Below, piece by piece: positions 1-64,000 of a DNA stretch of 64,000 nucleotides; within the stretch, counting starts at the first letter, position 1; each line of letters starts with the position of its first letter. This DNA is from Larkinella soli (GTDB lineage Bacteria > Bacteroidota > Bacteroidia > Cytophagales > Spirosomataceae). The notes under the pieces were generated by a model. That model saw only the letters and a list, made by a program, of their open reading frames with translations, made no database searches and was not told the origin of the DNA. The position numbers and the translations under genes are program-made. The stretch covers positions 620,001 to 684,000 of the forward strand of contig NZ_QTJY01000002.1 of assembly GCF_003703975.1 (NCBI RefSeq), written 5' to 3'.

Positions 1-166
1 CGGCTCCAACCTGGGTTCTCACGTCCTCTCGGCGCTGCCGGGCAACGATCCGGAACGGGGCGCCATCCGGTTTTCGTTCAGTAAATACACGACGGAAGAA
101 GAAATCGATTATGCCGTCGATACGCTCGTCGGGCTGTTCCAGCGCGAACAGAGCATGATCCGGTAA
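1..166 (+). CDS. Cysteine desulfurase, C-terminal fragment (5' end outside window)
   Basis: An open frame enters from the left edge and stops at TAA 164-166. It encodes 54 residues that resemble the C-terminus of NifS/IscS-type cysteine desulfurases: a segment reading RFSFSKYTTEEEID followed by a final helix. In this family that strand-helix unit belongs to the small domain of the PLP enzyme, which mobilises sulfur from cysteine for Fe-S clusters or thiolation. The catalytic lysine and cysteine lie outside the window, so the subclass (IscS, SufS or other NifS-like) cannot be decided. It is followed by the SDR gene on the same strand, about 110 bp later. Confidence 0.72.
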   Translation, partial: GSNLGSHVLSALPGNDPERGAIRFSFSKYTTEEEIDYAVDTLVGLFQREQSMIR

Positions 167-274
167 TCCAGAAAAAGGGCCCGGATGGCCCTTTTTCTTT
201 CCCGTTTTCCCTCACTTCTTCAAAACTTCTCCCTTAAGCAGCGGGTTACTTTCTGGAAACCATACGAACCTGTT

Positions 275-1135
275 ATGCAGTCCCGCACGTGTTTGATTAC
301 CGGCGCCAACTCCGGCATCGGGCGAATTTCAGCTCTGGAGTTAGCCAAAAAGGGTTTTGACATCATTATGCTCTGCCGGAACGCCGAGAAGGCCCGACCG
401 GTGCGGCAGGAAATAAAAAAAGTCAGCAAATCCGGCCGCGTCGACCTCATCTGGTGCGACCTCTCCAGCCAGCAATCGGTCGTGCAGGCCGCCCGCGAGA
501 TCATCGACCGCTACGACCGGCTGGACGTGCTGCTCAACAATGCCGGCCTATACATCCATAAGGAACAATACTCCCTGGATGGAATCGAACTGACGTTTGC
601 CACCAACCACCTTGGTCCCTTTCTGCTGACCAATCTGCTCCTCGACCTGCTCCGAAAGGGCGACCGCCCGCGCGTCGTGACGGTTTCGTCCGAAGCCCAT
701 CGCTTCAGCAGCGGTTTTAAACTCGATGAACTGGCTAAACCGCGGTCCTACAACGGCTGGAAAGCCTACGGTGCCTCCAAACTCTGCAACATCCTGTTTG
801 CCAAAGAACTGGCCGAACGGACGATGGGTGAGGGAATCACCTCCAACAGCCTCCACCCCGGAGCCGTGAAGACCAACTTCGGAGCGGATATTTCGAGCCT
901 GATGGGGCTGGCCTTCCGACTGATGCAGCCGTTCTTCATCAGCCCGGAAAAGGGGGCCGAGACGAGCATTTATCTGGCCTCGTCGCCGGAAGTGGAGAAA
1001 GTTACCGGATTGTATTTCGACAAAAGCCGCCCGAAAACGCCCAACCAGGAGGCCCAGAGCAGCTACAATGCGAAGGCCCTCTGGGCCCTGAGCGAAAAAC
1101 TGACCGAGTTGAATAACCGACTGGTCAGCGTATAA
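275..1135 (+). CDS. SDR family oxidoreductase (retinol dehydrogenase-like)
   Basis: A 286-residue short-chain dehydrogenase/reductase. The Rossmann glycine motif TGANSGIG is at residues 9-16, the NNAG motif at 88-91, catalytic Ser near 138-139, and the YxxxK pair at Tyr165 and Lys169, so the active site is complete. The overall form, with NHLGPFLLTN and a HPGAVKTNF segment after the catalytic lysine, is that of the retinol dehydrogenase/WWOX-like SDR branch, which usually prefers NADP(H). The frame is open 30 codons further upstream (to 185), but that stretch has no family similarity. The ATG at 275 places the Rossmann motif at the usual distance from the start, so I chose it. The substrate is unknown. 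It is convergent with the downstream PLP enzyme. Confidence 0.85.
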   Translation: MQSRTCLITGANSGIGRISALELAKKGFDIIMLCRNAEKARPVRQEIKKVSKSGRVDLIWCDLSSQQSVVQAAREIIDRYDRLDVLLNNAGLYIHKEQYSLDGIELTFATNHLGPFLLTNLLLDLLRKGDRPRVVTVSSEAHRFSSGFKLDELAKPRSYNGWKAYGASKLCNILFAKELAERTMGEGITSNSLHPGAVKTNFGADISSLMGLAFRLMQPFFISPEKGAETSIYLASSPEVEKVTGLYFDKSRPKTPNQEAQSSYNAKALWALSEKLTELNNRLVSV

Positions 1136-1146
1136 GGAACTTTCCG

Positions 1147-2268
1147 TCAGGAATCCAGCGCCTGCCGGAAATCCCCGATCAGATCGTCGGGGTGTTCGAG
1201 GCCGACCGAGATCCGGAGCAGGTTCGGCGGGGTGGCGGTGGTCGGTCCTTCGACCGAGGCCCGGTGTTCGATCAGGGTCTCCACTCCGCCCAGACTCGTG
1301 GCTCTCGTGACCAGCTTCAGCCGACTGGTAAAGGCCAGCGCTTCGGCCTGTCCGCCTTTGACCTGAATCGAGAGCATGGCCCCGAACAGCGCCATCTGTC
1401 GGCGGGCGACGGCATGGCCGGAATGACTTTCCAGACCGGGATAATGCACGACTTCGATGCCCGGATGCTGCGCCAGCGCCTGTGCAATTTTGCCGGCGTT
1501 CTCCGACTGCGCCCGCACCCGCGTCGTCATGGTTTTCAGGCCGCGCAGGAGCATCCAGCAGTCGAAGGGGGCGGCAATGGCGCCCCCGATGGTCTGCAAC
1601 CGCCGGACCCGCTGGTACAATTCGCCGTCTTCCCTGAAGATCAGCGCCCCACTCAGGACGTCACTGTGGCCTCCGATGTACTTGGTCGTCGAATGCATGA
1701 CGACGTCGCAGCCCAGGTCCAGCGGACGCTGAAGAACCGGGGTCGCCCAGGTGTTGTCGCATACGCACCAGGCGCCGGCTTCCCGGGCCAGCCCGGCAAT
1801 AGCCTCGATATCCGCTACTTTCAGCAGCGGGTTGGACGGTGTTTCGATCCAGATCAGCCGGGTATTTTCGTGAATCGACTGCCGAACTTCGTCGAGATTG
1901 GTCAGATCGGCGCGGGTATAGGTCAGGCCCCAGGGGTGGAACAGTTCCTCCAGCAGGGCCGGGGTGCCGTAATAGGCATCGTTCGGGATCACCACGTGAT
2001 CGCCCGGCCGCAGGGCCAGCAGCAGCGTCATCGTGGCCGCCTGCCCGGAGCTGAAGGCCAGGCCGGCAAAACCGCCTTCCAGTGCCGCCAGCGCCTGTTC
2101 CAGCAGATCCCGATTGGGATTTCCGTTCCGGGCGTAGATATAGCCGTGGGCAAAACTGCCGTCGCCCTCGCGTTCAAAGGTTGTGGAAAGATACAGCGCG
2201 GGCGTAACGGCGCCCGCGTTGGCGTCGGCCATTCGGGTGGCATGGAGAGCAAGCGTTTCAGGATGCAT
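1147..2268 (-). CDS. Cys/Met metabolism PLP-dependent enzyme (cystathionine gamma-synthase / lyase family)
   Basis: A 373-residue, full-length fold-type I PLP enzyme of the Cys/Met metabolism family. The PLP lysine is Lys196 in HSTTKYIGGHSDV. Also visible are the YARNGNPN segment near 44-52, the phosphate-binding SSGQAA motif near 73-78, and the ETPSNP motif near 142-147 with the Asp of DNTWATP. These suit cystathionine gamma-synthase, cystathionine beta/gamma-lyase or methionine gamma-lyase, which sequence reading alone cannot separate. The frame is open far upstream to 2652, but that part is antisense to the SDR gene. The start at 2268 (MHPETLALH) matches family N-termini. It is transcribed divergently from the SDR gene at 2354, with an 85 bp gap in which I could not fix a promoter. 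Confidence 0.88.
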   Translation of the reverse strand: MHPETLALHATRMADANAGAVTPALYLSTTFEREGDGSFAHGYIYARNGNPNRDLLEQALAALEGGFAGLAFSSGQAATMTLLLALRPGDHVVIPNDAYYGTPALLEELFHPWGLTYTRADLTNLDEVRQSIHENTRLIWIETPSNPLLKVADIEAIAGLAREAGAWCVCDNTWATPVLQRPLDLGCDVVMHSTTKYIGGHSDVLSGALIFREDGELYQRVRRLQTIGGAIAAPFDCWMLLRGLKTMTTRVRAQSENAGKIAQALAQHPGIEVVHYPGLESHSGHAVARRQMALFGAMLSIQVKGGQAEALAFTSRLKLVTRATSLGGVETLIEHRASVEGPTTATPPNLLRISVGLEHPDDLIGDFRQALDS

Positions 2269-2353
2269 AAGATTTATCGGAAATTCGGAAGCCCTAATTA
2301 CTTCTTTAATTAGTTTAATGCCAGTCCGGAGAAAAACTTCTTTCAGAACCATT

Positions 2354-3238
2354 ATGATCAACGCGACGGGTATGCTCCGCGACGGAGCCTTAGAAAACAA
2401 AACCATCATCGTGACGGGCGGAGGTACCGGCCTCGGCAAATCCATGGCGAAGTATTTCCTGCAACTGGGTGCCCGGGTGGTCATCTGCAGCCGCAAACTG
2501 CCCGTGCTGGAAGCCGCAGCCGCCGAACTGACGGAGGCCACCGGCGGGCAGGTGCTGCCGCTGGCCTGCGACGTGCGCCACCCGCAGGAGATCGAAGCCG
2601 TCATCGCGCAGACGGTCGAACGGTTCGGGCGGATCGACGGCCTGCTGAACAACTCGGCCGGGAATTTTATCAGTCCGACGGAGCGGCTTTCCTACAAAGC
2701 CTTCGATATCATCGTCGACATTGTCCTGCGCGGAACGTATTACTTTACGCTGGCGGTCGGAAAATACTGGATAGAGAATAAGATCCCGGGGACGGTGCTG
2801 AACATCTCGACCACCTACGCCACCACCGGCTCGGGTTATGTGGTGCCGTCGGCCGTGGCGAAGGGCGGGGCGCTAATCCTGGTCAAATCCCTGGCGGCCG
2901 AATGGGCCCGATACGGCATCAGGCTGAACGCCATCGCCCCCGGCCCGTTCCCGACGAAGGGGGCCTGGGACCGCCTGTTTCCCGAACCGCTGGTGAAACT
3001 GATGAACCCGCTCAGCCGCATTCCGCTCAAACGCACCGGCGAGCATCAGGAACTGGCCAATCTGGCTGCTTACCTCCTGTCGGATTATTCGTCGTACATG
3101 ACCGGCGAATGCATCACCATCGACGGGGGCGAAGTTCTGTCGGCCGGCGAGTTCAATCACCTCGACCAGGTGCCCTCCGAGCAGTGGGATGAGATCGAAC
3201 GGGCCGTCCGGCAGGCCAATCGGCCCGCGGGCGGGTGA
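2354..3238 (+). CDS. Atypical SDR, 2,4-dienoyl-CoA reductase-like
   Basis: About 294 residues (288 if the ATG at 2372 is used, which is equally plausible and gives the more typical spacing to the glycine motif). The Rossmann motif is TGGGTGLG, followed by SRK, DVR and NNSAGNF segments. In place of the usual YxxxK there is SAVAK, so the catalytic tyrosine is replaced by serine while the lysine is kept. This is typical of the dienoyl-CoA reductase subgroup rather than classical SDRs. The C-terminal APGPFPTKGAWDRLFP segment also suits that subgroup. Known members reduce 2,4-dienoyl-CoA with NADPH during beta-oxidation of unsaturated fatty acids; that role is inferred here. It is convergent with the methyltransferase gene that ends at 3260. 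Confidence 0.8.
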   Translation: MINATGMLRDGALENKTIIVTGGGTGLGKSMAKYFLQLGARVVICSRKLPVLEAAAAELTEATGGQVLPLACDVRHPQEIEAVIAQTVERFGRIDGLLNNSAGNFISPTERLSYKAFDIIVDIVLRGTYYFTLAVGKYWIENKIPGTVLNISTTYATTGSGYVVPSAVAKGGALILVKSLAAEWARYGIRLNAIAPGPFPTKGAWDRLFPEPLVKLMNPLSRIPLKRTGEHQELANLAAYLLSDYSSYMTGECITIDGGEVLSAGEFNHLDQVPSEQWDEIERAVRQANRPAGG

Positions 3239-3259
3239 TTTTCCGCCGGGGCGAATTGA

Positions 3260-4027
3260 TTATTTTTTCGCCAGATAGAAGAAATCCAGGCTCTCGGCCG
3301 GTCGGTCGGTCAGAAGGTAGTCGGTATACTGAATCTGCGCGGCCAGGCCGTCCTGCTCCAGCAATTTGTTGCGGTTCATCCGGTTGAGCAGATCGTACGG
3401 CATCTGGAGCATCCAGCGGGGCAGCCGGTACTGGAGGTTCAGCACGTCGAAGCGGGTAATTTTCTGAACGGACTTTTTATTCTGTTCGTAGTATTCCATG
3501 ACCTTCCCGTTGCCGTGGATGCCCCGGGTTTCGACCGTCGGAAAATACCGCAGCATCAGGTTTTTCAATTCCTGAGCGGTATATTCCCGGACGTGCCAGG
3601 GATTGCGGGTCAGCGAGAACAGGCGGTTGACCGTGGTCAGCAGCAGGGTGCCGCCCGGCTTCAGCACCCGGTAGGCCTCCTTCAGGAACAGGTCGTCGTT
3701 CTGAATGTGTTCGATCACCTGAAAGGTGACGATGTAGTCGAAGGAATCGTCGGCCAGACCGCTCAGGGGCGGGATACTGGCCTGTATGAAAGTCGATTGG
3801 GGGTATTCCCGGCCGAGCGACTGAATGAGCGCTTCGTTTTTGTCGATGCCGGTATAATGGTCGGCGGCTTTGGTCAGCAACTCCAGCCCACGCCCCCAGC
3901 CGCAGCCGATTTCGAGGACGCGCCCGCTCACGATCCGGGCCGCTTCGACGTAGGGAAACAACAACCGCTGATGCACGGGGTTGTCGGAAGCAATTTCGGC
4001 GGAAGTGATTTCAGTGGTCTTGTACAT
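3260..4027 (-). CDS. Class I SAM-dependent methyltransferase
   Basis: A 255-residue Methyltransf_11-type protein. Motif I is VLEIGCGWGRGLELL, with the acidic residue in YTGIDKNEALI. The post-motif segment is SFDYIVTFQVIEHI, followed by LKPGGTLLLTTVN. The C-terminal 90 residues (REYTAQELKNLM onward) resemble the substrate region of small-molecule or ubiquinone/tocopherol-like methyltransferases, but no substrate can be assigned. The frame is open to 4078. I place the start at the ATG at 4027 (MYKTTEI) because the 17 extra residues are arginine-rich and unlike the family. A weak Bacteroidota -7 element, TAACTTTA, lies at 4100-4107 on the minus strand. It stands alone between two convergent or divergent neighbours. 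Confidence 0.82.
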   Translation of the reverse strand: MYKTTEITSAEIASDNPVHQRLLFPYVEAARIVSGRVLEIGCGWGRGLELLTKAADHYTGIDKNEALIQSLGREYPQSTFIQASIPPLSGLADDSFDYIVTFQVIEHIQNDDLFLKEAYRVLKPGGTLLLTTVNRLFSLTRNPWHVREYTAQELKNLMLRYFPTVETRGIHGNGKVMEYYEQNKKSVQKITRFDVLNLQYRLPRWMLQMPYDLLNRMNRNKLLEQDGLAAQIQYTDYLLTDRPAESLDFFYLAKK

Positions 4028-4198
4028 AAGCCGTTTTGCCGTACCGGCTGCGGTACGGACCCGCCGGCGGAATGACAAACAATAGTTCTGATTTTACCGT
4101 AAAGTTACTTCATTTGTATAAGCTTTGAAAAAACGTCGGAAAGTTGACGCCATTGCCCCGCATTTTCGTTTTAACAAAGACTTCTATTCTGTTTTGAT

Positions 4199-5533
4199 AT
4201 GCGATTGATCATTATCCTCTTATCGGTCCTGGTCTTTGGGGCCTGTTCCACCGGAAGACGAGCGATTCCGGCCGACCCGTCGAGCGGGCGGACGGACCGG
4301 CCTGCCGACCGTCCGACGGCTTCCCGGCCGGCCCCGGTGCCGCAGTCGGCCCAGCCGGTTGCCCAGAACTGGCGGATTACGTCCACGAAGGCACTGTTTC
4401 TGATCAAAGACTCCACCAGCGTCCGGGTTTTCGTCAACCTGACGGTCCGCAAGGGAGAGCAGCGCGCGACGGTGGAGGATTTCACCAGCCGCTATATGCT
4501 GAATTACGTCATCTATCCCGACTACAACAGCCGGGAGCGGCTCGGTTACGGTAACGTCCCGCTGACGGCCGAATCCGTTGTCCGGGACACCAGCCCCGAA
4601 TCGGGCGACGTGCTGATAATTTCGTTCGACGTCAAACGACCGGCCAATAGCGCCAACGGGGTGATGCTGGCCGAATTCACGGACATCAATTCCGGTAAAA
4701 AGACCCTTCACGATCTGCCGATCCGGTTCAGATCGACAAAACTGGGCGACCGGTTTGCCTTTTTCGATCCGAAAACCAATCTGCTCCAGCAACGGCATTA
4801 CGTCAACGCGGGGGATACGGTGGTACTCCGGGATCTGGCCGGGACCAGCCGGCCCCTGAATCTGTATCGGTACCGGCATGATTTCGATCCGGCCCAGTCG
4901 CCGATGAATACCACGCCCCGCCCGGCCCCCAAAAGCCTCGGCGTCGATTCGTCCATGTCCGTTTCGACCAATCAGCCCTTTGTGTTTCAGCAGGAAGGTC
5001 TGTATTATTTTCAGGCCGATACCGCGGATGCTTACGGAATCGGCCTGGTCGTGGCCGACCACCGGTATCCGAAACTGACCCGGCCCGAAAAGCTGATCAA
5101 GCCGGTGCTGTATATGAGTACCAACACCGAAGCGACCGAACTGAACAATGCGGCCGACGCCAAGAAAGCCCTCGACCGATACTGGCTTACGCTCATGTCG
5201 GGCGACCAGAATCTGGCACGCAAGGCCATCCGGGCTTATTACAGCCGGGTCGAAGAAGCCAACCGGCTGTTTACCACCTATAAGGAGGGATGGAAAACCG
5301 ACAAGGGCATGATCTACATCATTCTGGGGTCTCCCGACCGCGTGCAGCGAAGCCGCGACCGCGAAGTGTGGGTGTATAACCAGCGGGCCAACGTGTCTGA
5401 AATCAACTTTACGTTCAATCGAAAACCCAATCAATTTGTCGAGGATCACTATGAACTGGTTCGGTATGTCGAATACCAACCCGTCTGGTATCCCGTAGTC
5501 GAAGCATGGAGAACCGGCGCAATTCGCGAATAA
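4199..5533 (+). CDS. GWxTD-domain lipoprotein
   Basis: A 444-residue lipoprotein. It has a hydrophobic N-terminus ending in a lipobox with Cys16, then a Pro/Arg/Ser-rich linker (residues 18-60), a beta-rich middle domain, and a C-terminal domain carrying the signature Gly-Trp-Lys-Thr-Asp at residues 364-368, followed by MIYIILGSPD and WVYNQ. This is the GWxTD domain, found widely in Bacteroidota and a few other phyla. Its molecular role is not established. It probably sits in the inner leaflet of the outer membrane or faces the periplasm. Its last 28 bases overlap rlmB, so the two genes are probably co-transcribed, although no functional link is evident. Confidence 0.85.
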   Translation: MRLIIILLSVLVFGACSTGRRAIPADPSSGRTDRPADRPTASRPAPVPQSAQPVAQNWRITSTKALFLIKDSTSVRVFVNLTVRKGEQRATVEDFTSRYMLNYVIYPDYNSRERLGYGNVPLTAESVVRDTSPESGDVLIISFDVKRPANSANGVMLAEFTDINSGKKTLHDLPIRFRSTKLGDRFAFFDPKTNLLQQRHYVNAGDTVVLRDLAGTSRPLNLYRYRHDFDPAQSPMNTTPRPAPKSLGVDSSMSVSTNQPFVFQQEGLYYFQADTADAYGIGLVVADHRYPKLTRPEKLIKPVLYMSTNTEATELNNAADAKKALDRYWLTLMSGDQNLARKAIRAYYSRVEEANRLFTTYKEGWKTDKGMIYIILGSPDRVQRSRDREVWVYNQRANVSEINFTFNRKPNQFVEDHYELVRYVEYQPVWYPVVEAWRTGAIRE

Positions 5534-6330
5534 ATCGGTCCGACAAACGGTCGGACGCCAATTATAACCGATCGGATTCCCCGAAACGCTCCAGCGAGGA
5601 GATGGTGTTCGGGGTGCAGTCGGTGACGGAACTGCTGCGCTCCGACAAGGACATCGACCGGCTATATATCGTCAAAGGGGGCAGCTTCCCCGAGATTCAG
5701 CAGCTGGCCTTTGAACGGCGGGTGACGATCCAGCGGGTCCCGCCGGAAAAACTCGACCGCCTGACCCGCAAGAACCACCAGGGCGTCATCTGCTTTATTT
5801 CGGCCATCCATTACGTCAAACTTTCCAACGTGATCGCCGGGGTGTTCGAGCAGGGCCAGGTGCCGTTGCTGCTGATTCTGGACCGGATCACGGATGTCCG
5901 GAATTTCGGAGCCATCGCCCGGACGGCCGAGTGCGCCGGTGCGCAGGGCATCGTGATCCCGGCCCGCGGAACGGCCCTGATCAACGCCGACGCCATGAAA
6001 ACCTCCTCGGGGGCGCTGAGCCACCTGCCGGTTTGCCGGGAAGTGAACCTGGAGGAGACGGTGAAGTATCTCAAGGACTCGGGCATCCGGGTGGTGGCCT
6101 GTACCGAAAAAACCGATCATTACCTCTATGACGTAGACATGTCCGGCCCGACGGCCCTCATCATGGGGTCGGAGGATGACGGCATTTCGGAGGAACTGCT
6201 CCGCCTGGCCGACCACCACGCCCGCATCCCGCTCGTCGGGCAGGTCGAATCGCTGAACGTGTCGGTCGCCACGGGTGTCGTCCTGTACGAAGCCGTTCGC
6301 CAGCGGATTTTCAATGAGAACGAGTCGTAA
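5506..6330 (+). CDS. rlmB: 23S rRNA (guanosine-2'-O-)-methyltransferase RlmB-like (SpoU/TrmH family)
   Basis: A 274-residue SPOUT-class RNA 2'-O-ribose methyltransferase. After a basic, disordered 32-residue N-terminal tail comes the small substrate-binding domain (VFGVQSVTELL, LTRKNHQGV). The catalytic domain then shows three SpoU motifs: LDRITDVRNFGAIARTAECAGA (motif 1 with its conserved Asn/Arg), LIMGSEDDGI (motif 2) and PLVGQVESLNVSVATGVVLYE (motif 3, forming the SAM-binding knot). RlmB methylates G2251 of 23S rRNA; paralogues act on tRNA or other sites, so exact specificity is inferred. The start overlaps the GWxTD gene. An internal ATG at 5602 would remove only the basic tail, which is common in Bacteroidota members. 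Confidence 0.87.
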   Translation: MENRRNSRINRSDKRSDANYNRSDSPKRSSEEMVFGVQSVTELLRSDKDIDRLYIVKGGSFPEIQQLAFERRVTIQRVPPEKLDRLTRKNHQGVICFISAIHYVKLSNVIAGVFEQGQVPLLLILDRITDVRNFGAIARTAECAGAQGIVIPARGTALINADAMKTSSGALSHLPVCREVNLEETVKYLKDSGIRVVACTEKTDHYLYDVDMSGPTALIMGSEDDGISEELLRLADHHARIPLVGQVESLNVSVATGVVLYEAVRQRIFNENES

Positions 6331-6396
6331 ACGGACGCCGTGCTTCGCAGACCGGTCTTTTTTCCCTATGTTGCGCGAAACGAATTCAAACACGGA

Positions 6397-7020
6397 ATGG
6401 CAGTGGCGCTAAGACAAACCTCGCAAAAACCGATTTCCAGATCGAAGCGGAAAATCCCCGACTATCTGATCTGCGAAATGCTGGACGGTAAGCCTTTGTA
6501 TTACAAGGGTTATGAGCAGGTTTTGTCCGGAAAAAAGACTCTGGAGGATATTATGGGATCAAGCGGGTTACAGGCAGTAATCGTTTATTATCTGACTGTT
6601 TTTATTGGAAAGTTTATTGACGAAGACCGGTATTTCGTGTTAGTCAGCGAACCGGGTGTGCATATCGATCACCAGAATAACGTGTCCAACGATATCGGCA
6701 TCTATGACCAGACGGTCCTGACCCCTTCCCGGATTTCAAAAAAATACGTCGATGTTCCGCCTAAAATCGCCATTGAGGTAGACATCAACGCCGACGTATC
6801 CGAGCTGACCGAAACCGGATATATCTACAAAAAGACCCGAACCCTTCTGTCCTTCGGGGTCGAAAAAGTAGTATGGATTCTGACCGAAGCGCAGACCGTC
6901 ATGGTCGCCACGGCGGAGCGGATCGAAGCCTTTGCCTGGAACCGCGACATCGAACTGATGGACGGTCAGGCCTTCAACATCGAAGCGTATCTGAAAAAGC
7001 GCGGTATCGAAGTCGAATAG
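6397..7020 (+). CDS. Uma2 family (DUF820) endonuclease-like protein
   Basis: A 207-residue protein of the Uma2/DUF820 family, which has a PD-(D/E)XK restriction-endonuclease-like fold. Visible features are NDIGIYDQ (the aspartate-bearing strand), KIAIEVDINAD (the E-V-x strand), then a helix with YIYKKTRTLLSFGVEKVVWIL, which is the typical K-x-x-x-Y...GV.EVWIvd region. The family is very abundant in cyanobacteria and occurs in some Cytophagales. Its substrate and role are poorly known. The frame extends to 6340, but ATG 6397 is the better start. It is followed at once by a strong hairpin. Confidence 0.72.
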   Translation: MAVALRQTSQKPISRSKRKIPDYLICEMLDGKPLYYKGYEQVLSGKKTLEDIMGSSGLQAVIVYYLTVFIGKFIDEDRYFVLVSEPGVHIDHQNNVSNDIGIYDQTVLTPSRISKKYVDVPPKIAIEVDINADVSELTETGYIYKKTRTLLSFGVEKVVWILTEAQTVMVATAERIEAFAWNRDIELMDGQAFNIEAYLKKRGIEVE

Positions 7021-7037
7021 TGTACCGCATCACTATA

Positions 7038-7082
7038 AACGCCGAACGGCCGGTGGAAATCCATCGGCCGTTCGGCGTTTTG
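7038..7082. terminator. Bidirectional rho-independent terminator
   Basis: A near-perfect inverted repeat of about 14 bp (ACGCCGAACGGCCG at 7039-7052 and its complement at 7065-7078) encloses a 12-base loop and is followed by GTTTTG on the plus strand. It lies between the convergent Uma2 and cytochrome c genes, so it likely ends both transcripts. The T-run is short on both strands. Confidence 0.75.
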
Positions 7083-7101
7083 TATCAGGACGTTCAGGCG
7101 A

Positions 7102-7479
7102 TCAGGCCGCCTTTTTCTTCGCAGCCGGTTTTTTGGCCGGGCCTTTCTTGGCACCGCCGTCCAGCGAGTTGATCCAGGCCGCGATTTTCAGCGCTTCGTC
7201 TTTCGGAACGTTCTTCAGCGCAGCCATCGGGGGATAACCAGGCCAGTGTTCCGGCTTCGGGTTATAGATCAGCTCGACGATCTGCTCGTTCGTGTAATTC
7301 TTCTTGGCAACATCCACATATGCCGGACCTACCAACCGTTTGTCGGGATTGTGGCACGCCAGACAGGTGTTTTTCTGCAACAGCTTATTAATGTCTTCGG
7401 GGACCTGGGTTTGGGCGTTGGCGTTGAAGGATGCTGCGGCAAGAAGTACCGCAACGAGCATTCCAAACGTTTTTTTCAT
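7102..7479 (-). CDS. Secreted class I c-type cytochrome
   Basis: A 125-residue periplasmic monohaem cytochrome c. The Sec signal peptide covers about residues 1-22, ending near NANAQ. The haem site is Cys39-Leu-Ala-Cys42-His43, and Met85 in GYPPMAAL is the probable distal ligand, in the cytochrome c-551/c8-like arrangement with a C-terminal AAWINSL helix. A lysine/alanine/proline-rich tail follows the haem domain (residues 109-125). It probably works as a soluble electron carrier. A convincing promoter lies upstream at 7540-7570. Confidence 0.88.
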   Translation of the reverse strand: MKKTFGMLVAVLLAAASFNANAQTQVPEDINKLLQKNTCLACHNPDKRLVGPAYVDVAKKNYTNEQIVELIYNPKPEHWPGYPPMAALKNVPKDEALKIAAWINSLDGGAKKGPAKKPAAKKKAA

Positions 7480-7539
7480 GTGAATTCGATTAAAATAAGC
7501 TTAGTGATATAACAAACTAATGCACTGGCCAAGAGCCAA

Positions 7540-7570
7540 CAAAGTTAAAAGGTTACTTCATATACGCCAA
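7540..7570 (-). promoter_or_regulatory. Bacteroidota-type promoter of the cytochrome c gene
   Basis: Read on the minus strand, TTG (7568-7570) is separated by 20 bp from TAACTTTG (7540-7547). This matches the Bacteroidota housekeeping-sigma form TTG-N17-23-TAnnTTTG. It would give a leader of about 50 nt before the start codon at 7479. Confidence 0.6.
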
Positions 7571-7713
7571 TAGTATCCTGGCTTTTTCCATGAGTTCCCT
7601 TCATTGGACAACACTTTCCCACTAAAGTTTAATCGGTTACAAAAAAACCGGCTGTTCCGCCTATTTGTTAAGATAAATTCCATTAAATATCCAACGGAAA
7701 CCATCTTTGCCTG

Positions 7714-8454
7714 ATGTCAAACCTTGATCTCTTCTCCGGCCACGCCGACCTCTACGCTCAGTTCCGCATCGACTATCCGCCTGAACTTTACGACTTTATC
7801 TATTCGTTCGTGAAGGAATACCACCGCGCCTGGGACTGCGCCACCGGCAACGGGCAGGTCGCCGGGGTACTGGCCGAACGGTTCGAGACCGTGGACGGAA
7901 CCGACATCAGTGCGCAACAACTGGAAAAGGCTGTTCGGAAACCCAACATCATCTACCTCCCCTGCCCTGCCGAACAAACGCCCTTCCCGGACCGGCAATT
8001 CGACCTGATCACGGTTGCTCAGGCGCTGCACTGGTTCGATGTCGATGCGTTTCATCAGGAGGTCCGGCGCGTAGCCCGACCGGGCGCCGTGATTGCGGAG
8101 TGGGGTTACGGCCACAACCGCGTCAGCGAAACCGTCGATCCGGTGGTGATGGATTTCTACCTGAATACCATCGGCCCCTACTGGGACGGGCAGCGGACGC
8201 ACGTCGAAGACCACTACGCCCGGCTGCCGTTCCCGTTTGCCGACGCGCAACGGGCCGAGTTCAGCGTCCGGCGGTCCTGGACGGCCGACCGCTTTCTGAA
8301 TTACCTGCGAACCTGGTCGAGCGTGCAGAAATACATCCGGCAGCACCAGTCGGACCCGGTGCTGCTCATTGCCGACCGCCTGACCGCCCTCTGGGGGCCG
8401 GAGGAACGGGACGTTTCTTTCCCGGTATTTCTGCGGATCGGTTCCGTGCGTTAA
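7714..8454 (+). CDS. Class I SAM-dependent methyltransferase
   Basis: A 246-residue Methyltransf_11 protein. Motif I is AWDCATGNGQVAGVLAERF, the acidic loop is VDGTDISAQQL, and the post-motif is QFDLITVAQALHWFDVDAF. The sequence ALHWFD is the hallmark of the small-molecule/trans-aconitate-methyltransferase-like branch (also seen in yeast TMT1-like proteins). The substrate cannot be named. The gene stands alone, with 234 bp of AT-rich DNA upstream and a convergent gene 15 bp downstream. Confidence 0.82.
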   Translation: MSNLDLFSGHADLYAQFRIDYPPELYDFIYSFVKEYHRAWDCATGNGQVAGVLAERFETVDGTDISAQQLEKAVRKPNIIYLPCPAEQTPFPDRQFDLITVAQALHWFDVDAFHQEVRRVARPGAVIAEWGYGHNRVSETVDPVVMDFYLNTIGPYWDGQRTHVEDHYARLPFPFADAQRAEFSVRRSWTADRFLNYLRTWSSVQKYIRQHQSDPVLLIADRLTALWGPEERDVSFPVFLRIGSVR

Positions 8455-8469
8455 CCCGCTCCTGTCGTC

Positions 8470-10164
8470 TTATTCGGTAGTCCAGACGACGCGCAGCACA
8501 CCGGCCTTCACGCCGATGGTCTGGAAAAACTCCAGCCAGTGCAGCTGCTGGGCACCCAGGTGGTCGGTCGGGGATTTGACCTCGACGAATTCATAGTGAC
8601 CCTCCTCATTCCAGACCAGCAAGTCCGGGAAGCCGCGGGTGTTCTCCCGCAGATTACGCGACATTTCGAGCATCACCAGTCCGAGCTGCTCCGGTTCCAG
8701 AAGCCGGGCCATCTGGAGCGTCAGGCTCAGCAGTTCCTCGTTCCAGTCGACGAGCACGTTGGTAATGCCGTATTTATCATAATAGGTTTTCTCGATCCGG
8801 GCCTTCCAGTCGTCCCGGGTTTTCAGTTCGGCCAGCCGCAATTTCAGGAGGTTTTCCCGCTTCAGGTAGAAGTCGGGCAGGTAGAAATCGGACGGAGCAC
8901 GCTGGAGGGGGTGGTGGATGGCCTGCACGTTGGCGTCGTAGATGATGTCCCAGAACACCAGCCCGAACAGCCCCCGCCAGGGATAGTTTTCGGTGAAGGC
9001 CGCTTCCCAGCCTTCTTCCAGAAAGTGGTTCATCACCCCGGCTTCGACGTGATGCCGGTAGATGGCCGGTACGCCCACACTTTCGGAATCGGACAGAAAC
9101 CGGGTCGTGGCCTTGCGGCTCCGCTTTTTCTCGCCCGCACTCAGAATCTTCTCCCGGAAGTCCTGCGCAAAATACCGCTCCTCGGCATTCTGCGGGGTGA
9201 CGGCCATCTCGTCGCAGAGGGCCAGAGCTTCGTCGATCAGGCCGGATCGGAACAGCAGCCGGACGCGCCGTTCGCGGGCGGGCACCTTGTCGGTCAGCTG
9301 ATACACCTGCATGGCCTGCTCGGGGAGTTTCTGGCGTTCCAGAAAACCGCCGACGCGCGTCACCAGCCGGGCATAGCCGGGTATGGCAATTTCGGTCAGT
9401 TCGGGGCGGCTCTCGTTCCAGTTCATGAACCAGTTGTAGATGTCCTCCGGCGGGGCTTCGGCTTCTTTCAGCTCATGAAATTCTTCGTTGGTAAGCGAGA
9501 TCAGCAGTTTGTCCTCGACTTCTTTCCGGTTGAAAAACCGGGCCGTCAGCTTCGATTCGTCGTAGCGTTCAAAGGTGACCTTGCCCAGGTCGCGGATGAC
9601 GAACTCCGTCATGTCGGAGGAACGGTTGCCGAAAAACAGGTACTTCAGCATCATCACCTCGGCCTCGAACTTCACCTTCACCACCGTCTCGTGGGTGGTC
9701 AGGCTGGTGACGATCTCGGCGAAATCCAGCTCCTGCAGCGCATACCGGACGATGTTCTCCTTCTTTTCCTTCGACAGCGGTTTCAGTTCCTCCGGTTCCA
9801 GCGGAAGCAGGCTCAGCAGTTCAGGTTTGGTGAAGGTGTTCAGGGCGTCGGCGCCCATCAGTTCGTGGTGAGGGTTCAGCCGTTCGGCAAAGCCGTGGAT
9901 GAGCAGTTCGCCCAAAGCCGCCGGCAGCTCGTCGATCTCCTTGTATTGCAGCTTATTGACCCGAAAAAAGATCCCCCGGCGGTTGCTGAACCGCACAAAC
10001 AGACACTGGGCGTCCTCGGTCAGTTCGTCGAACCGCCGGATGAAGTCGTTTTCGTCCTCATTCAGCAGATGTCCGTACATTCGCCGGACGAACCCGATCA
10101 GGTAGCGGAAGTATTCGAGATAATATTTCGGAGGTAGTTCAACCGTATTGCGTTCGTATGCCAT
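8470..10164 (-). CDS. FAN1-like structure-specific nuclease with C-terminal VRR-NUC domain
   Basis: A 564-residue protein. Its last 55 residues form a VRR-NUC (PD-(D/E)XK) nuclease core: Asp514 in GFPDLLVW, Glu528 and Lys530 in FVEVKSPTD, and a Q-Q-x-x-W helix near 539-543. Upstream it has the DNA-binding and TPR-like arrangement of FAN1 (Fanconi-associated nuclease 1): an N-terminal winged-helix-type part, a central helical part with ERRVRLLFRSG, and a segment EAGVMNHFLEEGW...GLVFWDIIYD that is characteristic of the family. FAN1 cuts 5' flaps and unhooks interstrand crosslinks, and bacterial homologues have been characterised in Pseudomonas. The catalytic residues are intact, so repair nuclease activity is likely. 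The gene is monocistronic. Confidence 0.82.
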   Translation of the reverse strand: MAYERNTVELPPKYYLEYFRYLIGFVRRMYGHLLNEDENDFIRRFDELTEDAQCLFVRFSNRRGIFFRVNKLQYKEIDELPAALGELLIHGFAERLNPHHELMGADALNTFTKPELLSLLPLEPEELKPLSKEKKENIVRYALQELDFAEIVTSLTTHETVVKVKFEAEVMMLKYLFFGNRSSDMTEFVIRDLGKVTFERYDESKLTARFFNRKEVEDKLLISLTNEEFHELKEAEAPPEDIYNWFMNWNESRPELTEIAIPGYARLVTRVGGFLERQKLPEQAMQVYQLTDKVPARERRVRLLFRSGLIDEALALCDEMAVTPQNAEERYFAQDFREKILSAGEKKRSRKATTRFLSDSESVGVPAIYRHHVEAGVMNHFLEEGWEAAFTENYPWRGLFGLVFWDIIYDANVQAIHHPLQRAPSDFYLPDFYLKRENLLKLRLAELKTRDDWKARIEKTYYDKYGITNVLVDWNEELLSLTLQMARLLEPEQLGLVMLEMSRNLRENTRGFPDLLVWNEEGHYEFVEVKSPTDHLGAQQLHWLEFFQTIGVKAGVLRVVWTTE

Positions 10165-10323
10165 GCCCTCAATCGCTCAATTAATACAGACGATTTCGTT
10201 TTTTTACCGTTATGTTTAAACACGGAAATCCCTGAAGTGGATTAAACCGATTGAAAACACATTCGTTTTCAGCGTTTTTCTCCCGTTATTCAGTCTATAA
10301 AAATAACATTTTTTACCGGTATT

Positions 10324-11280
10324 ATGTCCCCGGAAAGGGTCTTACAGGAACTGAGTGAGCAGCATCTGATCGACGACCGGCAACGGGCCGCGATCCGATC
10401 CGCCGAGGCCGATAAACTGTTTTCCGTCCACTGGGAATTGCGGGTGCTGCTCTACGCCGGTATTCTGGCCTTCTCGATGGGCGTAGGGCTGCTCATTTAC
10501 AAGTACATCGATCAGATCGGCCACTCGTTTCTAATCGCTGCGCTGGCGGTGGTCTGCGCGGGTTGTTTTGCGTTTGCGGCCCGGTTTCGGGCGCCTTTCA
10601 CGAAAGCCCGCACCCACAGCCGCTCCCCTTTCGGCGACTACGCCCTGCTGCTCGGCTGTCTGCTGTTTCTGACCCTCGAAGGGTATCTTCAATACCAGTA
10701 TCATTTTTTCGGAAACCGCTACGGGCTCGTCACTTTTCTTCCGGCCGTGTTGTTTCTGGCGCTGGCCTACGGCTTCGATCACCGGGGTGTGCTGTCGATG
10801 GGGCTCACGGCCCTGATCTCCTGGATCGGCGTCACGGTGCGGCCGCTGGAATTCTATTTCCGGGGTAATTTCCGCGACATGACCGTGCTGCTGTCGGCCA
10901 TCGGACTGAGCCTGGCTCTGATGGGGGGCGCGCTGCTGCTCGACCGCCGGCGCGTTAAGCGGCATTTCACCCTGACCACGCTGGCCTTCGCGGGCAACCT
11001 GCTGCTGGTGGCGCTGGTGGCCGGCCTGTTTCATTTTGAAGAACTCAACCTGATTTTTGCCGCAGGTCTGGCGGTGGCCTGCTTCGGCTTCGACACCTAT
11101 GCCCGGCGCGAACGGTCGTTTGTCTTTTTACTGATGAGTACGATTTACGGGTACATCGGCGTCACCTATCTGGTGTTTCATTATCTGCATCCGCATAACG
11201 AGGCCGCCTATCTGTACTGGATTCTGACCGGTATCGGCGTCACGGTCTACCTGTCCACCCAGCGGAACCAGGTGCAGTAA
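10324..11280 (+). CDS. DUF2157-like polytopic membrane protein
   Basis: A 318-residue protein with a short soluble N-terminal helix pair (residues 1-35, reading LSEQHLIDDRQRAAI) and then about eight or nine hydrophobic transmembrane segments. The layout, a small cytoplasmic start/LID-like helix followed by a membrane bundle, is that of the DUF2157 family, whose function is unknown. The downstream gene has the same layout and follows after 22 bp, so they are probably an operon of related integral membrane proteins. Confidence 0.68.
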   Translation: MSPERVLQELSEQHLIDDRQRAAIRSAEADKLFSVHWELRVLLYAGILAFSMGVGLLIYKYIDQIGHSFLIAALAVVCAGCFAFAARFRAPFTKARTHSRSPFGDYALLLGCLLFLTLEGYLQYQYHFFGNRYGLVTFLPAVLFLALAYGFDHRGVLSMGLTALISWIGVTVRPLEFYFRGNFRDMTVLLSAIGLSLALMGGALLLDRRRVKRHFTLTTLAFAGNLLLVALVAGLFHFEELNLIFAAGLAVACFGFDTYARRERSFVFLLMSTIYGYIGVTYLVFHYLHPHNEAAYLYWILTGIGVTVYLSTQRNQVQ

Positions 11281-11302
11281 ACGCCCGTCGGCTCAAAAAA
11301 CT

Positions 11303-12469
11303 ATGAAAGCATATAACGAAACCTGGGTCCGTAACAAACGCATTCTCGAACAGGCCACCCGCTGGGAACGGCAGGGGCTGCTCGACGCGTCGCAGATGGC
11401 CGGTATCCGGGAGCGGTTTCCGGTCGGTTTTCACGACGCCAACGGGTTCATCGAAATCGGCCTGTTCATCTTCACGGTCGTGGCCGTCAGCGGCAGTTAC
11501 TTCCTGCTGGCTACGCTGCTCTCCGCCCTGCTGGAAAAAACGATCCTGTACCACCTGTTCAATCTAACTTTCGGGCTGGCCGTAGGGCTGCTCGCCAACC
11601 GCCTGATTACCACCCGCCGGTTTTATCGTTCCGGCGTCGACAATGCGCTGATCCTCGTAACGGTGGCTCTGATCGCGGCCGGACTGGCGGGATTGCTGCC
11701 GGATTCGCTGCCTACCTGGGCCTATTGCCTGGCCATGTTGCCGGTGCTGCTGCTGGGAGTGGCCTATTACGCCGATCTGCTGCTCACCCTGGCGGCTTAC
11801 GGAACGCTGGTGACCACCCTGGTCGACCTGCTGCTGGATGTTCCGGGCGGGCATCACTTCCTGCCCTTCGTCGGCATGGCGCTGGCGACGGGACTGTATA
11901 TGCTGGCCCGGCGGTATGAAAACGACGAGCGGCTTCTCTACTGGAAAGACAACATTATCCTTTCGGAGTGGCTTTCGATCAGCCTGTTGCTGATCAGCTG
12001 CAACTACTTCATCGTACGGCAGATTTACTTCTGGCGGATGGAAAACCGCCCGCCGGAGCCGCCGGAAATACCGGCGGCCTGGCTGTATTGGGCGCTCACT
12101 TTCCTGGTTCCTCTCCTCTTGTTTTACATCGGTATCCGGCAGAAAGAACGGCCGCTGCTGATCATGAGCGCCATCGGCTGGGGCATTGCCCTGACCACCT
12201 GGCGGTATTATCACGCCCTGCTGTCGACGGAAGCCTATCTAACCCTGAACGGCCTGATTCTGATGGCGCTGGCGATTGCCCTGATCCGGTATTTACGCCG
12301 ACCGCAGAACGGTTTCACGGACCGGCCGGACGAAGATTCCCCGAAGCAGTTCCTGATCGATCCCGAAACCATGGCGACGATTCAGGCCACCACCGGCCGG
12401 CCCGGCCCGAAGGGAATGCCGTTCGGCGGGGGTGATTTCGGGGGTGGGGGCAGCGGAGACCGCTATTGA
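11303..12469 (+). CDS. Polytopic membrane protein with Gly-rich C-terminal tail
   Basis: A 388-residue protein with an N-terminal soluble segment (residues 1-45: RWERQGLLDASQMAGIRERF, similar in plan to its upstream neighbour), about ten hydrophobic segments, and a soluble tail of about 50 residues that ends GGGDFGGGGSGDRY. The Gly-rich terminus resembles those of TPM-domain and other Bacteroidota membrane proteins. The function is unknown. Because it shares an architecture with the upstream gene and sits 22 bp from it, I infer that the two act together, perhaps as a heteromeric membrane complex. Confidence 0.65.
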   Translation: MKAYNETWVRNKRILEQATRWERQGLLDASQMAGIRERFPVGFHDANGFIEIGLFIFTVVAVSGSYFLLATLLSALLEKTILYHLFNLTFGLAVGLLANRLITTRRFYRSGVDNALILVTVALIAAGLAGLLPDSLPTWAYCLAMLPVLLLGVAYYADLLLTLAAYGTLVTTLVDLLLDVPGGHHFLPFVGMALATGLYMLARRYENDERLLYWKDNIILSEWLSISLLLISCNYFIVRQIYFWRMENRPPEPPEIPAAWLYWALTFLVPLLLFYIGIRQKERPLLIMSAIGWGIALTTWRYYHALLSTEAYLTLNGLILMALAIALIRYLRRPQNGFTDRPDEDSPKQFLIDPETMATIQATTGRPGPKGMPFGGGDFGGGGSGDRY

Positions 12470-12479
12470 AAGATTGCCC

Positions 12480-12487
12480 TATTTTTG
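12480..12487 (+). promoter_or_regulatory. Possible -7 element for pgk
   Basis: TATTTTTG followed by CAC matches the Bacteroidota TAnnTTTG element and lies 115 bp before the pgk ATG. I see no TTG at the expected 17-23 bp upstream spacing, so this is a half-site only. Confidence 0.35.
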
Positions 12488-12601
12488 CACGGATCACTTA
12501 CAAAATAATACAAAACCAATAAGCTATTCCGGCTTTAGTCTCCTTTCGACAAAAACCCCTAAGTTCGGGCGGATTTTGGTAACCAACAGGCCATCTGTCA
12601 A

Positions 12602-13789
12602 ATGAAAACGTTAGACTCCTACAATTTTTCCGGCAAACGCGCGCTGATCCGGGTGGACTTCAACGTCCCTCTGAACGAAAAGTTCGAAATTACGGACGAT
12701 ACCCGCATGAAGGCCACGCTGCCGACCATCAATAAAATACTGAAAGACGGGGGTTCCTGCGTACTGATGTCGCACCTGGGCCGTCCGAAAGGGGGTCCGG
12801 AGGAGAAATATTCGCTCAAACACCTGATCAGCCCGCTGTCGATCATGCTGGGCCGGCCGGTCCGATTTGCTGACGACTGCATCGGCGAATCGGCGAAAGA
12901 ACAGGCCGACGCCCTGCAACCGGGTGAAGTGCTGCTGCTCGAAAACCTGCGATTTTATAAAGAAGAGGAAAAGGGCGATACCGGGTTCGCCGAAAAACTC
13001 TCGAAATTAGGGGACGTCTGGGTCAACGACGCCTTCGGAACGGCCCACCGGGCGCACGCATCGACGGCCGTCATCGCCCGGTTCTTTACCGACAAGGTAT
13101 GCGGCTACGTCATGCAGGCCGAGCTGGACAACGCCCAGCGGGTGCTCGACAATGCCGACCGTCCGTTCACGGCCATCATGGGCGGTGCCAAGATTTCCGA
13201 TAAGATTCTGATTATCGAGAAGTTACTGGAAAAGGTCGACAACCTCATCATCGGTGGCGGGATGACCTACACCTTTACCAAAGCCAAAGGCGGAAGCATC
13301 GGCAAATCGCTGCTGGAAGCCGACAAGATGGACCTGGCCCTCGATCTGCTGAAGAAAGCCGAAGAAAAAGGGGTGAACGTCTACCTGCCGCTCGACAACG
13401 TCTGCGCCGACGGCTTCTCCAACGACGCCCGGCGCCAGACCGTTTCCGCCGACTCGATTCCGGACGACTGGCAGGGCCTGGATATCGGACCGGAAACCGT
13501 CAAACTGTTCGCCGACGTGGTCGCCCAATCCAAAACCATCCTGTGGAACGGCCCGATGGGCGTATTCGAGTTCCCGAACTTCGCCGTCGGGACGAACGCC
13601 ATCGCCGAAGCGGTCGTGAAGGCGACCGAGGAGAACGGTGCCTTTTCGCTGATCGGTGGCGGTGACTCGGCTTCGGCCGTCAACAATGCCGGCTTCGGTG
13701 ACCGGGTGAGTTACGTCTCCACTGGCGGAGGGGCCCTTCTGGAATACATGGAAGGCAAAGTTTTGCCGGGTGTGGCAGCCCTGGATTAA
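12602..13789 (+). CDS. pgk: Phosphoglycerate kinase
   Basis: A complete 395-residue phosphoglycerate kinase, the usual bacterial length. The N-terminal 3-PG-binding domain shows RVDFNVPLN near residues 17-25, the DDTRM and SHLGRPKG segments, then [10 protein letters not shown] and [14 protein letters not shown]. The C-terminal nucleotide-binding domain shows [29 protein letters not shown] and GGGDSASAV. It converts 1,3-bisphosphoglycerate plus ADP into 3-phosphoglycerate plus ATP in cytosolic glycolysis. It is a single gene, ended by a clear terminator 45 bp downstream. Confidence 0.98.
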
Positions 13790-13834
13790 CAAATCGTTAA
13801 TTTAAAGATTAAAAATTATCATTAGAAAATTTAT

Positions 13835-13866
13835 AAAAAAGACCGCTGTGAGCGGTCTTTTTTTAT
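13835..13866 (+). terminator. Rho-independent terminator of pgk
   Basis: The stem GACCGCT (13841-13847) pairs with AGCGGTC (13851-13857) around a 3-base loop. It is flanked by an A-run and followed by a run of seven T, so it can work on both strands. Confidence 0.88.
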
Positions 13867-13974
13867 GATCTTTATATCCTTAAACGGCTTTTATTGTAAT
13901 TTTTTCAACTGCCCGGCTTCCTTTTGGCCAAATACTATTTTGAATTCGATAATTGTTGCCCTATTTTTAGTACA

Positions 13975-14009
13975 CAAAAAAGCCACTCCTCAACGTGGGA
14001 ATGGCTTTC
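13975..14009 (-). terminator. Rho-independent terminator of the outer-membrane receptor gene
   Basis: On the minus strand AGCCATTCC pairs with GGAGTGGCT (one G-T pair) around a 7-base loop, followed by a run of T. It lies about 170 bp after the receptor stop codon at 14181. The pairing is better on the minus strand than on the plus strand, which supports the direction. Confidence 0.68.
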
Positions 14010-14180
14010 TGCTTTTCTTAACCTAAACTAATTATCTGTGTAATCCGGAAGACGGGAAGGTCGACAGGCTTTGGGTATGGCACTTCTGCTCCTGGCTCAT
14101 CGCCCTTCCCTTTCCTTTTATACGGTCTTCCGGCTTCTCTATTTCTTCAGCCGATCGGCTTTTTTCTCTCAACCCGGTCA

Positions 14181-16634
14181 TCAGTTATTTCCACCTCCGG
14201 CGCGGTTGCGCTCGGCTTCCGTACTGGTGCTCCGCTGCCGGGCCGCTTTTACGTTCTGGTTACCGAAACGGTAGGTGAACGTCAGGCGGGCGATGCGGCT
14301 TTCCCAGCGGCTCATGATCCGGAAATTGATGTCCTGGTAGTTGGCCCGGCCCTGGAATTTGTTCAGCCAGAACGGGTCGTTCACGTTCAGTTTCAGGGTA
14401 GCCTTCTTGTTCATCATCGACTTCTGAACCCCGAAGCCGAAGGCGCCCTGCGGCTGGTAGCGGTAGAAACCGTACAGGCCTTTGGAGTTGTACCACCCGA
14501 AGAGCTCGGCCGTGATGCCTTTCGGCAGCACGAAGTTCTGGGAAGTGTACACGTTATACGCTACGAAATCGACATTGTACTGGGCACCGAGGTAGGGCGA
14601 ATTGAACTTATTGTAATAGACGTTGATATTGTTCTGCATGTTCCACCACTTCGTTACCGAAACCGGGTAGCTCATCGTCAGGCTGACGTTGTCCTGCGTA
14701 GCCAGGTTGTCGGAGGTCACATAGGTGATGTTCTGTTCGGCAATCTGACCCGGCACCTCGTTGACGATGACGTCGATGGTGCGGCTGTAACTGAGGGTGG
14801 TCGAATACTTCCCTTTGTACACGTGGGTCAGCTGGTACGAGTTCGTGAACTGCGGTTTCAGATACGGATTCCCCTGCTGGTAGGTATACGGGTCCAGATA
14901 GAACCGGAACGGGTTCAGGTTCTGGTAGTTCGGGCGGTCGATCCGGCGGCTGTACGACAGGTTCAGCACATTGTTGGTATCGATCTGCCGCGACAGGAAC
15001 AGTGTCGGGAACAGGTTGGTATAGTTCCGGTCCACGATTTTGTTCAGCGTCACCGAGTTCCCCCGCGAGTGGGTGTTTTCCAGCCGCAGGCCGGCCTGAA
15101 TACTTATCTTTTTCCCCAGCTTACCGGAATAGTTGGCGTAAGCCGCGTTGATGTTTTCGGTGTATTTGAAGCGGTTGCTCTGGCCGGGGTTGTTCACCCA
15201 GTTGTTGTCGATGAAATCCTCGTACAGCAGGTCGTTGTCCGACTTCACGTAGCTGGTTTTTATCCCGGCTTCGAACTTACCGCCTTTTTTCAGCGGCTGG
15301 ACGAAATCCGACTTGAACGCCCAGATGTCGATGAGGGAAGGCATCGTGTTGCGGACGATGGCCGGGGCCTGAACGACGCTGTCGGCGGCATTCGTGTAGG
15401 TGGTAACCAGATTGTTATGCGAGTCACCGTTGAACCGGGAATAATCCAGGTCGGCCGTCAGTTCGCGGCCCTTGCCGTTGAAATCGTATTTATAATTCAG
15501 GTTGCCTGTCACGTTCGACCACTTGTTTTTCACCGACACGTCGGTAGTCGGCTTGAGCGTAATCTGCCCGAGTTCGTTCCGGATGACGGAATAATTGACC
15601 GCGTTGTACTGTCTCCAGTCGTTGATGAAGCCGGTGGCGAGGACGCCGATGGTGCTTTTCTTGGTGATGAAGTAGTCGACACCGGCCCGGTAATTGTGTC
15701 CGTCGAAGCGGTTGGGCCGGATGGAGGTCTGATCGAAATAAGTGATCTTACCGTTGTAGGGAATGATCCGGTTCAGTTCATTCTCCTGGAAGCGACGGTT
15801 ATGAAAAAAGCTGTAATTGCCGAAGGCATTGATCTTTCCCACCCGGTGGTTCAGATTCAGGCTGGCGTTGGTTTTTTCGTACCGACCGTACCCCACGCCC
15901 GCGATGGCCGTCCCGTTGGTTCCGAAGTTTTTATTCTTCTTCATCCGGATGTTGATGATCCCAACGTTTCCGGAAGCGTCATACTTCGAGGACGGGTTCG
16001 TGATGATCTCGATTTTCTCGATATTATCACTCGGGGTATTCTTCAGCAGGTTGGCGACTTCCTGTCCCGAAAGATACGTCTGTTTTCCGTCAATCAAGAC
16101 AATAACGCCCGATTTCCCTTTTAATTGTATGTTATCATTTTGCCGGTCGATCGTCACGCCCGGTGCTTTTTCCAGCACTTCGAGGGCCGTGTTACCGCTG
16201 GAAACGATGCTGTTTTCCACGTTGACCACCGTCCGGTCGATTTCCTGCTCGATGAACGGTTTCTTGGCCACGACGTTCACCTCCTTCAGGCTTTTGGTCT
16301 CCTCAACCATCGTCAGCGTCCGGACCTGAACCTCCGGGTTGGCCGCGTCGACCGTGAACGCGTCGGAATAGATTTTTTTGAAACCGACCAGCGAGGTGGC
16401 GATCCGGTAGGAGCCCTCGGCCACATTGTCGATTTCGTATTTGCCGTTGACGTCGCTGACCACGCCTTTGACCAAGGTCGAATCCTTGGCCTTCAGCAGC
16501 AGCATGGTTACAAATTCGGCCGGTTTCTGGGCCTGGTCGATCACCACCCCGCGCACTTTGCCTTTGACGGGGTTCTGGGCCACAGCCATCGAAAGACTAA
16601 GCCAGGCCAGGGCCATGGTAATAAACGTTCTCAT
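14181..16634 (-). CDS. Outer-membrane beta-barrel receptor (TonB-dependent-receptor-like, OMP_b-brl_3 family)
   Basis: An 817-residue outer-membrane protein. The signal peptide covers residues 1-19 (ending MAVAQ). A carboxypeptidase-regulatory-like beta-sandwich follows at about 27-105 (GVVIDQAQKPAEFV, DVNGKYEIDNV). Next comes a plug-type domain at about 125-230 (VNVVAKKPFIEQEIDRTVVNVE, LEVLEKAPGV, VLIDGKQTYLSG, IEIITNPSSKYDASGNVGIINI). The rest is a C-terminal barrel with many aromatic beta strands. This plan is typical of Bacteroidota proteins annotated as outer membrane beta-barrel family proteins. The cargo is unknown and no SusD-like partner is adjacent. It is paralogous to the two receptors at the right end of the window. 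Confidence 0.88.
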   Translation of the reverse strand: MRTFITMALAWLSLSMAVAQNPVKGKVRGVVIDQAQKPAEFVTMLLLKAKDSTLVKGVVSDVNGKYEIDNVAEGSYRIATSLVGFKKIYSDAFTVDAANPEVQVRTLTMVEETKSLKEVNVVAKKPFIEQEIDRTVVNVENSIVSSGNTALEVLEKAPGVTIDRQNDNIQLKGKSGVIVLIDGKQTYLSGQEVANLLKNTPSDNIEKIEIITNPSSKYDASGNVGIINIRMKKNKNFGTNGTAIAGVGYGRYEKTNASLNLNHRVGKINAFGNYSFFHNRRFQENELNRIIPYNGKITYFDQTSIRPNRFDGHNYRAGVDYFITKKSTIGVLATGFINDWRQYNAVNYSVIRNELGQITLKPTTDVSVKNKWSNVTGNLNYKYDFNGKGRELTADLDYSRFNGDSHNNLVTTYTNAADSVVQAPAIVRNTMPSLIDIWAFKSDFVQPLKKGGKFEAGIKTSYVKSDNDLLYEDFIDNNWVNNPGQSNRFKYTENINAAYANYSGKLGKKISIQAGLRLENTHSRGNSVTLNKIVDRNYTNLFPTLFLSRQIDTNNVLNLSYSRRIDRPNYQNLNPFRFYLDPYTYQQGNPYLKPQFTNSYQLTHVYKGKYSTTLSYSRTIDVIVNEVPGQIAEQNITYVTSDNLATQDNVSLTMSYPVSVTKWWNMQNNINVYYNKFNSPYLGAQYNVDFVAYNVYTSQNFVLPKGITAELFGWYNSKGLYGFYRYQPQGAFGFGVQKSMMNKKATLKLNVNDPFWLNKFQGRANYQDINFRIMSRWESRIARLTFTYRFGNQNVKAARQRSTSTEAERNRAGGGNN

Positions 16635-16961
16635 AGGGCGAGATAAATTAGTAAGGTTGTTGTTTACGGATTGGGAGTTGTTTACTGTTCGGACGGCACT
16701 AACAAGTACATGGCAAAGTTAAGTAGTATGCATTACATAGAACCTTATCTTACATAAGTGGTCGTTTGATAAGGATGACCGGCAGAGGCAGGGCTTTTAA
16801 CTTTGGCGGGTGACATCTGGTAGATGCAAAGGTCGTACGGCGGGTTGCATCTCTCCAACCAAATAATTGTTAACTGGTGTTAAATGATGTTAAATGGACG
16901 TGGTTACATCCGGCCGTTTTGCCGGTTTTTTCGCCGTTTCGGGCTTTTTGACAGCCTCCGG
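16635..16961. other. Intergenic region upstream of the receptor gene
   Basis: This 327 bp stretch contains the candidate receptor promoter (16714-16742) and the downstream end of the serine hydrolase gene. I see no other gene, RNA or repeat. Confidence 0.5.
16714..16742 (-). promoter_or_regulatory. Candidate promoter of the receptor gene
   Basis: On the minus strand TAACTTTG (16714-16721) matches the Bacteroidota -7 element exactly. The -33 position, 18 bp upstream, reads TTC rather than TTG, which makes it a weaker site. It would give a leader of about 70 nt. Confidence 0.45.
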
Positions 16962-18194
16962 TCATTCCCGGGGCCACATCGGGGGCCAGTGGTACTCCCG
17001 GGCAACCGCCCGGATCAGCTCATGAATCAGGGGGGTACCGTTATCGGAATTGGTCATGATCACCACGCCACGACCGGTCCGGGCAAAGGCCACGGCATAA
17101 CAGGAAAAACCGGCGTTGCCACCGCTATGCCGGAATCGAATCGTTTCGCCGGAGCCGTCGACGCCAAACCCCAGGCCCCCGGCGCCCGGAATCTTCGTCA
17201 GCATCTGACGGACCGTCGTTTGCCTGAGGATGCCTTTGTCGGCCCGGTAGGAGGCACTGACATCGAGCATAAAGCGGGCTAAATCGGAAGGGGTTGTCCA
17301 GAGGCCGGCGGCCGCCAGTTCGGGATACACACGGTATCCGCCTTCGACCATCCTGCCGTTTCCTTCATAACCATTAGCCGCCCGGGATGCCTTGCCGCCG
17401 GGCGGCGGCCGACGAAACGTACTTTGCTTCATGCCGACGGGTTGCAGCACCAGTTCCTCCACCAGGGCACCGAAGGGCTTGCCGGTAACGTCTTCCAGCA
17501 GGAGCTGGAGAACCGTGAAGCCGCCCCCCGAATACGATTCTTTTTCTCCGGGGATCTGCTTTACCCGCACCGGAGCGGAGTTGGCAGGCGGTATGCCGTC
17601 GAGAATGTCGACGACCGTCGGAAGCGGGTCGCCGGGCCGGTAACCCGCAAAACCATGAACGGTCAATCCGGCCGTGTGGCTGACGATCCGGCGGAGGGTC
17701 ACTTTTTCGCCGGCGGTATACTCATTCTCCGGCACTTTCCACCGCCGAAGTTTAAGGTTCACGTCTTCGTCTAAGGAGAGCATTTGCTTTTCCACCAATC
17801 GGAAAGCCGCTACCGAGGTGACCGGCTTCGAGAGGGAAGCCGCCTGAAAACGTGTTGCCGGGTCGACTGGTTCAGCCTGAACGATGTCGCTCAGGCCGTA
17901 ACCTTTTACCCAGCTGATTTCCCCGTTGTCGAAGACGGCGATACTCACTCCCGGCACGTTCAGCGCCTTCATCCGTTCATAAATCGTCTGGTAAGAGCCG
18001 CTGTCCGCTCCCGACCTCGTCAAGGGAATCAGTCGGTTCTCGACGGCCCGGCTATCGAGGGCGGGCCGGTCCTGACCGAAAGATGGTCCGACCGCGAGAA
18101 GCGTGATTAACAGGATCCGAAAGAAAGGAAAACGGATCACGACCCGAGGGCTTGCCGTCGGGTTCGCTGCGAAAAGCAGGGGCGGATTGTTCAT
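16962..18194 (-). CDS. Secreted serine hydrolase of the beta-lactamase/PBP4* class
   Basis: A 410-residue class C beta-lactamase-related hydrolase. The motifs are Ser120-Leu-Ser-Lys123 (SxxK nucleophile motif), Tyr221 in YSGGG (the YxN position, Asn replaced by Gly), and a C-terminal RHSGGNAGF (HxG motif). The LRRIVSHTAGL segment is also typical. A hydrophobic signal-like stretch covers about residues 22-40 (FFRILLITLLAVGPSFG), preceded by about 20 residues. A GTG at residue 19 would give a more ordinary signal peptide, so the true start may be there. Family members include D-alanyl-D-alanine peptidases, esterases and D-aminopeptidases; the substrate is unknown. It is divergent from the MBL operon. 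Confidence 0.82.
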   Translation of the reverse strand: MNNPPLLFAANPTASPRVVIRFPFFRILLITLLAVGPSFGQDRPALDSRAVENRLIPLTRSGADSGSYQTIYERMKALNVPGVSIAVFDNGEISWVKGYGLSDIVQAEPVDPATRFQAASLSKPVTSVAAFRLVEKQMLSLDEDVNLKLRRWKVPENEYTAGEKVTLRRIVSHTAGLTVHGFAGYRPGDPLPTVVDILDGIPPANSAPVRVKQIPGEKESYSGGGFTVLQLLLEDVTGKPFGALVEELVLQPVGMKQSTFRRPPPGGKASRAANGYEGNGRMVEGGYRVYPELAAAGLWTTPSDLARFMLDVSASYRADKGILRQTTVRQMLTKIPGAGGLGFGVDGSGETIRFRHSGGNAGFSCYAVAFARTGRGVVIMTNSDNGTPLIHELIRAVAREYHWPPMWPRE

Positions 18195-18332
18195 GGAAGA
18201 TCAGGCGAAGCGATCGAAGGAATGGACGTTCAGGCCGTGGAAACTAAGGGAATGGAAGAAGGTTACAAACAAGCCCGGCTTTTCTTACTCCCTCAGTTTC
18301 CCCTTCTGGAATGTTAGTTTGACAGGCTGGTG

Positions 18333-18340
18333 TATTTTTG
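18333..18340 (+). promoter_or_regulatory. Possible -7 element for the MBL-AraC-CMD-AKR operon
   Basis: TATTTTTG matches TAnnTTTG and lies 140 bp before the first ATG at 18480. A TTTG occurs only 11 bp upstream, which is too close for the usual -33 spacing. The element is therefore only suggestive. Confidence 0.3.
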
Positions 18341-18479
18341 GATAAGATTAAAAAGTTGTTCCAAATTTCCATCAGTAATAATGGTAAGTAAACCAGTAAT
18401 TGGTATACAGGCCGGTTGACGGAATTGTCCAACCTTTGTTTCTATCAAAAGATTGCGCATTGATTTGATCCATAGGAAC

Positions 18480-19406
18480 ATGAACGTTCAATTAGTAAGT
18501 TTCGGCCTTGTCCTGTTCAGCGGGTTGGCCGCTTTTGCCCAGACCCCATCTCCGGCAGAAGGTAACGGAAACAGGACGGCGGCATCCGTCGAAAAGAGAT
18601 ATCAGGCTAAAGCACCTGAAACCCGGCCGTTCGGAGCTGCCGCGTTCGGCTCCTCGAAGCAGACCACCGTCCGCTGGCTGGGCTTTGCCGGCTTCCTCAT
18701 CAACAGCCGGGGTACGACCCTGATGGTTGACCCGGTTCTGGAAGGGTTCGATATGCCCGTCCTGATCGATATGCCGATTACCCCCAAAGCCATTCCTCGT
18801 CTGGATGCGGTGCTGATCACGCACGGCGACAACGACCACTACAGCGTGCCGACCTGCCGCAATTTGGCTCCCGTTACCAGGGCCTATCATTCCACCTTGT
18901 ATGTCGATTCGCTAATGAAGTCGATCGGTCTGCCCTCCTTTGGGCACCCCATCGGCGATCAGTTTTCCGTGGGGCCGGTACGGGTGACGGTCACTCCTGC
19001 CGATCATGCTTGGCAAAATGCCTATCCCGGCACCAGCAAGCGGCTTTTTAAGCCAGAAGACTGTGCCGGCTTCTGGATCGAAACACCGGACGGCACGATC
19101 TGGGCACCAGGCGATTCCCGCCTGATTGCGGAACACCATCTGAACCGGCCAACTCCCGACGCTATCTTTTTCGACTTTTCGGACAGCGAATGGCACTTCG
19201 GTTTACGGAACGCGGTGAAAGTGGCCAACGCCTATCCCGACACCCCGCTGCTGCTGTGCCACTGGGGTTCAGTCGATGCTCCGGATTTTGCGCCCTTCAA
19301 CGGGGACCCCAGGGTGCTGTCGAAGCTGATCGTCAATCCCGACCGGATTCGAGTGCTGGCTCCGGGTGAGCCGTTTACGCTTAAACCATTGAAGAAGAGC
19401 CGTTAA
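18480..19406 (+). CDS. Secreted MBL-fold metallohydrolase (UlaG-like)
   Basis: A 308-residue protein with a Sec signal peptide (residues 1-20, ending AAFAQ) and a metallo-beta-lactamase fold. Visible are VRWLGFAGFLI, the MVDPVL strand, the metal-binding motif His115-Gly-Asp117-Asn-Asp119-His120, a distal TPADHAW histidine, WAPGDSR and a late CHWGSVD. The motif has Asp where the classical HxHxDH has its second His, as in many UlaG-like members. The chemistry is probably hydrolysis of a lactone, phosphodiester or ester; the substrate is unknown. The start is ATG 18480, giving a proper signal peptide. It is first in a four-gene operon and 5 bp from the AraC gene. Confidence 0.82.
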   Translation: MNVQLVSFGLVLFSGLAAFAQTPSPAEGNGNRTAASVEKRYQAKAPETRPFGAAAFGSSKQTTVRWLGFAGFLINSRGTTLMVDPVLEGFDMPVLIDMPITPKAIPRLDAVLITHGDNDHYSVPTCRNLAPVTRAYHSTLYVDSLMKSIGLPSFGHPIGDQFSVGPVRVTVTPADHAWQNAYPGTSKRLFKPEDCAGFWIETPDGTIWAPGDSRLIAEHHLNRPTPDAIFFDFSDSEWHFGLRNAVKVANAYPDTPLLLCHWGSVDAPDFAPFNGDPRVLSKLIVNPDRIRVLAPGEPFTLKPLKKSR

Positions 19407-19411
19407 AATCG

Positions 19412-20341
19412 ATGGAGAAGATACGAAAACTGCAAAGCGTGGCCGAGTTCAATGCCGAACGGGGGCAGCGGGTTCTGCACCCCCTGGTCAGCGTGCTGGA
19501 TCAATCCCGGTCGACGCCGGTGAAGACGGGCCGCTGGCTGTCGGAACTTTACATCGTGTTTCTCAAAGAAGCCCGCTGTGCCCCGCTAACCTATGGCCGC
19601 CGGCACTACGATTACGACGAAGGAACCATGCTGTTCATCGCGCCCGGACAGGTCTTCGGACTCGAAGAGGATGAAAACGAACGCATTCAACCGACCGGAT
19701 GGGCCCTGGCCTTTCACCCCGACCTGATCCGGGGGACGGCCCTCAGCCAGCACATCAGGGACTATAGTTTTTTCGGCTATGATGTAACCGAAGCCCTCCA
19801 CCTCTCGGAACCGGAAAGGGAGTTGGTGCTGGAATGCTTCCGCAAGACCGCCAAAGAACTGGCCTTTCCTATTGACAAACACAGCAAGCGACTGATCGCC
19901 AGCAACATCGAACTTATGCTTAATTACTGTCTGCGGTTCTACGACCGGCAGTTCATTACCCGCGATCACGTTCACAAGGATGCGCTGGTCCGGTTCGAAT
20001 CGCTCCTGGCAGACTACTTTGCAACCGATCAGCCTCAAACGCAGGGGCTGCCCACGGTGGGGTATTGTGCTGAACAGCTGCATCTATCCCCCAACTACTT
20101 CGGGGACCTGGTCCGGAAAGAAACAGGCCGGTCGGCGCAGGACTACATCCAGACGAAGGTGATCGAACTGGCCAAAGAGCGAATGTTCGATCCGGGCAAA
20201 TCCATCAGCGAGATTGCCTACGAAATGGGTTTTCGATACCCGCAGCATTTTACCCGACTCTTCAGACAGCGGGTGGGGCAGTCGCCCAACGAATACCGCC
20301 GAACCGCCGGGCGGCTTGTGAATGAGCCGCCTGTCGCATAA
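19412..20341 (+). CDS. AraC family transcriptional regulator
   Basis: A 309-residue regulator with an N-terminal cupin-like sensor domain (about residues 1-180; FIAPGQVFGLE is the typical AraC-binding-domain strand). The C-terminal double helix-turn-helix (about 205-300) includes LHLSPNYFGDLVRKETG and ISEIAYEMGFRYPQHFTRLFRQRVGQSPNEYR. The second HTH matches the family consensus closely. Because it lies inside the MBL/CMD/AKR operon, it most likely controls these genes. The effector may be an aromatic or redox-active compound, judged only from its neighbours. Confidence 0.9.
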   Translation: MEKIRKLQSVAEFNAERGQRVLHPLVSVLDQSRSTPVKTGRWLSELYIVFLKEARCAPLTYGRRHYDYDEGTMLFIAPGQVFGLEEDENERIQPTGWALAFHPDLIRGTALSQHIRDYSFFGYDVTEALHLSEPERELVLECFRKTAKELAFPIDKHSKRLIASNIELMLNYCLRFYDRQFITRDHVHKDALVRFESLLADYFATDQPQTQGLPTVGYCAEQLHLSPNYFGDLVRKETGRSAQDYIQTKVIELAKERMFDPGKSISEIAYEMGFRYPQHFTRLFRQRVGQSPNEYRRTAGRLVNEPPVA

Positions 20342-20368
20342 AATCCCTCCCTTAAATCAAGCTACCGT

Positions 20369-22236
<1,868 letters not shown>

Positions 22237-22286
22237 GCATCGAAAATCAACACGATCAGGCCGACATTCTCAGGACGGGAGGCAGA

Positions 22287-22327
22287 AGAAAAACAGCCCG
22301 AACGCCATACGTTCGGGCTGTTTTTCT
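22287..22327. terminator. Bidirectional rho-independent terminator
   Basis: An 11 bp perfect stem (CAGCCCGAACG with its complement CGTTCGGGCTG) around a 5-base loop, flanked by A-run and T-run on both sides. It lies between the convergent aldo/keto reductase and TonB receptor genes and can end both. Confidence 0.9.
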
Positions 22328-22377
22328 CTGTTCTGACGGTAGCCGGTGGGCCAGCATCCCTGATTCCGAAGGAGCAA

Positions 22378-24948
22378 TCAGAACGAATACCGTAAGGTAA
22401 CGCCGTAAGTACGCGGATCGCCCAGGACGGCCCCGTAGTGGCCGGCATTGCCCGGGGCGGGCAGCAGCTGCTCGAAGTAGTTCTGATTGAGCAGGTTCCG
22501 GCTCCACAGGATGACCGAGGTGCCGTTCGAAGCCCGGAAGCCCACCCGCGCGTTGACGAGGGCGTAGCCGTCGATGTTCAGGTATTTTGAAGGCGACGGA
22601 CTGGAAGAGAACGAAGAACGGAAGTAGTTATCCAGGGCCAGGAAAAACCGGCCGTCCTGCGCCAGGAACTTCCCGCCCCCGCTCACCTCGCCACCGAACG
22701 ATCCGGCCCAACGGGAAACACCGGGCAGATCGCCCCCGGAAATATCCTTGAAGGCCTGCTCCCCGCCCGTTTCTTCCAGCGGGACGGGCGCGTTGGTGAA
22801 CTTCACGTATTTGGCATCGGTGTAGGCCACCGAGCCGTACAGCGAGAAGGCATTGCTGAACCGGATGTTTCCGTCCACTTCAACCCCCCATACCCGCACT
22901 TTTTCGGCGTTGGCCAGGTAACCCCGGTTCACGCCCGGCTCCGGTGTCTGGACCTGGGTCTGGTAGTCCTTGATGTCCGAATTGTGGAACACCACGTTCA
23001 GGATGGAATTGGCCGACGGCCGGGTCTTGGCTCCAAACTCGAAATGGGTCACGGATTCGGGTTTTACCCGGGCCAGTTCCAGCATCACCCGCCCGCTGCT
23101 GGTGGGCAGACCGCCGATGTTGATGCCCACCGGCTTGTAACTGATCGAGTAGGTCCCGAAGGCGTTGATGCGCTGGCTGGCCTTGTATTGCAGGGTTACC
23201 TGTCCTGAAAAATTCGTTTCGTCCACTTCCGTGTCGAACGCCTGGTTGGTATACACCCCATTTTTCAGAGCCAGCAGGGCCGCATCCGTCGTTTGCAGAC
23301 CACCGTAAGTCTCCCGCTTGTAGTTGGCAATTTTCTTGTCGTAGTTATACCGGATGCCGGGCAGCACGTGCAGGCGGTCGCTAATGGTCCAGTCGACCTG
23401 ACCGAATACGGCGGCACTGGTGCTTCGAAGCCGGTTGGTGGTGCGGATGCCGAAGTTGTCGAACAGACCGGGCGTTTTCCAAAGGGCGCTGGTCGAGCTT
23501 TGGGCGAAACGCCACTGGGCCGAACCGGCTTCTTCCGTCTGCACGGGGTCGGACTTCAGATCCTGCCACAACCCGAACACGCCCACCACCCCGCTCAGCC
23601 GGGAAGTGATGTTTCCGGCATACCGGATTTCCTGCGACCACTGGTCGTGCTTGGAGTTACCGGCCGAGATCGTAAATACCGGCAGGCCGATGTAGTCCCG
23701 GTCGTTCAGCGGCCCCCAGACCCAGTAGCGCCAGGCGGTCGTGGACGTCAGGGTGCCCCCTCCGATTTTGATGTCGGCATTGACCGAAGCACCGCCCAGC
23801 TGGTTATCGGCCCTGGAGGGTGTATCGTGGTCGATGATCCGATCGAAGGGATCGGTCGAGGGAACCTTGTAGCCCAGATCGGCGATGATGTTGTTGAACT
23901 GCCGGTAGGCGGCCCGCTTAGTCGGCACCACGCCGGCGAACACCACCGCGTACCCGTTCGGCTTCTGGTCCGTATAATCCCCGATGAAGGTGATTCTGAC
24001 CCGATCGCTGGGCGTGTAGAGCAGTTGCCCGCGGAAACCGAGGTTATTGAGCGAATTGACCCGCTGATTGGTCCGGATGTTGGTGAGCGTTCCGTTGCGC
24101 TGGGTGCCGGAAAACGACAGCCGGGCCGCCAGTTTTTTGCTTAGCGGACCCGTCAGCGACGCTTTGGCCTGGATATAGTTGTAGTTGCCGTAGCTGAGTT
24201 CGAACGAGGCTCCCGGCACGAAACTGGGCGCCCGCGTAGTGATGTTGAAGGCCCCGGCGGTCGTATTCTTACCAAACAGCGTTCCCTGCGGGCCGCGCAG
24301 CACCTCGATCTGCTCGATGTCCACAAAATCCAGAGCGGTAGCCGCCGGGCGGGCGAAATACACCCCGTCCACATAGAAGCCGACGCCTGGATCGATCCCG
24401 TCGTTGGTCAGGCCGAAGGTGGAACCCAGACCACGGACGTTGAGCGTGGTGTTGCGGGGGTTGGAGGAGTACAACTGTACGGAAGGGATAATCTCCTTGA
24501 TCCGATTGACGTTGAAGGCCCCGGCATCTTCCACGACGGGTCCGCGCAATACCGAAATGGGGATGGGCACGTCCTGGGCCGACTCCTGCCGGCGCCGGGA
24601 GGTGATGGTGATGTCGGCCAGTTCATTGGCGGCTTCTTCAAGCCGGATTTCGGCTCCTTCCTCGGACAGGACGGTTTCCAGGGTCCGGTATCCGATATAC
24701 GATACCAGGACGGCAAACGGAGGCTTTTGTCCCGTAATCAGCGTAAACTGTCCATTCTGGTTGGTAGAAGAGCCGTTGGTCGTCCCTTTGATCTGGACCG
24801 TGGCCCCGATGAGATTTTTTCCCGTGCGGGCGTCGATGACCTTGCCGGTGATGGTCGCATTGATGACGGGGGGCTGCTGAGCCAAACTGTTCAGATACCC
24901 AAAAAGAAAGGTGGCAAGAAGTACTGGCAGGCGTAATGTACGAATCAT
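22378..24948 (-). CDS. TonB-dependent receptor
   Basis: An 856-residue TonB-dependent receptor. The signal peptide covers residues 1-24 (ending NSLAQ). A carboxypeptidase-regulatory-like domain follows at about 32-110 (GKVIDARTGKNLIGATVQIKG). The plug domain at about 125-250 shows QDVPIPISVL, RIKEIIPSVQLYSSNP, LNVRGLG, FYVDGVYFARPAATALDFVDIEQIEVLRGPQGTLFGKNTTAGAFNI. The C-terminal barrel ends in the expected aromatic residue (SF). LRGPQGTLFGKN puts it with receptors for siderophores and other small ligands rather than SusC, and no SusD gene is adjacent. A strong promoter lies at 25051-25080. Confidence 0.92.
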   Translation of the reverse strand: MIRTLRLPVLLATFLFGYLNSLAQQPPVINATITGKVIDARTGKNLIGATVQIKGTTNGSSTNQNGQFTLITGQKPPFAVLVSYIGYRTLETVLSEEGAEIRLEEAANELADITITSRRRQESAQDVPIPISVLRGPVVEDAGAFNVNRIKEIIPSVQLYSSNPRNTTLNVRGLGSTFGLTNDGIDPGVGFYVDGVYFARPAATALDFVDIEQIEVLRGPQGTLFGKNTTAGAFNITTRAPSFVPGASFELSYGNYNYIQAKASLTGPLSKKLAARLSFSGTQRNGTLTNIRTNQRVNSLNNLGFRGQLLYTPSDRVRITFIGDYTDQKPNGYAVVFAGVVPTKRAAYRQFNNIIADLGYKVPSTDPFDRIIDHDTPSRADNQLGGASVNADIKIGGGTLTSTTAWRYWVWGPLNDRDYIGLPVFTISAGNSKHDQWSQEIRYAGNITSRLSGVVGVFGLWQDLKSDPVQTEEAGSAQWRFAQSSTSALWKTPGLFDNFGIRTTNRLRSTSAAVFGQVDWTISDRLHVLPGIRYNYDKKIANYKRETYGGLQTTDAALLALKNGVYTNQAFDTEVDETNFSGQVTLQYKASQRINAFGTYSISYKPVGINIGGLPTSSGRVMLELARVKPESVTHFEFGAKTRPSANSILNVVFHNSDIKDYQTQVQTPEPGVNRGYLANAEKVRVWGVEVDGNIRFSNAFSLYGSVAYTDAKYVKFTNAPVPLEETGGEQAFKDISGGDLPGVSRWAGSFGGEVSGGGKFLAQDGRFFLALDNYFRSSFSSSPSPSKYLNIDGYALVNARVGFRASNGTSVILWSRNLLNQNYFEQLLPAPGNAGHYGAVLGDPRTYGVTLRYSF

Positions 24949-25029
24949 ACGAATTGGACCTGACGGTCGGTGGTGGTTGATAAAATACCGGTTACTCCGG
25001 GTAATAGATAGATTATTAGTACATTAATT

Positions 25030-25044
25030 CTACTGAATTAGTAG
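25030..25044. promoter_or_regulatory. Palindrome at the receptor transcription start
   Basis: CTACT-GAATT-AGTAG is an inverted repeat of 5 bp arms around a 5 bp centre. It sits just downstream of the -7 element at 25051-25058, where it could be a repressor site or a leader hairpin. No regulator gene is adjacent. Confidence 0.35.
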
Positions 25045-25050
25045 GGATTG

Positions 25051-25080
25051 CAAAATTAGGTAACGAAAAGCTACTTCCAA
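25051..25080 (-). promoter_or_regulatory. Bacteroidota-type promoter of the TonB receptor gene
   Basis: On the minus strand TTG (25078-25080) is separated by 19 bp from TAATTTTG (25051-25058), a full match to TTG-N19-TAnnTTTG. The predicted leader is about 95 nt. Confidence 0.68.
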
Positions 25081-25253
25081 ACTTTGACGAAAAAATTCCT
25101 GAAAAAGTGTAGGCGGTTTTGCCCGAATTGCCCGTCATGCCGGTCGAAAGGGATAGTTTTTAAGCGTTTCAATAGGTTGGGTCGTGACTGGAATCCGTTG
25201 TTCCGGTGAGCCTTGCCCCCTTTGAATGAGAAATTATCTGCTTCCCCTGCTGA

Positions 25254-25526
25254 CCATACCATCTGCGGTATTCCACCGGAGGGGCCGGTTTTGAATCTGC
25301 GGCCGATCATCTGTATCAGTTGCTGCTCGTCGAAACGAAGCGGATCCGGCTCGATACGGACTATATTTTACCACTCGGGCCAGTCAATCCGACTCAGATG
25401 CCGTCCGATTCGGCGGGTTTTACGGTCTCCTACACCTACCGGTCCATGGACAAACCTGAACGGCCGTTGACCGCTGCCTCCAACGCCGGGCCGCCTACCG
25501 GGAGGCCGACTCGTGATCACCCGTAA
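25254..25526 (+). pseudogene. Possible decayed coding remnant
   Basis: A plus-strand frame without a good start codon encodes about 90 protein-like residues: YSTGGAGFESAADHLYQLLL, then VETKRIRLDTDYILPLGPVNP and an FTVSYTYRS strand. It then loses its protein character before a stop at 25524-25526. The composition looks like a real secreted or beta-rich protein rather than a random frame, but I do not recognise it. A fragment of a lost gene is the simplest reading. A chance frame in GC-rich DNA remains possible. Confidence 0.28.
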
Positions 25527-25710
25527 AAAGGCCATCCTTAACCTGTTCAATTAGAAGCAGATTTATCCGCAAGAGCCATCCCGGTCACCCCACCTTCTCA
25601 AAAATTCCGAACCCGCTTGAATAATTGAATTTTCCGCCTTTACTTTGGATTACAAAGTACTTTATTTAGCCTATTCGAACTTTTCCAAAGTCCTATTCGG
25701 CGACTGACCC

Positions 25711-26619
25711 ATGACCTTAGAAATTTCCGGTCTTTCCAAAACCTATTCCAACGGCGTTCAGGCCCTGAAGAACGTGACGCTGAGCATTCCCGGCGGGATG
25801 TATGGCCTGCTCGGACCCAACGGAGCCGGCAAATCGACCCTGATGCGGATTCTTGCCACGCTCCAGGAGCCGGACGAAGGCCGCATTCAGCTCGGAGAAA
25901 TCGACGTACTCCATCAGAAGGATAAAGTGCGGGAAACCCTCGGTTATCTGCCCCAGGAATTCGGCGTTTACCCGAAGGCCAGGGCCGGGGAGCTGCTGGA
26001 TCACTTTGCCGTCCTGAAGGGCATTACGACCCGATCCGCCCGGAAGACCGTGGTCGAAACCCTGCTGCGTCAAACCAACCTGTGGGACGTCCGCCGGCAA
26101 AAGCTGGGTGGTTTTTCGGGCGGGATGAAGCAGCGCTTCGGCGTGGCCGTGGCTCTGCTCGGAAACCCGAAGCTGATGATCGTCGACGAACCGACCGCGG
26201 GCCTGGACCCGGCCGAACGGGTGCGCTTCCTGAATCTGCTGAGCGAGCTGGGCGAGCAGAGCGTGGTTATCCTTTCCACCCATATCGTGGCCGATGTCTC
26301 GGAACTTTGCACCCGCATGGCAATCATCCATCAGGGCCGGATTCTGCAGGAAGCCGAGCCGTTGAAGGCGGTGGAAGCGCTGCGCGGGCGAATCTGGCGC
26401 CGGGTGGTGGAGAAAAGCGCTCTCGCCGGCCTGGAGCGGGACCATTCGATCATCTCGACCAAACTGCTTGGGGGCCGCACGGTGGTCCATGTGTACAGTG
26501 AAGATGCACCCGCCGGTTTTGAACCTGTTCCGCCGGACCTGGAAGACGTCTACTTCAGCGCCATGGCGGGGCATCTTCCCCCGAAAACCGGCGGGCCGGA
26601 AAAGGAGGCACGGTTATGA
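25711..26619 (+). CDS. ABC transporter ATP-binding protein (ABC-2 exporter type)
   Basis: A 302-residue ABC ATPase. Walker A is GPNGAGKST at residues 35-43, the Q-loop is LPQEFG, the signature is SGGMKQR, Walker B is LMIVDEPTAGLDP, and the H-loop is in ILSTHIVADV. A C-terminal accessory region of about 80 residues follows the ATPase core, as in CcmA/BcrA-type exporters. The last codons overlap the next gene by 4 bp (ATGA-type coupling), so translation of the ATPase and its permease-peptidase partner is linked. The two form one exporter-like unit. Confidence 0.93.
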   Translation: MTLEISGLSKTYSNGVQALKNVTLSIPGGMYGLLGPNGAGKSTLMRILATLQEPDEGRIQLGEIDVLHQKDKVRETLGYLPQEFGVYPKARAGELLDHFAVLKGITTRSARKTVVETLLRQTNLWDVRRQKLGGFSGGMKQRFGVAVALLGNPKLMIVDEPTAGLDPAERVRFLNLLSELGEQSVVILSTHIVADVSELCTRMAIIHQGRILQEAEPLKAVEALRGRIWRRVVEKSALAGLERDHSIISTKLLGGRTVVHVYSEDAPAGFEPVPPDLEDVYFSAMAGHLPPKTGGPEKEARL

Positions 26620-29600
26620 AGTTTTGGGAAATCTTTCGCTTCGAATTCGGTTATCAGGTACGTCGGCCCTGGATCTGGCTGATCGTCGCCGTGCTGATCG
26701 TTCTCGATTTTCTGATGACGCGCGACGGTTCCGTGTCGGAAGTGCTGTATTCCGAATTCTACCTGAACTCGCCGTTCGGCGTCGCCAAAACCACGGTATT
26801 CGGCAGTCTGGTCTGGCTGGTGACGGCCGCGGCCGTGGCCGGAGATGCGGCCGCACGCGATGTGGCAACCGGCCTGTATCCCCTCCTCTACACCGCTCCC
26901 ATCCGCAAGAGGGACTATCTGGGCGGGCGGTTCGTGGCGGCTTTTGTCCTCAACGCCCTGCTCCTGCTGGCCGTGCAGGCGGGTATTCTGCTGGGCGTTT
27001 ACCTGCCGGGCGTCGATCCCGAACTGATCGGCCCGTTCCGGCCGGCTGCCTTTCTCGGCGCCTACGCCATCATTTCGCTCCCGAATGCCTTCACGGGTAC
27101 GGCCGTCCAGTTCTGGCTCGCTTCCCGGAGTGGCCGCCCCATGGCGGCCTACTTCGGCAGTTTCCTGCTGGTTTTCATGGGCTTCTTTGTCGCGTCTTTC
27201 GTGCTGTTCAGACGGGGCCTCGGCACCCTGCTCGACCCGATCGGCATCCGCTTCGTCGTCGAGGATATGGCGCATCTGTGGACGCCCATCGAAAAAAACC
27301 GCCGGGTGATGCAGCTGGAGGGCATTTTGCTCACCAACCGCGTCCTGTGGCTCGGCATTGCGCTGGTGGTCGTTGGGCTTACCTACCTGAGCTTCCGTTT
27401 CGCCCACCGGACCGGAGGTTCCTGGTGGAGCCGGTTTAGAGTCCGCTCCCAAAAAGCCTCCTCTCCCATACCACCGGCCGGTTCCGGCGCTACGGCCCCA
27501 CCGGCGTTGTCCGCCCGGCCGGTTTCCCGGGCTTCGGGCTTCTCCCTCCATGCCCGCCAGACGCTTGCCATAGCCCGGAAATCGTTCCGGGCCATCGCCA
27601 CCAGTTGGGCCGGGCTGGCCATGCTGGCGCTGATTCCTCTCCTGACCGTCGTCATGATACTCGACCAGACGGAATCCAACGGCGTCCCGCTCGTTCCCAC
27701 CACCGCGCGGGTGGTCGCCCTGCTGACCGGCTCGATGGCCGATGAGCAGAGCCGCTGGGTGGTTATTCCGTTCCTGCTGGTGTTTTTTGCGGGAGAACTG
27801 GTCTGGCGGGAGCGTGATGCCGGCCTGGGCGAAATCACCGACGCCATGCCGGGTACGGAGTGGCCGCCTTTTCTTGGGAAGCTGGCCGGTCTCGGGCTGG
27901 TCCTGGCCCTGTTCCTGGCTCTCCAGGCCATCTCCGGGATGATGGCCCAGACCATCCGGGGTTACCACGACTACGAAATCGGACTCTACCTGAAAACTCT
28001 GTTCGGGCTTCAGTTTACGGACTTTTTCCTCTTTGGGGTACTCGGCCTCGCCGTCCATGTGATCGTGGACCACAAGTATTTGGGCCATCTGGTGGCGGTC
28101 CTCGCCTTCGTGTTCATTGCACTCGCTTCCCTGTTCGGAGTCGAGCATAACCTGCTCATCTACGGGGCCGGACCGGGGTGGTCCTACACGGAAATCCGCG
28201 GCTTCGGCTCGTCCATCGAACCCTGGCTGTGGTTTCGGCTCTACTGGGCCGCCTGGGCGGTTCTGCTGGCGGTGGGGGCGGTTCTCTTCCGGACGCGCGG
28301 CCCCGAGAAGAACCCCGGTCTGCGCCTTCGCATCGCCCGGCGCCGGCTGACGGGTCCGACGCTCCGGACGGCCGGTGTGGCCGTGACGCTTATCCTCGCG
28401 CTGGGCGGCTTCATCTTCTATAACACGAACCTGCTGAACGAATACCTCACCCCCGCCGACCTGAAAGAACGGGCCGCCGGGTATGAACGGCGCTACGGGC
28501 GGTATGCGGATCAGCCACAACCCGCCCTCACGGCGGCCCGGCTCAACATCGAAATTTACCCGGAACGACAGGCCGTAATCATTCGGGGCAGCTACCGCCT
28601 TGTCAACCGCAGCAGAACCGCCATCGACTCCATCCACCTGACGACGGCACCCGGCGTTGAAACCGGAACCCTGCAATTCGACCGGGCCGCCACCTGCGTT
28701 CTGGCCGATGAAAAATTACACCACCGGATCTATGCGCTGAGGAATCCGCTCCGGCCCGGCGACTCCCTGCGGCTCGGCTTCCGGGTTCATGCCGGGCCCC
28801 ACGGATTCCGGGAAAACGGGGCCGATGGGCCGGTGCAAGCAAACGGCACGAACTTTACGAACGCCCTGCTGCCGGGGATCGGTTATGAGAGCAGCCGCGA
28901 ACTGCTGACCCCCGCCGACCGGCGAACCTACGAACTCACTTCCCGCCCGCTCATTGCGTCGCTCTACGACCTTGAAGCGCGGAAAAGGCGGGGCGAGGGC
29001 ACCACGCTCGAAGTCGTGATCGGCACGGAAAAGGATCAGGTGGCCGTCGCGCCCGGGGCGCTCCGCCGGACCTGGAGGCAGGCTTCGGCAGGCTCCGGGG
29101 AACGACGTCACTTTCACTATGCCACCCATCACCCAATCGGCGGTGTGTGGGAGTTTTTCTCCGCCGGCTACGCCGTCCATGACATGGTGTGGACGCCGGC
29201 CACCCGGGCGGACTCCGCCACGACCGGTGCCGGGCAAAAGCGGGTCGCGATCCGGATTTTCCATCATCCGAAGCACACGGCGCATCTGGAACGCATGGCC
29301 CGCAGCATCCGGGCCTGCTTCGACTATTACAGCCGGGAGTTCGGCCCCTACGGGTACAACTTTCTGAGCGTCGTCGAACGGCCGGGAAACGGTACCGGGA
29401 TGCACGCCGAAGCGGGAATGATCACCCACGGGGAGGGCTTCACGGCCTGGAACCCGGAGCAGGGCCCCGGGAGCCACGATCACCCGTTTGCCATCGTGGC
29501 CCACGAGATGGGCCACCAGTGGCCGGTTCCTGCGGCAACGGTCGAGGGAGCGCCGGTGATGTCCGAGAGCCTTGCCTGGTATTTGGGAATGAAGCTCGTG

Positions 29601-30266
29601 GAATATGCGAAGGGACCCGATGCGCTCCGGCTCCTGCGGGACTACCTGCGGCAGCCGTACCCCTACCCGGCCATCCGCCGGGGCGAACCGTTGCTCCGGG
29701 CGCTCGACCCGTACCTTTCCTACCGCCGGGGCCCCTTCGCGCTGTACGCGCTGAGCCAGTATATCGGTGATGAGAGGGTCAACCGGGCGCTGCGGCAGCT
29801 GAGGGAGAAGCATCAGCCGAAGAACGCCCCCCTGGCCACCACGCTCGACCTGTATGCCGAACTGAAGACCGAGACCCCCGACTCCCTGCGGTATCTGCTG
29901 CACGACTGGTTCGAGACCAACACGTTCTGGGAACTTGAAACCGCTGGAGCCGGTGCCCGGCAAACCCCGGCCGGGACCTGGGAGGTGACGCTGGAGGTGC
30001 AGGCCCGCAAGATGGAGTACGACAGCGCAGGCGTCGAAACCACGGTGCCGATGAACGAGTGGGTGGAGGTAGGCGTATTCGCCGACGGCAAAACCGGTGA
30101 TCCGGCCGGGCCGCTCTATCTCCGGAAGCACCGCATCCGCTCCGGCCGGCAGACGATCCGGGTGAAGGTGCCGCGCCGGCCCGACCAGGCCGGCATCGAC
30201 CCCCATCACCTGCTGATCGACCTGAAGCCGGATAATAACCGCAAAGCATTGATTATCAGACCATAA
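26616..30266 (+). CDS. ABC-2 permease fused to an M1-family aminopeptidase-like domain
   Basis: A 1216-residue fusion. Residues about 1-270 hold one set of six membrane spans (RPWIWLIVAVLIVLDFL onward). A basic Pro/Ala linker follows, then a second set at about 320-600 (ABC-2 type), and finally a soluble gluzincin domain at about 640-1216. In that domain MHAEAGMITHGEGF takes the place of the M1 exopeptidase GAMEN motif. The zinc motif is His963-Glu964-Met-Gly-His967, with Glu984 in SESLAWY as likely third ligand. The His-to-Glu gap is 16 residues, shorter than the usual 18. The peptidase is predicted to face outside the membrane. Similar fusions occur across Bacteroidota, but their substrates are unknown. 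Confidence 0.87.
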   Translation: MKFWEIFRFEFGYQVRRPWIWLIVAVLIVLDFLMTRDGSVSEVLYSEFYLNSPFGVAKTTVFGSLVWLVTAAAVAGDAAARDVATGLYPLLYTAPIRKRDYLGGRFVAAFVLNALLLLAVQAGILLGVYLPGVDPELIGPFRPAAFLGAYAIISLPNAFTGTAVQFWLASRSGRPMAAYFGSFLLVFMGFFVASFVLFRRGLGTLLDPIGIRFVVEDMAHLWTPIEKNRRVMQLEGILLTNRVLWLGIALVVVGLTYLSFRFAHRTGGSWWSRFRVRSQKASSPIPPAGSGATAPPALSARPVSRASGFSLHARQTLAIARKSFRAIATSWAGLAMLALIPLLTVVMILDQTESNGVPLVPTTARVVALLTGSMADEQSRWVVIPFLLVFFAGELVWRERDAGLGEITDAMPGTEWPPFLGKLAGLGLVLALFLALQAISGMMAQTIRGYHDYEIGLYLKTLFGLQFTDFFLFGVLGLAVHVIVDHKYLGHLVAVLAFVFIALASLFGVEHNLLIYGAGPGWSYTEIRGFGSSIEPWLWFRLYWAAWAVLLAVGAVLFRTRGPEKNPGLRLRIARRRLTGPTLRTAGVAVTLILALGGFIFYNTNLLNEYLTPADLKERAAGYERRYGRYADQPQPALTAARLNIEIYPERQAVIIRGSYRLVNRSRTAIDSIHLTTAPGVETGTLQFDRAATCVLADEKLHHRIYALRNPLRPGDSLRLGFRVHAGPHGFRENGADGPVQANGTNFTNALLPGIGYESSRELLTPADRRTYELTSRPLIASLYDLEARKRRGEGTTLEVVIGTEKDQVAVAPGALRRTWRQASAGSGERRHFHYATHHPIGGVWEFFSAGYAVHDMVWTPATRADSATTGAGQKRVAIRIFHHPKHTAHLERMARSIRACFDYYSREFGPYGYNFLSVVERPGNGTGMHAEAGMITHGEGFTAWNPEQGPGSHDHPFAIVAHEMGHQWPVPAATVEGAPVMSESLAWYLGMKLVEYAKGPDALRLLRDYLRQPYPYPAIRRGEPLLRALDPYLSYRRGPFALYALSQYIGDERVNRALRQLREKHQPKNAPLATTLDLYAELKTETPDSLRYLLHDWFETNTFWELETAGAGARQTPAGTWEVTLEVQARKMEYDSAGVETTVPMNEWVEVGVFADGKTGDPAGPLYLRKHRIRSGRQTIRVKVPRRPDQAGIDPHHLLIDLKPDNNRKALIIRP

Positions 30267-30278
30267 TACCACCCGGCT

Positions 30279-31253
30279 TCAGGGCACCTGCGATAGATAC
30301 CGCCGGATGTGCCGGAGGCTTTCGGCGGCTTTGCAGTTGACGATGCCCTCGTGGCCGGTTCCCGGAATCTTTACATGTTCATGCTGCCTGAAATAGCCGA
30401 CATGGTATTTTTCCTGAAAGGCGTAGCCGATGTCGTCCGTGAATTCGCTGCTGATGAACAGCACCGGTTTGGTAAACCGGCTCAGGTTCGTGGTGAAGTC
30501 ATACGTGCCGTTCTCCACCTCCCCCAGCGCAATGGCGATGACGGCCGCCGTCCCGGAGCGGTAGTAAACCGGCGGGCAGTCTTCCCCGCGACCGGCATTC
30601 TGCTGGTTTAGTTTAGCCAGGTCGTATACATAATCCGCCTGCTGGTGGTTTCCCATGCCGATGAGCTGTTTGGCCCAGAGAATCCGGTTGACGTCGGCCC
30701 CGAAGTAGTTGAGGCTGGCACTCGACGGCGTGTTTTTCACGATTTCGGATGAAAAGGAACCCGGTTCGAGCAGCACCAGCCCTTTCACCCGCTCCGGGTG
30801 CTGGTTGACGTACTGAACGGCGACTTTTCCGCCGTGGGAATGCCCCACCAGAACGACCGGCTCTCCGGGCGCCAGCCGGTCGATCAGCTCTTCCAGATCC
30901 CCGAGCGACTGGGCCATCGTCAGCTCCGACATCGGGTGCCGGCGCGACAGCCCGCAACCCCGGTAGTCGTGATAAACAACCTGATAATTAGCCGGTAACG
31001 ACCAGCCGTCGACTGCCTGGTTGAGCGGCAGCAGCGACCGGAAATCGTCGCCGGGGCCGCCTTCCAGTACAAAAACTTTGGTTTTTTTCGGGTCTCCATA
31101 AGTCTGAACATGCAGACGGGTGCCGGACAGGGTCACCGACGGCAGGGAAGGGTCTTCGTCCACCGTTCGGGCGACGAGGTTGCCCGGCTGGGCGGGATCG
31201 AGGCTTTGACAGGCCGCCAGGGCCAGCAGCGCCATGAAACAGGCTTTTTTCAT
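30279..31253 (-). CDS. Alpha/beta hydrolase lipoprotein (proline iminopeptidase-like)
   Basis: A 324-residue lipoprotein with lipobox cysteine Cys15 in LALAACQS, so it is membrane-anchored. The hydrolase core shows the oxyanion motif GGPG at residues 65-68, YHDYRGCGLS, the nucleophile elbow Gly-His-Ser139-His-Gly, and a late GTGHEG with the catalytic His. GGPG plus this elbow is typical of the proline iminopeptidase/S33 group, but other esterases share it. Its start codon overlaps the stop codon of the next upstream gene (31253), so the two form an operon. Confidence 0.82.
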   Translation of the reverse strand: MKKACFMALLALAACQSLDPAQPGNLVARTVDEDPSLPSVTLSGTRLHVQTYGDPKKTKVFVLEGGPGDDFRSLLPLNQAVDGWSLPANYQVVYHDYRGCGLSRRHPMSELTMAQSLGDLEELIDRLAPGEPVVLVGHSHGGKVAVQYVNQHPERVKGLVLLEPGSFSSEIVKNTPSSASLNYFGADVNRILWAKQLIGMGNHQQADYVYDLAKLNQQNAGRGEDCPPVYYRSGTAAVIAIALGEVENGTYDFTTNLSRFTKPVLFISSEFTDDIGYAFQEKYHVGYFRQHEHVKIPGTGHEGIVNCKAAESLRHIRRYLSQVP

Positions 31254-31915
31254 TAGAATCGTTTGTTTACGCCAATCAGGAAATAGTAAGGAGGAAGCAG
31301 GTCGTCCAGTGACCCGCTGGTCTGGTAGCCGGCTTTCAGATTCAGTTCCAGGCTTTTGTGACGATCAGGTAGATACAACAGGTAAGCGCCGGCGCGCAGG
31401 TTAGTGGCCGATTGCCGGTACCAGCCGTCTCTCACCCCGGTGTAGACATCCCGCCGGAACGTCGCCGAATGGGTAATGTGGGTCGCAAACAGCGGATTGT
31501 AGCTCAGGTTGAGGCCCGCGCCGAACCGATTGAACAACAGGCCCGGGTTCAGTTCGGCCACAGCCCCGACCCCATGAAACCGGGCCGCCGGGTTGACGGC
31601 TCTGACGCCCTGCAGGGCGATCTGCCAGGGTAGGATGAACCGCCCGGCGCTCCCCTGCCACGACCGCAGACCGAGTTGGACCCGGGTGTTGTTCAGGCCC
31701 GGCAGGGCGGTATTCTGGGTCAGTTCGACGAACGGCGCGGAGCGTAAACGCGGGAAGTGAAAGCCATACCGGAGGTTGACGGCGACCAGACTGTAATCAT
31801 AGCCCGCTTCCACGGAAAGCAGGTGGGTTTGCCCGGGAGCGGGCGGGGCGTACTGACTTCGGGCAGACAGACTGAGCAGGCAGAACACGCCGACTGCGAA
31901 ATACTTTGCGGCCAT
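31253..31915 (-). CDS. Secreted beta-barrel-like hypothetical protein
   Basis: A 220-residue protein with a signal peptide (residues 1-20, ending SARSQ). It then has repeated amphipathic strands with frequent Tyr/Phe/Gly and ends in a terminal Phe (GVNKRF). This is the look of a small outer-membrane beta-barrel. I do not recognise a family. The gene is coupled by overlap to the alpha/beta hydrolase lipoprotein downstream, suggesting an envelope role. Confidence 0.6.
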   Translation of the reverse strand: MAAKYFAVGVFCLLSLSARSQYAPPAPGQTHLLSVEAGYDYSLVAVNLRYGFHFPRLRSAPFVELTQNTALPGLNNTRVQLGLRSWQGSAGRFILPWQIALQGVRAVNPAARFHGVGAVAELNPGLLFNRFGAGLNLSYNPLFATHITHSATFRRDVYTGVRDGWYRQSATNLRAGAYLLYLPDRHKSLELNLKAGYQTSGSLDDLLPPYYFLIGVNKRF

Positions 31916-31975
31916 GGAATCGTTGTTTGATTAGGGCACAAACATCCGTTTTCGGGCCTTTCCGGTCGTCCGTAT

Positions 31976-33136
31976 CTATACAGACAGACAAACTTTTCGA
32001 TTTTCTTTTCGAAACTGACCGGGCGACAGGCCGGTGGCCTCCCTGAAAGCCTTATGAAAAGTAGACTTGGAGTTGAATCCCGCTTCATAGGCCACCGCCA
32101 GAATCGTGAAGCGGTCGTATTTCGGGTCGGTTAACAGGACTTTACACGCTTCGACCCGGTAGCGATTGACGAAGTCGTAGAAGTTTTGTCCGAGGTCATT
32201 GTTGATCAGATCCGACAGAATATTGGTCGAGGTACCGAGTTGCTCGGCCAGTTCGGGCAGGGTCAGGTCGCCGTTCCGGTAGGCCTTCCCTTCCTCCATG
32301 CGGTGGATCAGCCGCTGCTTCAGTTCCTGCCGCTGCGGATCGGGCAGCCCGGAAGGCCGGGGCACCCGCGGCACCGGCTCATCGGCGGTTTGCTGAGGAA
32401 CCGGAGGCTCCGCCCCTGAAAAGATCGTGTTCTGGCGAACGGCATAATACCCCAGTGAAAAAAGGATGCCGATCAGCAGCAGCGGTGTCAGGGTCTGGAG
32501 AATAGGAAATACCGGAATATAGTCCGGAAAGAGTTCGTTGCCGTGAAAATTGGCCCACAGCAGCCAGACCAGGAGCAGCCCATAGTTCAGCCGCCGGAGC
32601 CAGGAGAGATTCCGCTTTTCGAGCGAACCTGAAAAATACGCCCTGACGCGGACCTGGTGGCGCTGAACGAGCCGGAAGCCGAGCAGCAGATAGGTGACGA
32701 AATGGAGCAGGCTCAGGCCCATCATGTGGTCGTAGTCCGTCGGCTGGTCGTTCATCAGACGGTGTAGATAAGCGAGTTTTTCGCTGTCGGCAGCCGTATA
32801 CAGCGGCAGGTACTGCACCAGGCAGAACAGGGCCGGAAGCCCGTGCAGCAGGTCGGCCTTCCGGAAAGGCCGGTCTTCCCGGGTCAGCGACCGGATGTAA
32901 AAATAATAGGTGGTGCCCCAGAGGAAAAGCAGCGGCATGAACACCTCGATGAGCGCCGGGTGGGTCCGGTAATAGCCGTGGTATTCGAGAATGGCCTGCA
33001 ACAGCAGCAGGGCGCCGATGAGAAAAAAAGCCGCCAGCCAGCGGTTGGCCTTCCAGTTTCCCTGCCGGACGGCCCCCAGGACCACGCCGAAGAACAGCAG
33101 GTTGGCCATGCTGATGGTATACAAAATCTCCTTCAT
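31976..33136 (-). CDS. Membrane-anchored AraC family transcriptional regulator
   Basis: A 386-residue regulator. The first about 240 residues contain seven hydrophobic segments (MANLLFFGVVLGAV, WLAAFFLIGALLLLQAIL and so on). A linker rich in Pro follows (about 250-275), then a C-terminal double HTH (LTLPELAEQLGTSTNILSDLIN, then FTILAVAYEAGFNSKSTFHKAFREATGLSPGQFR). This 7-TM plus AraC layout is common in Cytophagales. It is thought to sense a membrane or extracellular signal and act on nearby genes. The frame runs on to 33250, but the 38 extra residues carry no membrane signature; the ATG at 33136 begins just before the first span. Confidence 0.83.
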   Translation of the reverse strand: MKEILYTISMANLLFFGVVLGAVRQGNWKANRWLAAFFLIGALLLLQAILEYHGYYRTHPALIEVFMPLLFLWGTTYYFYIRSLTREDRPFRKADLLHGLPALFCLVQYLPLYTAADSEKLAYLHRLMNDQPTDYDHMMGLSLLHFVTYLLLGFRLVQRHQVRVRAYFSGSLEKRNLSWLRRLNYGLLLVWLLWANFHGNELFPDYIPVFPILQTLTPLLLIGILFSLGYYAVRQNTIFSGAEPPVPQQTADEPVPRVPRPSGLPDPQRQELKQRLIHRMEEGKAYRNGDLTLPELAEQLGTSTNILSDLINNDLGQNFYDFVNRYRVEACKVLLTDPKYDRFTILAVAYEAGFNSKSTFHKAFREATGLSPGQFRKENRKVCLSV

Positions 33137-33250
33137 GTGTGAATATGCGCAAACCGATCGGAGCGGCAAGGTAACCGACCCGGTCCACCACCGGTAGCAG
33201 AAATACACCAGTGGTCGGGTACGGGGTACATCCACCTTTACATGCTTCAC

Positions 33251-33889
33251 TCAGCGGTCGTTTCCGCCGGCTCGGCCGTACGGTCGGCGGTCTGCGGGGC
33301 CGGGCTGAGGCCGCCGGCGCATGGAGCGTCTCTTCCAGGGAAGCGAACGCTCGGGATAGGAGCGGTTTTTCGGAATGTTGTTGACGACCAGAGCCACCAG
33401 CAGCAGGATAAACACCCCGCTCATCACCGGAGAGAGCGTATAGCCGAACCCCAGGCTTTTGATTTTCTCGGACCCGATGTTGGCAATCAGCGCCGTAGCC
33501 CCGGCCGGCGGGTGCATGGTTTTGGTGATCTGCATCCCGACGATGGACAGCGATACGGCCAGAGCCGAAGAAAGCCAGAGCTGGTCCGGGATTAGTTTAT
33601 ACACGGCGACCCCCACCAGAGAGCCTAACAGGTGGCCGCCCACCAGATTTCTGGGTTGGGCCAGCGGGCTGTGCGTCGAACCGAAAATCAGAACGCAGGA
33701 GGCTCCGAACGAGCCGATCAGGAAAATGTCGTCCGGCCGCGTGAAGCGCAGCTGCTGCCACTGGCCGATTAAGGCGATGGAGAGGAAGGCGCCCAGGAAA
33801 GTCCAGAAATGATCGGCGGGTTTGAGAATGGTCTGTCGGTAGATGACATACCGGGCAATGCGGTACCTCCTTTTAATTCGTTTTCTCAC
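33251..33889 (-). CDS. HPP family membrane protein
   Basis: A 212-residue integral membrane protein of the HPP family. The signature KTMHPPAGATALIA sits between hydrophobic segments; four or five such segments are visible. HPP proteins have been linked to nitrite transport in chloroplasts and to other functions in bacteria, often with CBS domains (absent here). The C-terminal 40 residues are Arg/Pro-rich and probably cytoplasmic. An inverted repeat (33957-33974) lies in the spacer of a plausible promoter upstream of it. Confidence 0.85.
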   Translation of the reverse strand: MRKRIKRRYRIARYVIYRQTILKPADHFWTFLGAFLSIALIGQWQQLRFTRPDDIFLIGSFGASCVLIFGSTHSPLAQPRNLVGGHLLGSLVGVAVYKLIPDQLWLSSALAVSLSIVGMQITKTMHPPAGATALIANIGSEKIKSLGFGYTLSPVMSGVFILLLVALVVNNIPKNRSYPERSLPWKRRSMRRRPQPGPADRRPYGRAGGNDR

Positions 33890-33956
33890 AATTCTACTGA
33901 ACTAACTATTCCGTTTTCGCTCCCAAAGGAGGATGGCGGAACAAAAACGCAAATAT

Positions 33957-33974
33957 CCTACCTTTTTCGGTAGG
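33957..33974. promoter_or_regulatory. Inverted repeat in the divergent HPP / LytS-like promoter region
   Basis: CCTACC-N6-GGTAGG. On the minus strand TTTG lies 22 bp from GATATTTG (7 of 8 matches to TAnnTTTG), with the repeat in the spacer. It also sits 22 bp before the start of the plus-strand gene at 33996. It could be an operator or a leader hairpin. Confidence 0.4.
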
Positions 33975-33995
33975 TTTAACAAAAACTGATTAACC

Positions 33996-34538
33996 ATGAA
34001 GCCGCCCTGTTCCGTCTTCCGCCCCGCCCCTGCCCCGGACTATCTCGGGCACCTGCGCCGGGTAACCGGCTACCGGACCGGCCGGTGGACGGAGGAGCCG
34101 GTAGCTTTAGGGGAAGAAATGGCCTACACCCGCTCGTTGGTCTTTTTGTTGCAGGTCCACGGATTCCACTCCCTGCGGCTGCATCGGTCCGCCGAGGTGG
34201 GGACCGACGCCTTCCGGCTTCTACCGTTCACCCTTCAATCCCTGCTGGAAACGATGATCCTGCCGGGCTACCGGCCGGGTCCGGAGCCGACGGTGATGAA
34301 GGTAACCCTGGGCTCGGAAGGGGACGAAACCGGGGAAGGCGGCTCGCCTTCCTGCCTACGGGCGGAAGGCCCCTATCTGACGGTTAGCTGGCGGGAATTG
34401 GGGGAGAAGCCGGTGTTGGCGGAAAACCTCCGGCAGCGGTATGCGCAGTTGACGGGCCGCCCGATCCTGGTCCGGGAACAGGATTCCGGCCGAATTATTC
34501 AGATTCCGTTGCTGACTGGCGAATTTCGGTATTTATAG
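33996..34538 (+). CDS. Degenerate LytS/YehU-type histidine kinase C-terminal domain protein
   Basis: A 180-residue soluble protein with no signal peptide. The order of segments matches the internal region and ATPase end of LytS-type kinases: an acidic helix start (EEMAYTRSLVFLLQVHGF), a RLLPFTLQSLLETMILPGY segment in place of the LQPLVENAi-HG N-box, and a final ENLRQRYAQLTGRP...IPLL in place of the usual GxGLxNLRxRY end. The N-box asparagine, the phospho-acceptor His domain and the G-box are missing, so kinase activity is unlikely. It may be a protein-interaction or sensor remnant. No response regulator is adjacent. The family match is by eye and moderate. Confidence 0.5.
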   Translation: MKPPCSVFRPAPAPDYLGHLRRVTGYRTGRWTEEPVALGEEMAYTRSLVFLLQVHGFHSLRLHRSAEVGTDAFRLLPFTLQSLLETMILPGYRPGPEPTVMKVTLGSEGDETGEGGSPSCLRAEGPYLTVSWRELGEKPVLAENLRQRYAQLTGRPILVREQDSGRIIQIPLLTGEFRYL

Positions 34539-34637
34539 GGTGGATGGGGCCTTCTTCCGGGATCGCGGTCCGGCCGGGTCGTGCGGCCCAAACAATCCCG
34601 GACAGGCCCGGGTTATTTCCGTAAACCGCCCGTTTCC

Positions 34638-35531
34638 ATGTTATTAGACCGAAAGATCTCCTTTGCCTATATCTTCAATAAGGTAAAGGTCGACCTCCTC
34701 ATTGTGCTCCTGATCGGGTTGATCACGAATCTCCTGACCGTTTTCTTCCGGGGCTACTTGCCGGAAATGCCGCTGACCATCCCCACCTTCCTCGGTACGG
34801 CCATCTCCATTCTGCTGTCGTTCAAGATGAACCAGTCGTATGACCGCTGGTGGGAGGCCCGGAAAGTGTGGGGAGCCATCGTCAATGATTCCCGGAGTTT
34901 CGTGATTCAGCTCCAGTCTTTTCTGGACGACGGCGATCCTGCCGTCATCCGGAAGCTGGCCTATCGTCAGATTGCCTGGTGTTACTCGCTCGGCCAGTCG
35001 CTGCGGGGTCAGGACCCGGTGGAAGGCATCGGGCCGCTGCTGTCGGAAACCGACCGGACGGCCATCTCCGGCCATGTCAACAAACCGCTGGCCATTCTGC
35101 AGCTGAACGCCGGAGACATCCGGAACCTCCGGCAGAGCAGCGCCATCGACGTCTTCCGGCACGTCCAGCTGGACCAGACGCTGGTGCGGTTCTGCGACTC
35201 GATGGGTAAGGCCGAACGCATCAACGGGACCGTATTTCCCTCCACCTACCGCCACTTTCTGCACTTCATCATCTACCTTTTTGTGGTTTCGCTTTCCATT
35301 TCGCTGAAGAATGTGCAGATGATTTTTGAAATACCGCTTCTGCTGGCCATTTCAGCCGGTTTTTTCCTGATCGAAAAAAGCGCCCTGCACCTTCAGGACC
35401 CCTTCCGCAACCGCCCCAGCGACGTATCCGTGACGGCCATTGCCCGCACCATCGACATCAATATCCGGCAGCTGCTGGGTGAGAAGGAGGTTCCCGAGCC
35501 GGTCAAACCGGATGAATTTTACATTCTGTAG
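34638..35531 (+). CDS. Bestrophin family anion channel
   Basis: A 297-residue bacterial bestrophin (UPF0187 type). The signature SYDRWWEARKVWGAIVNDSR is at about residues 69-88. Hydrophobic segments lie near 20-55 and 210-250. A C-terminal DPFRNRPSDVSVTAIARTIDINIRQLLG segment (about 255-285) is also typical. Bacterial homologues form pentameric anion-selective or cation-permeable channels. The start is ATG 34638 because the 19 extra residues upstream (from 34581) carry no similarity. A LytS-like gene precedes it by 100 bp. Confidence 0.86.
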   Translation: MLLDRKISFAYIFNKVKVDLLIVLLIGLITNLLTVFFRGYLPEMPLTIPTFLGTAISILLSFKMNQSYDRWWEARKVWGAIVNDSRSFVIQLQSFLDDGDPAVIRKLAYRQIAWCYSLGQSLRGQDPVEGIGPLLSETDRTAISGHVNKPLAILQLNAGDIRNLRQSSAIDVFRHVQLDQTLVRFCDSMGKAERINGTVFPSTYRHFLHFIIYLFVVSLSISLKNVQMIFEIPLLLAISAGFFLIEKSALHLQDPFRNRPSDVSVTAIARTIDINIRQLLGEKEVPEPVKPDEFYIL

Positions 35532-35568
35532 GCTCCGACGCGCGGCCCGGTCACCGGCGGGAACGGAA

Positions 35569-36120
35569 TTACTTCAACGGGGCCGGGGCGTCGGCGAAGT
35601 GCCGGTATTTGCCCAGCAACCGCCCGATCCAGTACGTGATGGGTAAGACCACCTTCTTGACCAGGACCGGTATTTCGGCCATATCGTATTCGCGGGCGTA
35701 GCGCGTCATCAGAAAGGCGGCATCGAAGGCTTCGGGCTTTTCGCTCCCGGATTTGTTCTGGGCCGCATAGATTCCCGAAAGAAAATAGACGATGCTGTTG
35801 GCGGGCTGAATCCAGCCCCGGCAGGTCAGCGGCTCCTCGCCGGCGTTCCAGAACCGGTGCGGCACCCCGCGCCGGAACACCACCTCTTCGCCGACTCCGG
35901 CGTACTGCACCTCCTGGCCCTGTACCTGGTAACCCATCTTCCCGCTGACCACCGTCAGCCCTTCATCCTGACGAAAATGGGTGTGCATCGGCGGGCCGGA
36001 CCGGGGCTTCACCCAGTTTTCAACCAGGACTTTCTCTCCTTCCGGCCCGGGCTCGACGCCGAGGAAGGTAATTTTTTCTCCCTGGCAATTCTGAATCGTG
36101 TGTGGATAGACCATGTTCAT
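35569..36120 (-). CDS. Cupin-domain protein with C-terminal hydrophobic segment
   Basis: A 183-residue protein with a single cupin barrel. Metal-ligand-like residues are visible in PMHTHFRQDEGLTVVSG (motif 1) and in GVPHRFWN (motif 2). A C-terminal stretch VLVKKVVLPITYWIGRLLGKY could associate with the membrane. The start is ATG 36120; an in-frame ATG at 36114 is an alternative. It is divergent from the TetR gene and shares with it a palindrome at 36155-36165, so it is a likely TetR target. The function is unknown. Confidence 0.78.
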   Translation of the reverse strand: MNMVYPHTIQNCQGEKITFLGVEPGPEGEKVLVENWVKPRSGPPMHTHFRQDEGLTVVSGKMGYQVQGQEVQYAGVGEEVVFRRGVPHRFWNAGEEPLTCRGWIQPANSIVYFLSGIYAAQNKSGSEKPEAFDAAFLMTRYAREYDMAEIPVLVKKVVLPITYWIGRLLGKYRHFADAPAPLK

Positions 36121-36154
36121 TTCGTTTCTTGTTTCTCCAAAAGTAGCCGGTTTA

Positions 36155-36165
36155 GGACATTGTCC
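36155..36165. promoter_or_regulatory. Candidate TetR operator between cupin and tetR genes
   Basis: GGACA-T-TGTCC is a perfect palindrome of 5 bp arms with one centre base, extended by A/T-rich flanks that partly continue the symmetry. It lies in the 55 bp gap between the two divergent starts (36120 and 36176), where it can block both promoters. Confidence 0.55.
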
Positions 36166-36175
36166 AAATTCAAGT

Positions 36176-36784
36176 ATGACCAGAGAGGAAAAAATCGTCG
36201 ATAAAGCGTTGGAAATGTTCAATGAACGGGGAATCGAGTACGTCGGGCTGCGGGAGCTGGCGGCTGCGCTGGGCATCCGGGTCGGCAACCTCACCTACTA
36301 TTTCCCGACGAAGGACGATCTGGTGAACCGCCTGGCGCAGGACCTTTCCCGACTGAACGACCAGCTGGGCGGAGCCGCAACCCCCGACCTTTTTTCGTTT
36401 CTGGAGCGGTTCAGAAAAGTCTGCGAGCATCAGATCCGATACCGCTGCCTGCTCCTGAGCGTGGTTCACCTGATGGAACGGAACCGGGTGCTTTCCGAAA
36501 CCTATAAGGAAACCGAAAAAAAACGTTTCGGGTCCATCGTGGGCGGCCTGTCGGCGCTCCGGCAGGCAGGGTATCTGAACCCCGACGCGGACACCGGGTT
36601 TCTGGTATCCGTTTTTACCCTCACGGCCCGTTTCTGGATTTCCGAAGCCAGCATTTCCTTCCGGCACCTGAGCCCCCGGGAACACATTCACCATTATGCC
36701 GCCCTGGTCGCCAAACTGTTCCTTCCCTATGCCACCGAAAAAGGAAGGGAGGATATCCGGCGGTTCATTAACGGCCTGTCATAA
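36176..36784 (+). CDS. TetR family transcriptional regulator
   Basis: A 202-residue regulator. The N-terminal HTH (about residues 5-55) is the TetR_N type: REEKIVDKALEMFNERGIEYVGLRELAAALGIRVGNLTYYFPTKDDLVNRL, with a clear GLREL-helix and YYFPTK. The remainder is helical and should bind a ligand. The start is ATG 36176, immediately before the conserved N-terminal helix; the frame opens earlier inside the shared promoter. It is most likely an autorepressor that also controls the cupin gene. Confidence 0.9.
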   Translation: MTREEKIVDKALEMFNERGIEYVGLRELAAALGIRVGNLTYYFPTKDDLVNRLAQDLSRLNDQLGGAATPDLFSFLERFRKVCEHQIRYRCLLLSVVHLMERNRVLSETYKETEKKRFGSIVGGLSALRQAGYLNPDADTGFLVSVFTLTARFWISEASISFRHLSPREHIHHYAALVAKLFLPYATEKGREDIRRFINGLS

Positions 36785-37091
36785 TACCAGATGTTCCCTT
36801 ATTCTCCGAACCGGGTCAAAAATAGCGAATAGCGTCTATTCAGGACGACCGTCGAACAAGAAATCGGGCCTTTCTTTTTTATTCAAAAAGCCATTTAAAA
36901 GGGAAATAAAAAATCATTTTCCGTTCAATAAATAACCTGATACTCCTTTCTTTAAAACCGCTACTTTAACCGCATCAAATTAAATTAACCGGGCGCTTTC
37001 ATCCGATTTAAATACCCGGCCCTACTGCCTCTGTTCTTTTTTCGCTTCCCACTCAATTTAGCCGTTTTGTTTCATACAAACCGATCTGGCC
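36785..37091. other. AT-rich intergenic region before the protease cluster
   Basis: A 307 bp stretch with clearly lower GC than both neighbours. I see no gene, hairpin or well-spaced promoter. It marks the left edge of the large cluster. Confidence 0.5.
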
Positions 37092-39866
37092 GTGGCAGAC
37101 ATTTCCTTTTTTGAATCCGCGAGGACCCGCCTTCGGGACCAGGCTTATGCCAACTTCGTCGCGCATCGCTCGGAGATCGAGCGCGTGGGATACGGTATTC
37201 AGCAAAACCGCAGCGGGCAGCTGCCGCTCAGCCACATCACCAACGACATCGACCGGCTGTCGAAACGCATCGCCCGCGAGGGCATGCAGGTGGAAAAAGC
37301 CCTGGAGCGCATTAACAACGTGCCCAATTTTCAGGATGTATCCGTCATCCGGAAAATCCTGCGGAACTCGTCCAGCGTGTGCCGGATCGTCATTCAGACG
37401 TCCTTCGGAAACAGCGGTTACGGAACCGGTTTTCTGATCAGTCCGCAGGTGCTGCTGACGAACCACCACGTGCTGCCGGACGTCGAAACCGCCCTGCGCT
37501 CGGAGGCCCAGTTCGGCTATGAACTGGATGAAAACGGCCATATTCAGTCGCCGATTTCCTTCCGGCTCCGGCCCGACCGGTTCTTCCTGACCTCGCCGTA
37601 TGAAACGCATCCGGAGGTGCCCTACAGCGGCCGGGACTTCACGATGGTGGCCGTCGAGCCGACGGGAACCGAAGGGGCGTCCCTGGACCAGTTCGGTTAT
37701 ATCCGGATGGACAGCTCCCTCGGCAAGATCATCGAAGGGGAAAACTGCGTCGTTATCCAGCACCCCAAAGGAGATTATAAAAAGCTGGTTCTCCGGGACA
37801 TCCGACTGATTACGCTGACCGAGAACTTCCTCATTTACGAGTCCGACACGCTGCCCGGCTCGTCCGGGAGCGCCGTGCTGGGCTTGGGTACGGGCGTCAT
37901 CGTGGCGCTCCACCACAGCTCCATCCCGCGCAAGGACGCGGCCGGCAACTGGCTCCGGAAAGACGGCAGCCCCGTGCAGCCCGACGACCCCGACGAGCTG
38001 ATCGACTGGATCGGCAACGAGGGCGTCCGGGTGAGCTGCATCGTGGAAGCCTTCAATAAACTGCCCGTTCCGGACGCCATGCAGCCCTACCGCCGTCAAA
38101 TCATCGAAGCCCAAACTTCCTCCCTTCCGACTATGAACGCTCCCATCTCCCATACCGCTCCCATCCCTCCGGCGGCCCTCCCGGCCGAATCGACCCTGAC
38201 CGCCCACACGGGCACCGAATCGACCGCCGGTCTCCAGTATTTCGAGGTGGTCCTGACCAGCCAGCCCACGCTGCTCGACGACTGGGAACAGAAAGCCGCC
38301 CTGCTGGTCGAAGGACTGGTCGAGGATCACCCCCTGATCCCGCATTCGTTCGATCCGTACATCCGCCGGATGCGGTACGTCTCCGTCCGCACCGCCCGCA
38401 ACCCCTGGGAACAGGCTGCTTTCATGGAAAGCCTGCCGCACATCGAGAGCTGCAAACCGGACCTGGAGATGCTCACCGACATCGGCCTGACCGACTCCGA
38501 CGCGCCCACCCGGCAGGGTCCGCAGGAATCGGAACTGATTTACAATGAGGGCACGGCGGCCTGGAACGAGGAAAAATTCCTGAAGGACTTCGGGCAGGCC
38601 GGCTGGGTGCAGAAAGCCAAAAAAGTACGGGCCGACTACTACCGCTGGTGGAACTGGCTGGCCGTCAACTGCCCCGCCGATGGGAACCGGACCGGAAAAG
38701 ACTGGGACGCCATCCGGCAGAATCTGGCGAGTCTGCGCTTCGTGCAGCTCGACACCGGCTATTCCTCCCATTCCAAGGTCTTTTCGGGCGTCGACACCGA
38801 TAAGGATTTCGACTTCATCGACTCGGATGCCGACGCCCGCGACCTGATGGACCGGCTGCTGCTGAAACACCCCGGCCACGGCACCCGCACCGGCAGCCTG
38901 GCCGTGGGCGGGACGCTGGCCGCCGACCCCCGGCGGCTCGACGGCAACGGCGGCCTGCTCAACTTTGGAGGTCAGGTCCCCGCCCGGCTCATCCCCTACC
39001 GGATCTCCAAATCGGTCATTTTGCTGGGGCGCGGCAAACAGCTGGTGGATGCGGCCGGATACGCCATTCGCAGCCAGGCCGACGTGATGTTCATGTGCAT
39101 GGGCACCTATCCACGGGCGATGTTTGCGGCCATTGCCCGGGAAGCCTACGAAAACGGCGTCATCTGGGTGTGTGCCGCCGGCAACGAGGTGGAAGTGGTG
39201 GTGGCCCCGGCCGTCTATCCCGGCACCATCGCCGTGGCCGCGGTCAATCCCGCCGACCAGCCCTGGAAAGGCAGCAGCAACGGGCCGATGGTGGACATTG
39301 CGGCCCCGGGTGAAAGCGTGTATGTGCCCTTCATCGACAAGCAGGGCAACGAAATCATGGTCTACGGCGACGGCACCAGCTATGCCACCCCGCACGTGGC
39401 CTCGGCCGCCATGCTCTGGAAAGCCCGGCACCTCGACGCTCTGAGCCAATACGACTTTCCCTGGCAGATCGTCGAAGCCTTCCGCTTCTGCCTGAAGCAG
39501 TCGGCCCGGACTCCGGACGGCTGGCGGACCGATCGGTATGGCGCCGGTATTCTGGACGTGGAGAAGCTGCTGACCCTGCCGCTGCCGAAGAAAGCCGAGC
39601 TGAAACACGCCTATGCGGCTTCCGACCCCGAACCCTCCAAAGACCTCGGCGTGGTGGAAGCCGTCCATTTCGTCTGGAACATCCTGCGGAGAAAAGCCAA
39701 ACGGGGGCCGACGGAGAGCTTCCCCGCTTCCTTTTCCCTGACGCCCCGGGGGCAGCTGGCCCTTCAGGCATTTACGGCCGGCACGCAGGCCCGGGCTTAC
39801 GAAGCCGCCGGTTTCGGCGACCAGATCGGCCAGGAGGCCCTGCTCCGGGAATATTTCAATCAGTAG
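37092..39866 (+). CDS. Trypsin-like and subtilisin-like double serine protease
   Basis: A 924-residue fusion starting at GTG 37092, with no signal peptide. Residues about 1-95 are helical (LSHITNDIDRLSKRI, LERINNVPNFQDVSVIRKIL). Residues 95-325 form a chymotrypsin-fold (S1) domain with His126 in TNHHVL, Asp182 in GRDFTMVAV and Ser258 in LPGSSGSAV. A linker (about 340-380) and a small domain (about 380-465, possibly an inhibitor-like propeptide) follow. Residues about 545-800 form a subtilase (S8) with Asp554, His596 in HPGHGTRTG, oxyanion Asn698 in AAGNEV and Ser763 in GTSYATPHVASAA. Both triads are complete. The last about 120 residues are helical. The dipeptidase gene follows 24 bp later. 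Confidence 0.86.
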   Translation: MADISFFESARTRLRDQAYANFVAHRSEIERVGYGIQQNRSGQLPLSHITNDIDRLSKRIAREGMQVEKALERINNVPNFQDVSVIRKILRNSSSVCRIVIQTSFGNSGYGTGFLISPQVLLTNHHVLPDVETALRSEAQFGYELDENGHIQSPISFRLRPDRFFLTSPYETHPEVPYSGRDFTMVAVEPTGTEGASLDQFGYIRMDSSLGKIIEGENCVVIQHPKGDYKKLVLRDIRLITLTENFLIYESDTLPGSSGSAVLGLGTGVIVALHHSSIPRKDAAGNWLRKDGSPVQPDDPDELIDWIGNEGVRVSCIVEAFNKLPVPDAMQPYRRQIIEAQTSSLPTMNAPISHTAPIPPAALPAESTLTAHTGTESTAGLQYFEVVLTSQPTLLDDWEQKAALLVEGLVEDHPLIPHSFDPYIRRMRYVSVRTARNPWEQAAFMESLPHIESCKPDLEMLTDIGLTDSDAPTRQGPQESELIYNEGTAAWNEEKFLKDFGQAGWVQKAKKVRADYYRWWNWLAVNCPADGNRTGKDWDAIRQNLASLRFVQLDTGYSSHSKVFSGVDTDKDFDFIDSDADARDLMDRLLLKHPGHGTRTGSLAVGGTLAADPRRLDGNGGLLNFGGQVPARLIPYRISKSVILLGRGKQLVDAAGYAIRSQADVMFMCMGTYPRAMFAAIAREAYENGVIWVCAAGNEVEVVVAPAVYPGTIAVAAVNPADQPWKGSSNGPMVDIAAPGESVYVPFIDKQGNEIMVYGDGTSYATPHVASAAMLWKARHLDALSQYDFPWQIVEAFRFCLKQSARTPDGWRTDRYGAGILDVEKLLTLPLPKKAELKHAYAASDPEPSKDLGVVEAVHFVWNILRRKAKRGPTESFPASFSLTPRGQLALQAFTAGTQARAYEAAGFGDQIGQEALLREYFNQ

Positions 39867-39890
39867 TCCGAAACTCTTTCTCCTACGACC

Positions 39891-41600
39891 ATGTCGACGG
39901 CTCCCCAATATTTCGACTTTCATTTTCATCCCGCCTTCAAGCAGTTCATCTGCCAGTTCGAACCTGCCTATCCCTCCACCCGGGACGTTCGTTCGCTGTT
40001 GAAACCGATCGACCTGAAAAACCCGATCACCGATTTTCTGGAGGAGGAGTTTCTGCATATTCTGGAAAGCCAGGCCTGTCTGGAACAACTCAGCGCGGGC
40101 AAACTGATGCTGGGCATCGCCAATGTGGCTGCCATCGAGCGGATGTTTGCCGAAAAGGAGGGCCTGTTTGGGAAGGTGCTCAACTCGCAGTTTCTGACCA
40201 AACCGGTCGATCAGACTTACTTTAGTAAAATCCGGGAGGGCAAAATCTCTTATTATCAGCTGTTTATCCGGGAACTGAACCACTATAAACGACTGCGGGA
40301 CGGCGGACAGATCACGATTTTGAGCCGGAAAAATCCCGGTATGCTGGACGCGCCCGGTGCGCTGACCCACGTCGCCATGGCGATGGAAGGGGGCCACAGC
40401 CTCTGCCGGACCTTGATCGGCCAGCCGGGAAAACCCGACGAGATGACGGTCAGCGGCTCGCCGGAAGATGAGCCGATTGCAAAAGATTTCCAGGACCATC
40501 CGGTGTTGAGCCCGGCCCTGAGCCTCGAACACCTGCAGACGGCCATGTGGGCCGAGAACATGGACCTGTTCTCGATGGTGCTCACCCATCTGTCGCACAT
40601 CCCGGAGCAGCTGCTGGCGACCCATGCCTACGGGATGAAGATGCTGAAGGACGAGGCCATCTTCCCCATTGGCGACGGCCTGACGAATGCCGGTAAACAG
40701 GTGATCGACAAGGCCTACTCGATTCAGGTCGGCGGGGCCGACGCGCCCGTGCTGATCGACATCAAGCACATGGGACTGAAATCCCGGCTGGACTTTTACG
40801 CCCATCGGAGGCTGAAAGGCCACACCCTGCCCATCATCGCCAGCCACATGGGCGTCTCGGGCTATTCGCTCGACGAATGGAAAGGCGCGCTGGAAGAAGC
40901 TCACATCGTGCGGCTGAAGGCCAGCAACACACCCGTGGTCAAAATCACCACCAGCCGGCGGGTGGCCGGCGACTGGGGCGCCACCAACAAAACCTTCACC
41001 TTCAACCCCTGGACGATCAACCTCCTGGACGAGGACATCGAAGAGGTGCTGAACAGCAACGGGCTGATCGGCATCAGTCTGGACGTGCGCATCCTGGGCT
41101 GGCAGAACGTGCTCGGCAAGGGCGAAAAAGAGGAATTCATGTCGGCGGAGGAGTTCCGGTTTCTGTTTCCGGAGCAGTTCAAAAAGCTGAGTTCGGAACC
41201 CATGGCGGCCCCCGAATCCTTCCTGCTGCCGACGAAGGAGGAACGCCACCCGCTGTCGCTCTGCTTCAACCTGCTGCACGTGGTTTCGGCCGGCCGCATC
41301 CGAACCGACAAAGACCCCTGGAAACACATCACGATCGGCAGCGATTTCGATGGGCTGATCAACCCCCTGATCAACTGCCGCGACGCCAGCCGGATGGGCA
41401 ACCTCGAAAATCTGCTGTTCCGCTGGCTGCCGGTGGCCGAGGAACGTTACCGCCGGGAAAACGGCGGAGGCCGGCTGCTGAAGGTGACGCCCCAGGGCGA
41501 AGTGGACGAGGATAATTTACGGCGTCTGATCCGGGATGTGCTGTACGAAAACGGAAAGGCTTTTCTGACCAACTGGCTGAAAGGCAGCCCGGGACGATGA
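39891..41600 (+). CDS. Cytoplasmic M19 (renal dipeptidase-like) metallopeptidase
   Basis: A 569-residue protein, longer than typical M19 dipeptidases (about 350-400). Metal-ligand motifs of the amidohydrolase/M19 fold are recognisable: DFHFHP at residues 9-14, MEGGHS with Glu166, a central DIKHMG, then IIASHMGVSGY, and IGSDFDGL near the C-terminus. M19 enzymes split dipeptides and some beta-lactams using two zinc ions. The protein lacks a signal peptide, unlike many M19 dipeptidases, so it should be cytoplasmic. Its gene follows the double protease by 24 bp, implying one transcript and a shared proteolytic task. Confidence 0.78.
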   Translation: MSTAPQYFDFHFHPAFKQFICQFEPAYPSTRDVRSLLKPIDLKNPITDFLEEEFLHILESQACLEQLSAGKLMLGIANVAAIERMFAEKEGLFGKVLNSQFLTKPVDQTYFSKIREGKISYYQLFIRELNHYKRLRDGGQITILSRKNPGMLDAPGALTHVAMAMEGGHSLCRTLIGQPGKPDEMTVSGSPEDEPIAKDFQDHPVLSPALSLEHLQTAMWAENMDLFSMVLTHLSHIPEQLLATHAYGMKMLKDEAIFPIGDGLTNAGKQVIDKAYSIQVGGADAPVLIDIKHMGLKSRLDFYAHRRLKGHTLPIIASHMGVSGYSLDEWKGALEEAHIVRLKASNTPVVKITTSRRVAGDWGATNKTFTFNPWTINLLDEDIEEVLNSNGLIGISLDVRILGWQNVLGKGEKEEFMSAEEFRFLFPEQFKKLSSEPMAAPESFLLPTKEERHPLSLCFNLLHVVSAGRIRTDKDPWKHITIGSDFDGLINPLINCRDASRMGNLENLLFRWLPVAEERYRRENGGGRLLKVTPQGEVDEDNLRRLIRDVLYENGKAFLTNWLKGSPGR

Positions 41601-41625
41601 GCCCGGGCGCCGTCCCGGCCGCGGC

Positions 41626-42582
41626 TTACCGAATGAGGATGTCGTCGCACTGGTCCTGGCCCTGCACGCACAGCCAGTGCGGGTGGTTGCCTTCCTCGAA
41701 TTCCACGTCGAGTTCGCGGCCGGTTTCGTGGAAAAGAACGCGCGTATGCAGCCGGGGCGAATATACCCTGGCATTCCCGAGAAAGCACGCCCACCAGCTG
41801 AACGAGGAATTGGCCCGGAACACCGCTTTGGCGAACATCAGCTTCAGGAAGTCGGGAAACCAGGAGAAAAACACCTCCGGAACCGGCGTGGCCCCGACCG
41901 GGTAGGACCAGTGATCGGGGTAACGGCGTGAGGGGATTCCGAGGGAACCGGTTTTGTCGTCCGTTACCCATTCGATGGTTTTGGGGTCGTAGCCGTACTT
42001 CCGGAACGCCTTTTCGTAGGACGCCCGGGAGAGCACCGAGTACCCCTGGTTCGTATGGTTTTTGGCGTCGGCGATGTCGTCGCGCCGGAGATGGGCGACC
42101 GTGTACGTCCCCTGCCGGTCTTCCAGCCGGCGGTACAGGTCCGATTGTCGTACCTGCTCCGAAAACCGGAAATAGGTTTCCCGCATCCGCTCGGCCGAGT
42201 ACTTCCCGAAGATGTGGGGGTGGAAACAGCACAGGCTGTCGATGCAGACGTTCACCCGGCCGTATTCGTCCGGATTGTCCGGATTCATGTATTCGATCTG
42301 ATCGCCGGTCCGCTGGTTGAACCGGTGGACGGCCGCCATCCGGGCGTCGATGTGGTCGAAGGGCGGAATGCTCTGGTTGAGATACAGGCGCAGTTCGTCG
42401 TCGTCGATGATCCGGTGAACGCGGTTTTCAAACAGCACATCACCCTCCCAGTGGGAAGGCAGCCAGACCTCCAGACCGAACGTTTCGGCATAGTGCCGGA
42501 GAAAGGCGTAGGTAAACATCCGGTTTCCAAAACGCCCGTTCCAGTGCATCAGTACAATTTTATTTCGATTTGCCGCCGGCAT
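41626..42582 (-). CDS. GT11-like glycosyltransferase (alpha-1,2-fucosyltransferase family)
   Basis: A 318-residue protein with the GT11 start motif Gly-Arg-Phe-Gly-Asn-Arg-Met-Phe at residues 16-23 (G-x-F/L-G-N-x-M-F), the HLRRDD motif (the HxRRxD nucleotide-sugar motif of GT11/GT23-type enzymes) and SSFSWWACFLG (the SSFSWW motif near the C-terminus). GT11 enzymes transfer L-fucose from GDP-fucose to galactose in glycans or O-antigens; the donor here is inferred. It is the only minus-strand gene within the cluster, divergent from the PG-binding gene. A short GC hairpin without a T-run lies at its convergent end with the dipeptidase gene. Confidence 0.8.
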   Translation of the reverse strand: MPAANRNKIVLMHWNGRFGNRMFTYAFLRHYAETFGLEVWLPSHWEGDVLFENRVHRIIDDDELRLYLNQSIPPFDHIDARMAAVHRFNQRTGDQIEYMNPDNPDEYGRVNVCIDSLCCFHPHIFGKYSAERMRETYFRFSEQVRQSDLYRRLEDRQGTYTVAHLRRDDIADAKNHTNQGYSVLSRASYEKAFRKYGYDPKTIEWVTDDKTGSLGIPSRRYPDHWSYPVGATPVPEVFFSWFPDFLKLMFAKAVFRANSSFSWWACFLGNARVYSPRLHTRVLFHETGRELDVEFEEGNHPHWLCVQGQDQCDDILIR

Positions 42583-42812
42583 ATATCTGAAGATTTAAAT
42601 GTTTGCAAGCTTCATATAAATGCAACATCAAGTAAGTTATTCCACTGAATAAGCCGACTACCGATAAATAAAAACCATAGTGGATTAACAAGACCCATTC
42701 ACAAACTTAGCCCACAGCTAAGGCGGACTAACCTGAATCGGGTAATTGATTTTACCCCTCCGTTTTTCGGATTGGAAGGAAACAATTGTCGAACGTCATT
42801 CAACCAAATTGT

Positions 42813-43817
42813 ATGACTATCTCAGGAGCGCTACTCAACGTTTTATGCCGCCGTTATCGATTTGTTATCGACGAATCGGTGCCGGTTTTATTTGCCGTTC
42901 GGAGCGCTCTTCCGGTGGAGATAATGCGGGGAAATTTCACGGTTTCCGGCACGTTTAAATCCGCTCATCCGGTCCGCCCGGTTCGTCTGAATTATCAAAC
43001 CGTTCGGTGTACGGTCGGCATCTGGATTCCGTCGTCCGGGGAGGTTGCGCTTTTTCCAGGCAGCACGGTTCCCTCCGCTGCCTACGTCTACCGCCACCCC
43101 GATTCCCGGGCGACCTTCAACATTCTGAAGCCGGGTCTGTACCGACTGAAACGCGGCCTTCACCCCCGCAGCGAACGGGGCTTCCAGCGGCACCCGGCTT
43201 TTCTGATGGACGGTTACGGACTCGTCGAAGTGCCCGGCCTGGTCAAAGCCGGCCGAACCGCCCGCTTCGACTTTCGGAAAGTACAGTATAAAGTGATGCT
43301 GCCCGGCGACAACCTCCATGCCGCCCGCACGGAGCCGGAAGCGGGTCAGGACTCCCGGCAAAATTGCCTCGCGTCGCTGCGGCTTCCCTACAGCAGTTCG
43401 GGCTGCATCACCGTCACCGGCCAGCCGGCTCCCTACGTCCGCAACCCCACCGCCGACTCGGGCTGGAACTGCTGGATGCACTTTTCGGACCTGCTCGACC
43501 GCCCGGCTTTCCGGTCCGGGCAGTATGACCTGCTGCTTTTCGACGATTCGGACCTGGCCGGGGAACACCCGTCGGCCTCCGGGGGTAGCCTTCGGTACGG
43601 CTCCACGGGGCCGGACGTCGCCCGGGTTCAGAAGATCCTGGGTTCCGTCCTGAACGGGAAGACCGGCCGGCCCTTTTACGAAGGACCCGCCGACGGGTCC
43701 TTCACGGGAGCCACCGCATCCGCTTACCTTCATTTTCAGGAGACATTCACCCGCGGCCCCCTGACCGGCCAGGTCGACCTGCGCCCGTTTCTGAACGCAA
43801 CCAAACACTTCCGATAA
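42813..43817 (+). CDS. Peptidoglycan-binding-domain protein with SxGC motif
   Basis: About 334 residues from ATG 42813 (a TTG at 42786 is possible). There is no signal peptide. The central part (about residues 160-230) has NLH with His169, then SSSGCITVTG with Cys198 and a SGWNCWMHF segment. This resembles the H...SxGC layout of L,D-transpeptidase-like and related phage/Bacteroidota cell-wall proteins. The C-terminal 75 residues form a PG_binding_1 helical domain (RYGSTGPDVARVQKILG, DGSFTGATASAYLHFQ). The N-terminal 130 residues are beta-rich and unrecognised. It is the first gene of an eight-gene tight operon, 19 bp before the first large paralogue. Function: inferred cell-wall or glycan binding. 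Confidence 0.6.
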   Translation: MTISGALLNVLCRRYRFVIDESVPVLFAVRSALPVEIMRGNFTVSGTFKSAHPVRPVRLNYQTVRCTVGIWIPSSGEVALFPGSTVPSAAYVYRHPDSRATFNILKPGLYRLKRGLHPRSERGFQRHPAFLMDGYGLVEVPGLVKAGRTARFDFRKVQYKVMLPGDNLHAARTEPEAGQDSRQNCLASLRLPYSSSGCITVTGQPAPYVRNPTADSGWNCWMHFSDLLDRPAFRSGQYDLLLFDDSDLAGEHPSASGGSLRYGSTGPDVARVQKILGSVLNGKTGRPFYEGPADGSFTGATASAYLHFQETFTRGPLTGQVDLRPFLNATKHFR

Positions 43818-43836
43818 CCCTTAACCAGGCCACCCC

Positions 43837-46530
43837 ATGTTGACGATCGACCACCAGCAAACGGTAAACGGGATCACTGTCTACCGTGATTTTCAGGACC
43901 ACTCCCAATATTACTACCTGCCCGCCGAAAAGGTGAAAATTGCCAACAACGGAAAGGGCATTCAGTTTGTCGCCTATATCGACGGGGAAGTGGTCGAAAA
44001 CACGCAGCCTGAATTTAACGACGATCTGAACCGGACGGGCGGCTTTCTGACGCTGGAAGTCGAACTGGGGCCGGACGAGACGGAGGTGGAAGCCGTCCGG
44101 CAGAAACTCGAATCGGAGGCCGGCAGCGTACGGCTGACCCAGGTGCCCTTCAAAGACGGGGCCGTCAAGCTCGTGATGTTCGGAAGTACCGGGGGCGACC
44201 CGAACTCGCCGGTCAAGTTTACGGTGGCCGGCTCGACCAAGCCGTCCCTGATCGGGAAGCAGACGGCGGTTTTCTCGCTCCAGCTCGGCGGTAAGGAGGC
44301 CCAGATCATGTGGAACCTGCTGAAGAACGGGTCCCAGACCCAGGTCGGCGTCGTCTATGACCTCGAATACCTCGGCGTCATGCCCGCCTATCACCTCGAA
44401 ATCACCATCGATTTCAAGGCGACGGAGGAGTTCTGGCAGCACCACATCGACGCCGACTTCAACCTCGATGCGGGTTCGCTCAAGATCGTTTCGAACAACG
44501 ACATCGACCTGATCATGCGCGATCTGGTCAACCGGGGCGCCATCACCGTCAAACAGGTCGATTTTACGGGAACCGGTTCCTCCGGCCCCCTGGGTTCCGA
44601 CGATCCGAGCGCGATGAAGCTGGTGCGCGAGCTGATGTCGCCCACCCTGTTCGACGTGACGGCCATTCCGCGGGAGGACTACAACGTGCTGGGAAGCACC
44701 CTGCCCAGCCAGCGGGATTCGGAGGGCGGGGCCTCCAGCCCGACGACGCCGACCTCGCCCCGGCCCACGCCCACGACGCCAACCTCCCCGACTCCGACCA
44801 CGCCCACCACGCCGACCTCGCCCACTCCGGCCACCAACACCGGCACGGCCACGCCGACCGGCACCCCGCCACCGACGCCGACTTCCACGGCCACGCCGAC
44901 GCCCACCCCGCCGAGCAACGACGGCGGAAACGAAACGCCCGTCCCCACGCCGACCACCGAAACCCCGCCCCGGGTAACTCCGACCACGCCGACCTCCCCC
45001 CGGCCCACCCCGACGACCCCAACGAGTCCGACGCCGACCTCCCCGACCCCGACCAGCCCGACGCCGACCTCACCGACGCCGACTTCGCCCACGCCGACCA
45101 GTCCGACGCCGACCTCCCCCGGCCCCAACACGCCGGAAAAGGTGACGACCAAGATTACCATCAATGCCGGGTATTCGCTGAAACACCGGTCGATTTCCCA
45201 GCAGATGAAACGGACGTACATCTTCGACAAGGCGGAAGCCAAGACGCAGGCCTACCACCCGGCGGGTGCCCTGAGCCTCGAAGGCACGGCTTTCGATGCG
45301 TCCAAACAGGTCATGCTGGTGCGGCTGGGCGAAGGGCCGTTCAAGGAGATCGAGCTGGACGTGCGGGCGGCCTTCGATTTCGACGAGTTCCAGATACTCC
45401 AGGCCATCGTTCATATTTCCTACGGCTTCCGCGACCGGCAGGGCGACAAAACCAACCCGCTGCATCTGCACAGCATCACCCTGAGTCCGACCGAGTCCCG
45501 CACGAAGATCAAGTTCTTCGTCGATCCGTTCGGCACGATGACCTTCGATTACACCGTAGAGTTCATTCACAAACCCGGCTCGATCATCGGAACGCACGAA
45601 ACCCGCATCAGCTCCCGGCGGTTCGAGAACGTCACCGAGCGGGATATCGCCGTCAACATCTCGGATCATTCCCCGCTGATTCCCATTGAAATTCAGCCCG
45701 GTAACATCATCTTCTCCAACGACGGCATCCAGTCGGTACAGGTGTTCGTGGCCCCTAAAAAGGACACCAACGGCCGCACCGTCATCTTTAAGGACGGCTG
45801 CTCGGAGCTGAAGAAATTCCTGATCGCGCCGGCCGTCGAGGACCAGTACGTCTACTTCAAACGCCAGGAGTTCTTCTTCAGCGAAGACTCGATCAAGGAG
45901 GAATTCGACAATCAGAAGGATTCGCAGGTGATCGTGAACCGGCCGGAGACGCGCGTCCTGAACATCTCGCCCATCCTGGTCAACACCGCCGGTCTGCTGT
46001 CGAAAGCCATCGTGAAGGTCACCTACCGGAACGTGGAGGGCGAGGAGCTGATGAAAGCCTTAGTGCTGAACGCGGAGGCTGCGGCCACGCAGCAGAACTT
46101 CGCCATCATCGTCGAGGAGGAAGACCCCCGCATCTGGCGCGCCACCACCGAGTTCCTGCTCCGCAACGGCGAGATTCTGGAGGGCCTCGAACGCGAATAC
46201 CGCATCGAACAGCCTCCGATCAGCCTCGAAAACAGCGGCCTGAAAGTCCTGAAAATCTCGACCTTGCTCGAAGCCGACACCTTCAGCGGCAACATCGCGG
46301 CCGTTCAGGTGCAGCTGTTCGAGAACGGCGGAAACGGCGCCCCGGCGCTCGAAACCGTCCTGCTGCGTCGATCCAAGATCGAAGATACCGTCGTGCTGAA
46401 AGGCGTCGACGTGGGCGATCCGCTCAGCGCCGTCGTCAACGTGATGAAGAAAACCGGCGAGGACGAAGTCCTGAACATCGTCGTGCCGGCCGGCTCTTCG
46501 GAGCTGCTGATTCCCATCCGAAACATCTGA
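43837..46530 (+). CDS. Large beta-rich cluster protein A with Pro/Thr/Ser linker
   Basis: An 897-residue protein without signal peptide, family unrecognised. Residues 1-290 are a mixed beta domain shared with proteins B, D, E and F: an early YYYLP strand, GGFLTLEVEL, and the conserved core KPSLIGKQTAVFSLQL followed by a VVYDLEYLGVMPAYHLEI strand pair. Residues about 296-434 are an extreme Pro/Thr/Ser linker. From about 440 on are repeated beta segments with the pattern v-x-V-x-Y. It is the longest of the set and the only one with such a linker, so it may be the anchor or stalk of a complex. It is 33 bp before B. Confidence 0.66.
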   Translation: MLTIDHQQTVNGITVYRDFQDHSQYYYLPAEKVKIANNGKGIQFVAYIDGEVVENTQPEFNDDLNRTGGFLTLEVELGPDETEVEAVRQKLESEAGSVRLTQVPFKDGAVKLVMFGSTGGDPNSPVKFTVAGSTKPSLIGKQTAVFSLQLGGKEAQIMWNLLKNGSQTQVGVVYDLEYLGVMPAYHLEITIDFKATEEFWQHHIDADFNLDAGSLKIVSNNDIDLIMRDLVNRGAITVKQVDFTGTGSSGPLGSDDPSAMKLVRELMSPTLFDVTAIPREDYNVLGSTLPSQRDSEGGASSPTTPTSPRPTPTTPTSPTPTTPTTPTSPTPATNTGTATPTGTPPPTPTSTATPTPTPPSNDGGNETPVPTPTTETPPRVTPTTPTSPRPTPTTPTSPTPTSPTPTSPTPTSPTPTSPTPTSPTPTSPGPNTPEKVTTKITINAGYSLKHRSISQQMKRTYIFDKAEAKTQAYHPAGALSLEGTAFDASKQVMLVRLGEGPFKEIELDVRAAFDFDEFQILQAIVHISYGFRDRQGDKTNPLHLHSITLSPTESRTKIKFFVDPFGTMTFDYTVEFIHKPGSIIGTHETRISSRRFENVTERDIAVNISDHSPLIPIEIQPGNIIFSNDGIQSVQVFVAPKKDTNGRTVIFKDGCSELKKFLIAPAVEDQYVYFKRQEFFFSEDSIKEEFDNQKDSQVIVNRPETRVLNISPILVNTAGLLSKAIVKVTYRNVEGEELMKALVLNAEAAATQQNFAIIVEEEDPRIWRATTEFLLRNGEILEGLEREYRIEQPPISLENSGLKVLKISTLLEADTFSGNIAAVQVQLFENGGNGAPALETVLLRRSKIEDTVVLKGVDVGDPLSAVVNVMKKTGEDEVLNIVVPAGSSELLIPIRNI
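44726..45140 (+). repeat. Pro/Thr/Ser-rich low-complexity coding repeat
   Basis: Inside protein A, a 415 bp stretch built of short degenerate units such as PTPTS and TPTTP, with a middle part of other composition (GTATPTGTPP, NDGGNETP). The last about 90 bp is nearly regular (repeats of PTPTS). It gives a long extended linker in the protein and could vary in length by slippage. Confidence 0.8.
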
Positions 46531-46563
46531 TTTTTATATCCAACCAATTAAATCCTTACCATT

Positions 46564-49053
46564 ATGCTGATGCTGTTTCCAACCGTGAAGGTACCGGGCT
46601 TAGACGATATTGAGATTTTCCGGGATCATGAGAAAGCCGACACCTTCTATGCCCTGAGAGGCCGCCCGCGCATCGCGACCGACGAGAAGGGCACTCCGCA
46701 GCTGACGTTCAATTTCTTCTCCCGAAATGCGGACATCGCCTACGCCAGCAGCACGAACAAAGAACTGGTGGAGACCCAGCTGGGGCAGCTCCTCTTCACC
46801 ACGGACCTTTCCATTTCGGAGGAAGAGCATACGAAAATCGTCGACTACCTGTCTTCGCTGGCCGAAAAGCCGAACCACCCCTTCGTCCGGCTGTACGGCC
46901 TGCTCCGGGGCGGCCGCTTCTTCATGCCCGTATCGCGCAACAATAAACCGATCATCAAACTCGGAACGCCCAATACCTGGAAGGAAGGCACCGCCAAACT
47001 GGAGCTGCTCGAAGGCCTCGGCGACACCTTCAAGAAACAGTCGAGCGCCGAAGTCCGACCGTCGCTGGTCGGGTCCAACTCGGCTTCGTTCTATGCCACC
47101 TTCGGCATCGAGGGCGCCCAGATCTATTACGACGCCCTGACGAAAGGCTTCTCCGGAGAAGGCGACAACCCGGACAACCTGACGCCCCTGCAGGCCATCG
47201 TGCGGTACGAACTGAAAGGCTACGCCTTCGTGCCGAATCTGGAGGTGACCGTGACGGCCAACTCCACGCAGATGTTCAACCAGATGCAGACCTACCAGGA
47301 AGACTACCGCAAGGAAAAACGGGGCACCTACAAGGTCGTCAGCGGCATCGGCTACCGCCGGACGACGGACTCGCGGAGCGTCACGGCCAGCAAGGAAGAC
47401 ATCGGCAAGATGATCGAGGACATGATCGACCGCAAGATCATCAACATCGAGATTACGGACTTCGGCGACGTGGCGGCCAACAGCGAGGAAATCAAGGAGA
47501 TCGAAACCAACCTCCGCACCACGCTGATGGACACCATCATGACCACCATCCTGCCCAACTTCTTCCAGACGGCCTTTATCGGCGAGGAAAAGAAGGACGA
47601 AGGAACCGAAGGAGGAGCCGGCACCGGCAACGGCCAGCCCCGACCCAATCCCAACCTGGGCGTCAGCGATGCCGAACGCCAGCGCCCGACCGTGGATACG
47701 CACTATTATTTCCGCAACGAGGTCGACAAGACCAAAATCAGCAGCCTCTACTTCCACTTCAAGAAGAACGGCACGGTCGAATTCCGGCGGTATCCGAACG
47801 GAACGCTGATTACCCAGCTGACGGAAGACCAGCGGAAGCAGCTCGTGCGGAACATCGACGTCAGCAGCCCCGAAGTCCAGATTCTGGAGGTGCAGGTGGC
47901 CGTCAACGCCGACTTCCAGGCCGACAGCATCCACAGCATCATCGTCAACATCTCCTACAGCCAGCGGGATTTCAAAACCGGCATCGTCCGGCAGAACGCC
48001 AAATCGTTCGTCTACAAGAAAGGCGATGAAAGCTTCACGTTCCGGGTTACGATGGCCCGCAACGCCGAAGGCAAGCTGATCGACTTCTACAACGTCGAAG
48101 CCAAAATCTCGTACATCGGCACGGCCGCTTCGCCCCCGCCCATCGAGCTGAAGGACATCAGCGACCGGGCGCTCGTGATCTCCTACGACAAACTCGGCTT
48201 CATTACCGTCAACTGCCTGGCCGGCGACATCGACTGGACCCTCGTGAAGGAAGCCACCGTCAACCTGGAATACAAGGAGGTGCCCAACGAACCGGATACG
48301 AAGAAGGAAATCCGGCTCACCAAGGAAACCCCCAACGGCAACTGGCGGTGCTACATGTACGGCAAAAAAAGCAAGGAGTACAGCTATACCGTCAAGTACC
48401 TCTTTCAGGACGGACAGGAAGCCTTCAGCAAGCCCAAAACCGATACGAAAGGTACGCTGATGATCGACGACCTACTGACGGGCCGGATCAAAGCCTCCTT
48501 CGACATCATCATGGACACCAACACCGTCAAGACGGCCAAGGTGGAGGTACTCTATGAAGACACCGACCAGCGAATCAAGGAGGAATACTCGCACTGGTTC
48601 GAGGGAACCGATACCTGGGACTTCTCGATGCGGCTCCGCGACGGCGCCAAGGACAGCTTCAAATACCGGTATTTCGTTCAGTATAAGGACGATATCGTGA
48701 CAACCTCGCCCTGGGTCGAATCCCGCACCGACGAAGACATCCCGCCGATCCACCTCCGCCGGTACCCCAACGTGCTGACCATCGACGGCGGCCTCCTCGA
48801 CTGGAATACCTGGCAGGTGGTGTTCGTGCAGGTGAGCTACGACGAATCGACGTACTCGGTTCGGAAAAACATCCGGCTCGACGGCAACAATCCGTTCCAG
48901 ACCTTCGAAGCGCTCTCCTTTACCCCGCAGGGCCAGCCGTTCAAATACTCGCTCCAGTTCGCCAAGCCGGGTAGCCCGCCAATCAGGATCAACGACCTGG
49001 AGAACTCGACGGGTCTGCTGATTCTCGAAGCACCCCAGGTCCCGCAACCCTGA
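46564..49053 (+). CDS. Large beta-rich cluster protein B
   Basis: An 829-residue protein, no signal peptide. Residues 1-300 carry the shared N-terminal domain: EIFRDHEKADTFYAL, then VRPSLVGSNSASFYATFG, IYYDALTKGF and a VRYELKGYAFVPNLEV strand pair. A Gly/Asp-rich stretch (about 340-370) follows. Residues about 420-820 hold four beta repeats of about 100 residues, each with a V-x-V-x-Y strand, a Trp or Phe half-way, and a F-x-Y-x-V/F-x-Y strand (for example VKTAKVEVLYED then DSFKYRYFVQYKD). The repeats are likely Ig/FnIII-like sandwiches. The C-terminus ends LLILEAPQVPQP. The function is unknown. Confidence 0.66.
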   Translation: MLMLFPTVKVPGLDDIEIFRDHEKADTFYALRGRPRIATDEKGTPQLTFNFFSRNADIAYASSTNKELVETQLGQLLFTTDLSISEEEHTKIVDYLSSLAEKPNHPFVRLYGLLRGGRFFMPVSRNNKPIIKLGTPNTWKEGTAKLELLEGLGDTFKKQSSAEVRPSLVGSNSASFYATFGIEGAQIYYDALTKGFSGEGDNPDNLTPLQAIVRYELKGYAFVPNLEVTVTANSTQMFNQMQTYQEDYRKEKRGTYKVVSGIGYRRTTDSRSVTASKEDIGKMIEDMIDRKIINIEITDFGDVAANSEEIKEIETNLRTTLMDTIMTTILPNFFQTAFIGEEKKDEGTEGGAGTGNGQPRPNPNLGVSDAERQRPTVDTHYYFRNEVDKTKISSLYFHFKKNGTVEFRRYPNGTLITQLTEDQRKQLVRNIDVSSPEVQILEVQVAVNADFQADSIHSIIVNISYSQRDFKTGIVRQNAKSFVYKKGDESFTFRVTMARNAEGKLIDFYNVEAKISYIGTAASPPPIELKDISDRALVISYDKLGFITVNCLAGDIDWTLVKEATVNLEYKEVPNEPDTKKEIRLTKETPNGNWRCYMYGKKSKEYSYTVKYLFQDGQEAFSKPKTDTKGTLMIDDLLTGRIKASFDIIMDTNTVKTAKVEVLYEDTDQRIKEEYSHWFEGTDTWDFSMRLRDGAKDSFKYRYFVQYKDDIVTTSPWVESRTDEDIPPIHLRRYPNVLTIDGGLLDWNTWQVVFVQVSYDESTYSVRKNIRLDGNNPFQTFEALSFTPQGQPFKYSLQFAKPGSPPIRINDLENSTGLLILEAPQVPQP

Positions 49054-49075
49054 TCACTCCAACCGTCCAATCGCC

Positions 49076-51298
49076 ATGGCAGGCATCGAAAACACCAAAA
49101 TCCAGCCGCAGCTCTACATGCTGTCCACCGCAGCGATGTCCACCCGGATTTTCGTCGTTCAGCACAATCAGGTGAACGAGGTTCCGTCGGACGCCAACCG
49201 GGTCTACGTCGTCAACGGGCAGAAATTCGGGCAGCCCCGGTTCCGGATCAAAAAACGAAAAGGCGGCAGCGTCATCCCGGACTCCGACGCCTTCTGGTTC
49301 GTGAAGGACGCCACCACCGGTAAAACCACCCTGCACTGCATCGTCGAAGCCTTCCGGCCCGAGCCCGACGTGTTCCCGTTCACGATCCGGAACCAGCAGA
49401 TCGAGGTGCAGTTTCAGGCCGGCGGCAAGACCGTCAAACAGCCGATGCAGATTACGGCCTCGCCCCTGATCAACGACATCAACATCCTTCAGGATCTGGT
49501 GGCCGAAACGGAAATCACGCCCGAAACCGTCCTGGACCTGGTCCGCGACCTGACCAAGTCGAACCTGACCGTCACCTTCCAGCTGACGATCCGGTCGGAG
49601 TTGTGGTTTCAGGTGATGACTTCCGGACCGGCGGAACAGGCCCGCCCCCGGGTCGGCATCGGGGCCAGTGATATGACGGACCTGACGCAACTGAAAGTGA
49701 GGCACATGTCGGCCGCCGGCCGGCCGTTCCTGGCCCAGGCCCAGATCCTCGCCCGGACCGACCATATCATTGCCGGCGACCGCGTCAGGGCGAGGCCCTG
49801 GGTCCGCGACCACCGGACGGGAAGCGGACCCATCGTCCGTGACCACCGCAATCAGACGCCCGGCCCCCGGCCCGAACCGCAGCCCCAGCCCGGCCCGCCG
49901 GCGAAGATCGACCTGATGCACGTGGAGATGGTGCAGTATACCAAAAAAGACCAGTCGGTTTTCGGGGAACTGCTGGCCGACACGGAAGTCAACGGCTTCG
50001 AGTGGACGTCGGTCAACCTCATCAAGGAGAACGGGCTGCAATACCCCATCTACTACAAACCGACGGCCCAGCCCGACGTCTTTTTCTTTCTGCCGCAGGT
50101 CTTCCGGATCAAGGCGAAGGAAAACAACGGAGAGCCGAAGATTTCCATCACGATGGTGGCCGGCGACGATCCCAACGATACGGCCAAATACCGCATCAAC
50201 ATCGGTATCACCCTGTTGCCGTATTACAATCCGAAGGCCAAGAAAGACCTCTACCGGACGCTCAACACGGCCACGACCGGTCTGGTCAAGTTCTGTGAAC
50301 TGAGCCTCGGCGGCTACAAATCCGTCCGGTTCGAACTGCGGGACGCCTTCGCCGGGGAAAACGCCGTGTTCCGGGGAAAAATCAAGGAAGCCATCGAGAC
50401 CATCGACCCCATCACGGGCTTTACCCTGTCGGTGGAATGTTCGCTCGAATCCTTCGATTTCTTCAAGCGCGAACTGTCGGACGGCGAGTGGGTCGTGGGC
50501 GACGCCGTGTTCGAACTGGTCACGGACGGCGACAATCCGGACCAGACCAAGTCGGTACGGATTCCGGTCGAGCTGGACATCCGGAAGCTGGTCGGGATTC
50601 CGGTCGGCATCGAAACCGTCGACTCCGGCCAGCCGGACGTGCCCATCACCGGCTTCCGGATCCACAACACGAACACCTTTCCGATCGTCGTCGGCGGGGC
50701 CGAGCTGACGCTGCTCTCCAAAATCGGAAGCACCGTTTACGATGCCGATTACGACATCGGGGTGCAGCGGGCCTGGCCGATCGAGATTCCCGAGCAGGGG
50801 AGCCAGGAAGTGCTGCTGCGGCAGGAAGACATCATGGACCTCACCGAACGGTTCTGGACCGAACTGTCCTGTGAACCGTTCGGGCTGTCGCTCAACACTA
50901 CTCCCGAACAGGTGCTGTCGAAGGTGATCGACTATGCCACCGGCGACCCGCAGATCTGGCAGCTGGAGGTCAACTGTCCGCTCTTCGAGCGCTGGAACGA
51001 ACTGGACGACGCCACCCTGGCGCCGTTCCGGCAGGTTCACCAGGTGATCGTGGAGATCAAAAACGAAGCCGGGGAGGTGTCCGCCGTTCAGCTGAGCAAG
51101 ACCAAGCCGGTCGATTCGATCAAGATGGCGCGCAGCATCAAACAGATCCTGAACTCGCAGCAGCTGTCCAGTCGCAAGTACATGTACCGGGTCGGCACCG
51201 TCTACGTCCTCGACCCCACGTTCTGGACCGACTGGACCGAGCCGGAAACCACCTCGGGCAACTTCCTGATCATCCGACCTCAGAAACTGACGGTTTAA
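49076..51298 (+). CDS. Large beta-rich cluster protein C (no shared N-domain)
   Basis: A 740-residue protein, no signal peptide, family unrecognised. Unlike A, B, D, E and F it lacks the FYY...PSL-x-G N-terminal domain; residues 1-230 are a different beta-rich part. An Arg/Pro/Gln-rich low-complexity stretch (about 235-275, with RVRARPWVRDHRTG and PGPRPEPQPQPGPP) divides it. The second half is beta-rich, including SVECSLESFDFFKREL, and ends NFLIIRPQKLTV. A FLI- or LLI-type ending recurs in B and D. It sits in the middle of the operon, 22 bp after B and 20 bp before D, so it is probably a component of the same complex. Confidence 0.6.
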   Translation: MAGIENTKIQPQLYMLSTAAMSTRIFVVQHNQVNEVPSDANRVYVVNGQKFGQPRFRIKKRKGGSVIPDSDAFWFVKDATTGKTTLHCIVEAFRPEPDVFPFTIRNQQIEVQFQAGGKTVKQPMQITASPLINDINILQDLVAETEITPETVLDLVRDLTKSNLTVTFQLTIRSELWFQVMTSGPAEQARPRVGIGASDMTDLTQLKVRHMSAAGRPFLAQAQILARTDHIIAGDRVRARPWVRDHRTGSGPIVRDHRNQTPGPRPEPQPQPGPPAKIDLMHVEMVQYTKKDQSVFGELLADTEVNGFEWTSVNLIKENGLQYPIYYKPTAQPDVFFFLPQVFRIKAKENNGEPKISITMVAGDDPNDTAKYRINIGITLLPYYNPKAKKDLYRTLNTATTGLVKFCELSLGGYKSVRFELRDAFAGENAVFRGKIKEAIETIDPITGFTLSVECSLESFDFFKRELSDGEWVVGDAVFELVTDGDNPDQTKSVRIPVELDIRKLVGIPVGIETVDSGQPDVPITGFRIHNTNTFPIVVGGAELTLLSKIGSTVYDADYDIGVQRAWPIEIPEQGSQEVLLRQEDIMDLTERFWTELSCEPFGLSLNTTPEQVLSKVIDYATGDPQIWQLEVNCPLFERWNELDDATLAPFRQVHQVIVEIKNEAGEVSAVQLSKTKPVDSIKMARSIKQILNSQQLSSRKYMYRVGTVYVLDPTFWTDWTEPETTSGNFLIIRPQKLTV

Positions 51299-51318
51299 CC
51301 TAACAAGAACCCTTTCCC

Positions 51319-53601
51319 ATGATTACCATTCCGAGTGTATTGAATCATAAAAACGTGGTCGTCTTCCCCGACGATGAGGACTGCAACCTGTTCTACGCCC
51401 TGAAAACCAGTCCGGAAATCCGGGTCGAGAACGGCCAGCCCATCTTCAGCGGCCTCTTCTGGACCGACCGCGCCGACGGCTCCTCCGACAGCGTGGCCGG
51501 TCTGGCGGGCGGCTGGATCAACTTCGACGCGCACCTCGGCGTCAGCCAGGCCGTGCTGGACGAGATCGCCGGCAAGCTGAAAAGCGCCCAGGTGCAGGAA
51601 GACCGCCGGCGAATCCTGATCAAGAAGGAGAGGGAACGGCTGGGCCTCATCGCCAAAGCCCGGGGTGAAACCACCATCCCGGACCCCGACGTGCCGCCCG
51701 TCCGGGAAATCCGGTTCGGGGCCGTCAGCTTCACGGAAGGCACCGTCACGCTGCTCGAAGAAAAAGCCGGCGACCTCATTCCCTGGTCGTCGGCGGGCGG
51801 CCCGGCCAGCCTCATCGGCGACAACAATGCGGCTTTTGCCCTGCGGCTCAGCCCCACCGGCGCAGCCATCTGGTACAAGGCCCTGAAAGACGGCATCAAG
51901 GCCATCAGCATCCGGTATGACCTCAAATTCCAGATGCGGCTGCCCAGCCTCGAAATCCGGGCCTGGGCCGGCTCCACGCAGGAGAGCGAGATCAACCGGA
52001 AGGTCGACCGGGTGTGGCGCAATACCGATCAGGGCTGCTCCGACGCCGACGTGGAGCGCATCAACGTCTCGGAGGTGACCGAGAAGCTGGTGGAAGAAGG
52101 ACTGATGAACATCGAAGTCCGGAAGGGTTCCTCGGAAATCTCCGACGAATACGTCAGCCAGCTCCGGAACATGGCCATGAAGCTGATCGAGGAGAAGGTG
52201 CGGGAAATCATCAAAAGCCGCATTCACGGCATGACCGAGGACGAACGGAAAAACTCCATGATCAAGGTGATGAAGGAGGAGGTCCGGTCGTTCGTCGAGC
52301 TGCGCTTCACGCAGGAGGACGTGGTCGAGTGGCAGATCGCCCCCCAGGGAACGATCATGAATTTTCTGGAAGGGATCTCCGAAAGCCGCAAACAGCACAT
52401 CACCAAACTCGTCGACCTGAGCGTGCAGGAAGTGGAAACCATCACCCTGAGAACGTCCGTCGACGCGCCCTGGGACGAAGCGCCCTTCGTCAATGCCGTG
52501 AAAGTCAACGTCGAATACCCGGCTGCGGGCCAGCGCAACTCCGTGCTGTTCCAGAAAGGCACGGCCCCCGACGTCTGGCACTTCCGCCGGCCCAAAAAAG
52601 ACGACGGCGTCGCCAAATATACCACGGAGGTCTTTTTCAGGGGCATCTCGCAGCCGGTGGTCCTGCCGCCCGAGTCGACCAATTCCGAAACCATCAACGT
52701 CAACATCGGGAAGCTGGGGCTGATCGACGCCGTCTTCAAACCGCACCCCATCCTGAGCTCGCTGACGGGCGCCAACGCCGTCACGGCCGTTCAGGTCGAC
52801 GTCTCCTACAAAGAGGAAGGCGAACCGGGTCATTTCACGGATACCCTTCTTCTGAAGCTCGACAAGCCGGAGGGCGAACGCCTGACCCGCATCCTGGGCC
52901 GGGTCATCGACGCCCCGCTGGTGTACCGGGCCACCTACTTCTTCTCCGGCGGCAATACGCTCCAGATGGAGGAAAAGAAATACTACGTCACCGAGAGCAA
53001 CCTCGTGAGCATCCTGATTGCCAGCCCCTACCAGGACACGATGGACCTGACGATCGAACTGCCGCAGCCGCCCGACAAGTCGGTGAAGAAAGTCATCGTC
53101 GAGGTCCGGTACGAGGATGCGGCCAACCAGTTCTCCAGCGTCGGCAAGGCTGAGCTGTCGGCCGACGACGACTGGGACCCGGCCCTGATCAAGATCGTCA
53201 TGGTCGACAAAAAACAGTCGAAGTTCAAATACCAGTACCGGATCGTTTCCGACGATTCGATCGCGCGGAGTGCCCTGATCGACGGCGACGGCGAAGGGAC
53301 GCTGATCCTGCCCATCTTCAAGGTCAACATCAACGCCGGGCAGCTTAAACTGGGCAGCGTCTACTCGAACGCCCTGCTGACGCTTCAGTATACCAACGGC
53401 ACGGCCAAATCCAGCCGGGAGATTTTCCTGGACCCGGCCTCGGCCACCGGGGTGATCAGCTGGTACATTCCCCGCACGAGCGAAACCGACACTTCGTACA
53501 GTTATCAGCTGGCGCTGATTAAGGAAGACGGCAGTTCGGTGGAGACTTCGGGGACCAGCCAGGGCAGCTTCCTGATTCTGAAAGCGCCCGCCGTTTCCTG
53601 A
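51319..53601 (+). CDS. Large beta-rich cluster protein D
   Basis: A 760-residue protein, no signal peptide. The shared N-terminal domain (1-300) shows VVVFPDDEDCNLFYAL, GGWINFDAHLGVS, then ASLIGDNNAAFALRLS and IRYDLKFQMRLPSLEI. A long charged helical segment (about 245-330, EKLVEEGLMNIEVRK to the region after HGMTEDERK) is unusually strong here. About four beta repeats follow (with VNAVKVNVEY, VTAVQVDVSY, VKKVIVEVRYED each followed by a Y-x-Y strand). The protein ends SFLILKAPAVS. The function is unknown; it is a paralogue of A, B, E and F. Confidence 0.66.
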   Translation: MITIPSVLNHKNVVVFPDDEDCNLFYALKTSPEIRVENGQPIFSGLFWTDRADGSSDSVAGLAGGWINFDAHLGVSQAVLDEIAGKLKSAQVQEDRRRILIKKERERLGLIAKARGETTIPDPDVPPVREIRFGAVSFTEGTVTLLEEKAGDLIPWSSAGGPASLIGDNNAAFALRLSPTGAAIWYKALKDGIKAISIRYDLKFQMRLPSLEIRAWAGSTQESEINRKVDRVWRNTDQGCSDADVERINVSEVTEKLVEEGLMNIEVRKGSSEISDEYVSQLRNMAMKLIEEKVREIIKSRIHGMTEDERKNSMIKVMKEEVRSFVELRFTQEDVVEWQIAPQGTIMNFLEGISESRKQHITKLVDLSVQEVETITLRTSVDAPWDEAPFVNAVKVNVEYPAAGQRNSVLFQKGTAPDVWHFRRPKKDDGVAKYTTEVFFRGISQPVVLPPESTNSETINVNIGKLGLIDAVFKPHPILSSLTGANAVTAVQVDVSYKEEGEPGHFTDTLLLKLDKPEGERLTRILGRVIDAPLVYRATYFFSGGNTLQMEEKKYYVTESNLVSILIASPYQDTMDLTIELPQPPDKSVKKVIVEVRYEDAANQFSSVGKAELSADDDWDPALIKIVMVDKKQSKFKYQYRIVSDDSIARSALIDGDGEGTLILPIFKVNINAGQLKLGSVYSNALLTLQYTNGTAKSSREIFLDPASATGVISWYIPRTSETDTSYSYQLALIKEDGSSVETSGTSQGSFLILKAPAVS

Positions 53602-53638
53602 GCCGCCGGATGTTCTACTTTGACGCCACCTTACCGCC

Positions 53639-55879
53639 ATGCTGAGCTATAAGCCGCCTTTTCTGGAGTCGGGCCGCCTGGTCCTGTTCCGGGACGATAC
53701 CGACTCCGAGACGTTCTACTACGTCTGCCTCCAGCCGTCCATCGTGCGGAATGCGGCCGGGGAGCCGAACCTGGAAGCCTACGCCATCCTGCCCGAATCC
53801 GGCATCGGAACCGAGACCGACAGCATCATGGAAGCCGGGCTGATGCTGGACGTCAGCCTGTCCGTCTCCCAGAAGGAACTGGAAGCGGCCGAAAAGGCCA
53901 TCAAGGAGAAACTGGGCGCCAAACCCAGACTCCTGGCCCCGGCCCCGATTCATTCGGGGAAAGTGTACCTGATCATCGCGGCCGCCGGCGACGAACCCGA
54001 TCCGAAGAAGTGGTTTGTCACCTCCGAGGTCACCCCTACTATTTTCGGCGCCAACACGGCCTCGCTGGTGGTGCGGGCCGTCGGCAACGACGCCAAACTG
54101 CTGATAGCCGCCCTGGACTCCGACACGATTGCCGCCGGCGTTCACTATGAACTGAAAATGCTCGGGATCGCGCCGGTTTTCAAGGCGTCCATGAACGTCC
54201 ACTGGAGCAAGGTCTACCATCATTTCGAGAAGTTCGACAAGACCAACTTCATCTTCTTCACCGACGAGATCACGGCCGCCGTCGATCAGCTGAAGGAGTC
54301 GAGCGCCATCGAGATCGAGGTGCAGGAACTGGACCCCGACATCAAGAGCGAGGCCATGAAAAGCCTCCTCAACGAGCTGAAATCGGAGGTCGTCAAGCGG
54401 CTTTTTCAGCCGGCCTCCTCCCCGCTGAGCGCGTCCGAGAAGTGGGAGGACCGGCTGGCGGGCGGGGTCAGCCGTGTGCTGTCGTCCATTGCGCCGGGGG
54501 TGCATCACATCCGCCGGACCATCGACGAATCGCAGCTCAGCACCACGACGATCAACCTGTCGCAGCGCAACGTCAAGACTTACCCGCTCAATCCGCAGGC
54601 GCTGCTGCCCACGCTGATCCGGGCCGCCGGCGGCATCAAAGACCGCATCCGCTGGATCAAACTCGACGAAATTCCGTTCATCGACCAGAAGGTGGAAGTG
54701 CGGCTGTCGGCCGATACCTTCAAGAATTCGAACATCAAGTCGGTCGTGATCGAATGCCGGGTGGTGGATGCGGAGACGGAAGAGATCGTGGTGGAAAACA
54801 GCATCGTGTTCGACACCGACGACACGCTCCGCAACCACCTGAACTTCACCCGGCAGAAAGACCGGAAATACCGCTACGACTACCGGACGACCCTGTTCAT
54901 GACGACCGATTCCCTGCGGCTGCCCGGCAAACTCGAACTGGACTGGCTTTCGGAAAACAGCCCCTACATCTACTTCAATTCGGCGGAATACTTCGAAGCC
55001 CGCGAACTGACCGTCGGCCTGGACGACACCAGCCTGTTCGGCCATGCTCACCTGATCGAGGCCCAACTGAACGTGCTGGACAAAAACGACCTGACGCCGG
55101 TGCTGAAACGGACGTTCCTGTTCCGGTCCGACGACAAGGCGCAGAAGGTGCTGTCCATCGTCACCAACAAAACCATCCCGCTCCGCTTCGACTTGAACCT
55201 GACCTATTTCCTGGCCGAAGCCAAAGAACACAAGGCGTCCTATACCGACCTCAGCTCGAATTTCTTCTTCATTCCGAACCCGTTCGAGAACAAATGGTCG
55301 GTCGATCTGCTCTGCACGGCCGACTGGACGAAAACCGGGAAGGTGATTCTGGAAGCGCGCATCACGGACGCCGAACGCGAAGACCCGCTGCTGCTGAAGT
55401 TCGACTTCAAAAGCGACTCGACCGAAAAAACGCTGGGCGTCGCCACCAGCCTCCGGACGCCCCGCGAAGCCTTCGAATACCGGGTGACGGTTCTGACGGC
55501 CGACGGGGCCGTGATTCAGGGGCCGTGGCAGCCGCACCAGGGACCGGTGCTGGTGGTGTCCGACCGGATCAGTGCCGAGCGGATCATCCGGGCCACGCTC
55601 ACCCATTCGCCGGACTTCGACCGCAAATCCATCAAGCAGGTGAGCGTCGAGTTCGTCTACCATGACCCCGCCAACGGCATTCATCTCGAAAGCGAGCGGC
55701 TGCCGTTCCGCCGGATCGGCGATACCGTGGAGTTCCGCCATCCGATGCCGGATTTCAACCGCAAGGGCTTTCAGTACCGAAGCCGGGTCAAAGGACTGGG
55801 CGGAGAAGCGTACAAATCGGACTGGTTCGACGAAACCAGAGACAAAATCGAAATTACCATCCCGGATAATCTCTGGTAA
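53639..55879 (+). CDS. Large beta-rich cluster protein E
   Basis: A 746-residue protein, no signal peptide. The shared N-terminal domain (1-250) shows LVLFRDDTDSETFYYV, GLMLDVSLSVSQKELE, then TPTIFGANTASLVV and GVHYELKMLGIAPVFKASMNV. A charged helical segment (about 220-260) leads into a middle beta region (LSTTTINLSQRNVKTYPLNP), then repeats with SVVIECRVVDAE, KYRYDYRTTLF, VILEARITDAE and AFEYRVTVL. It is 37 bp after D and 14 bp before F. The repeats are fewer or more diverged than in B and D. The function is unknown. Confidence 0.65.
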   Translation: MLSYKPPFLESGRLVLFRDDTDSETFYYVCLQPSIVRNAAGEPNLEAYAILPESGIGTETDSIMEAGLMLDVSLSVSQKELEAAEKAIKEKLGAKPRLLAPAPIHSGKVYLIIAAAGDEPDPKKWFVTSEVTPTIFGANTASLVVRAVGNDAKLLIAALDSDTIAAGVHYELKMLGIAPVFKASMNVHWSKVYHHFEKFDKTNFIFFTDEITAAVDQLKESSAIEIEVQELDPDIKSEAMKSLLNELKSEVVKRLFQPASSPLSASEKWEDRLAGGVSRVLSSIAPGVHHIRRTIDESQLSTTTINLSQRNVKTYPLNPQALLPTLIRAAGGIKDRIRWIKLDEIPFIDQKVEVRLSADTFKNSNIKSVVIECRVVDAETEEIVVENSIVFDTDDTLRNHLNFTRQKDRKYRYDYRTTLFMTTDSLRLPGKLELDWLSENSPYIYFNSAEYFEARELTVGLDDTSLFGHAHLIEAQLNVLDKNDLTPVLKRTFLFRSDDKAQKVLSIVTNKTIPLRFDLNLTYFLAEAKEHKASYTDLSSNFFFIPNPFENKWSVDLLCTADWTKTGKVILEARITDAEREDPLLLKFDFKSDSTEKTLGVATSLRTPREAFEYRVTVLTADGAVIQGPWQPHQGPVLVVSDRISAERIIRATLTHSPDFDRKSIKQVSVEFVYHDPANGIHLESERLPFRRIGDTVEFRHPMPDFNRKGFQYRSRVKGLGGEAYKSDWFDETRDKIEITIPDNLW

Positions 55880-55893
55880 ATGAACGCTCGACC

Positions 55894-58194
55894 ATGCTGG
55901 ACCTGGCAAAACCCTTAGGCATTCACGAAGGACTGATCTTTTACGGCGATCACGAGCTGACCGACTTGGTCTATTACTTCCCCGACGAGGTCAGTCTGGC
56001 GCCCCAGCGGGCCCCGGCCGGCGGTCCGTCGGACTTTTACGAGCTGTTCTTTCAGATGTTTTCGGAAGGCGACATCGTGGAGGGCGATCTCGACGACCTG
56101 CGCAAAACGGCGGGGTCCATCCTGTCGCTGGGCGTCCAGTGTACCGTCTCGCCCGACCGGCTGGAGAAGGCCGTCGAAAAGCTGAAGGGCACCGGCATCT
56201 TCCCGGATTCGCTGCGGGCCACAGTGCCGCCCTGGAAAGACGGCACCGTCAACCTGATGGCCCTCGATGCCATCACCGGCCGCAACGAATCGATGGGGCA
56301 GGACGCCTTCGTGAAGAGCATCATCGGATCACTGAAGCCCTCGCTGATGTCCAACGACCTGAAAAGCATCTTCAACCTCCGGCTCGACCGCCGGGGCACG
56401 GCCCTGATCCTGGGGGCGCTGGAAGGCGATACGGGCAACGTAGCCGGGGTGCTGTACGACCTGAAATACACCGCCATCCGGCCCGCCCTCGACCTCCGCA
56501 TCTGGGCCAACCTCGGCCGGTGTTACGACAGCGTCTCCCACCAGCTCGGCATCAAGGCCGAGTTTACCTACGGCGTCAAGTTTTCCCTCGGGGCCGAGCT
56601 GAACTGGCTCACCAAAAAGATGGAGGAGGACGGCGACCTGAAGATCGAGGTGCTCAGCCAGGCCGAAGACCCCGAAACGAAGAGGATGATGGACGAAATG
56701 GTCAAGGACTTCAAGGAGAGCATTCTCCGCGAAATGTTCCGGCCGTATGTCAACCCCGACTCCGTCAACATTCCGAACCTGACGAGCCTGGTGCCGGTGG
56801 TGGGCGTCTCCTACAAATTCACGAAGGAACGGATCACGCACGACAAGGTCATCGAGGCCGATTACCGGGAGCGTTCGGCGGTGGTCCGGACGCACAACCC
56901 GCAGTCGCACCTGTGGGTGCTGGGCCGGCAGATTGCCGCCAACCGGGATAAATACATCCAGCGGGTGGTCTTCAGCGACCTCTGGCGCGAACAGTCGCTC
57001 TCCATTGAGCTGGTCCACGACTTTACGAAACCGGAGGCCGACCTGCTCAGCGCCGAGGTGGTGATCTGGCGGGCGAAGGAGGGCCTCCGGGCCGATGCGC
57101 CCGCCGGGCGGTTCGCCGTCCCGGAAACCGCCGACCCGCTGAAAAGCCTGACCTTCCACAAAGACAACAACCGCAGGACGTCCATCGCCTGGCTGTACGA
57201 AAAAGGCGAGCCGGTGGGGTATTTTTACCAGATCCGGTTTCTGTACCGGGGTCAGACCGCGGGCATCAGCAGCCCGACCGAAATCCTGACCACCCCCCAG
57301 TTCAGCACCAACGAGAACCTGGTCATCTTCCCGGATACCTACACTTTCATCAAACGGATCGAGGTGCGCGACGGCAATATCAACCTGGCGGAGTTCCGGG
57401 GAGTCGACGTGACGCTGCGGCTGAAGGATGCCGCCGACACCGTGCTCGATACGGAGGTCATCACGCTCAATCCGACGCTGAAAAATGCCGCCTGGACGGT
57501 GCGGGGCCGGGATAAAACCGCCCTGTTCATCGAAGCCGCCCGCGAATATCACTTTGCCGACGAGCGGCCGTCGGTCCGGACCGAGCCGGTGTATCTCCAG
57601 GACGACGAACTGATCGTGAACAAACCGTTCCAGCGGTCGCAGTTCTCGCTGATTCCGGTGGTGGCCGGGCGGAACGAGGCCATCAAGGAAATTCTGCTGG
57701 AAATCCGGGTCGAATCGCCGGACCTGGAGGAGCCCGTCAAAACCTTGTTCCGGCTGAAAGCCCCGGGCTTCGACAGCCCGGACCTCGGCATCAAACTGCA
57801 ATCCGCGCAGGACAAACTCTTTTTCAAGGCCGGCGCCATCACCACCGACGGCACCGTGATCGACATCGACGAGGGGCCGGTGCTGACCAACGCCTTAGTG
57901 ATCGACCTGAACCGGACGAACAACAACGAGGTGCGGTTCATCTGGCGGGGCCGGTCGCCGGAAGCGCTGGGACTCAAGAGCCTGCGGGTGGAACTGCGGG
58001 CGGTGGGAGCGGTCCCGGAAGAACTGGAACCGATCGAATTCCGGGGCAATCTGGTGCCGCAGCCGGTGGTCAGGATTTTTCCGAAAACCCAGAAGGTCGA
58101 GTGGCGGGCCTTCAAACGCTTCGAGGACGGCACGAAGGAAAAGAGCGAATTCAACGCCATCCTGGCCCGGGAAATCGTCATCGAGGCCGAGTAG
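55894..58194 (+). CDS. Large beta-rich cluster protein F
   Basis: A 766-residue protein, no signal peptide. The shared N-terminal domain (1-320) shows GLIFYGDHELTDLVYYF, LSLGVQCTVSPDRLEKAVEKL, then KPSLMSNDLKSIFNLRLD and GVLYDLKYTAIRPALDL. It is the most divergent copy: the Gly after PSL-x is replaced, as in PSLMSND. A middle region of about 330-380 (HLWVLGRQIAANRDKYIQRVVFSDL) is specific to it. Later beta repeats include FYQIRFLYRG, GVDVTLRLKDAA and EILLEIRVES. The last protein gene follows 24 bp later. The function is unknown. Confidence 0.65.
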   Translation: MLDLAKPLGIHEGLIFYGDHELTDLVYYFPDEVSLAPQRAPAGGPSDFYELFFQMFSEGDIVEGDLDDLRKTAGSILSLGVQCTVSPDRLEKAVEKLKGTGIFPDSLRATVPPWKDGTVNLMALDAITGRNESMGQDAFVKSIIGSLKPSLMSNDLKSIFNLRLDRRGTALILGALEGDTGNVAGVLYDLKYTAIRPALDLRIWANLGRCYDSVSHQLGIKAEFTYGVKFSLGAELNWLTKKMEEDGDLKIEVLSQAEDPETKRMMDEMVKDFKESILREMFRPYVNPDSVNIPNLTSLVPVVGVSYKFTKERITHDKVIEADYRERSAVVRTHNPQSHLWVLGRQIAANRDKYIQRVVFSDLWREQSLSIELVHDFTKPEADLLSAEVVIWRAKEGLRADAPAGRFAVPETADPLKSLTFHKDNNRRTSIAWLYEKGEPVGYFYQIRFLYRGQTAGISSPTEILTTPQFSTNENLVIFPDTYTFIKRIEVRDGNINLAEFRGVDVTLRLKDAADTVLDTEVITLNPTLKNAAWTVRGRDKTALFIEAAREYHFADERPSVRTEPVYLQDDELIVNKPFQRSQFSLIPVVAGRNEAIKEILLEIRVESPDLEEPVKTLFRLKAPGFDSPDLGIKLQSAQDKLFFKAGAITTDGTVIDIDEGPVLTNALVIDLNRTNNNEVRFIWRGRSPEALGLKSLRVELRAVGAVPEELEPIEFRGNLVPQPVVRIFPKTQKVEWRAFKRFEDGTKEKSEFNAILAREIVIEAE

Positions 58195-58218
58195 CCCACA
58201 GGTATTTTTCAGAGAACC

Positions 58219-59307
58219 ATGAAAACATACATTATCATCGTCGCCGGATACGACTACGCCAACGGGGGCGTCAACTTCGCCTACATCGCCGACAAACGGC
58301 GGCTGTACCTCCAGCAGCAGAACCCGTCCTGGGCCAACGACCCCGACGTGGTCTTCGTCCGCTTCGACGTGAAGGCCGGCAAAATTGAGCGGAACACCTC
58401 CAACGGTACCTCCCGCTCCTGGAGCCCGGATTCGGGCAGCTTCACGGCCATCAACCGCTCCACCCATTACCAGAGCGAGCATTTCATTTCCGCCGACACG
58501 AACGTGCTGTCGATCACCGACGCCTACCGGTATGTGAGCAACCTCGGGGCGACCGAGCCCGGCACCGTCCGGGAGTTCAGCGTCATGGGCCACGGCTGGT
58601 ACGGCGGGCCGGTACTGGTCAACTCCTTCGAGCGCAGCGAGTTTGCCGTCGGCGGCAGCCGCTACCCCGAGCGCGACCCCCGCGACAAGGACGGCCGCAC
58701 GAAAGATTTTGCCCGCGAAAACATGAGCGACACCGACTGGGGCCATTTTCAGAACGCCTTCGCTTCCGACGGCTACTGCTGGGTCTGGGGCTGCGTCTTT
58801 ACGCGGGCCTACTACAATACACTGTACAAGATCATGCAGACGCCCGCCTTCAAAAGCAAGGCCTTCGGCACCCATCAGGACAGCGACGCCTTCACCATCA
58901 CCGTCAACGACTCCTTCGTCACCAGCTATTACGACGCAGACCGGACGTTTTTTCCGCGCGACAATAACGAACGCACCTTCACCCGTACCCTGCTGGAACT
59001 GAAGACCTTCCTGAAGCGCGGGATGCGCCGGGCCTACCCGGGCAAGTTCGCGGGCGACACGGGCATCGAATGCCGGGCGGCTTTTCTCGGCACCTACTCG
59101 GATTACGAACGGGCCTATCCCGGACACAACCCCACCCATGCCGTCATGATCGTTCCCCGGCACGTCGGTGCCTACGGCACGGATTTTACCAAAACCATCA
59201 ACTTCTTCAAGACCTATCTGGGTATGCCCGAAGACCCCGAAAACCGGGGCTACGGCGTCTATACGAATGCCATGGTGAACCAGTGGTGGAGCGAAACCAC
59301 CGTGTAG
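58219..59307 (+). CDS. Cluster-terminal protein with caspase-like His/Cys layout
   Basis: A 362-residue soluble protein, no signal peptide, family unrecognised. An N-terminal hydrophobic strand TYIIIVAGYDYANGG is followed by VVFVRFDVKAGKIERN. A third strand ends in FSVMGHGWYGGPVLVNS with His125-Gly126. A later strand reads YCWVWGCVFTRAYYNTLY with Cys192. Strand-His-Gly then strand-Cys is the arrangement of clan CD (caspase/CHAT-like) peptidases; I infer such a fold with low to moderate confidence. The C-terminal 130 residues are mixed and include EAERTF-like acidic helices and a GTDF strand. It is last of the operon and ends 26 bp before a convergent receptor gene. Confidence 0.5.
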   Translation: MKTYIIIVAGYDYANGGVNFAYIADKRRLYLQQQNPSWANDPDVVFVRFDVKAGKIERNTSNGTSRSWSPDSGSFTAINRSTHYQSEHFISADTNVLSITDAYRYVSNLGATEPGTVREFSVMGHGWYGGPVLVNSFERSEFAVGGSRYPERDPRDKDGRTKDFARENMSDTDWGHFQNAFASDGYCWVWGCVFTRAYYNTLYKIMQTPAFKSKAFGTHQDSDAFTITVNDSFVTSYYDADRTFFPRDNNERTFTRTLLELKTFLKRGMRRAYPGKFAGDTGIECRAAFLGTYSDYERAYPGHNPTHAVMIVPRHVGAYGTDFTKTINFFKTYLGMPEDPENRGYGVYTNAMVNQWWSETTV

Positions 59308-59333
59308 GACGCCCGAAACCGGTAGCCTGCCCG

Positions 59334-61784
59334 TCAGCTGCGGACACGGCTCTGTTCGGATTCGGAGCCGCCCGTCTGCCGCAGCCGGAGGGTTTGGCCC
59401 CGACTGAAGCGGTAGGACAGCGAAATCGTGGCGACCCGGCTGTCGAGGTAGCTGAACCAGCGCGCCGACGAATTGGACAGGCTCTGGATGAAGCCCTCGA
59501 CCTGGTTGGTATAGAAAACGTCGCTCACGGCCAGCTTCAGGGTGCCCTTGTCCTTCCAGACTTTTTTCGCCACCCCCAGGCGGACGTTGCCGATCGGCGA
59601 GATGGTGAACTGGCCGACGTACAGCCGCGTCTGGTACGACCCGCCCAGCTCGGCGCTCCAGGTCGAGCTGAGCCGGAACTGACTGGTCGGGGCCACCTGC
59701 CAGTAGGTGCCGGCATTGTCGAGTTTCTGCTGGTAAAGATTCGCCCGGTAGCGGTTGTACATCACTTCGGTATAGAACTGGACGGTCCACCAGGGCGCCG
59801 GTTTCAGCGTGCCGTTCACCGACAGGCCGAACCCGGTCTGACGGCCGATGTTGCCCGGCCGGCTGTAGAAGACCGTTCCGCCCTGTTCTATGGTCTCAAA
59901 GATGACGTCCCGCACCCGGTTGTACTGAAGCGTAGTGGTGATGGTATTGTTGAATGCGTGCGATAGCTCGATGTGGTCCGAGAAGGTCGGGCGCAGGAAC
60001 GGGTTGCCGCCGTAGAGGGTGAACCGGTCAAGCGGGTAAATGAACGGGTTCATGTCCTGATAATTCGGCCGGTCGATCCGCCGGCCGTAGGAGAAAGTGA
60101 GCTGGTGTTTTCCCGCCGAGTCGAGCGGATGGCTGACGTACAGGGTCGGAAACAGGTTGTCGTACCTCCGCCGGAACGACGAATCGGCCACCGCCTGATT
60201 GCCGAGCTGGTTGCCCCGGATGGCGGTATTCTCGAACCGCAGACCCGCCTGCACCGACAGCCGTTTGCCCTGATAGCTGTAGTTCAGATACCCCGCCTGG
60301 ATGCGTTCGTTGTAAATGAAATGGTTGGAAAATTCGTAGTTCGGTGACCGCTCCTGCCCCACCACGTCGAAAAATTCCGCCACGTTGTCGGTCCGGATAT
60401 CGCTGCGTTTCAGCCCCGCTTCCAGCTTGTGGCCCCCGCTCAGCGGATGCACATAGTCGGCTTTGACGGTGCGGATGGCAATGGTCGCAGGCAGCGACGA
60501 CTCCAGCAGGGTATTGGCCGAGCCACCGCCCTCCTCCCGCACGTCGTTCGCCAGCGACTGGTCCTGGGCATTCCGGTACCGGATGAAATCCACGTTGGCC
60601 GACAACTCCCGCCCGGTGCTGTCGAATTTATGCGCGTAGTTGAGGTTCAGGCTCCGGTTGGTCAGGCGCCGGTCGGCCAGGCTCAGGGCTTCCACCCGGG
60701 ACGTCACCGTGTTCTGCGCATCCAGCACCTGCGCCGTGTTGGTGATGTGGGACTCGGAAGGATTACGGAATCCGTTGACGACCAGCCCCAGGGTCGATTT
60801 TTTGGAGATATACCAGTCGACGCCGGCTTTGAGGCCGGCGCTGCCGAGTTTCCGCCGGATGTAGGAGTTCTGGGTGAAGGAGGAATTCAACGCCCCCGCC
60901 GGCGTAAAATATTCCCGCCAGATGGTCAGGTCCTGATAGGTATTGGTGACGCTCAGGCCCCCGTTGGCGAAGAAATTCAGGTTGTTCCGGCGATAATTGA
61001 GGTTCAGGCTGTTGTTGCTGCGCCGGTAGCGGCCCTGGCCGTAGCTCAGGTTGAAGCCGCCGTTCAGGCCCCGGGTGCGGGTCTTTTTCAGCCGGATGTT
61101 GATGACCCCGGCATTCCCGGCGGCATCGTATCTGGCCGGCGGGTTGGTCATGATCTCGATGGTTTCGATGGAGCCGGAGGGCAGCGAACGCAGGTAGTTG
61201 GCCAGCTCGGACGCGGGCAGGTAGGTGGGTTTGTCGTCCACGAAAATCATCACCCCGGCCCGGCCTTTCAGGCTGATGGTTCCGTTGGCGTCCACCTGCA
61301 CGCCCGGCGACTTCTCCAGCACGTCGAGCGCATGGGTTCCGGCGTTGCTGATCAGGGCCTCCGGGTTCACGACCACCCGGTCGATCTTCTGCTCCACGAA
61401 GGGCTTCTGCGCCACCACCCGAACTTCGTTCAGCGTTCTATCGGCCGTTTTCATCACCAGATCGGGCAGGGAAACGGCGGGCGTCTGCGCATCGAGCGTC
61501 AGCGGGTCACTCAGCAGGGTCTGGTAGCCCAGATAACTGACCGACACCCGGAACGTGCCGGCCGGGAGCGCCGTCAGGGCGAAGGTACCGGTCGCTTCGG
61601 TCAAAGCCGCCTTGACAAGGGCCGAGTCCTTCGCGGCCAGGAGCGACACCACCGCCCCCTCCACCGGCCGGGCATCCGGACCGGCCACGCGGCCCCGGAC
61701 GGAGAAAGACTGTGCTGTAACGGAGCGGGTGGTAAAAAACAGCATCACCGCCGAAAGGCTGAGAAATCGAAGAAAGATGTTCAT
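59334..61784 (-). CDS. Outer-membrane beta-barrel receptor (OMP_b-brl_3 family)
   Basis: An 816-residue outer-membrane protein. The signal peptide covers residues 1-25 (ending RSVTAQ). A carboxypeptidase-regulatory-like domain lies at about 28-110 (GRVAGPDARPVEGAVVSLLA). The plug-like part at about 125-230 shows VRVVAQKPFVEQKIDRVVVNPEA, VLEKSPGVQVDANGTISLKGR, FVDDKPTYLPAS, IEIMTNPPARYDAAGNAGVINI. A beta-barrel with many aromatic strands completes it. The gene directly upstream (61812) encodes a paralogue 27 bp away, so the two are probably co-transcribed. The ligand is unknown. Confidence 0.87.
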   Translation of the reverse strand: MNIFLRFLSLSAVMLFFTTRSVTAQSFSVRGRVAGPDARPVEGAVVSLLAAKDSALVKAALTEATGTFALTALPAGTFRVSVSYLGYQTLLSDPLTLDAQTPAVSLPDLVMKTADRTLNEVRVVAQKPFVEQKIDRVVVNPEALISNAGTHALDVLEKSPGVQVDANGTISLKGRAGVMIFVDDKPTYLPASELANYLRSLPSGSIETIEIMTNPPARYDAAGNAGVINIRLKKTRTRGLNGGFNLSYGQGRYRRSNNSLNLNYRRNNLNFFANGGLSVTNTYQDLTIWREYFTPAGALNSSFTQNSYIRRKLGSAGLKAGVDWYISKKSTLGLVVNGFRNPSESHITNTAQVLDAQNTVTSRVEALSLADRRLTNRSLNLNYAHKFDSTGRELSANVDFIRYRNAQDQSLANDVREEGGGSANTLLESSLPATIAIRTVKADYVHPLSGGHKLEAGLKRSDIRTDNVAEFFDVVGQERSPNYEFSNHFIYNERIQAGYLNYSYQGKRLSVQAGLRFENTAIRGNQLGNQAVADSSFRRRYDNLFPTLYVSHPLDSAGKHQLTFSYGRRIDRPNYQDMNPFIYPLDRFTLYGGNPFLRPTFSDHIELSHAFNNTITTTLQYNRVRDVIFETIEQGGTVFYSRPGNIGRQTGFGLSVNGTLKPAPWWTVQFYTEVMYNRYRANLYQQKLDNAGTYWQVAPTSQFRLSSTWSAELGGSYQTRLYVGQFTISPIGNVRLGVAKKVWKDKGTLKLAVSDVFYTNQVEGFIQSLSNSSARWFSYLDSRVATISLSYRFSRGQTLRLRQTGGSESEQSRVRS

Positions 61785-61811
61785 AATCAGGTTGATGGTC
61801 AGTGGAAAGGA

Positions 61812-64000
61812 TTAATTCGTACGGCGCTGTTCGTCTTCGCTGCCGCTGCGGGTCTGGCTGGAAATTTTCAGTTTCTGGTTGCCGAGCTGGTACGAGAAGG
61901 CCAGCCGGACGGTCCGGCTTTCGCGCCGGGACACCCAGTCGAGGTCGGTCAGGCCGTGGTGGATGGCCCCGCCGACCCGGCTCGTAAAAAAGAGGTCGGT
62001 GGCGTTCAGGCGGAGGGTGGCCCGCTTTTTCAGGAACTGCTTCTGCGCCCCGACCGACACCTGCCCGTCGCTGAGATACCGGGTCATGCCGTCGATGCGC
62101 GGGGAGTTGTAAACACCGGAAAGTTCAGCCGTGATGCCGCCGGGCAGCCGGAAAGAATGGCTCATGTTGAGGTTGGCCGCCGGCCCCCAGTCGTTCAGCG
62201 GCTCGTTCTGAACCACGGCCTCATAGACGTTCACGAAGGCGCTGACCGACGTCCGGAAGCTCCACCAGGCCGTCGGTTTCAGCGGGAAGCCGGCCGTCAG
62301 GTTGTAGCTGTCCATCCGGCGCAGGTTGGCCGGCCCGTAGCGCAGCTGCTCCCCGCGCTGCTCGTTGATGTGGGCGATCACGTCGCGGGTCCGGCTGTAG
62401 CCGAAGCTGAGGCTGGTTTCGTTCTTATAGATATAGCCGACCTCGAACGCCTGCGTATACTGCGGTTGCAGATAAGGGTCGCCCTCGAAGTAGGAATAGC
62501 TGTCCGATACGTAGACGAACGGGTTCAGATTCTGATAGTTAGGCCGGTCGATCCGGCGGCTGAAGGCATACCGGAACTGATGGTCCCGCCCGGCCTTCCA
62601 GGTCAGCAGCACGTTCGGAAACAGATTCAGATACCGCCGTTCGACCACCTGCCCCAGCGTCACGGAATGGCCCTTCGAGTGGGTGTATTCCGCCCGCAGC
62701 CCGGCCTGAAGTGACCACTTCGCCCCCTCGTGGGAGCCGGTCAGGTAGGCGGCATGGACGGTTTCGTCGTAGACGAAGTGGTTGGTTCGGCCGGAGTCGG
62801 GCTGCCAGACGCCGTCGGTCAGGTTCTCGAAACGCAGGTCGTTGTCGGTCCGCACGAGGCTGCTTTTCCAGCCGGCTTCCAGTCGGGTGGCTTTGCCCAG
62901 CGGGTGCGTATAGTCGGCTTTGGCGGAACGGATCGTGATGTCCGAGGGCGAACGATTGCGTTGGTAGCGGGTCGGGAACGGCGTCGGTTCGGCGGACTCG
63001 GCCAGCCGGGTGATCATGTTGTCGCGGGTATCGACCCGCACGGCGGCATAATCGAGGTCGGCGCTCAGGCTGCGGCCCGTCGAGTCGAAGCGGTGCCGGA
63101 CATTCACGTTCCCGACGAAGCGACTCAGGTCGCGGGCGGAGGCATTGGTGAAGTTCACCGTCCGTAGGAAACGGCCGTCGGGCTGATACAGCAGGTTGTC
63201 GTTGTCGATGCGCGCCCGGTTGCCGGTCACACTCCCGGATACCGACCCCCCGAGGGCGGTCCGGCGGCTCAGGGGCAGGTCGGCCCCGGCCTTGTAGGTA
63301 TGGTTCCGGATGGTGCCAGGCCGGTAAAACAGCGTTTTCAGCCCCAGCCGCCCGGCCGATTCGGGTAGCACCCGCCGGCCTTCAAGGCTGCTCCACTGCC
63401 GGCGGTAATCATAGGTATAGTTTCCGTACAGACTCAACCCCCGCGCCGACTGGTGACTTACCAGCAGGCCCGCCCCGGCTTTGGCAAACCGGCCGTAACC
63501 GCCCGTCAGGCTGAGGCTGCCGTTGGTTCCGGCCGGTTTTCCCGGCTCCGCCGTAGCTCCTTTCCGGCCGGGTTCGGAGCGAGGGCGGCTTTGTTTCATG
63601 CGGATGTTGATCAGGCCTGCATTGCCGGCCGCATCGAAGCGGGCCGACGGTTTGGTAGTGATCTCGATGGTTTCGATGGAACCGGCGGGCGTACTGCGCA
63701 GCAGATTGACCAGATCGGTCGTCGAGAGGTAGGTCGGTTTGTCGTCCATCAGCAGCAGGACGCCGTCGCGGCCCTGGAGGAGAATCCGCTCGTTCTGAAG
63801 ATCGACCACCACGCCCGGCGCGCGTTCCAGCACCTCCAGAGCCGTGCCGCCGGCCGCCAGCGGGCTGCTCTCCACGTTCAGGACGGTGCGGTCGGGAAAC
63901 TGCTCGACGAAGGGTTTGACGGCCCGGACGTTCACCTCGGCCAGCGTGTTGCCGGTGTCGGTGAGGTGCAGGTCGGGAATGGTCAGCCGAACGACGCCGG
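61812..64000 (-). CDS. Outer-membrane beta-barrel receptor, N-terminus beyond window (OMP_b-brl_3 family)
   Basis: The frame stays open to the right edge, so the gene is cut by the window; about 729 residues are present. The plug-like segment (VRAVKPFVEQFPDRTVLNVE, LEVLERAPGVVVDLQNE, LLMDDKPTYLSTTDLV, IEITTKPSARFDAAGNAGLINI) aligns closely with the other two receptors of this type. An Arg/Gly/Lys-rich insertion (RPRSEPGRKGATAEPGKP) follows the plug. The barrel ends with a C-terminal SDEDEQRRTN-like charged tail, similar to the tail of the 14 kb paralogue. It precedes the 59334 gene in the same direction, 27 bp apart. Confidence 0.85.
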   Translation of the reverse strand, partial: GVVRLTIPDLHLTDTGNTLAEVNVRAVKPFVEQFPDRTVLNVESSPLAAGGTALEVLERAPGVVVDLQNERILLQGRDGVLLLMDDKPTYLSTTDLVNLLRSTPAGSIETIEITTKPSARFDAAGNAGLINIRMKQSRPRSEPGRKGATAEPGKPAGTNGSLSLTGGYGRFAKAGAGLLVSHQSARGLSLYGNYTYDYRRQWSSLEGRRVLPESAGRLGLKTLFYRPGTIRNHTYKAGADLPLSRRTALGGSVSGSVTGNRARIDNDNLLYQPDGRFLRTVNFTNASARDLSRFVGNVNVRHRFDSTGRSLSADLDYAAVRVDTRDNMITRLAESAEPTPFPTRYQRNRSPSDITIRSAKADYTHPLGKATRLEAGWKSSLVRTDNDLRFENLTDGVWQPDSGRTNHFVYDETVHAAYLTGSHEGAKWSLQAGLRAEYTHSKGHSVTLGQVVERRYLNLFPNVLLTWKAGRDHQFRYAFSRRIDRPNYQNLNPFVYVSDSYSYFEGDPYLQPQYTQAFEVGYIYKNETSLSFGYSRTRDVIAHINEQRGEQLRYGPANLRRMDSYNLTAGFPLKPTAWWSFRTSVSAFVNVYEAVVQNEPLNDWGPAANLNMSHSFRLPGGITAELSGVYNSPRIDGMTRYLSDGQVSVGAQKQFLKKRATLRLNATDLFFTSRVGGAIHHGLTDLDWVSRRESRTVRLAFSYQLGNQKLKISSQTRSGSEDEQRRTN

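Follow-up and report, generated by a model that had tools for sequence, protein, structure and literature searches.

The locus studied here raises the question of whether a run of large, unrecognized genes lying among putative hydrolase genes belongs to one system, and what such a system might do. The window, a 64,000-nt stretch of Larkinella soli DNA (NZ_QTJY01000002.1, positions 620,001 to 684,000), contains the region of interest at 37092-59307. An earlier note had described ten plus-strand genes there, in two tight blocks, as a single multiprotein system. All ten open reading frames and the gaps of 14 to 37 bp inside each block were confirmed, but the blocks are split by a minus-strand gene (41626-42582) that had been overlooked. 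The features are as follows.

37092..39866, plus strand: P1, double protease, trypsin-like plus subtilisin (S8); a module with P2, outside the A-F unit
39891..41600, plus strand: P2, M19 dipeptidase-like; Pfam M19 match over the cut-off
41626..42582, minus strand: GT-like gene, possibly a family 11 glycosyltransferase, transcribed divergently from PG-A-F; has a Rhodocytophaga counterpart
42786..43817, plus strand: PG, SSSGC motif and a weak C-terminal peptidoglycan-binding-like domain (residues ~265-325)
43837..46530, plus strand: A, family member by family profile; long T/P/S-rich tandem-repeat linker at about 44765-45119
46564..49053, plus strand: B, family member (family profile, tree)
49076..51298, plus strand: C, of a second family; VRDHR repeats in a hypervariable central part
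51319..53601, plus strand: D, family member; D-type clade common to alphaproteobacterial and caspase-bearing clusters
53639..55879, plus strand: E, family member; modeled as an N-terminal domain plus about 4 Ig/FN3-like sandwiches
55894..58194, plus strand: F, family member (family profile, tree)
58219..59307, plus strand: Casp, putative Cys-His hydrolase with an HGW...WGC motif and a suspected caspase fold

P1 is a double serine protease, as originally read, with Trypsin_2 (Pfam E value of 2.2e-12) and Peptidase_S8 (1e-24) matches and the motifs TNHHV, GSSGSA, HGTRTG, and GTSYATP. The M19 assignment of P2 also held, with a weak Pfam match (1.6e-06; 27.9 bits against a cut-off of 26) and a score of 29.1 bits for an ortholog. 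P2 adjoins P1 in all six places examined (the window, genomes G016, G100, G058, and G091, and a Hymenobacter plasmid). On that plasmid, the P1-P2 homologs lie near one annotated non-specific endonuclease gene and amidases, and the N-terminal part of P1 is 30 to 37% identical to 9 of the 10 plasmid records listed, 4 being annotated as DNA/RNA non-specific endonuclease. P1-P2 (37092-41600) is a separate module. The reading that all ten genes, P1-P2 included, make up one system draws on their adjacency in the window and on the three genus members with Ig-repeat genes (the family of large proteins described below), which also have the closest P1: a P1 at 40% or more is found in 3/3 of these versus 2/6 of the other genus members, with a chance probability of about 0.12 by simple arithmetic. 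However, in two same-genus genomes (G016 and G100), the P1-P2 orthologs sit at a different locus from the Ig-repeat genes, G058 and G091 carry the pair without the family, and in Rhodocytophaga the pair is unlinked to the PG-A-F-Casp unit. Because P1-P2 is a separately inherited pair, the ten genes do not constitute one system, and the single-system reading is largely refuted and very improbable.

The second unit consists of PG-A-B-C-D-E-F-Casp (42786-59307) and the divergent GT-like gene (41626-42582, minus strand). A comparison of gene order in relatives found all nine genes in Rhodocytophaga, arranged as in the window, with the order partly kept in other genomes. Judged by conservation, the unit is real coding sequence, its Rhodocytophaga orthologs being 45 to 79% identical. 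The GT-like gene is 69% identical to a counterpart at the matching position and is therefore part of the unit; its Pfam match to Glyco_transf_11 (E value of 0.11) falls under the cut-off. PG is 45% identical to its counterpart. The peptidoglycan-binding domain ascribed to it is represented by weak matches to one stretch (PHROG, 0.003; NCBIfam SleB, 0.088; PDB SleB domain, 0.38), hhalign of that stretch against two true peptidoglycan-binding domains gave 14%, and PG has no Pfam match, including to PG_binding_1. Its SSSGC motif might be read as an L,D-transpeptidase signature, but profiles gave no support to an L,D-transpeptidase identity, and the reading was dropped.

The last gene of the unit had been called caspase-like, a description that the comparisons did not establish. 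Casp has no Pfam match, and profile-profile comparison with true caspases gave no clear outcome, hhalign against C14 aligning the His strand alone with a probability of 0.1%. His125 and Cys192 are invariant in the 4 aligned rows, consistent with a putative Cys-His hydrolase in which a caspase fold may be suspected. Among the 395 phylum-sample genomes, Casp was found in one, the window's own. In Ensifer, a Casp homolog without a convincing PADLOC match directly follows DrmA-DrmB (DISARM genes), with SIR2-like and LmuB-like genes nearby.

A, B, D, E, and F form one family according to BLAST and family profiles, as the earlier note had proposed for five paralogs. The sixth large protein, C, had been considered unrelated. 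BLAST of C against A-F was empty, but two C orthologs match the A-F profiles very weakly. No homology was established between C and a 707/717-residue neighbor in genomes G521 and G436. The large proteins were also said to be unrecognizable, and no credible match was found in Pfam, NCBIfam, PHROGs, PADLOC, or PDB sequences. The best PADLOC match, of D to PDC-M34B at 0.0019, is unconvincing, and neither A-F nor Casp has a convincing one. A phage tail or a known secretion machine had been named as the identity to look for in A-F, and no such match was obtained: all PHROGs matches of A-F, which would have covered virion structural families, had E values of >0.01, giving no phage-tail or secretion-family hit, and a single family member used as the query matched no phage record. 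We therefore set aside a phage tail or secretion machine as lacking PHROGs support. An FtsH_ext match in one leader-bearing family member of genome G1030 (E value of 0.0046) is under the cut-off.

Structure prediction suggests a common architecture for A, B, D, E, and F, a shared N-terminal domain followed by about four Ig/FN3-like sandwiches. In the model of E (pLDDT of 72), the C-terminal half is built of beta-sandwiches whose best single-domain matches (Z of 6 to 7, rmsd of 2.6 to 3.9, 77 to 90 residues) all lie below Z 8, which is consistent with a general Ig/FN3-type arrangement and nothing finer; full-length fold searches returned only generic sandwich matches. Fold searches with the N-terminal domain gave nothing above background, the best Foldseek E value being 0.011 and the best VIA score a Z of 4.6 (78 residues, rmsd of 3.4); as the pLDDT of the model is only 77, the domain may nevertheless have a known fold.

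The family is patchily distributed. With the window's own genome counted, it is found in 3 of 9 genomes of the genus, in 6 of 395 phylum-sample genomes (two weakly), and in 5 of 390 order-sample genomes (two weakly), and it occurs in 8 of 298 genomes of the order of a Lewinella MAG (one weakly). In alphaproteobacteria, plasmid-borne versions occur. Window and Rhodocytophaga proteins are 69 to 79% identical for A, B, D, E, and F and 59% for C. The single marker used for comparison, phosphoglycerate kinase, is only 73% identical between these genomes and 87 to 90% identical within the genus. D and E are only 23 to 24% identical to their same-genus versions. We conclude from these figures that the unit has been transferred horizontally. 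In the family tree, a D-type clade (97/87) and an E-type clade (96/95) each span Bacteroidota and one alphaproteobacterium, and A and B are separate clades. The D/E split thus appears older than the divergence of the Bacteroidota and alphaproteobacterial versions, as a hetero-oligomer would predict. Clusters differ in their number of paralogs: the window has five, and one related cluster has as many as eight.

The genes beside the family change from cluster to cluster (companions are raw neighbor occurrences per cluster). In genomes G016, G100, and G257, the cluster ends with two Peptidase_C14 genes, two of the three in each genome, and in G1127 the sole C14 gene is fused to PG_binding_1 and is the second gene after a family member. 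Papain and a PG_binding_1-muramidase lie beside the family in G436, and both are absent from the stretch read in its sister G521; G374 has an Amidase_2-like companion. The Paracoccus cluster includes an EAD1-trypsin, an EAD1 protein, and an AAA/STAND-like ATPase. C14 genes also occur away from the cluster in Rhodocytophaga (one) and G061 (two), 1 of the 22 C14 genes of G1030 lies a few kilobases from its cluster, and the window genome has four, all on another contig. NlpC-like or papain-like companions in G061/G1051 and Pararhizobium are by-eye readings for which Pfam was empty, and no hydrolase was seen by eye among six neighbors in G1102. ClpB, which lies beside the G016 and G100 clusters, was discarded as an unfoldase partner because the sequence inspected on either side of the G257 cluster does not contain it.

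Reading of the ten window proteins revealed no obvious signal peptide in any of them, as previously noted, and a hydrophobicity measure, available for A, B, and F, agrees for these three. Eleven further clusters or fragments likewise lack leaders. Leader peptides are present in six related clusters (G061, G1030, G1040, G1051, G1076, and G1102) and in G374. One companion with an HExxH zinc-protease motif, chosen by eye, is found in each of five of the six leader-bearing cluster genomes.

We tentatively read the unit as a scaffold or sensor assembly that spreads horizontally and controls an exchangeable hydrolase, probably as a conflict system, and consider this somewhat short of an even prospect. 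A, B, D, E, and F, five related and distinct subunits, would form a cytoplasmic hetero-oligomer with the further subunit C, the N-terminal domain serving assembly and the Ig/FN3-like stalk binding or sensing. The assembly would hold or gate a hydrolase, which is Casp in the window and a true caspase or another peptidase in other clusters, and also a wall-acting protein, which is PG in the window and a muramidase or amidase in other clusters. A trigger would free the peptidase, and the cell would be killed or arrested, or the products of an invader destroyed, much as in the protease-based immune systems known from bacteria, though around a core of its own. The earlier suggestion of an assembled complex, perhaps a conflict system, is retained in part: the tree fits a complex, and the EAD1-trypsin, caspases, and DISARM-adjacent Casp homolog of relatives fit conflict, but its ten-gene scope does not stand. 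Counting against the conflict reading, the window's own unit has no recognized peptidase, PADLOC gave nothing convincing, Casp is rare, the C14 genes of the window genome, Rhodocytophaga, and G061 lie away from the cluster, G521 lacks the hydrolases of its sister and none was seen in G1102 over the neighbors read, and the leaders in G374 and the six clusters fit an internal alarm poorly. Those leaders, in multimember clusters of six genomes, point instead toward an envelope or exported machine, in which Ig-repeat subunits would build a fiber, coat, or carrier to present hydrolases outside the cell or deliver them there, in the service of nutrition, predation, or antagonism; cytoplasmic versions would then exit by lysis or another route. 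The HExxH companions, the wall-acting companions of other clusters, and the Ig/FN3 stalks typical of surface proteins agree with it. We nevertheless regard this as unlikely, given the leaderless window set and 11 clusters or fragments, EAD1/STAND partners that belong to intracellular-type systems in the portion of the literature available to us, and the lack of phage-tail or secretion-family matches in PHROGs.

Both locations could be accommodated if the paralogs define a new class of multisubunit bacterial machine, which we consider possible rather than probable. Coevolving paralogs, each combining an Ig-repeat stalk with an assembly domain of a new type at the N terminus and joined by C in the cytoplasmic kind, would be a scaffold for plug-in peptidases and wall-lytic enzymes. 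One version would be a conflict module that stays in the cytoplasm and passes between Bacteroidota and Alphaproteobacteria, the other a branch exported in other Bacteroidota, so that a single architecture would work inside and outside the cell. The recurrence of peptidases and wall enzymes as partners would also suit a housekeeping or developmental complex for peptidoglycan or protein turnover with no conflict role; very patchy presence, alphaproteobacterial plasmids, and cross-family transfer make this distinctly improbable.

The unit moves between species as a set, beside exchangeable protein- and wall-cutting enzymes, and is perhaps a cell-defense or self-destruct device. If the scaffold reading holds, protease-based conflict systems in two phyla would have a scaffold not previously described, sets of Ig-repeat paralogs whose partners are caspases, papain, trypsin, or zinc proteases together with wall hydrolases, and bacteria would contribute further to the comparison with animal caspase/Ig-like immune signaling. 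Dozens of large unassigned proteins would become one testable complex. Even without a role in defense, the repeated occurrence of several distinct subunits together points to a machine that has yet to be studied.

A literature search, from which subscription papers and preprints were excluded, found no description of this gene combination. Among known systems, canu (CanABC) antiphage loci are, in the available part of their description, variable loci combining a caspase-family protease, Ig-like folds, and genes of unknown function (PMC12799240). Ig-like folds beside a caspase-family protease recall those relatives of the window with true C14 caspases (Pfam positive in G016, G257, and G1127, and also in G100). 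However, the window unit has several paralogous large Ig-repeat proteins, and its terminal protein is no recognized caspase. Pfam found no Peptidase_C14 match in the window proteins, and no MBL family match corresponding to the gated MBL-type nuclease of canu was found in the ten proteins or the GT-like gene; lacking both, the unit was not assigned to canu. In the consulted sections of another account (PMC7159879), NucA-trypsin conflict systems (System 3) have a trypsin-like peptidase, which in some cases shares its polypeptide with S8. P1 resembles them in its trypsin-S8 pair, as does its Hymenobacter homolog in lying near a non-specific endonuclease and amidases, but Pfam found no NucA domain in P1 or the A-F unit. 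The same sections make no mention of the Ig-repeat family that we found. They describe effector-associated domain systems, which the EAD1-trypsin, EAD1, and STAND-like ATPase genes adjoining the new family in Paracoccus resemble; no EAD match was found in the ten window proteins. They also describe GAP1-N2 GTPase-centric systems, in which an FNIII-repeat protein stands beside effectors. The likeness lies in a repeat protein of the FNIII kind next to effectors; in contrast to those systems, the ten window proteins scanned have no GTPase match, and their repeat proteins form a family of paralogs sharing an N-terminal domain.

The ten plus-strand genes described in the earlier note were borne out, with their borders unchanged and gaps of 14 to 37 bp, and a minus-strand gene absent from that note sits between the two blocks that they form:

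37092-39866, plus strand: P1, trypsin-like plus subtilisin (S8) domains by domain profile search
39891-41600, plus strand: P2, weak M19 match in the same search (block 1 is P1 and P2)
41626-42582, minus strand: GT-like gene
42786-59307, plus strand: block 2, the genes PG, A, B, C, D, E, F, and Casp
59334-63935, minus strand: a neighboring pair of similar outer-membrane receptor-like genes, apparently duplicated in tandem

Across the cluster, GC content is 0.56 to 0.63, similar to the remainder of the window, in which no tRNA was found. The GT-like gene carries an HLRRDD motif, which may tie it to family 11 glycosyltransferases.

Block 2 is conserved as a unit: in Rhodocytophaga aerolata the order is identical, from the minus-strand GT-like gene through PG, A, B, C, D, E, and F to Casp, with identities to the window of 69% (GT), 45% (PG), 74% (A), 79% (B), 59% (C), 76% (D), 74% (E), and 69% (F). 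The GT-like gene moves together with the A-F unit, though oppositely oriented. Casp in Rhodocytophaga (L011 16885-17972) is split over two frames that overlap (72% and 75%), owing either to disruption of the gene or to an error in sequencing. A Lewinella MAG holds A-B-C-D together on a short contig (33 to 50% identity); a second contig has its F- and E-type genes. The same-genus genomes G016 and G100 carry a diverged version instead, D and E of G016 being only 23 to 24% identical to those of the window. Because phosphoglycerate kinase, the sole marker compared, is 87 to 90% identical within the genus versus 73% between the window and Rhodocytophaga, and the same-genus D and E are so diverged, the window copy most likely reflects horizontal transfer.

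A, B, D, E, and F fit one common profile ("the family"), whose most widely shared part is the N-terminal ∼270 residues (73 matches at E ≤ 1e−5 in 19 clusters and fragments, a scan that missed window D and E). A tree of 73 N-terminal domains, with two short matches omitted and window D and E added, placed A and B in one clade each. The D-type clade (97/87) contains the window, Rhodocytophaga, Lewinella, two Pararhizobium genes, and G016, G100, and G257; the E-type clade (96/95) is similar, with one Pararhizobium gene, and the F-type grouping is weak (83/62). Six genomes contribute family members with a hydrophobic N-terminal leader; these fall into additional clades, two of which hold exactly one member per genome. 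The order D-E-F is common to the window, Rhodocytophaga, G016, G100, and G257, and also occurs in Pararhizobium with two genes intervening between E and F. The family subunits are old and distinct from one another.

The earlier note did not recognize the large proteins, and this holds: neither the family nor C, a second family, had a convincing match in Pfam, NCBIfam, PADLOC, PHROGs, or PDB sequences. The predicted structure of E (mean pLDDT 72, pTM 0.38) matched Ig/FN3-like and similar sandwiches at a generic level over residues 346 to 745. The N-terminal domain modeled alone (pLDDT 77, pTM 0.63) gave no convincing match in structure comparison. The versions of C were joined across subtypes via alphaproteobacterial homologs (hhalign, 93% and 97%); compared directly, the window and G016 groups reached only 4%. 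Residues ∼180 to 260 of C (window 49076-51298) are hypervariable, with 17% identity to Rhodocytophaga over one 60-residue block. The (V/I)RDHR motif recurs there, twice in the window and three times in Rhodocytophaga, and may serve as a repeat for cleavage or docking. A has a long linker of T/P/S-rich tandem repeats (window 44765-45119), and the F-type proteins of G016 and G100 have a comparable G/T/P-rich linker. Both genomes also encode an 885-residue protein (L013 11831-14488; G100 equivalent, L015/L016) with a degenerate family N-terminal domain near its C terminus.

Block 1 is a module of its own, and the proposal that all ten genes make up one system was not supported by comparison of gene order. 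In G016 and G100, the P1-P2 pair is 67 to 70% identical and lies at an unrelated locus with no family gene alongside. G058 and G091, both without the family, encode a P1 homolog (40 to 42%) followed by a P2 homolog (31%), and no P1 is linked to the Rhodocytophaga unit.

The family is rare. Counting the window's own genome, it was found in 4 of 150 sampled genomes of the taxonomic family with D as the single query (one of them, G128, a weak match running across stop codons at the position of an opposite-strand receptor-like gene), in 3 of 9 genomes of the genus, in 5 of 390 of the order (two weak), in 6 of 395 of the phylum (two weak), and in 8 of 298 of Lewinella's order (one weak). One-protein queries matched 3 of 72,556 plasmid records and none of 50,697 phage records, and six peptide patterns from one protein had no match in viral contigs. 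Casp homologs are also scarce, found in a single genome of the 395 from the phylum, that of the window itself, and in three plasmid records, with none in phages and none in viral contigs (six peptide patterns). His125 and Cys192 of this putative Cys-His hydrolase are invariant in all four aligned rows, but the caspase fold behind the "caspase-like" label is unproven. On an Ensifer adhaerens plasmid (L047 8939-24701), DrmA and DrmB are immediately followed by a Casp homolog, and genes of the SIR2-like and LmuB-like kinds lie downstream; the locus is possibly a DISARM variant with a new component. On a Tsukamurella plasmid (L046 12100-16077), a Casp homolog adjoins an unassigned 957-residue protein.

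Companion genes vary from cluster to cluster. Two C14 caspases stand immediately 3′ of F in G016, G100, and G257 (two of the three C14 genes in each genome), and the sole C14 gene of G1127, a PG_binding_1 fusion, is the second gene after its family gene. In G1030, 1 of 22 C14 genes is near the cluster, a few kilobases past the last family gene; none is at the cluster in the window genome (0 of 4), Rhodocytophaga (0 of 1), or G061 (0 of 2). Other companions are papain and a PG_binding_1-muramidase (G436), an Amidase_2-like protein slightly below the cutoff (G374), and an M43 peptidase (G1040). HExxH motifs occur in companions picked by eye in G061, G1051, G1030, and G1076; a Pfam scan of those from G061, G1051, and G1076 gave no match. 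Paracoccus (two near-identical plasmids, counted as one lineage) has EAD1-trypsin, EAD1, an AAA/STAND-like ATPase, PLD, tyrosinase, and trypsin. No hydrolase was seen by eye at G1102 or in the stretch inspected around G521.

Good evidence backs the anatomy of the unit, its transfer, and the existence of a set of distinct subunits. We infer that the subunits form a complex, and the companions in relatives, more than the window itself, suggest a role in conflict. Our tentative reading, given somewhat less than even confidence, is a conflict system based on proteases, a variant whose core is undescribed (for published conflict systems see PMC7159879, PMC8195603, and PMC12799240). The chief rival, an exported machine, is considered less likely. 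Bearing on location, members from G061, G1030, G1040, G1051, G1076, G1102, and G374 have a leader with a best 12-residue Kyte-Doolittle mean of 1.8 to 3.2, except two G1076 rows (0.93 and 1.38) with start sites probably set too far upstream. The remaining 12 clusters and fragments, including the window, give 0.06 to 1.56, on a measure that is a simple hydrophobicity mean, not a signal-peptide predictor, and with some starts uncertain in this group too.

Block 1, as a separate module, can be compared with published NucA-trypsin conflict systems. On a Hymenobacter plasmid, P1 (40.5%) adjoins P2 (29%), and this stretch (L129 1-15861) includes one annotated DNA/RNA nonspecific endonuclease and two annotated amidases; it is likely a conflict locus combining a nuclease, a double protease, and an M19-like protein. 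P1 matched 74 plasmid records; among the 10 matches listed, 4 are annotated as nonspecific endonucleases, and these align with the N-terminal part of P1. PMC7159879 reports S8 domains, EAD1, and wall-attacking domains in NucA-trypsin systems, with which the endonuclease, the amidases, and the endonuclease-annotated plasmid matches around P1-P2 homologs agree.
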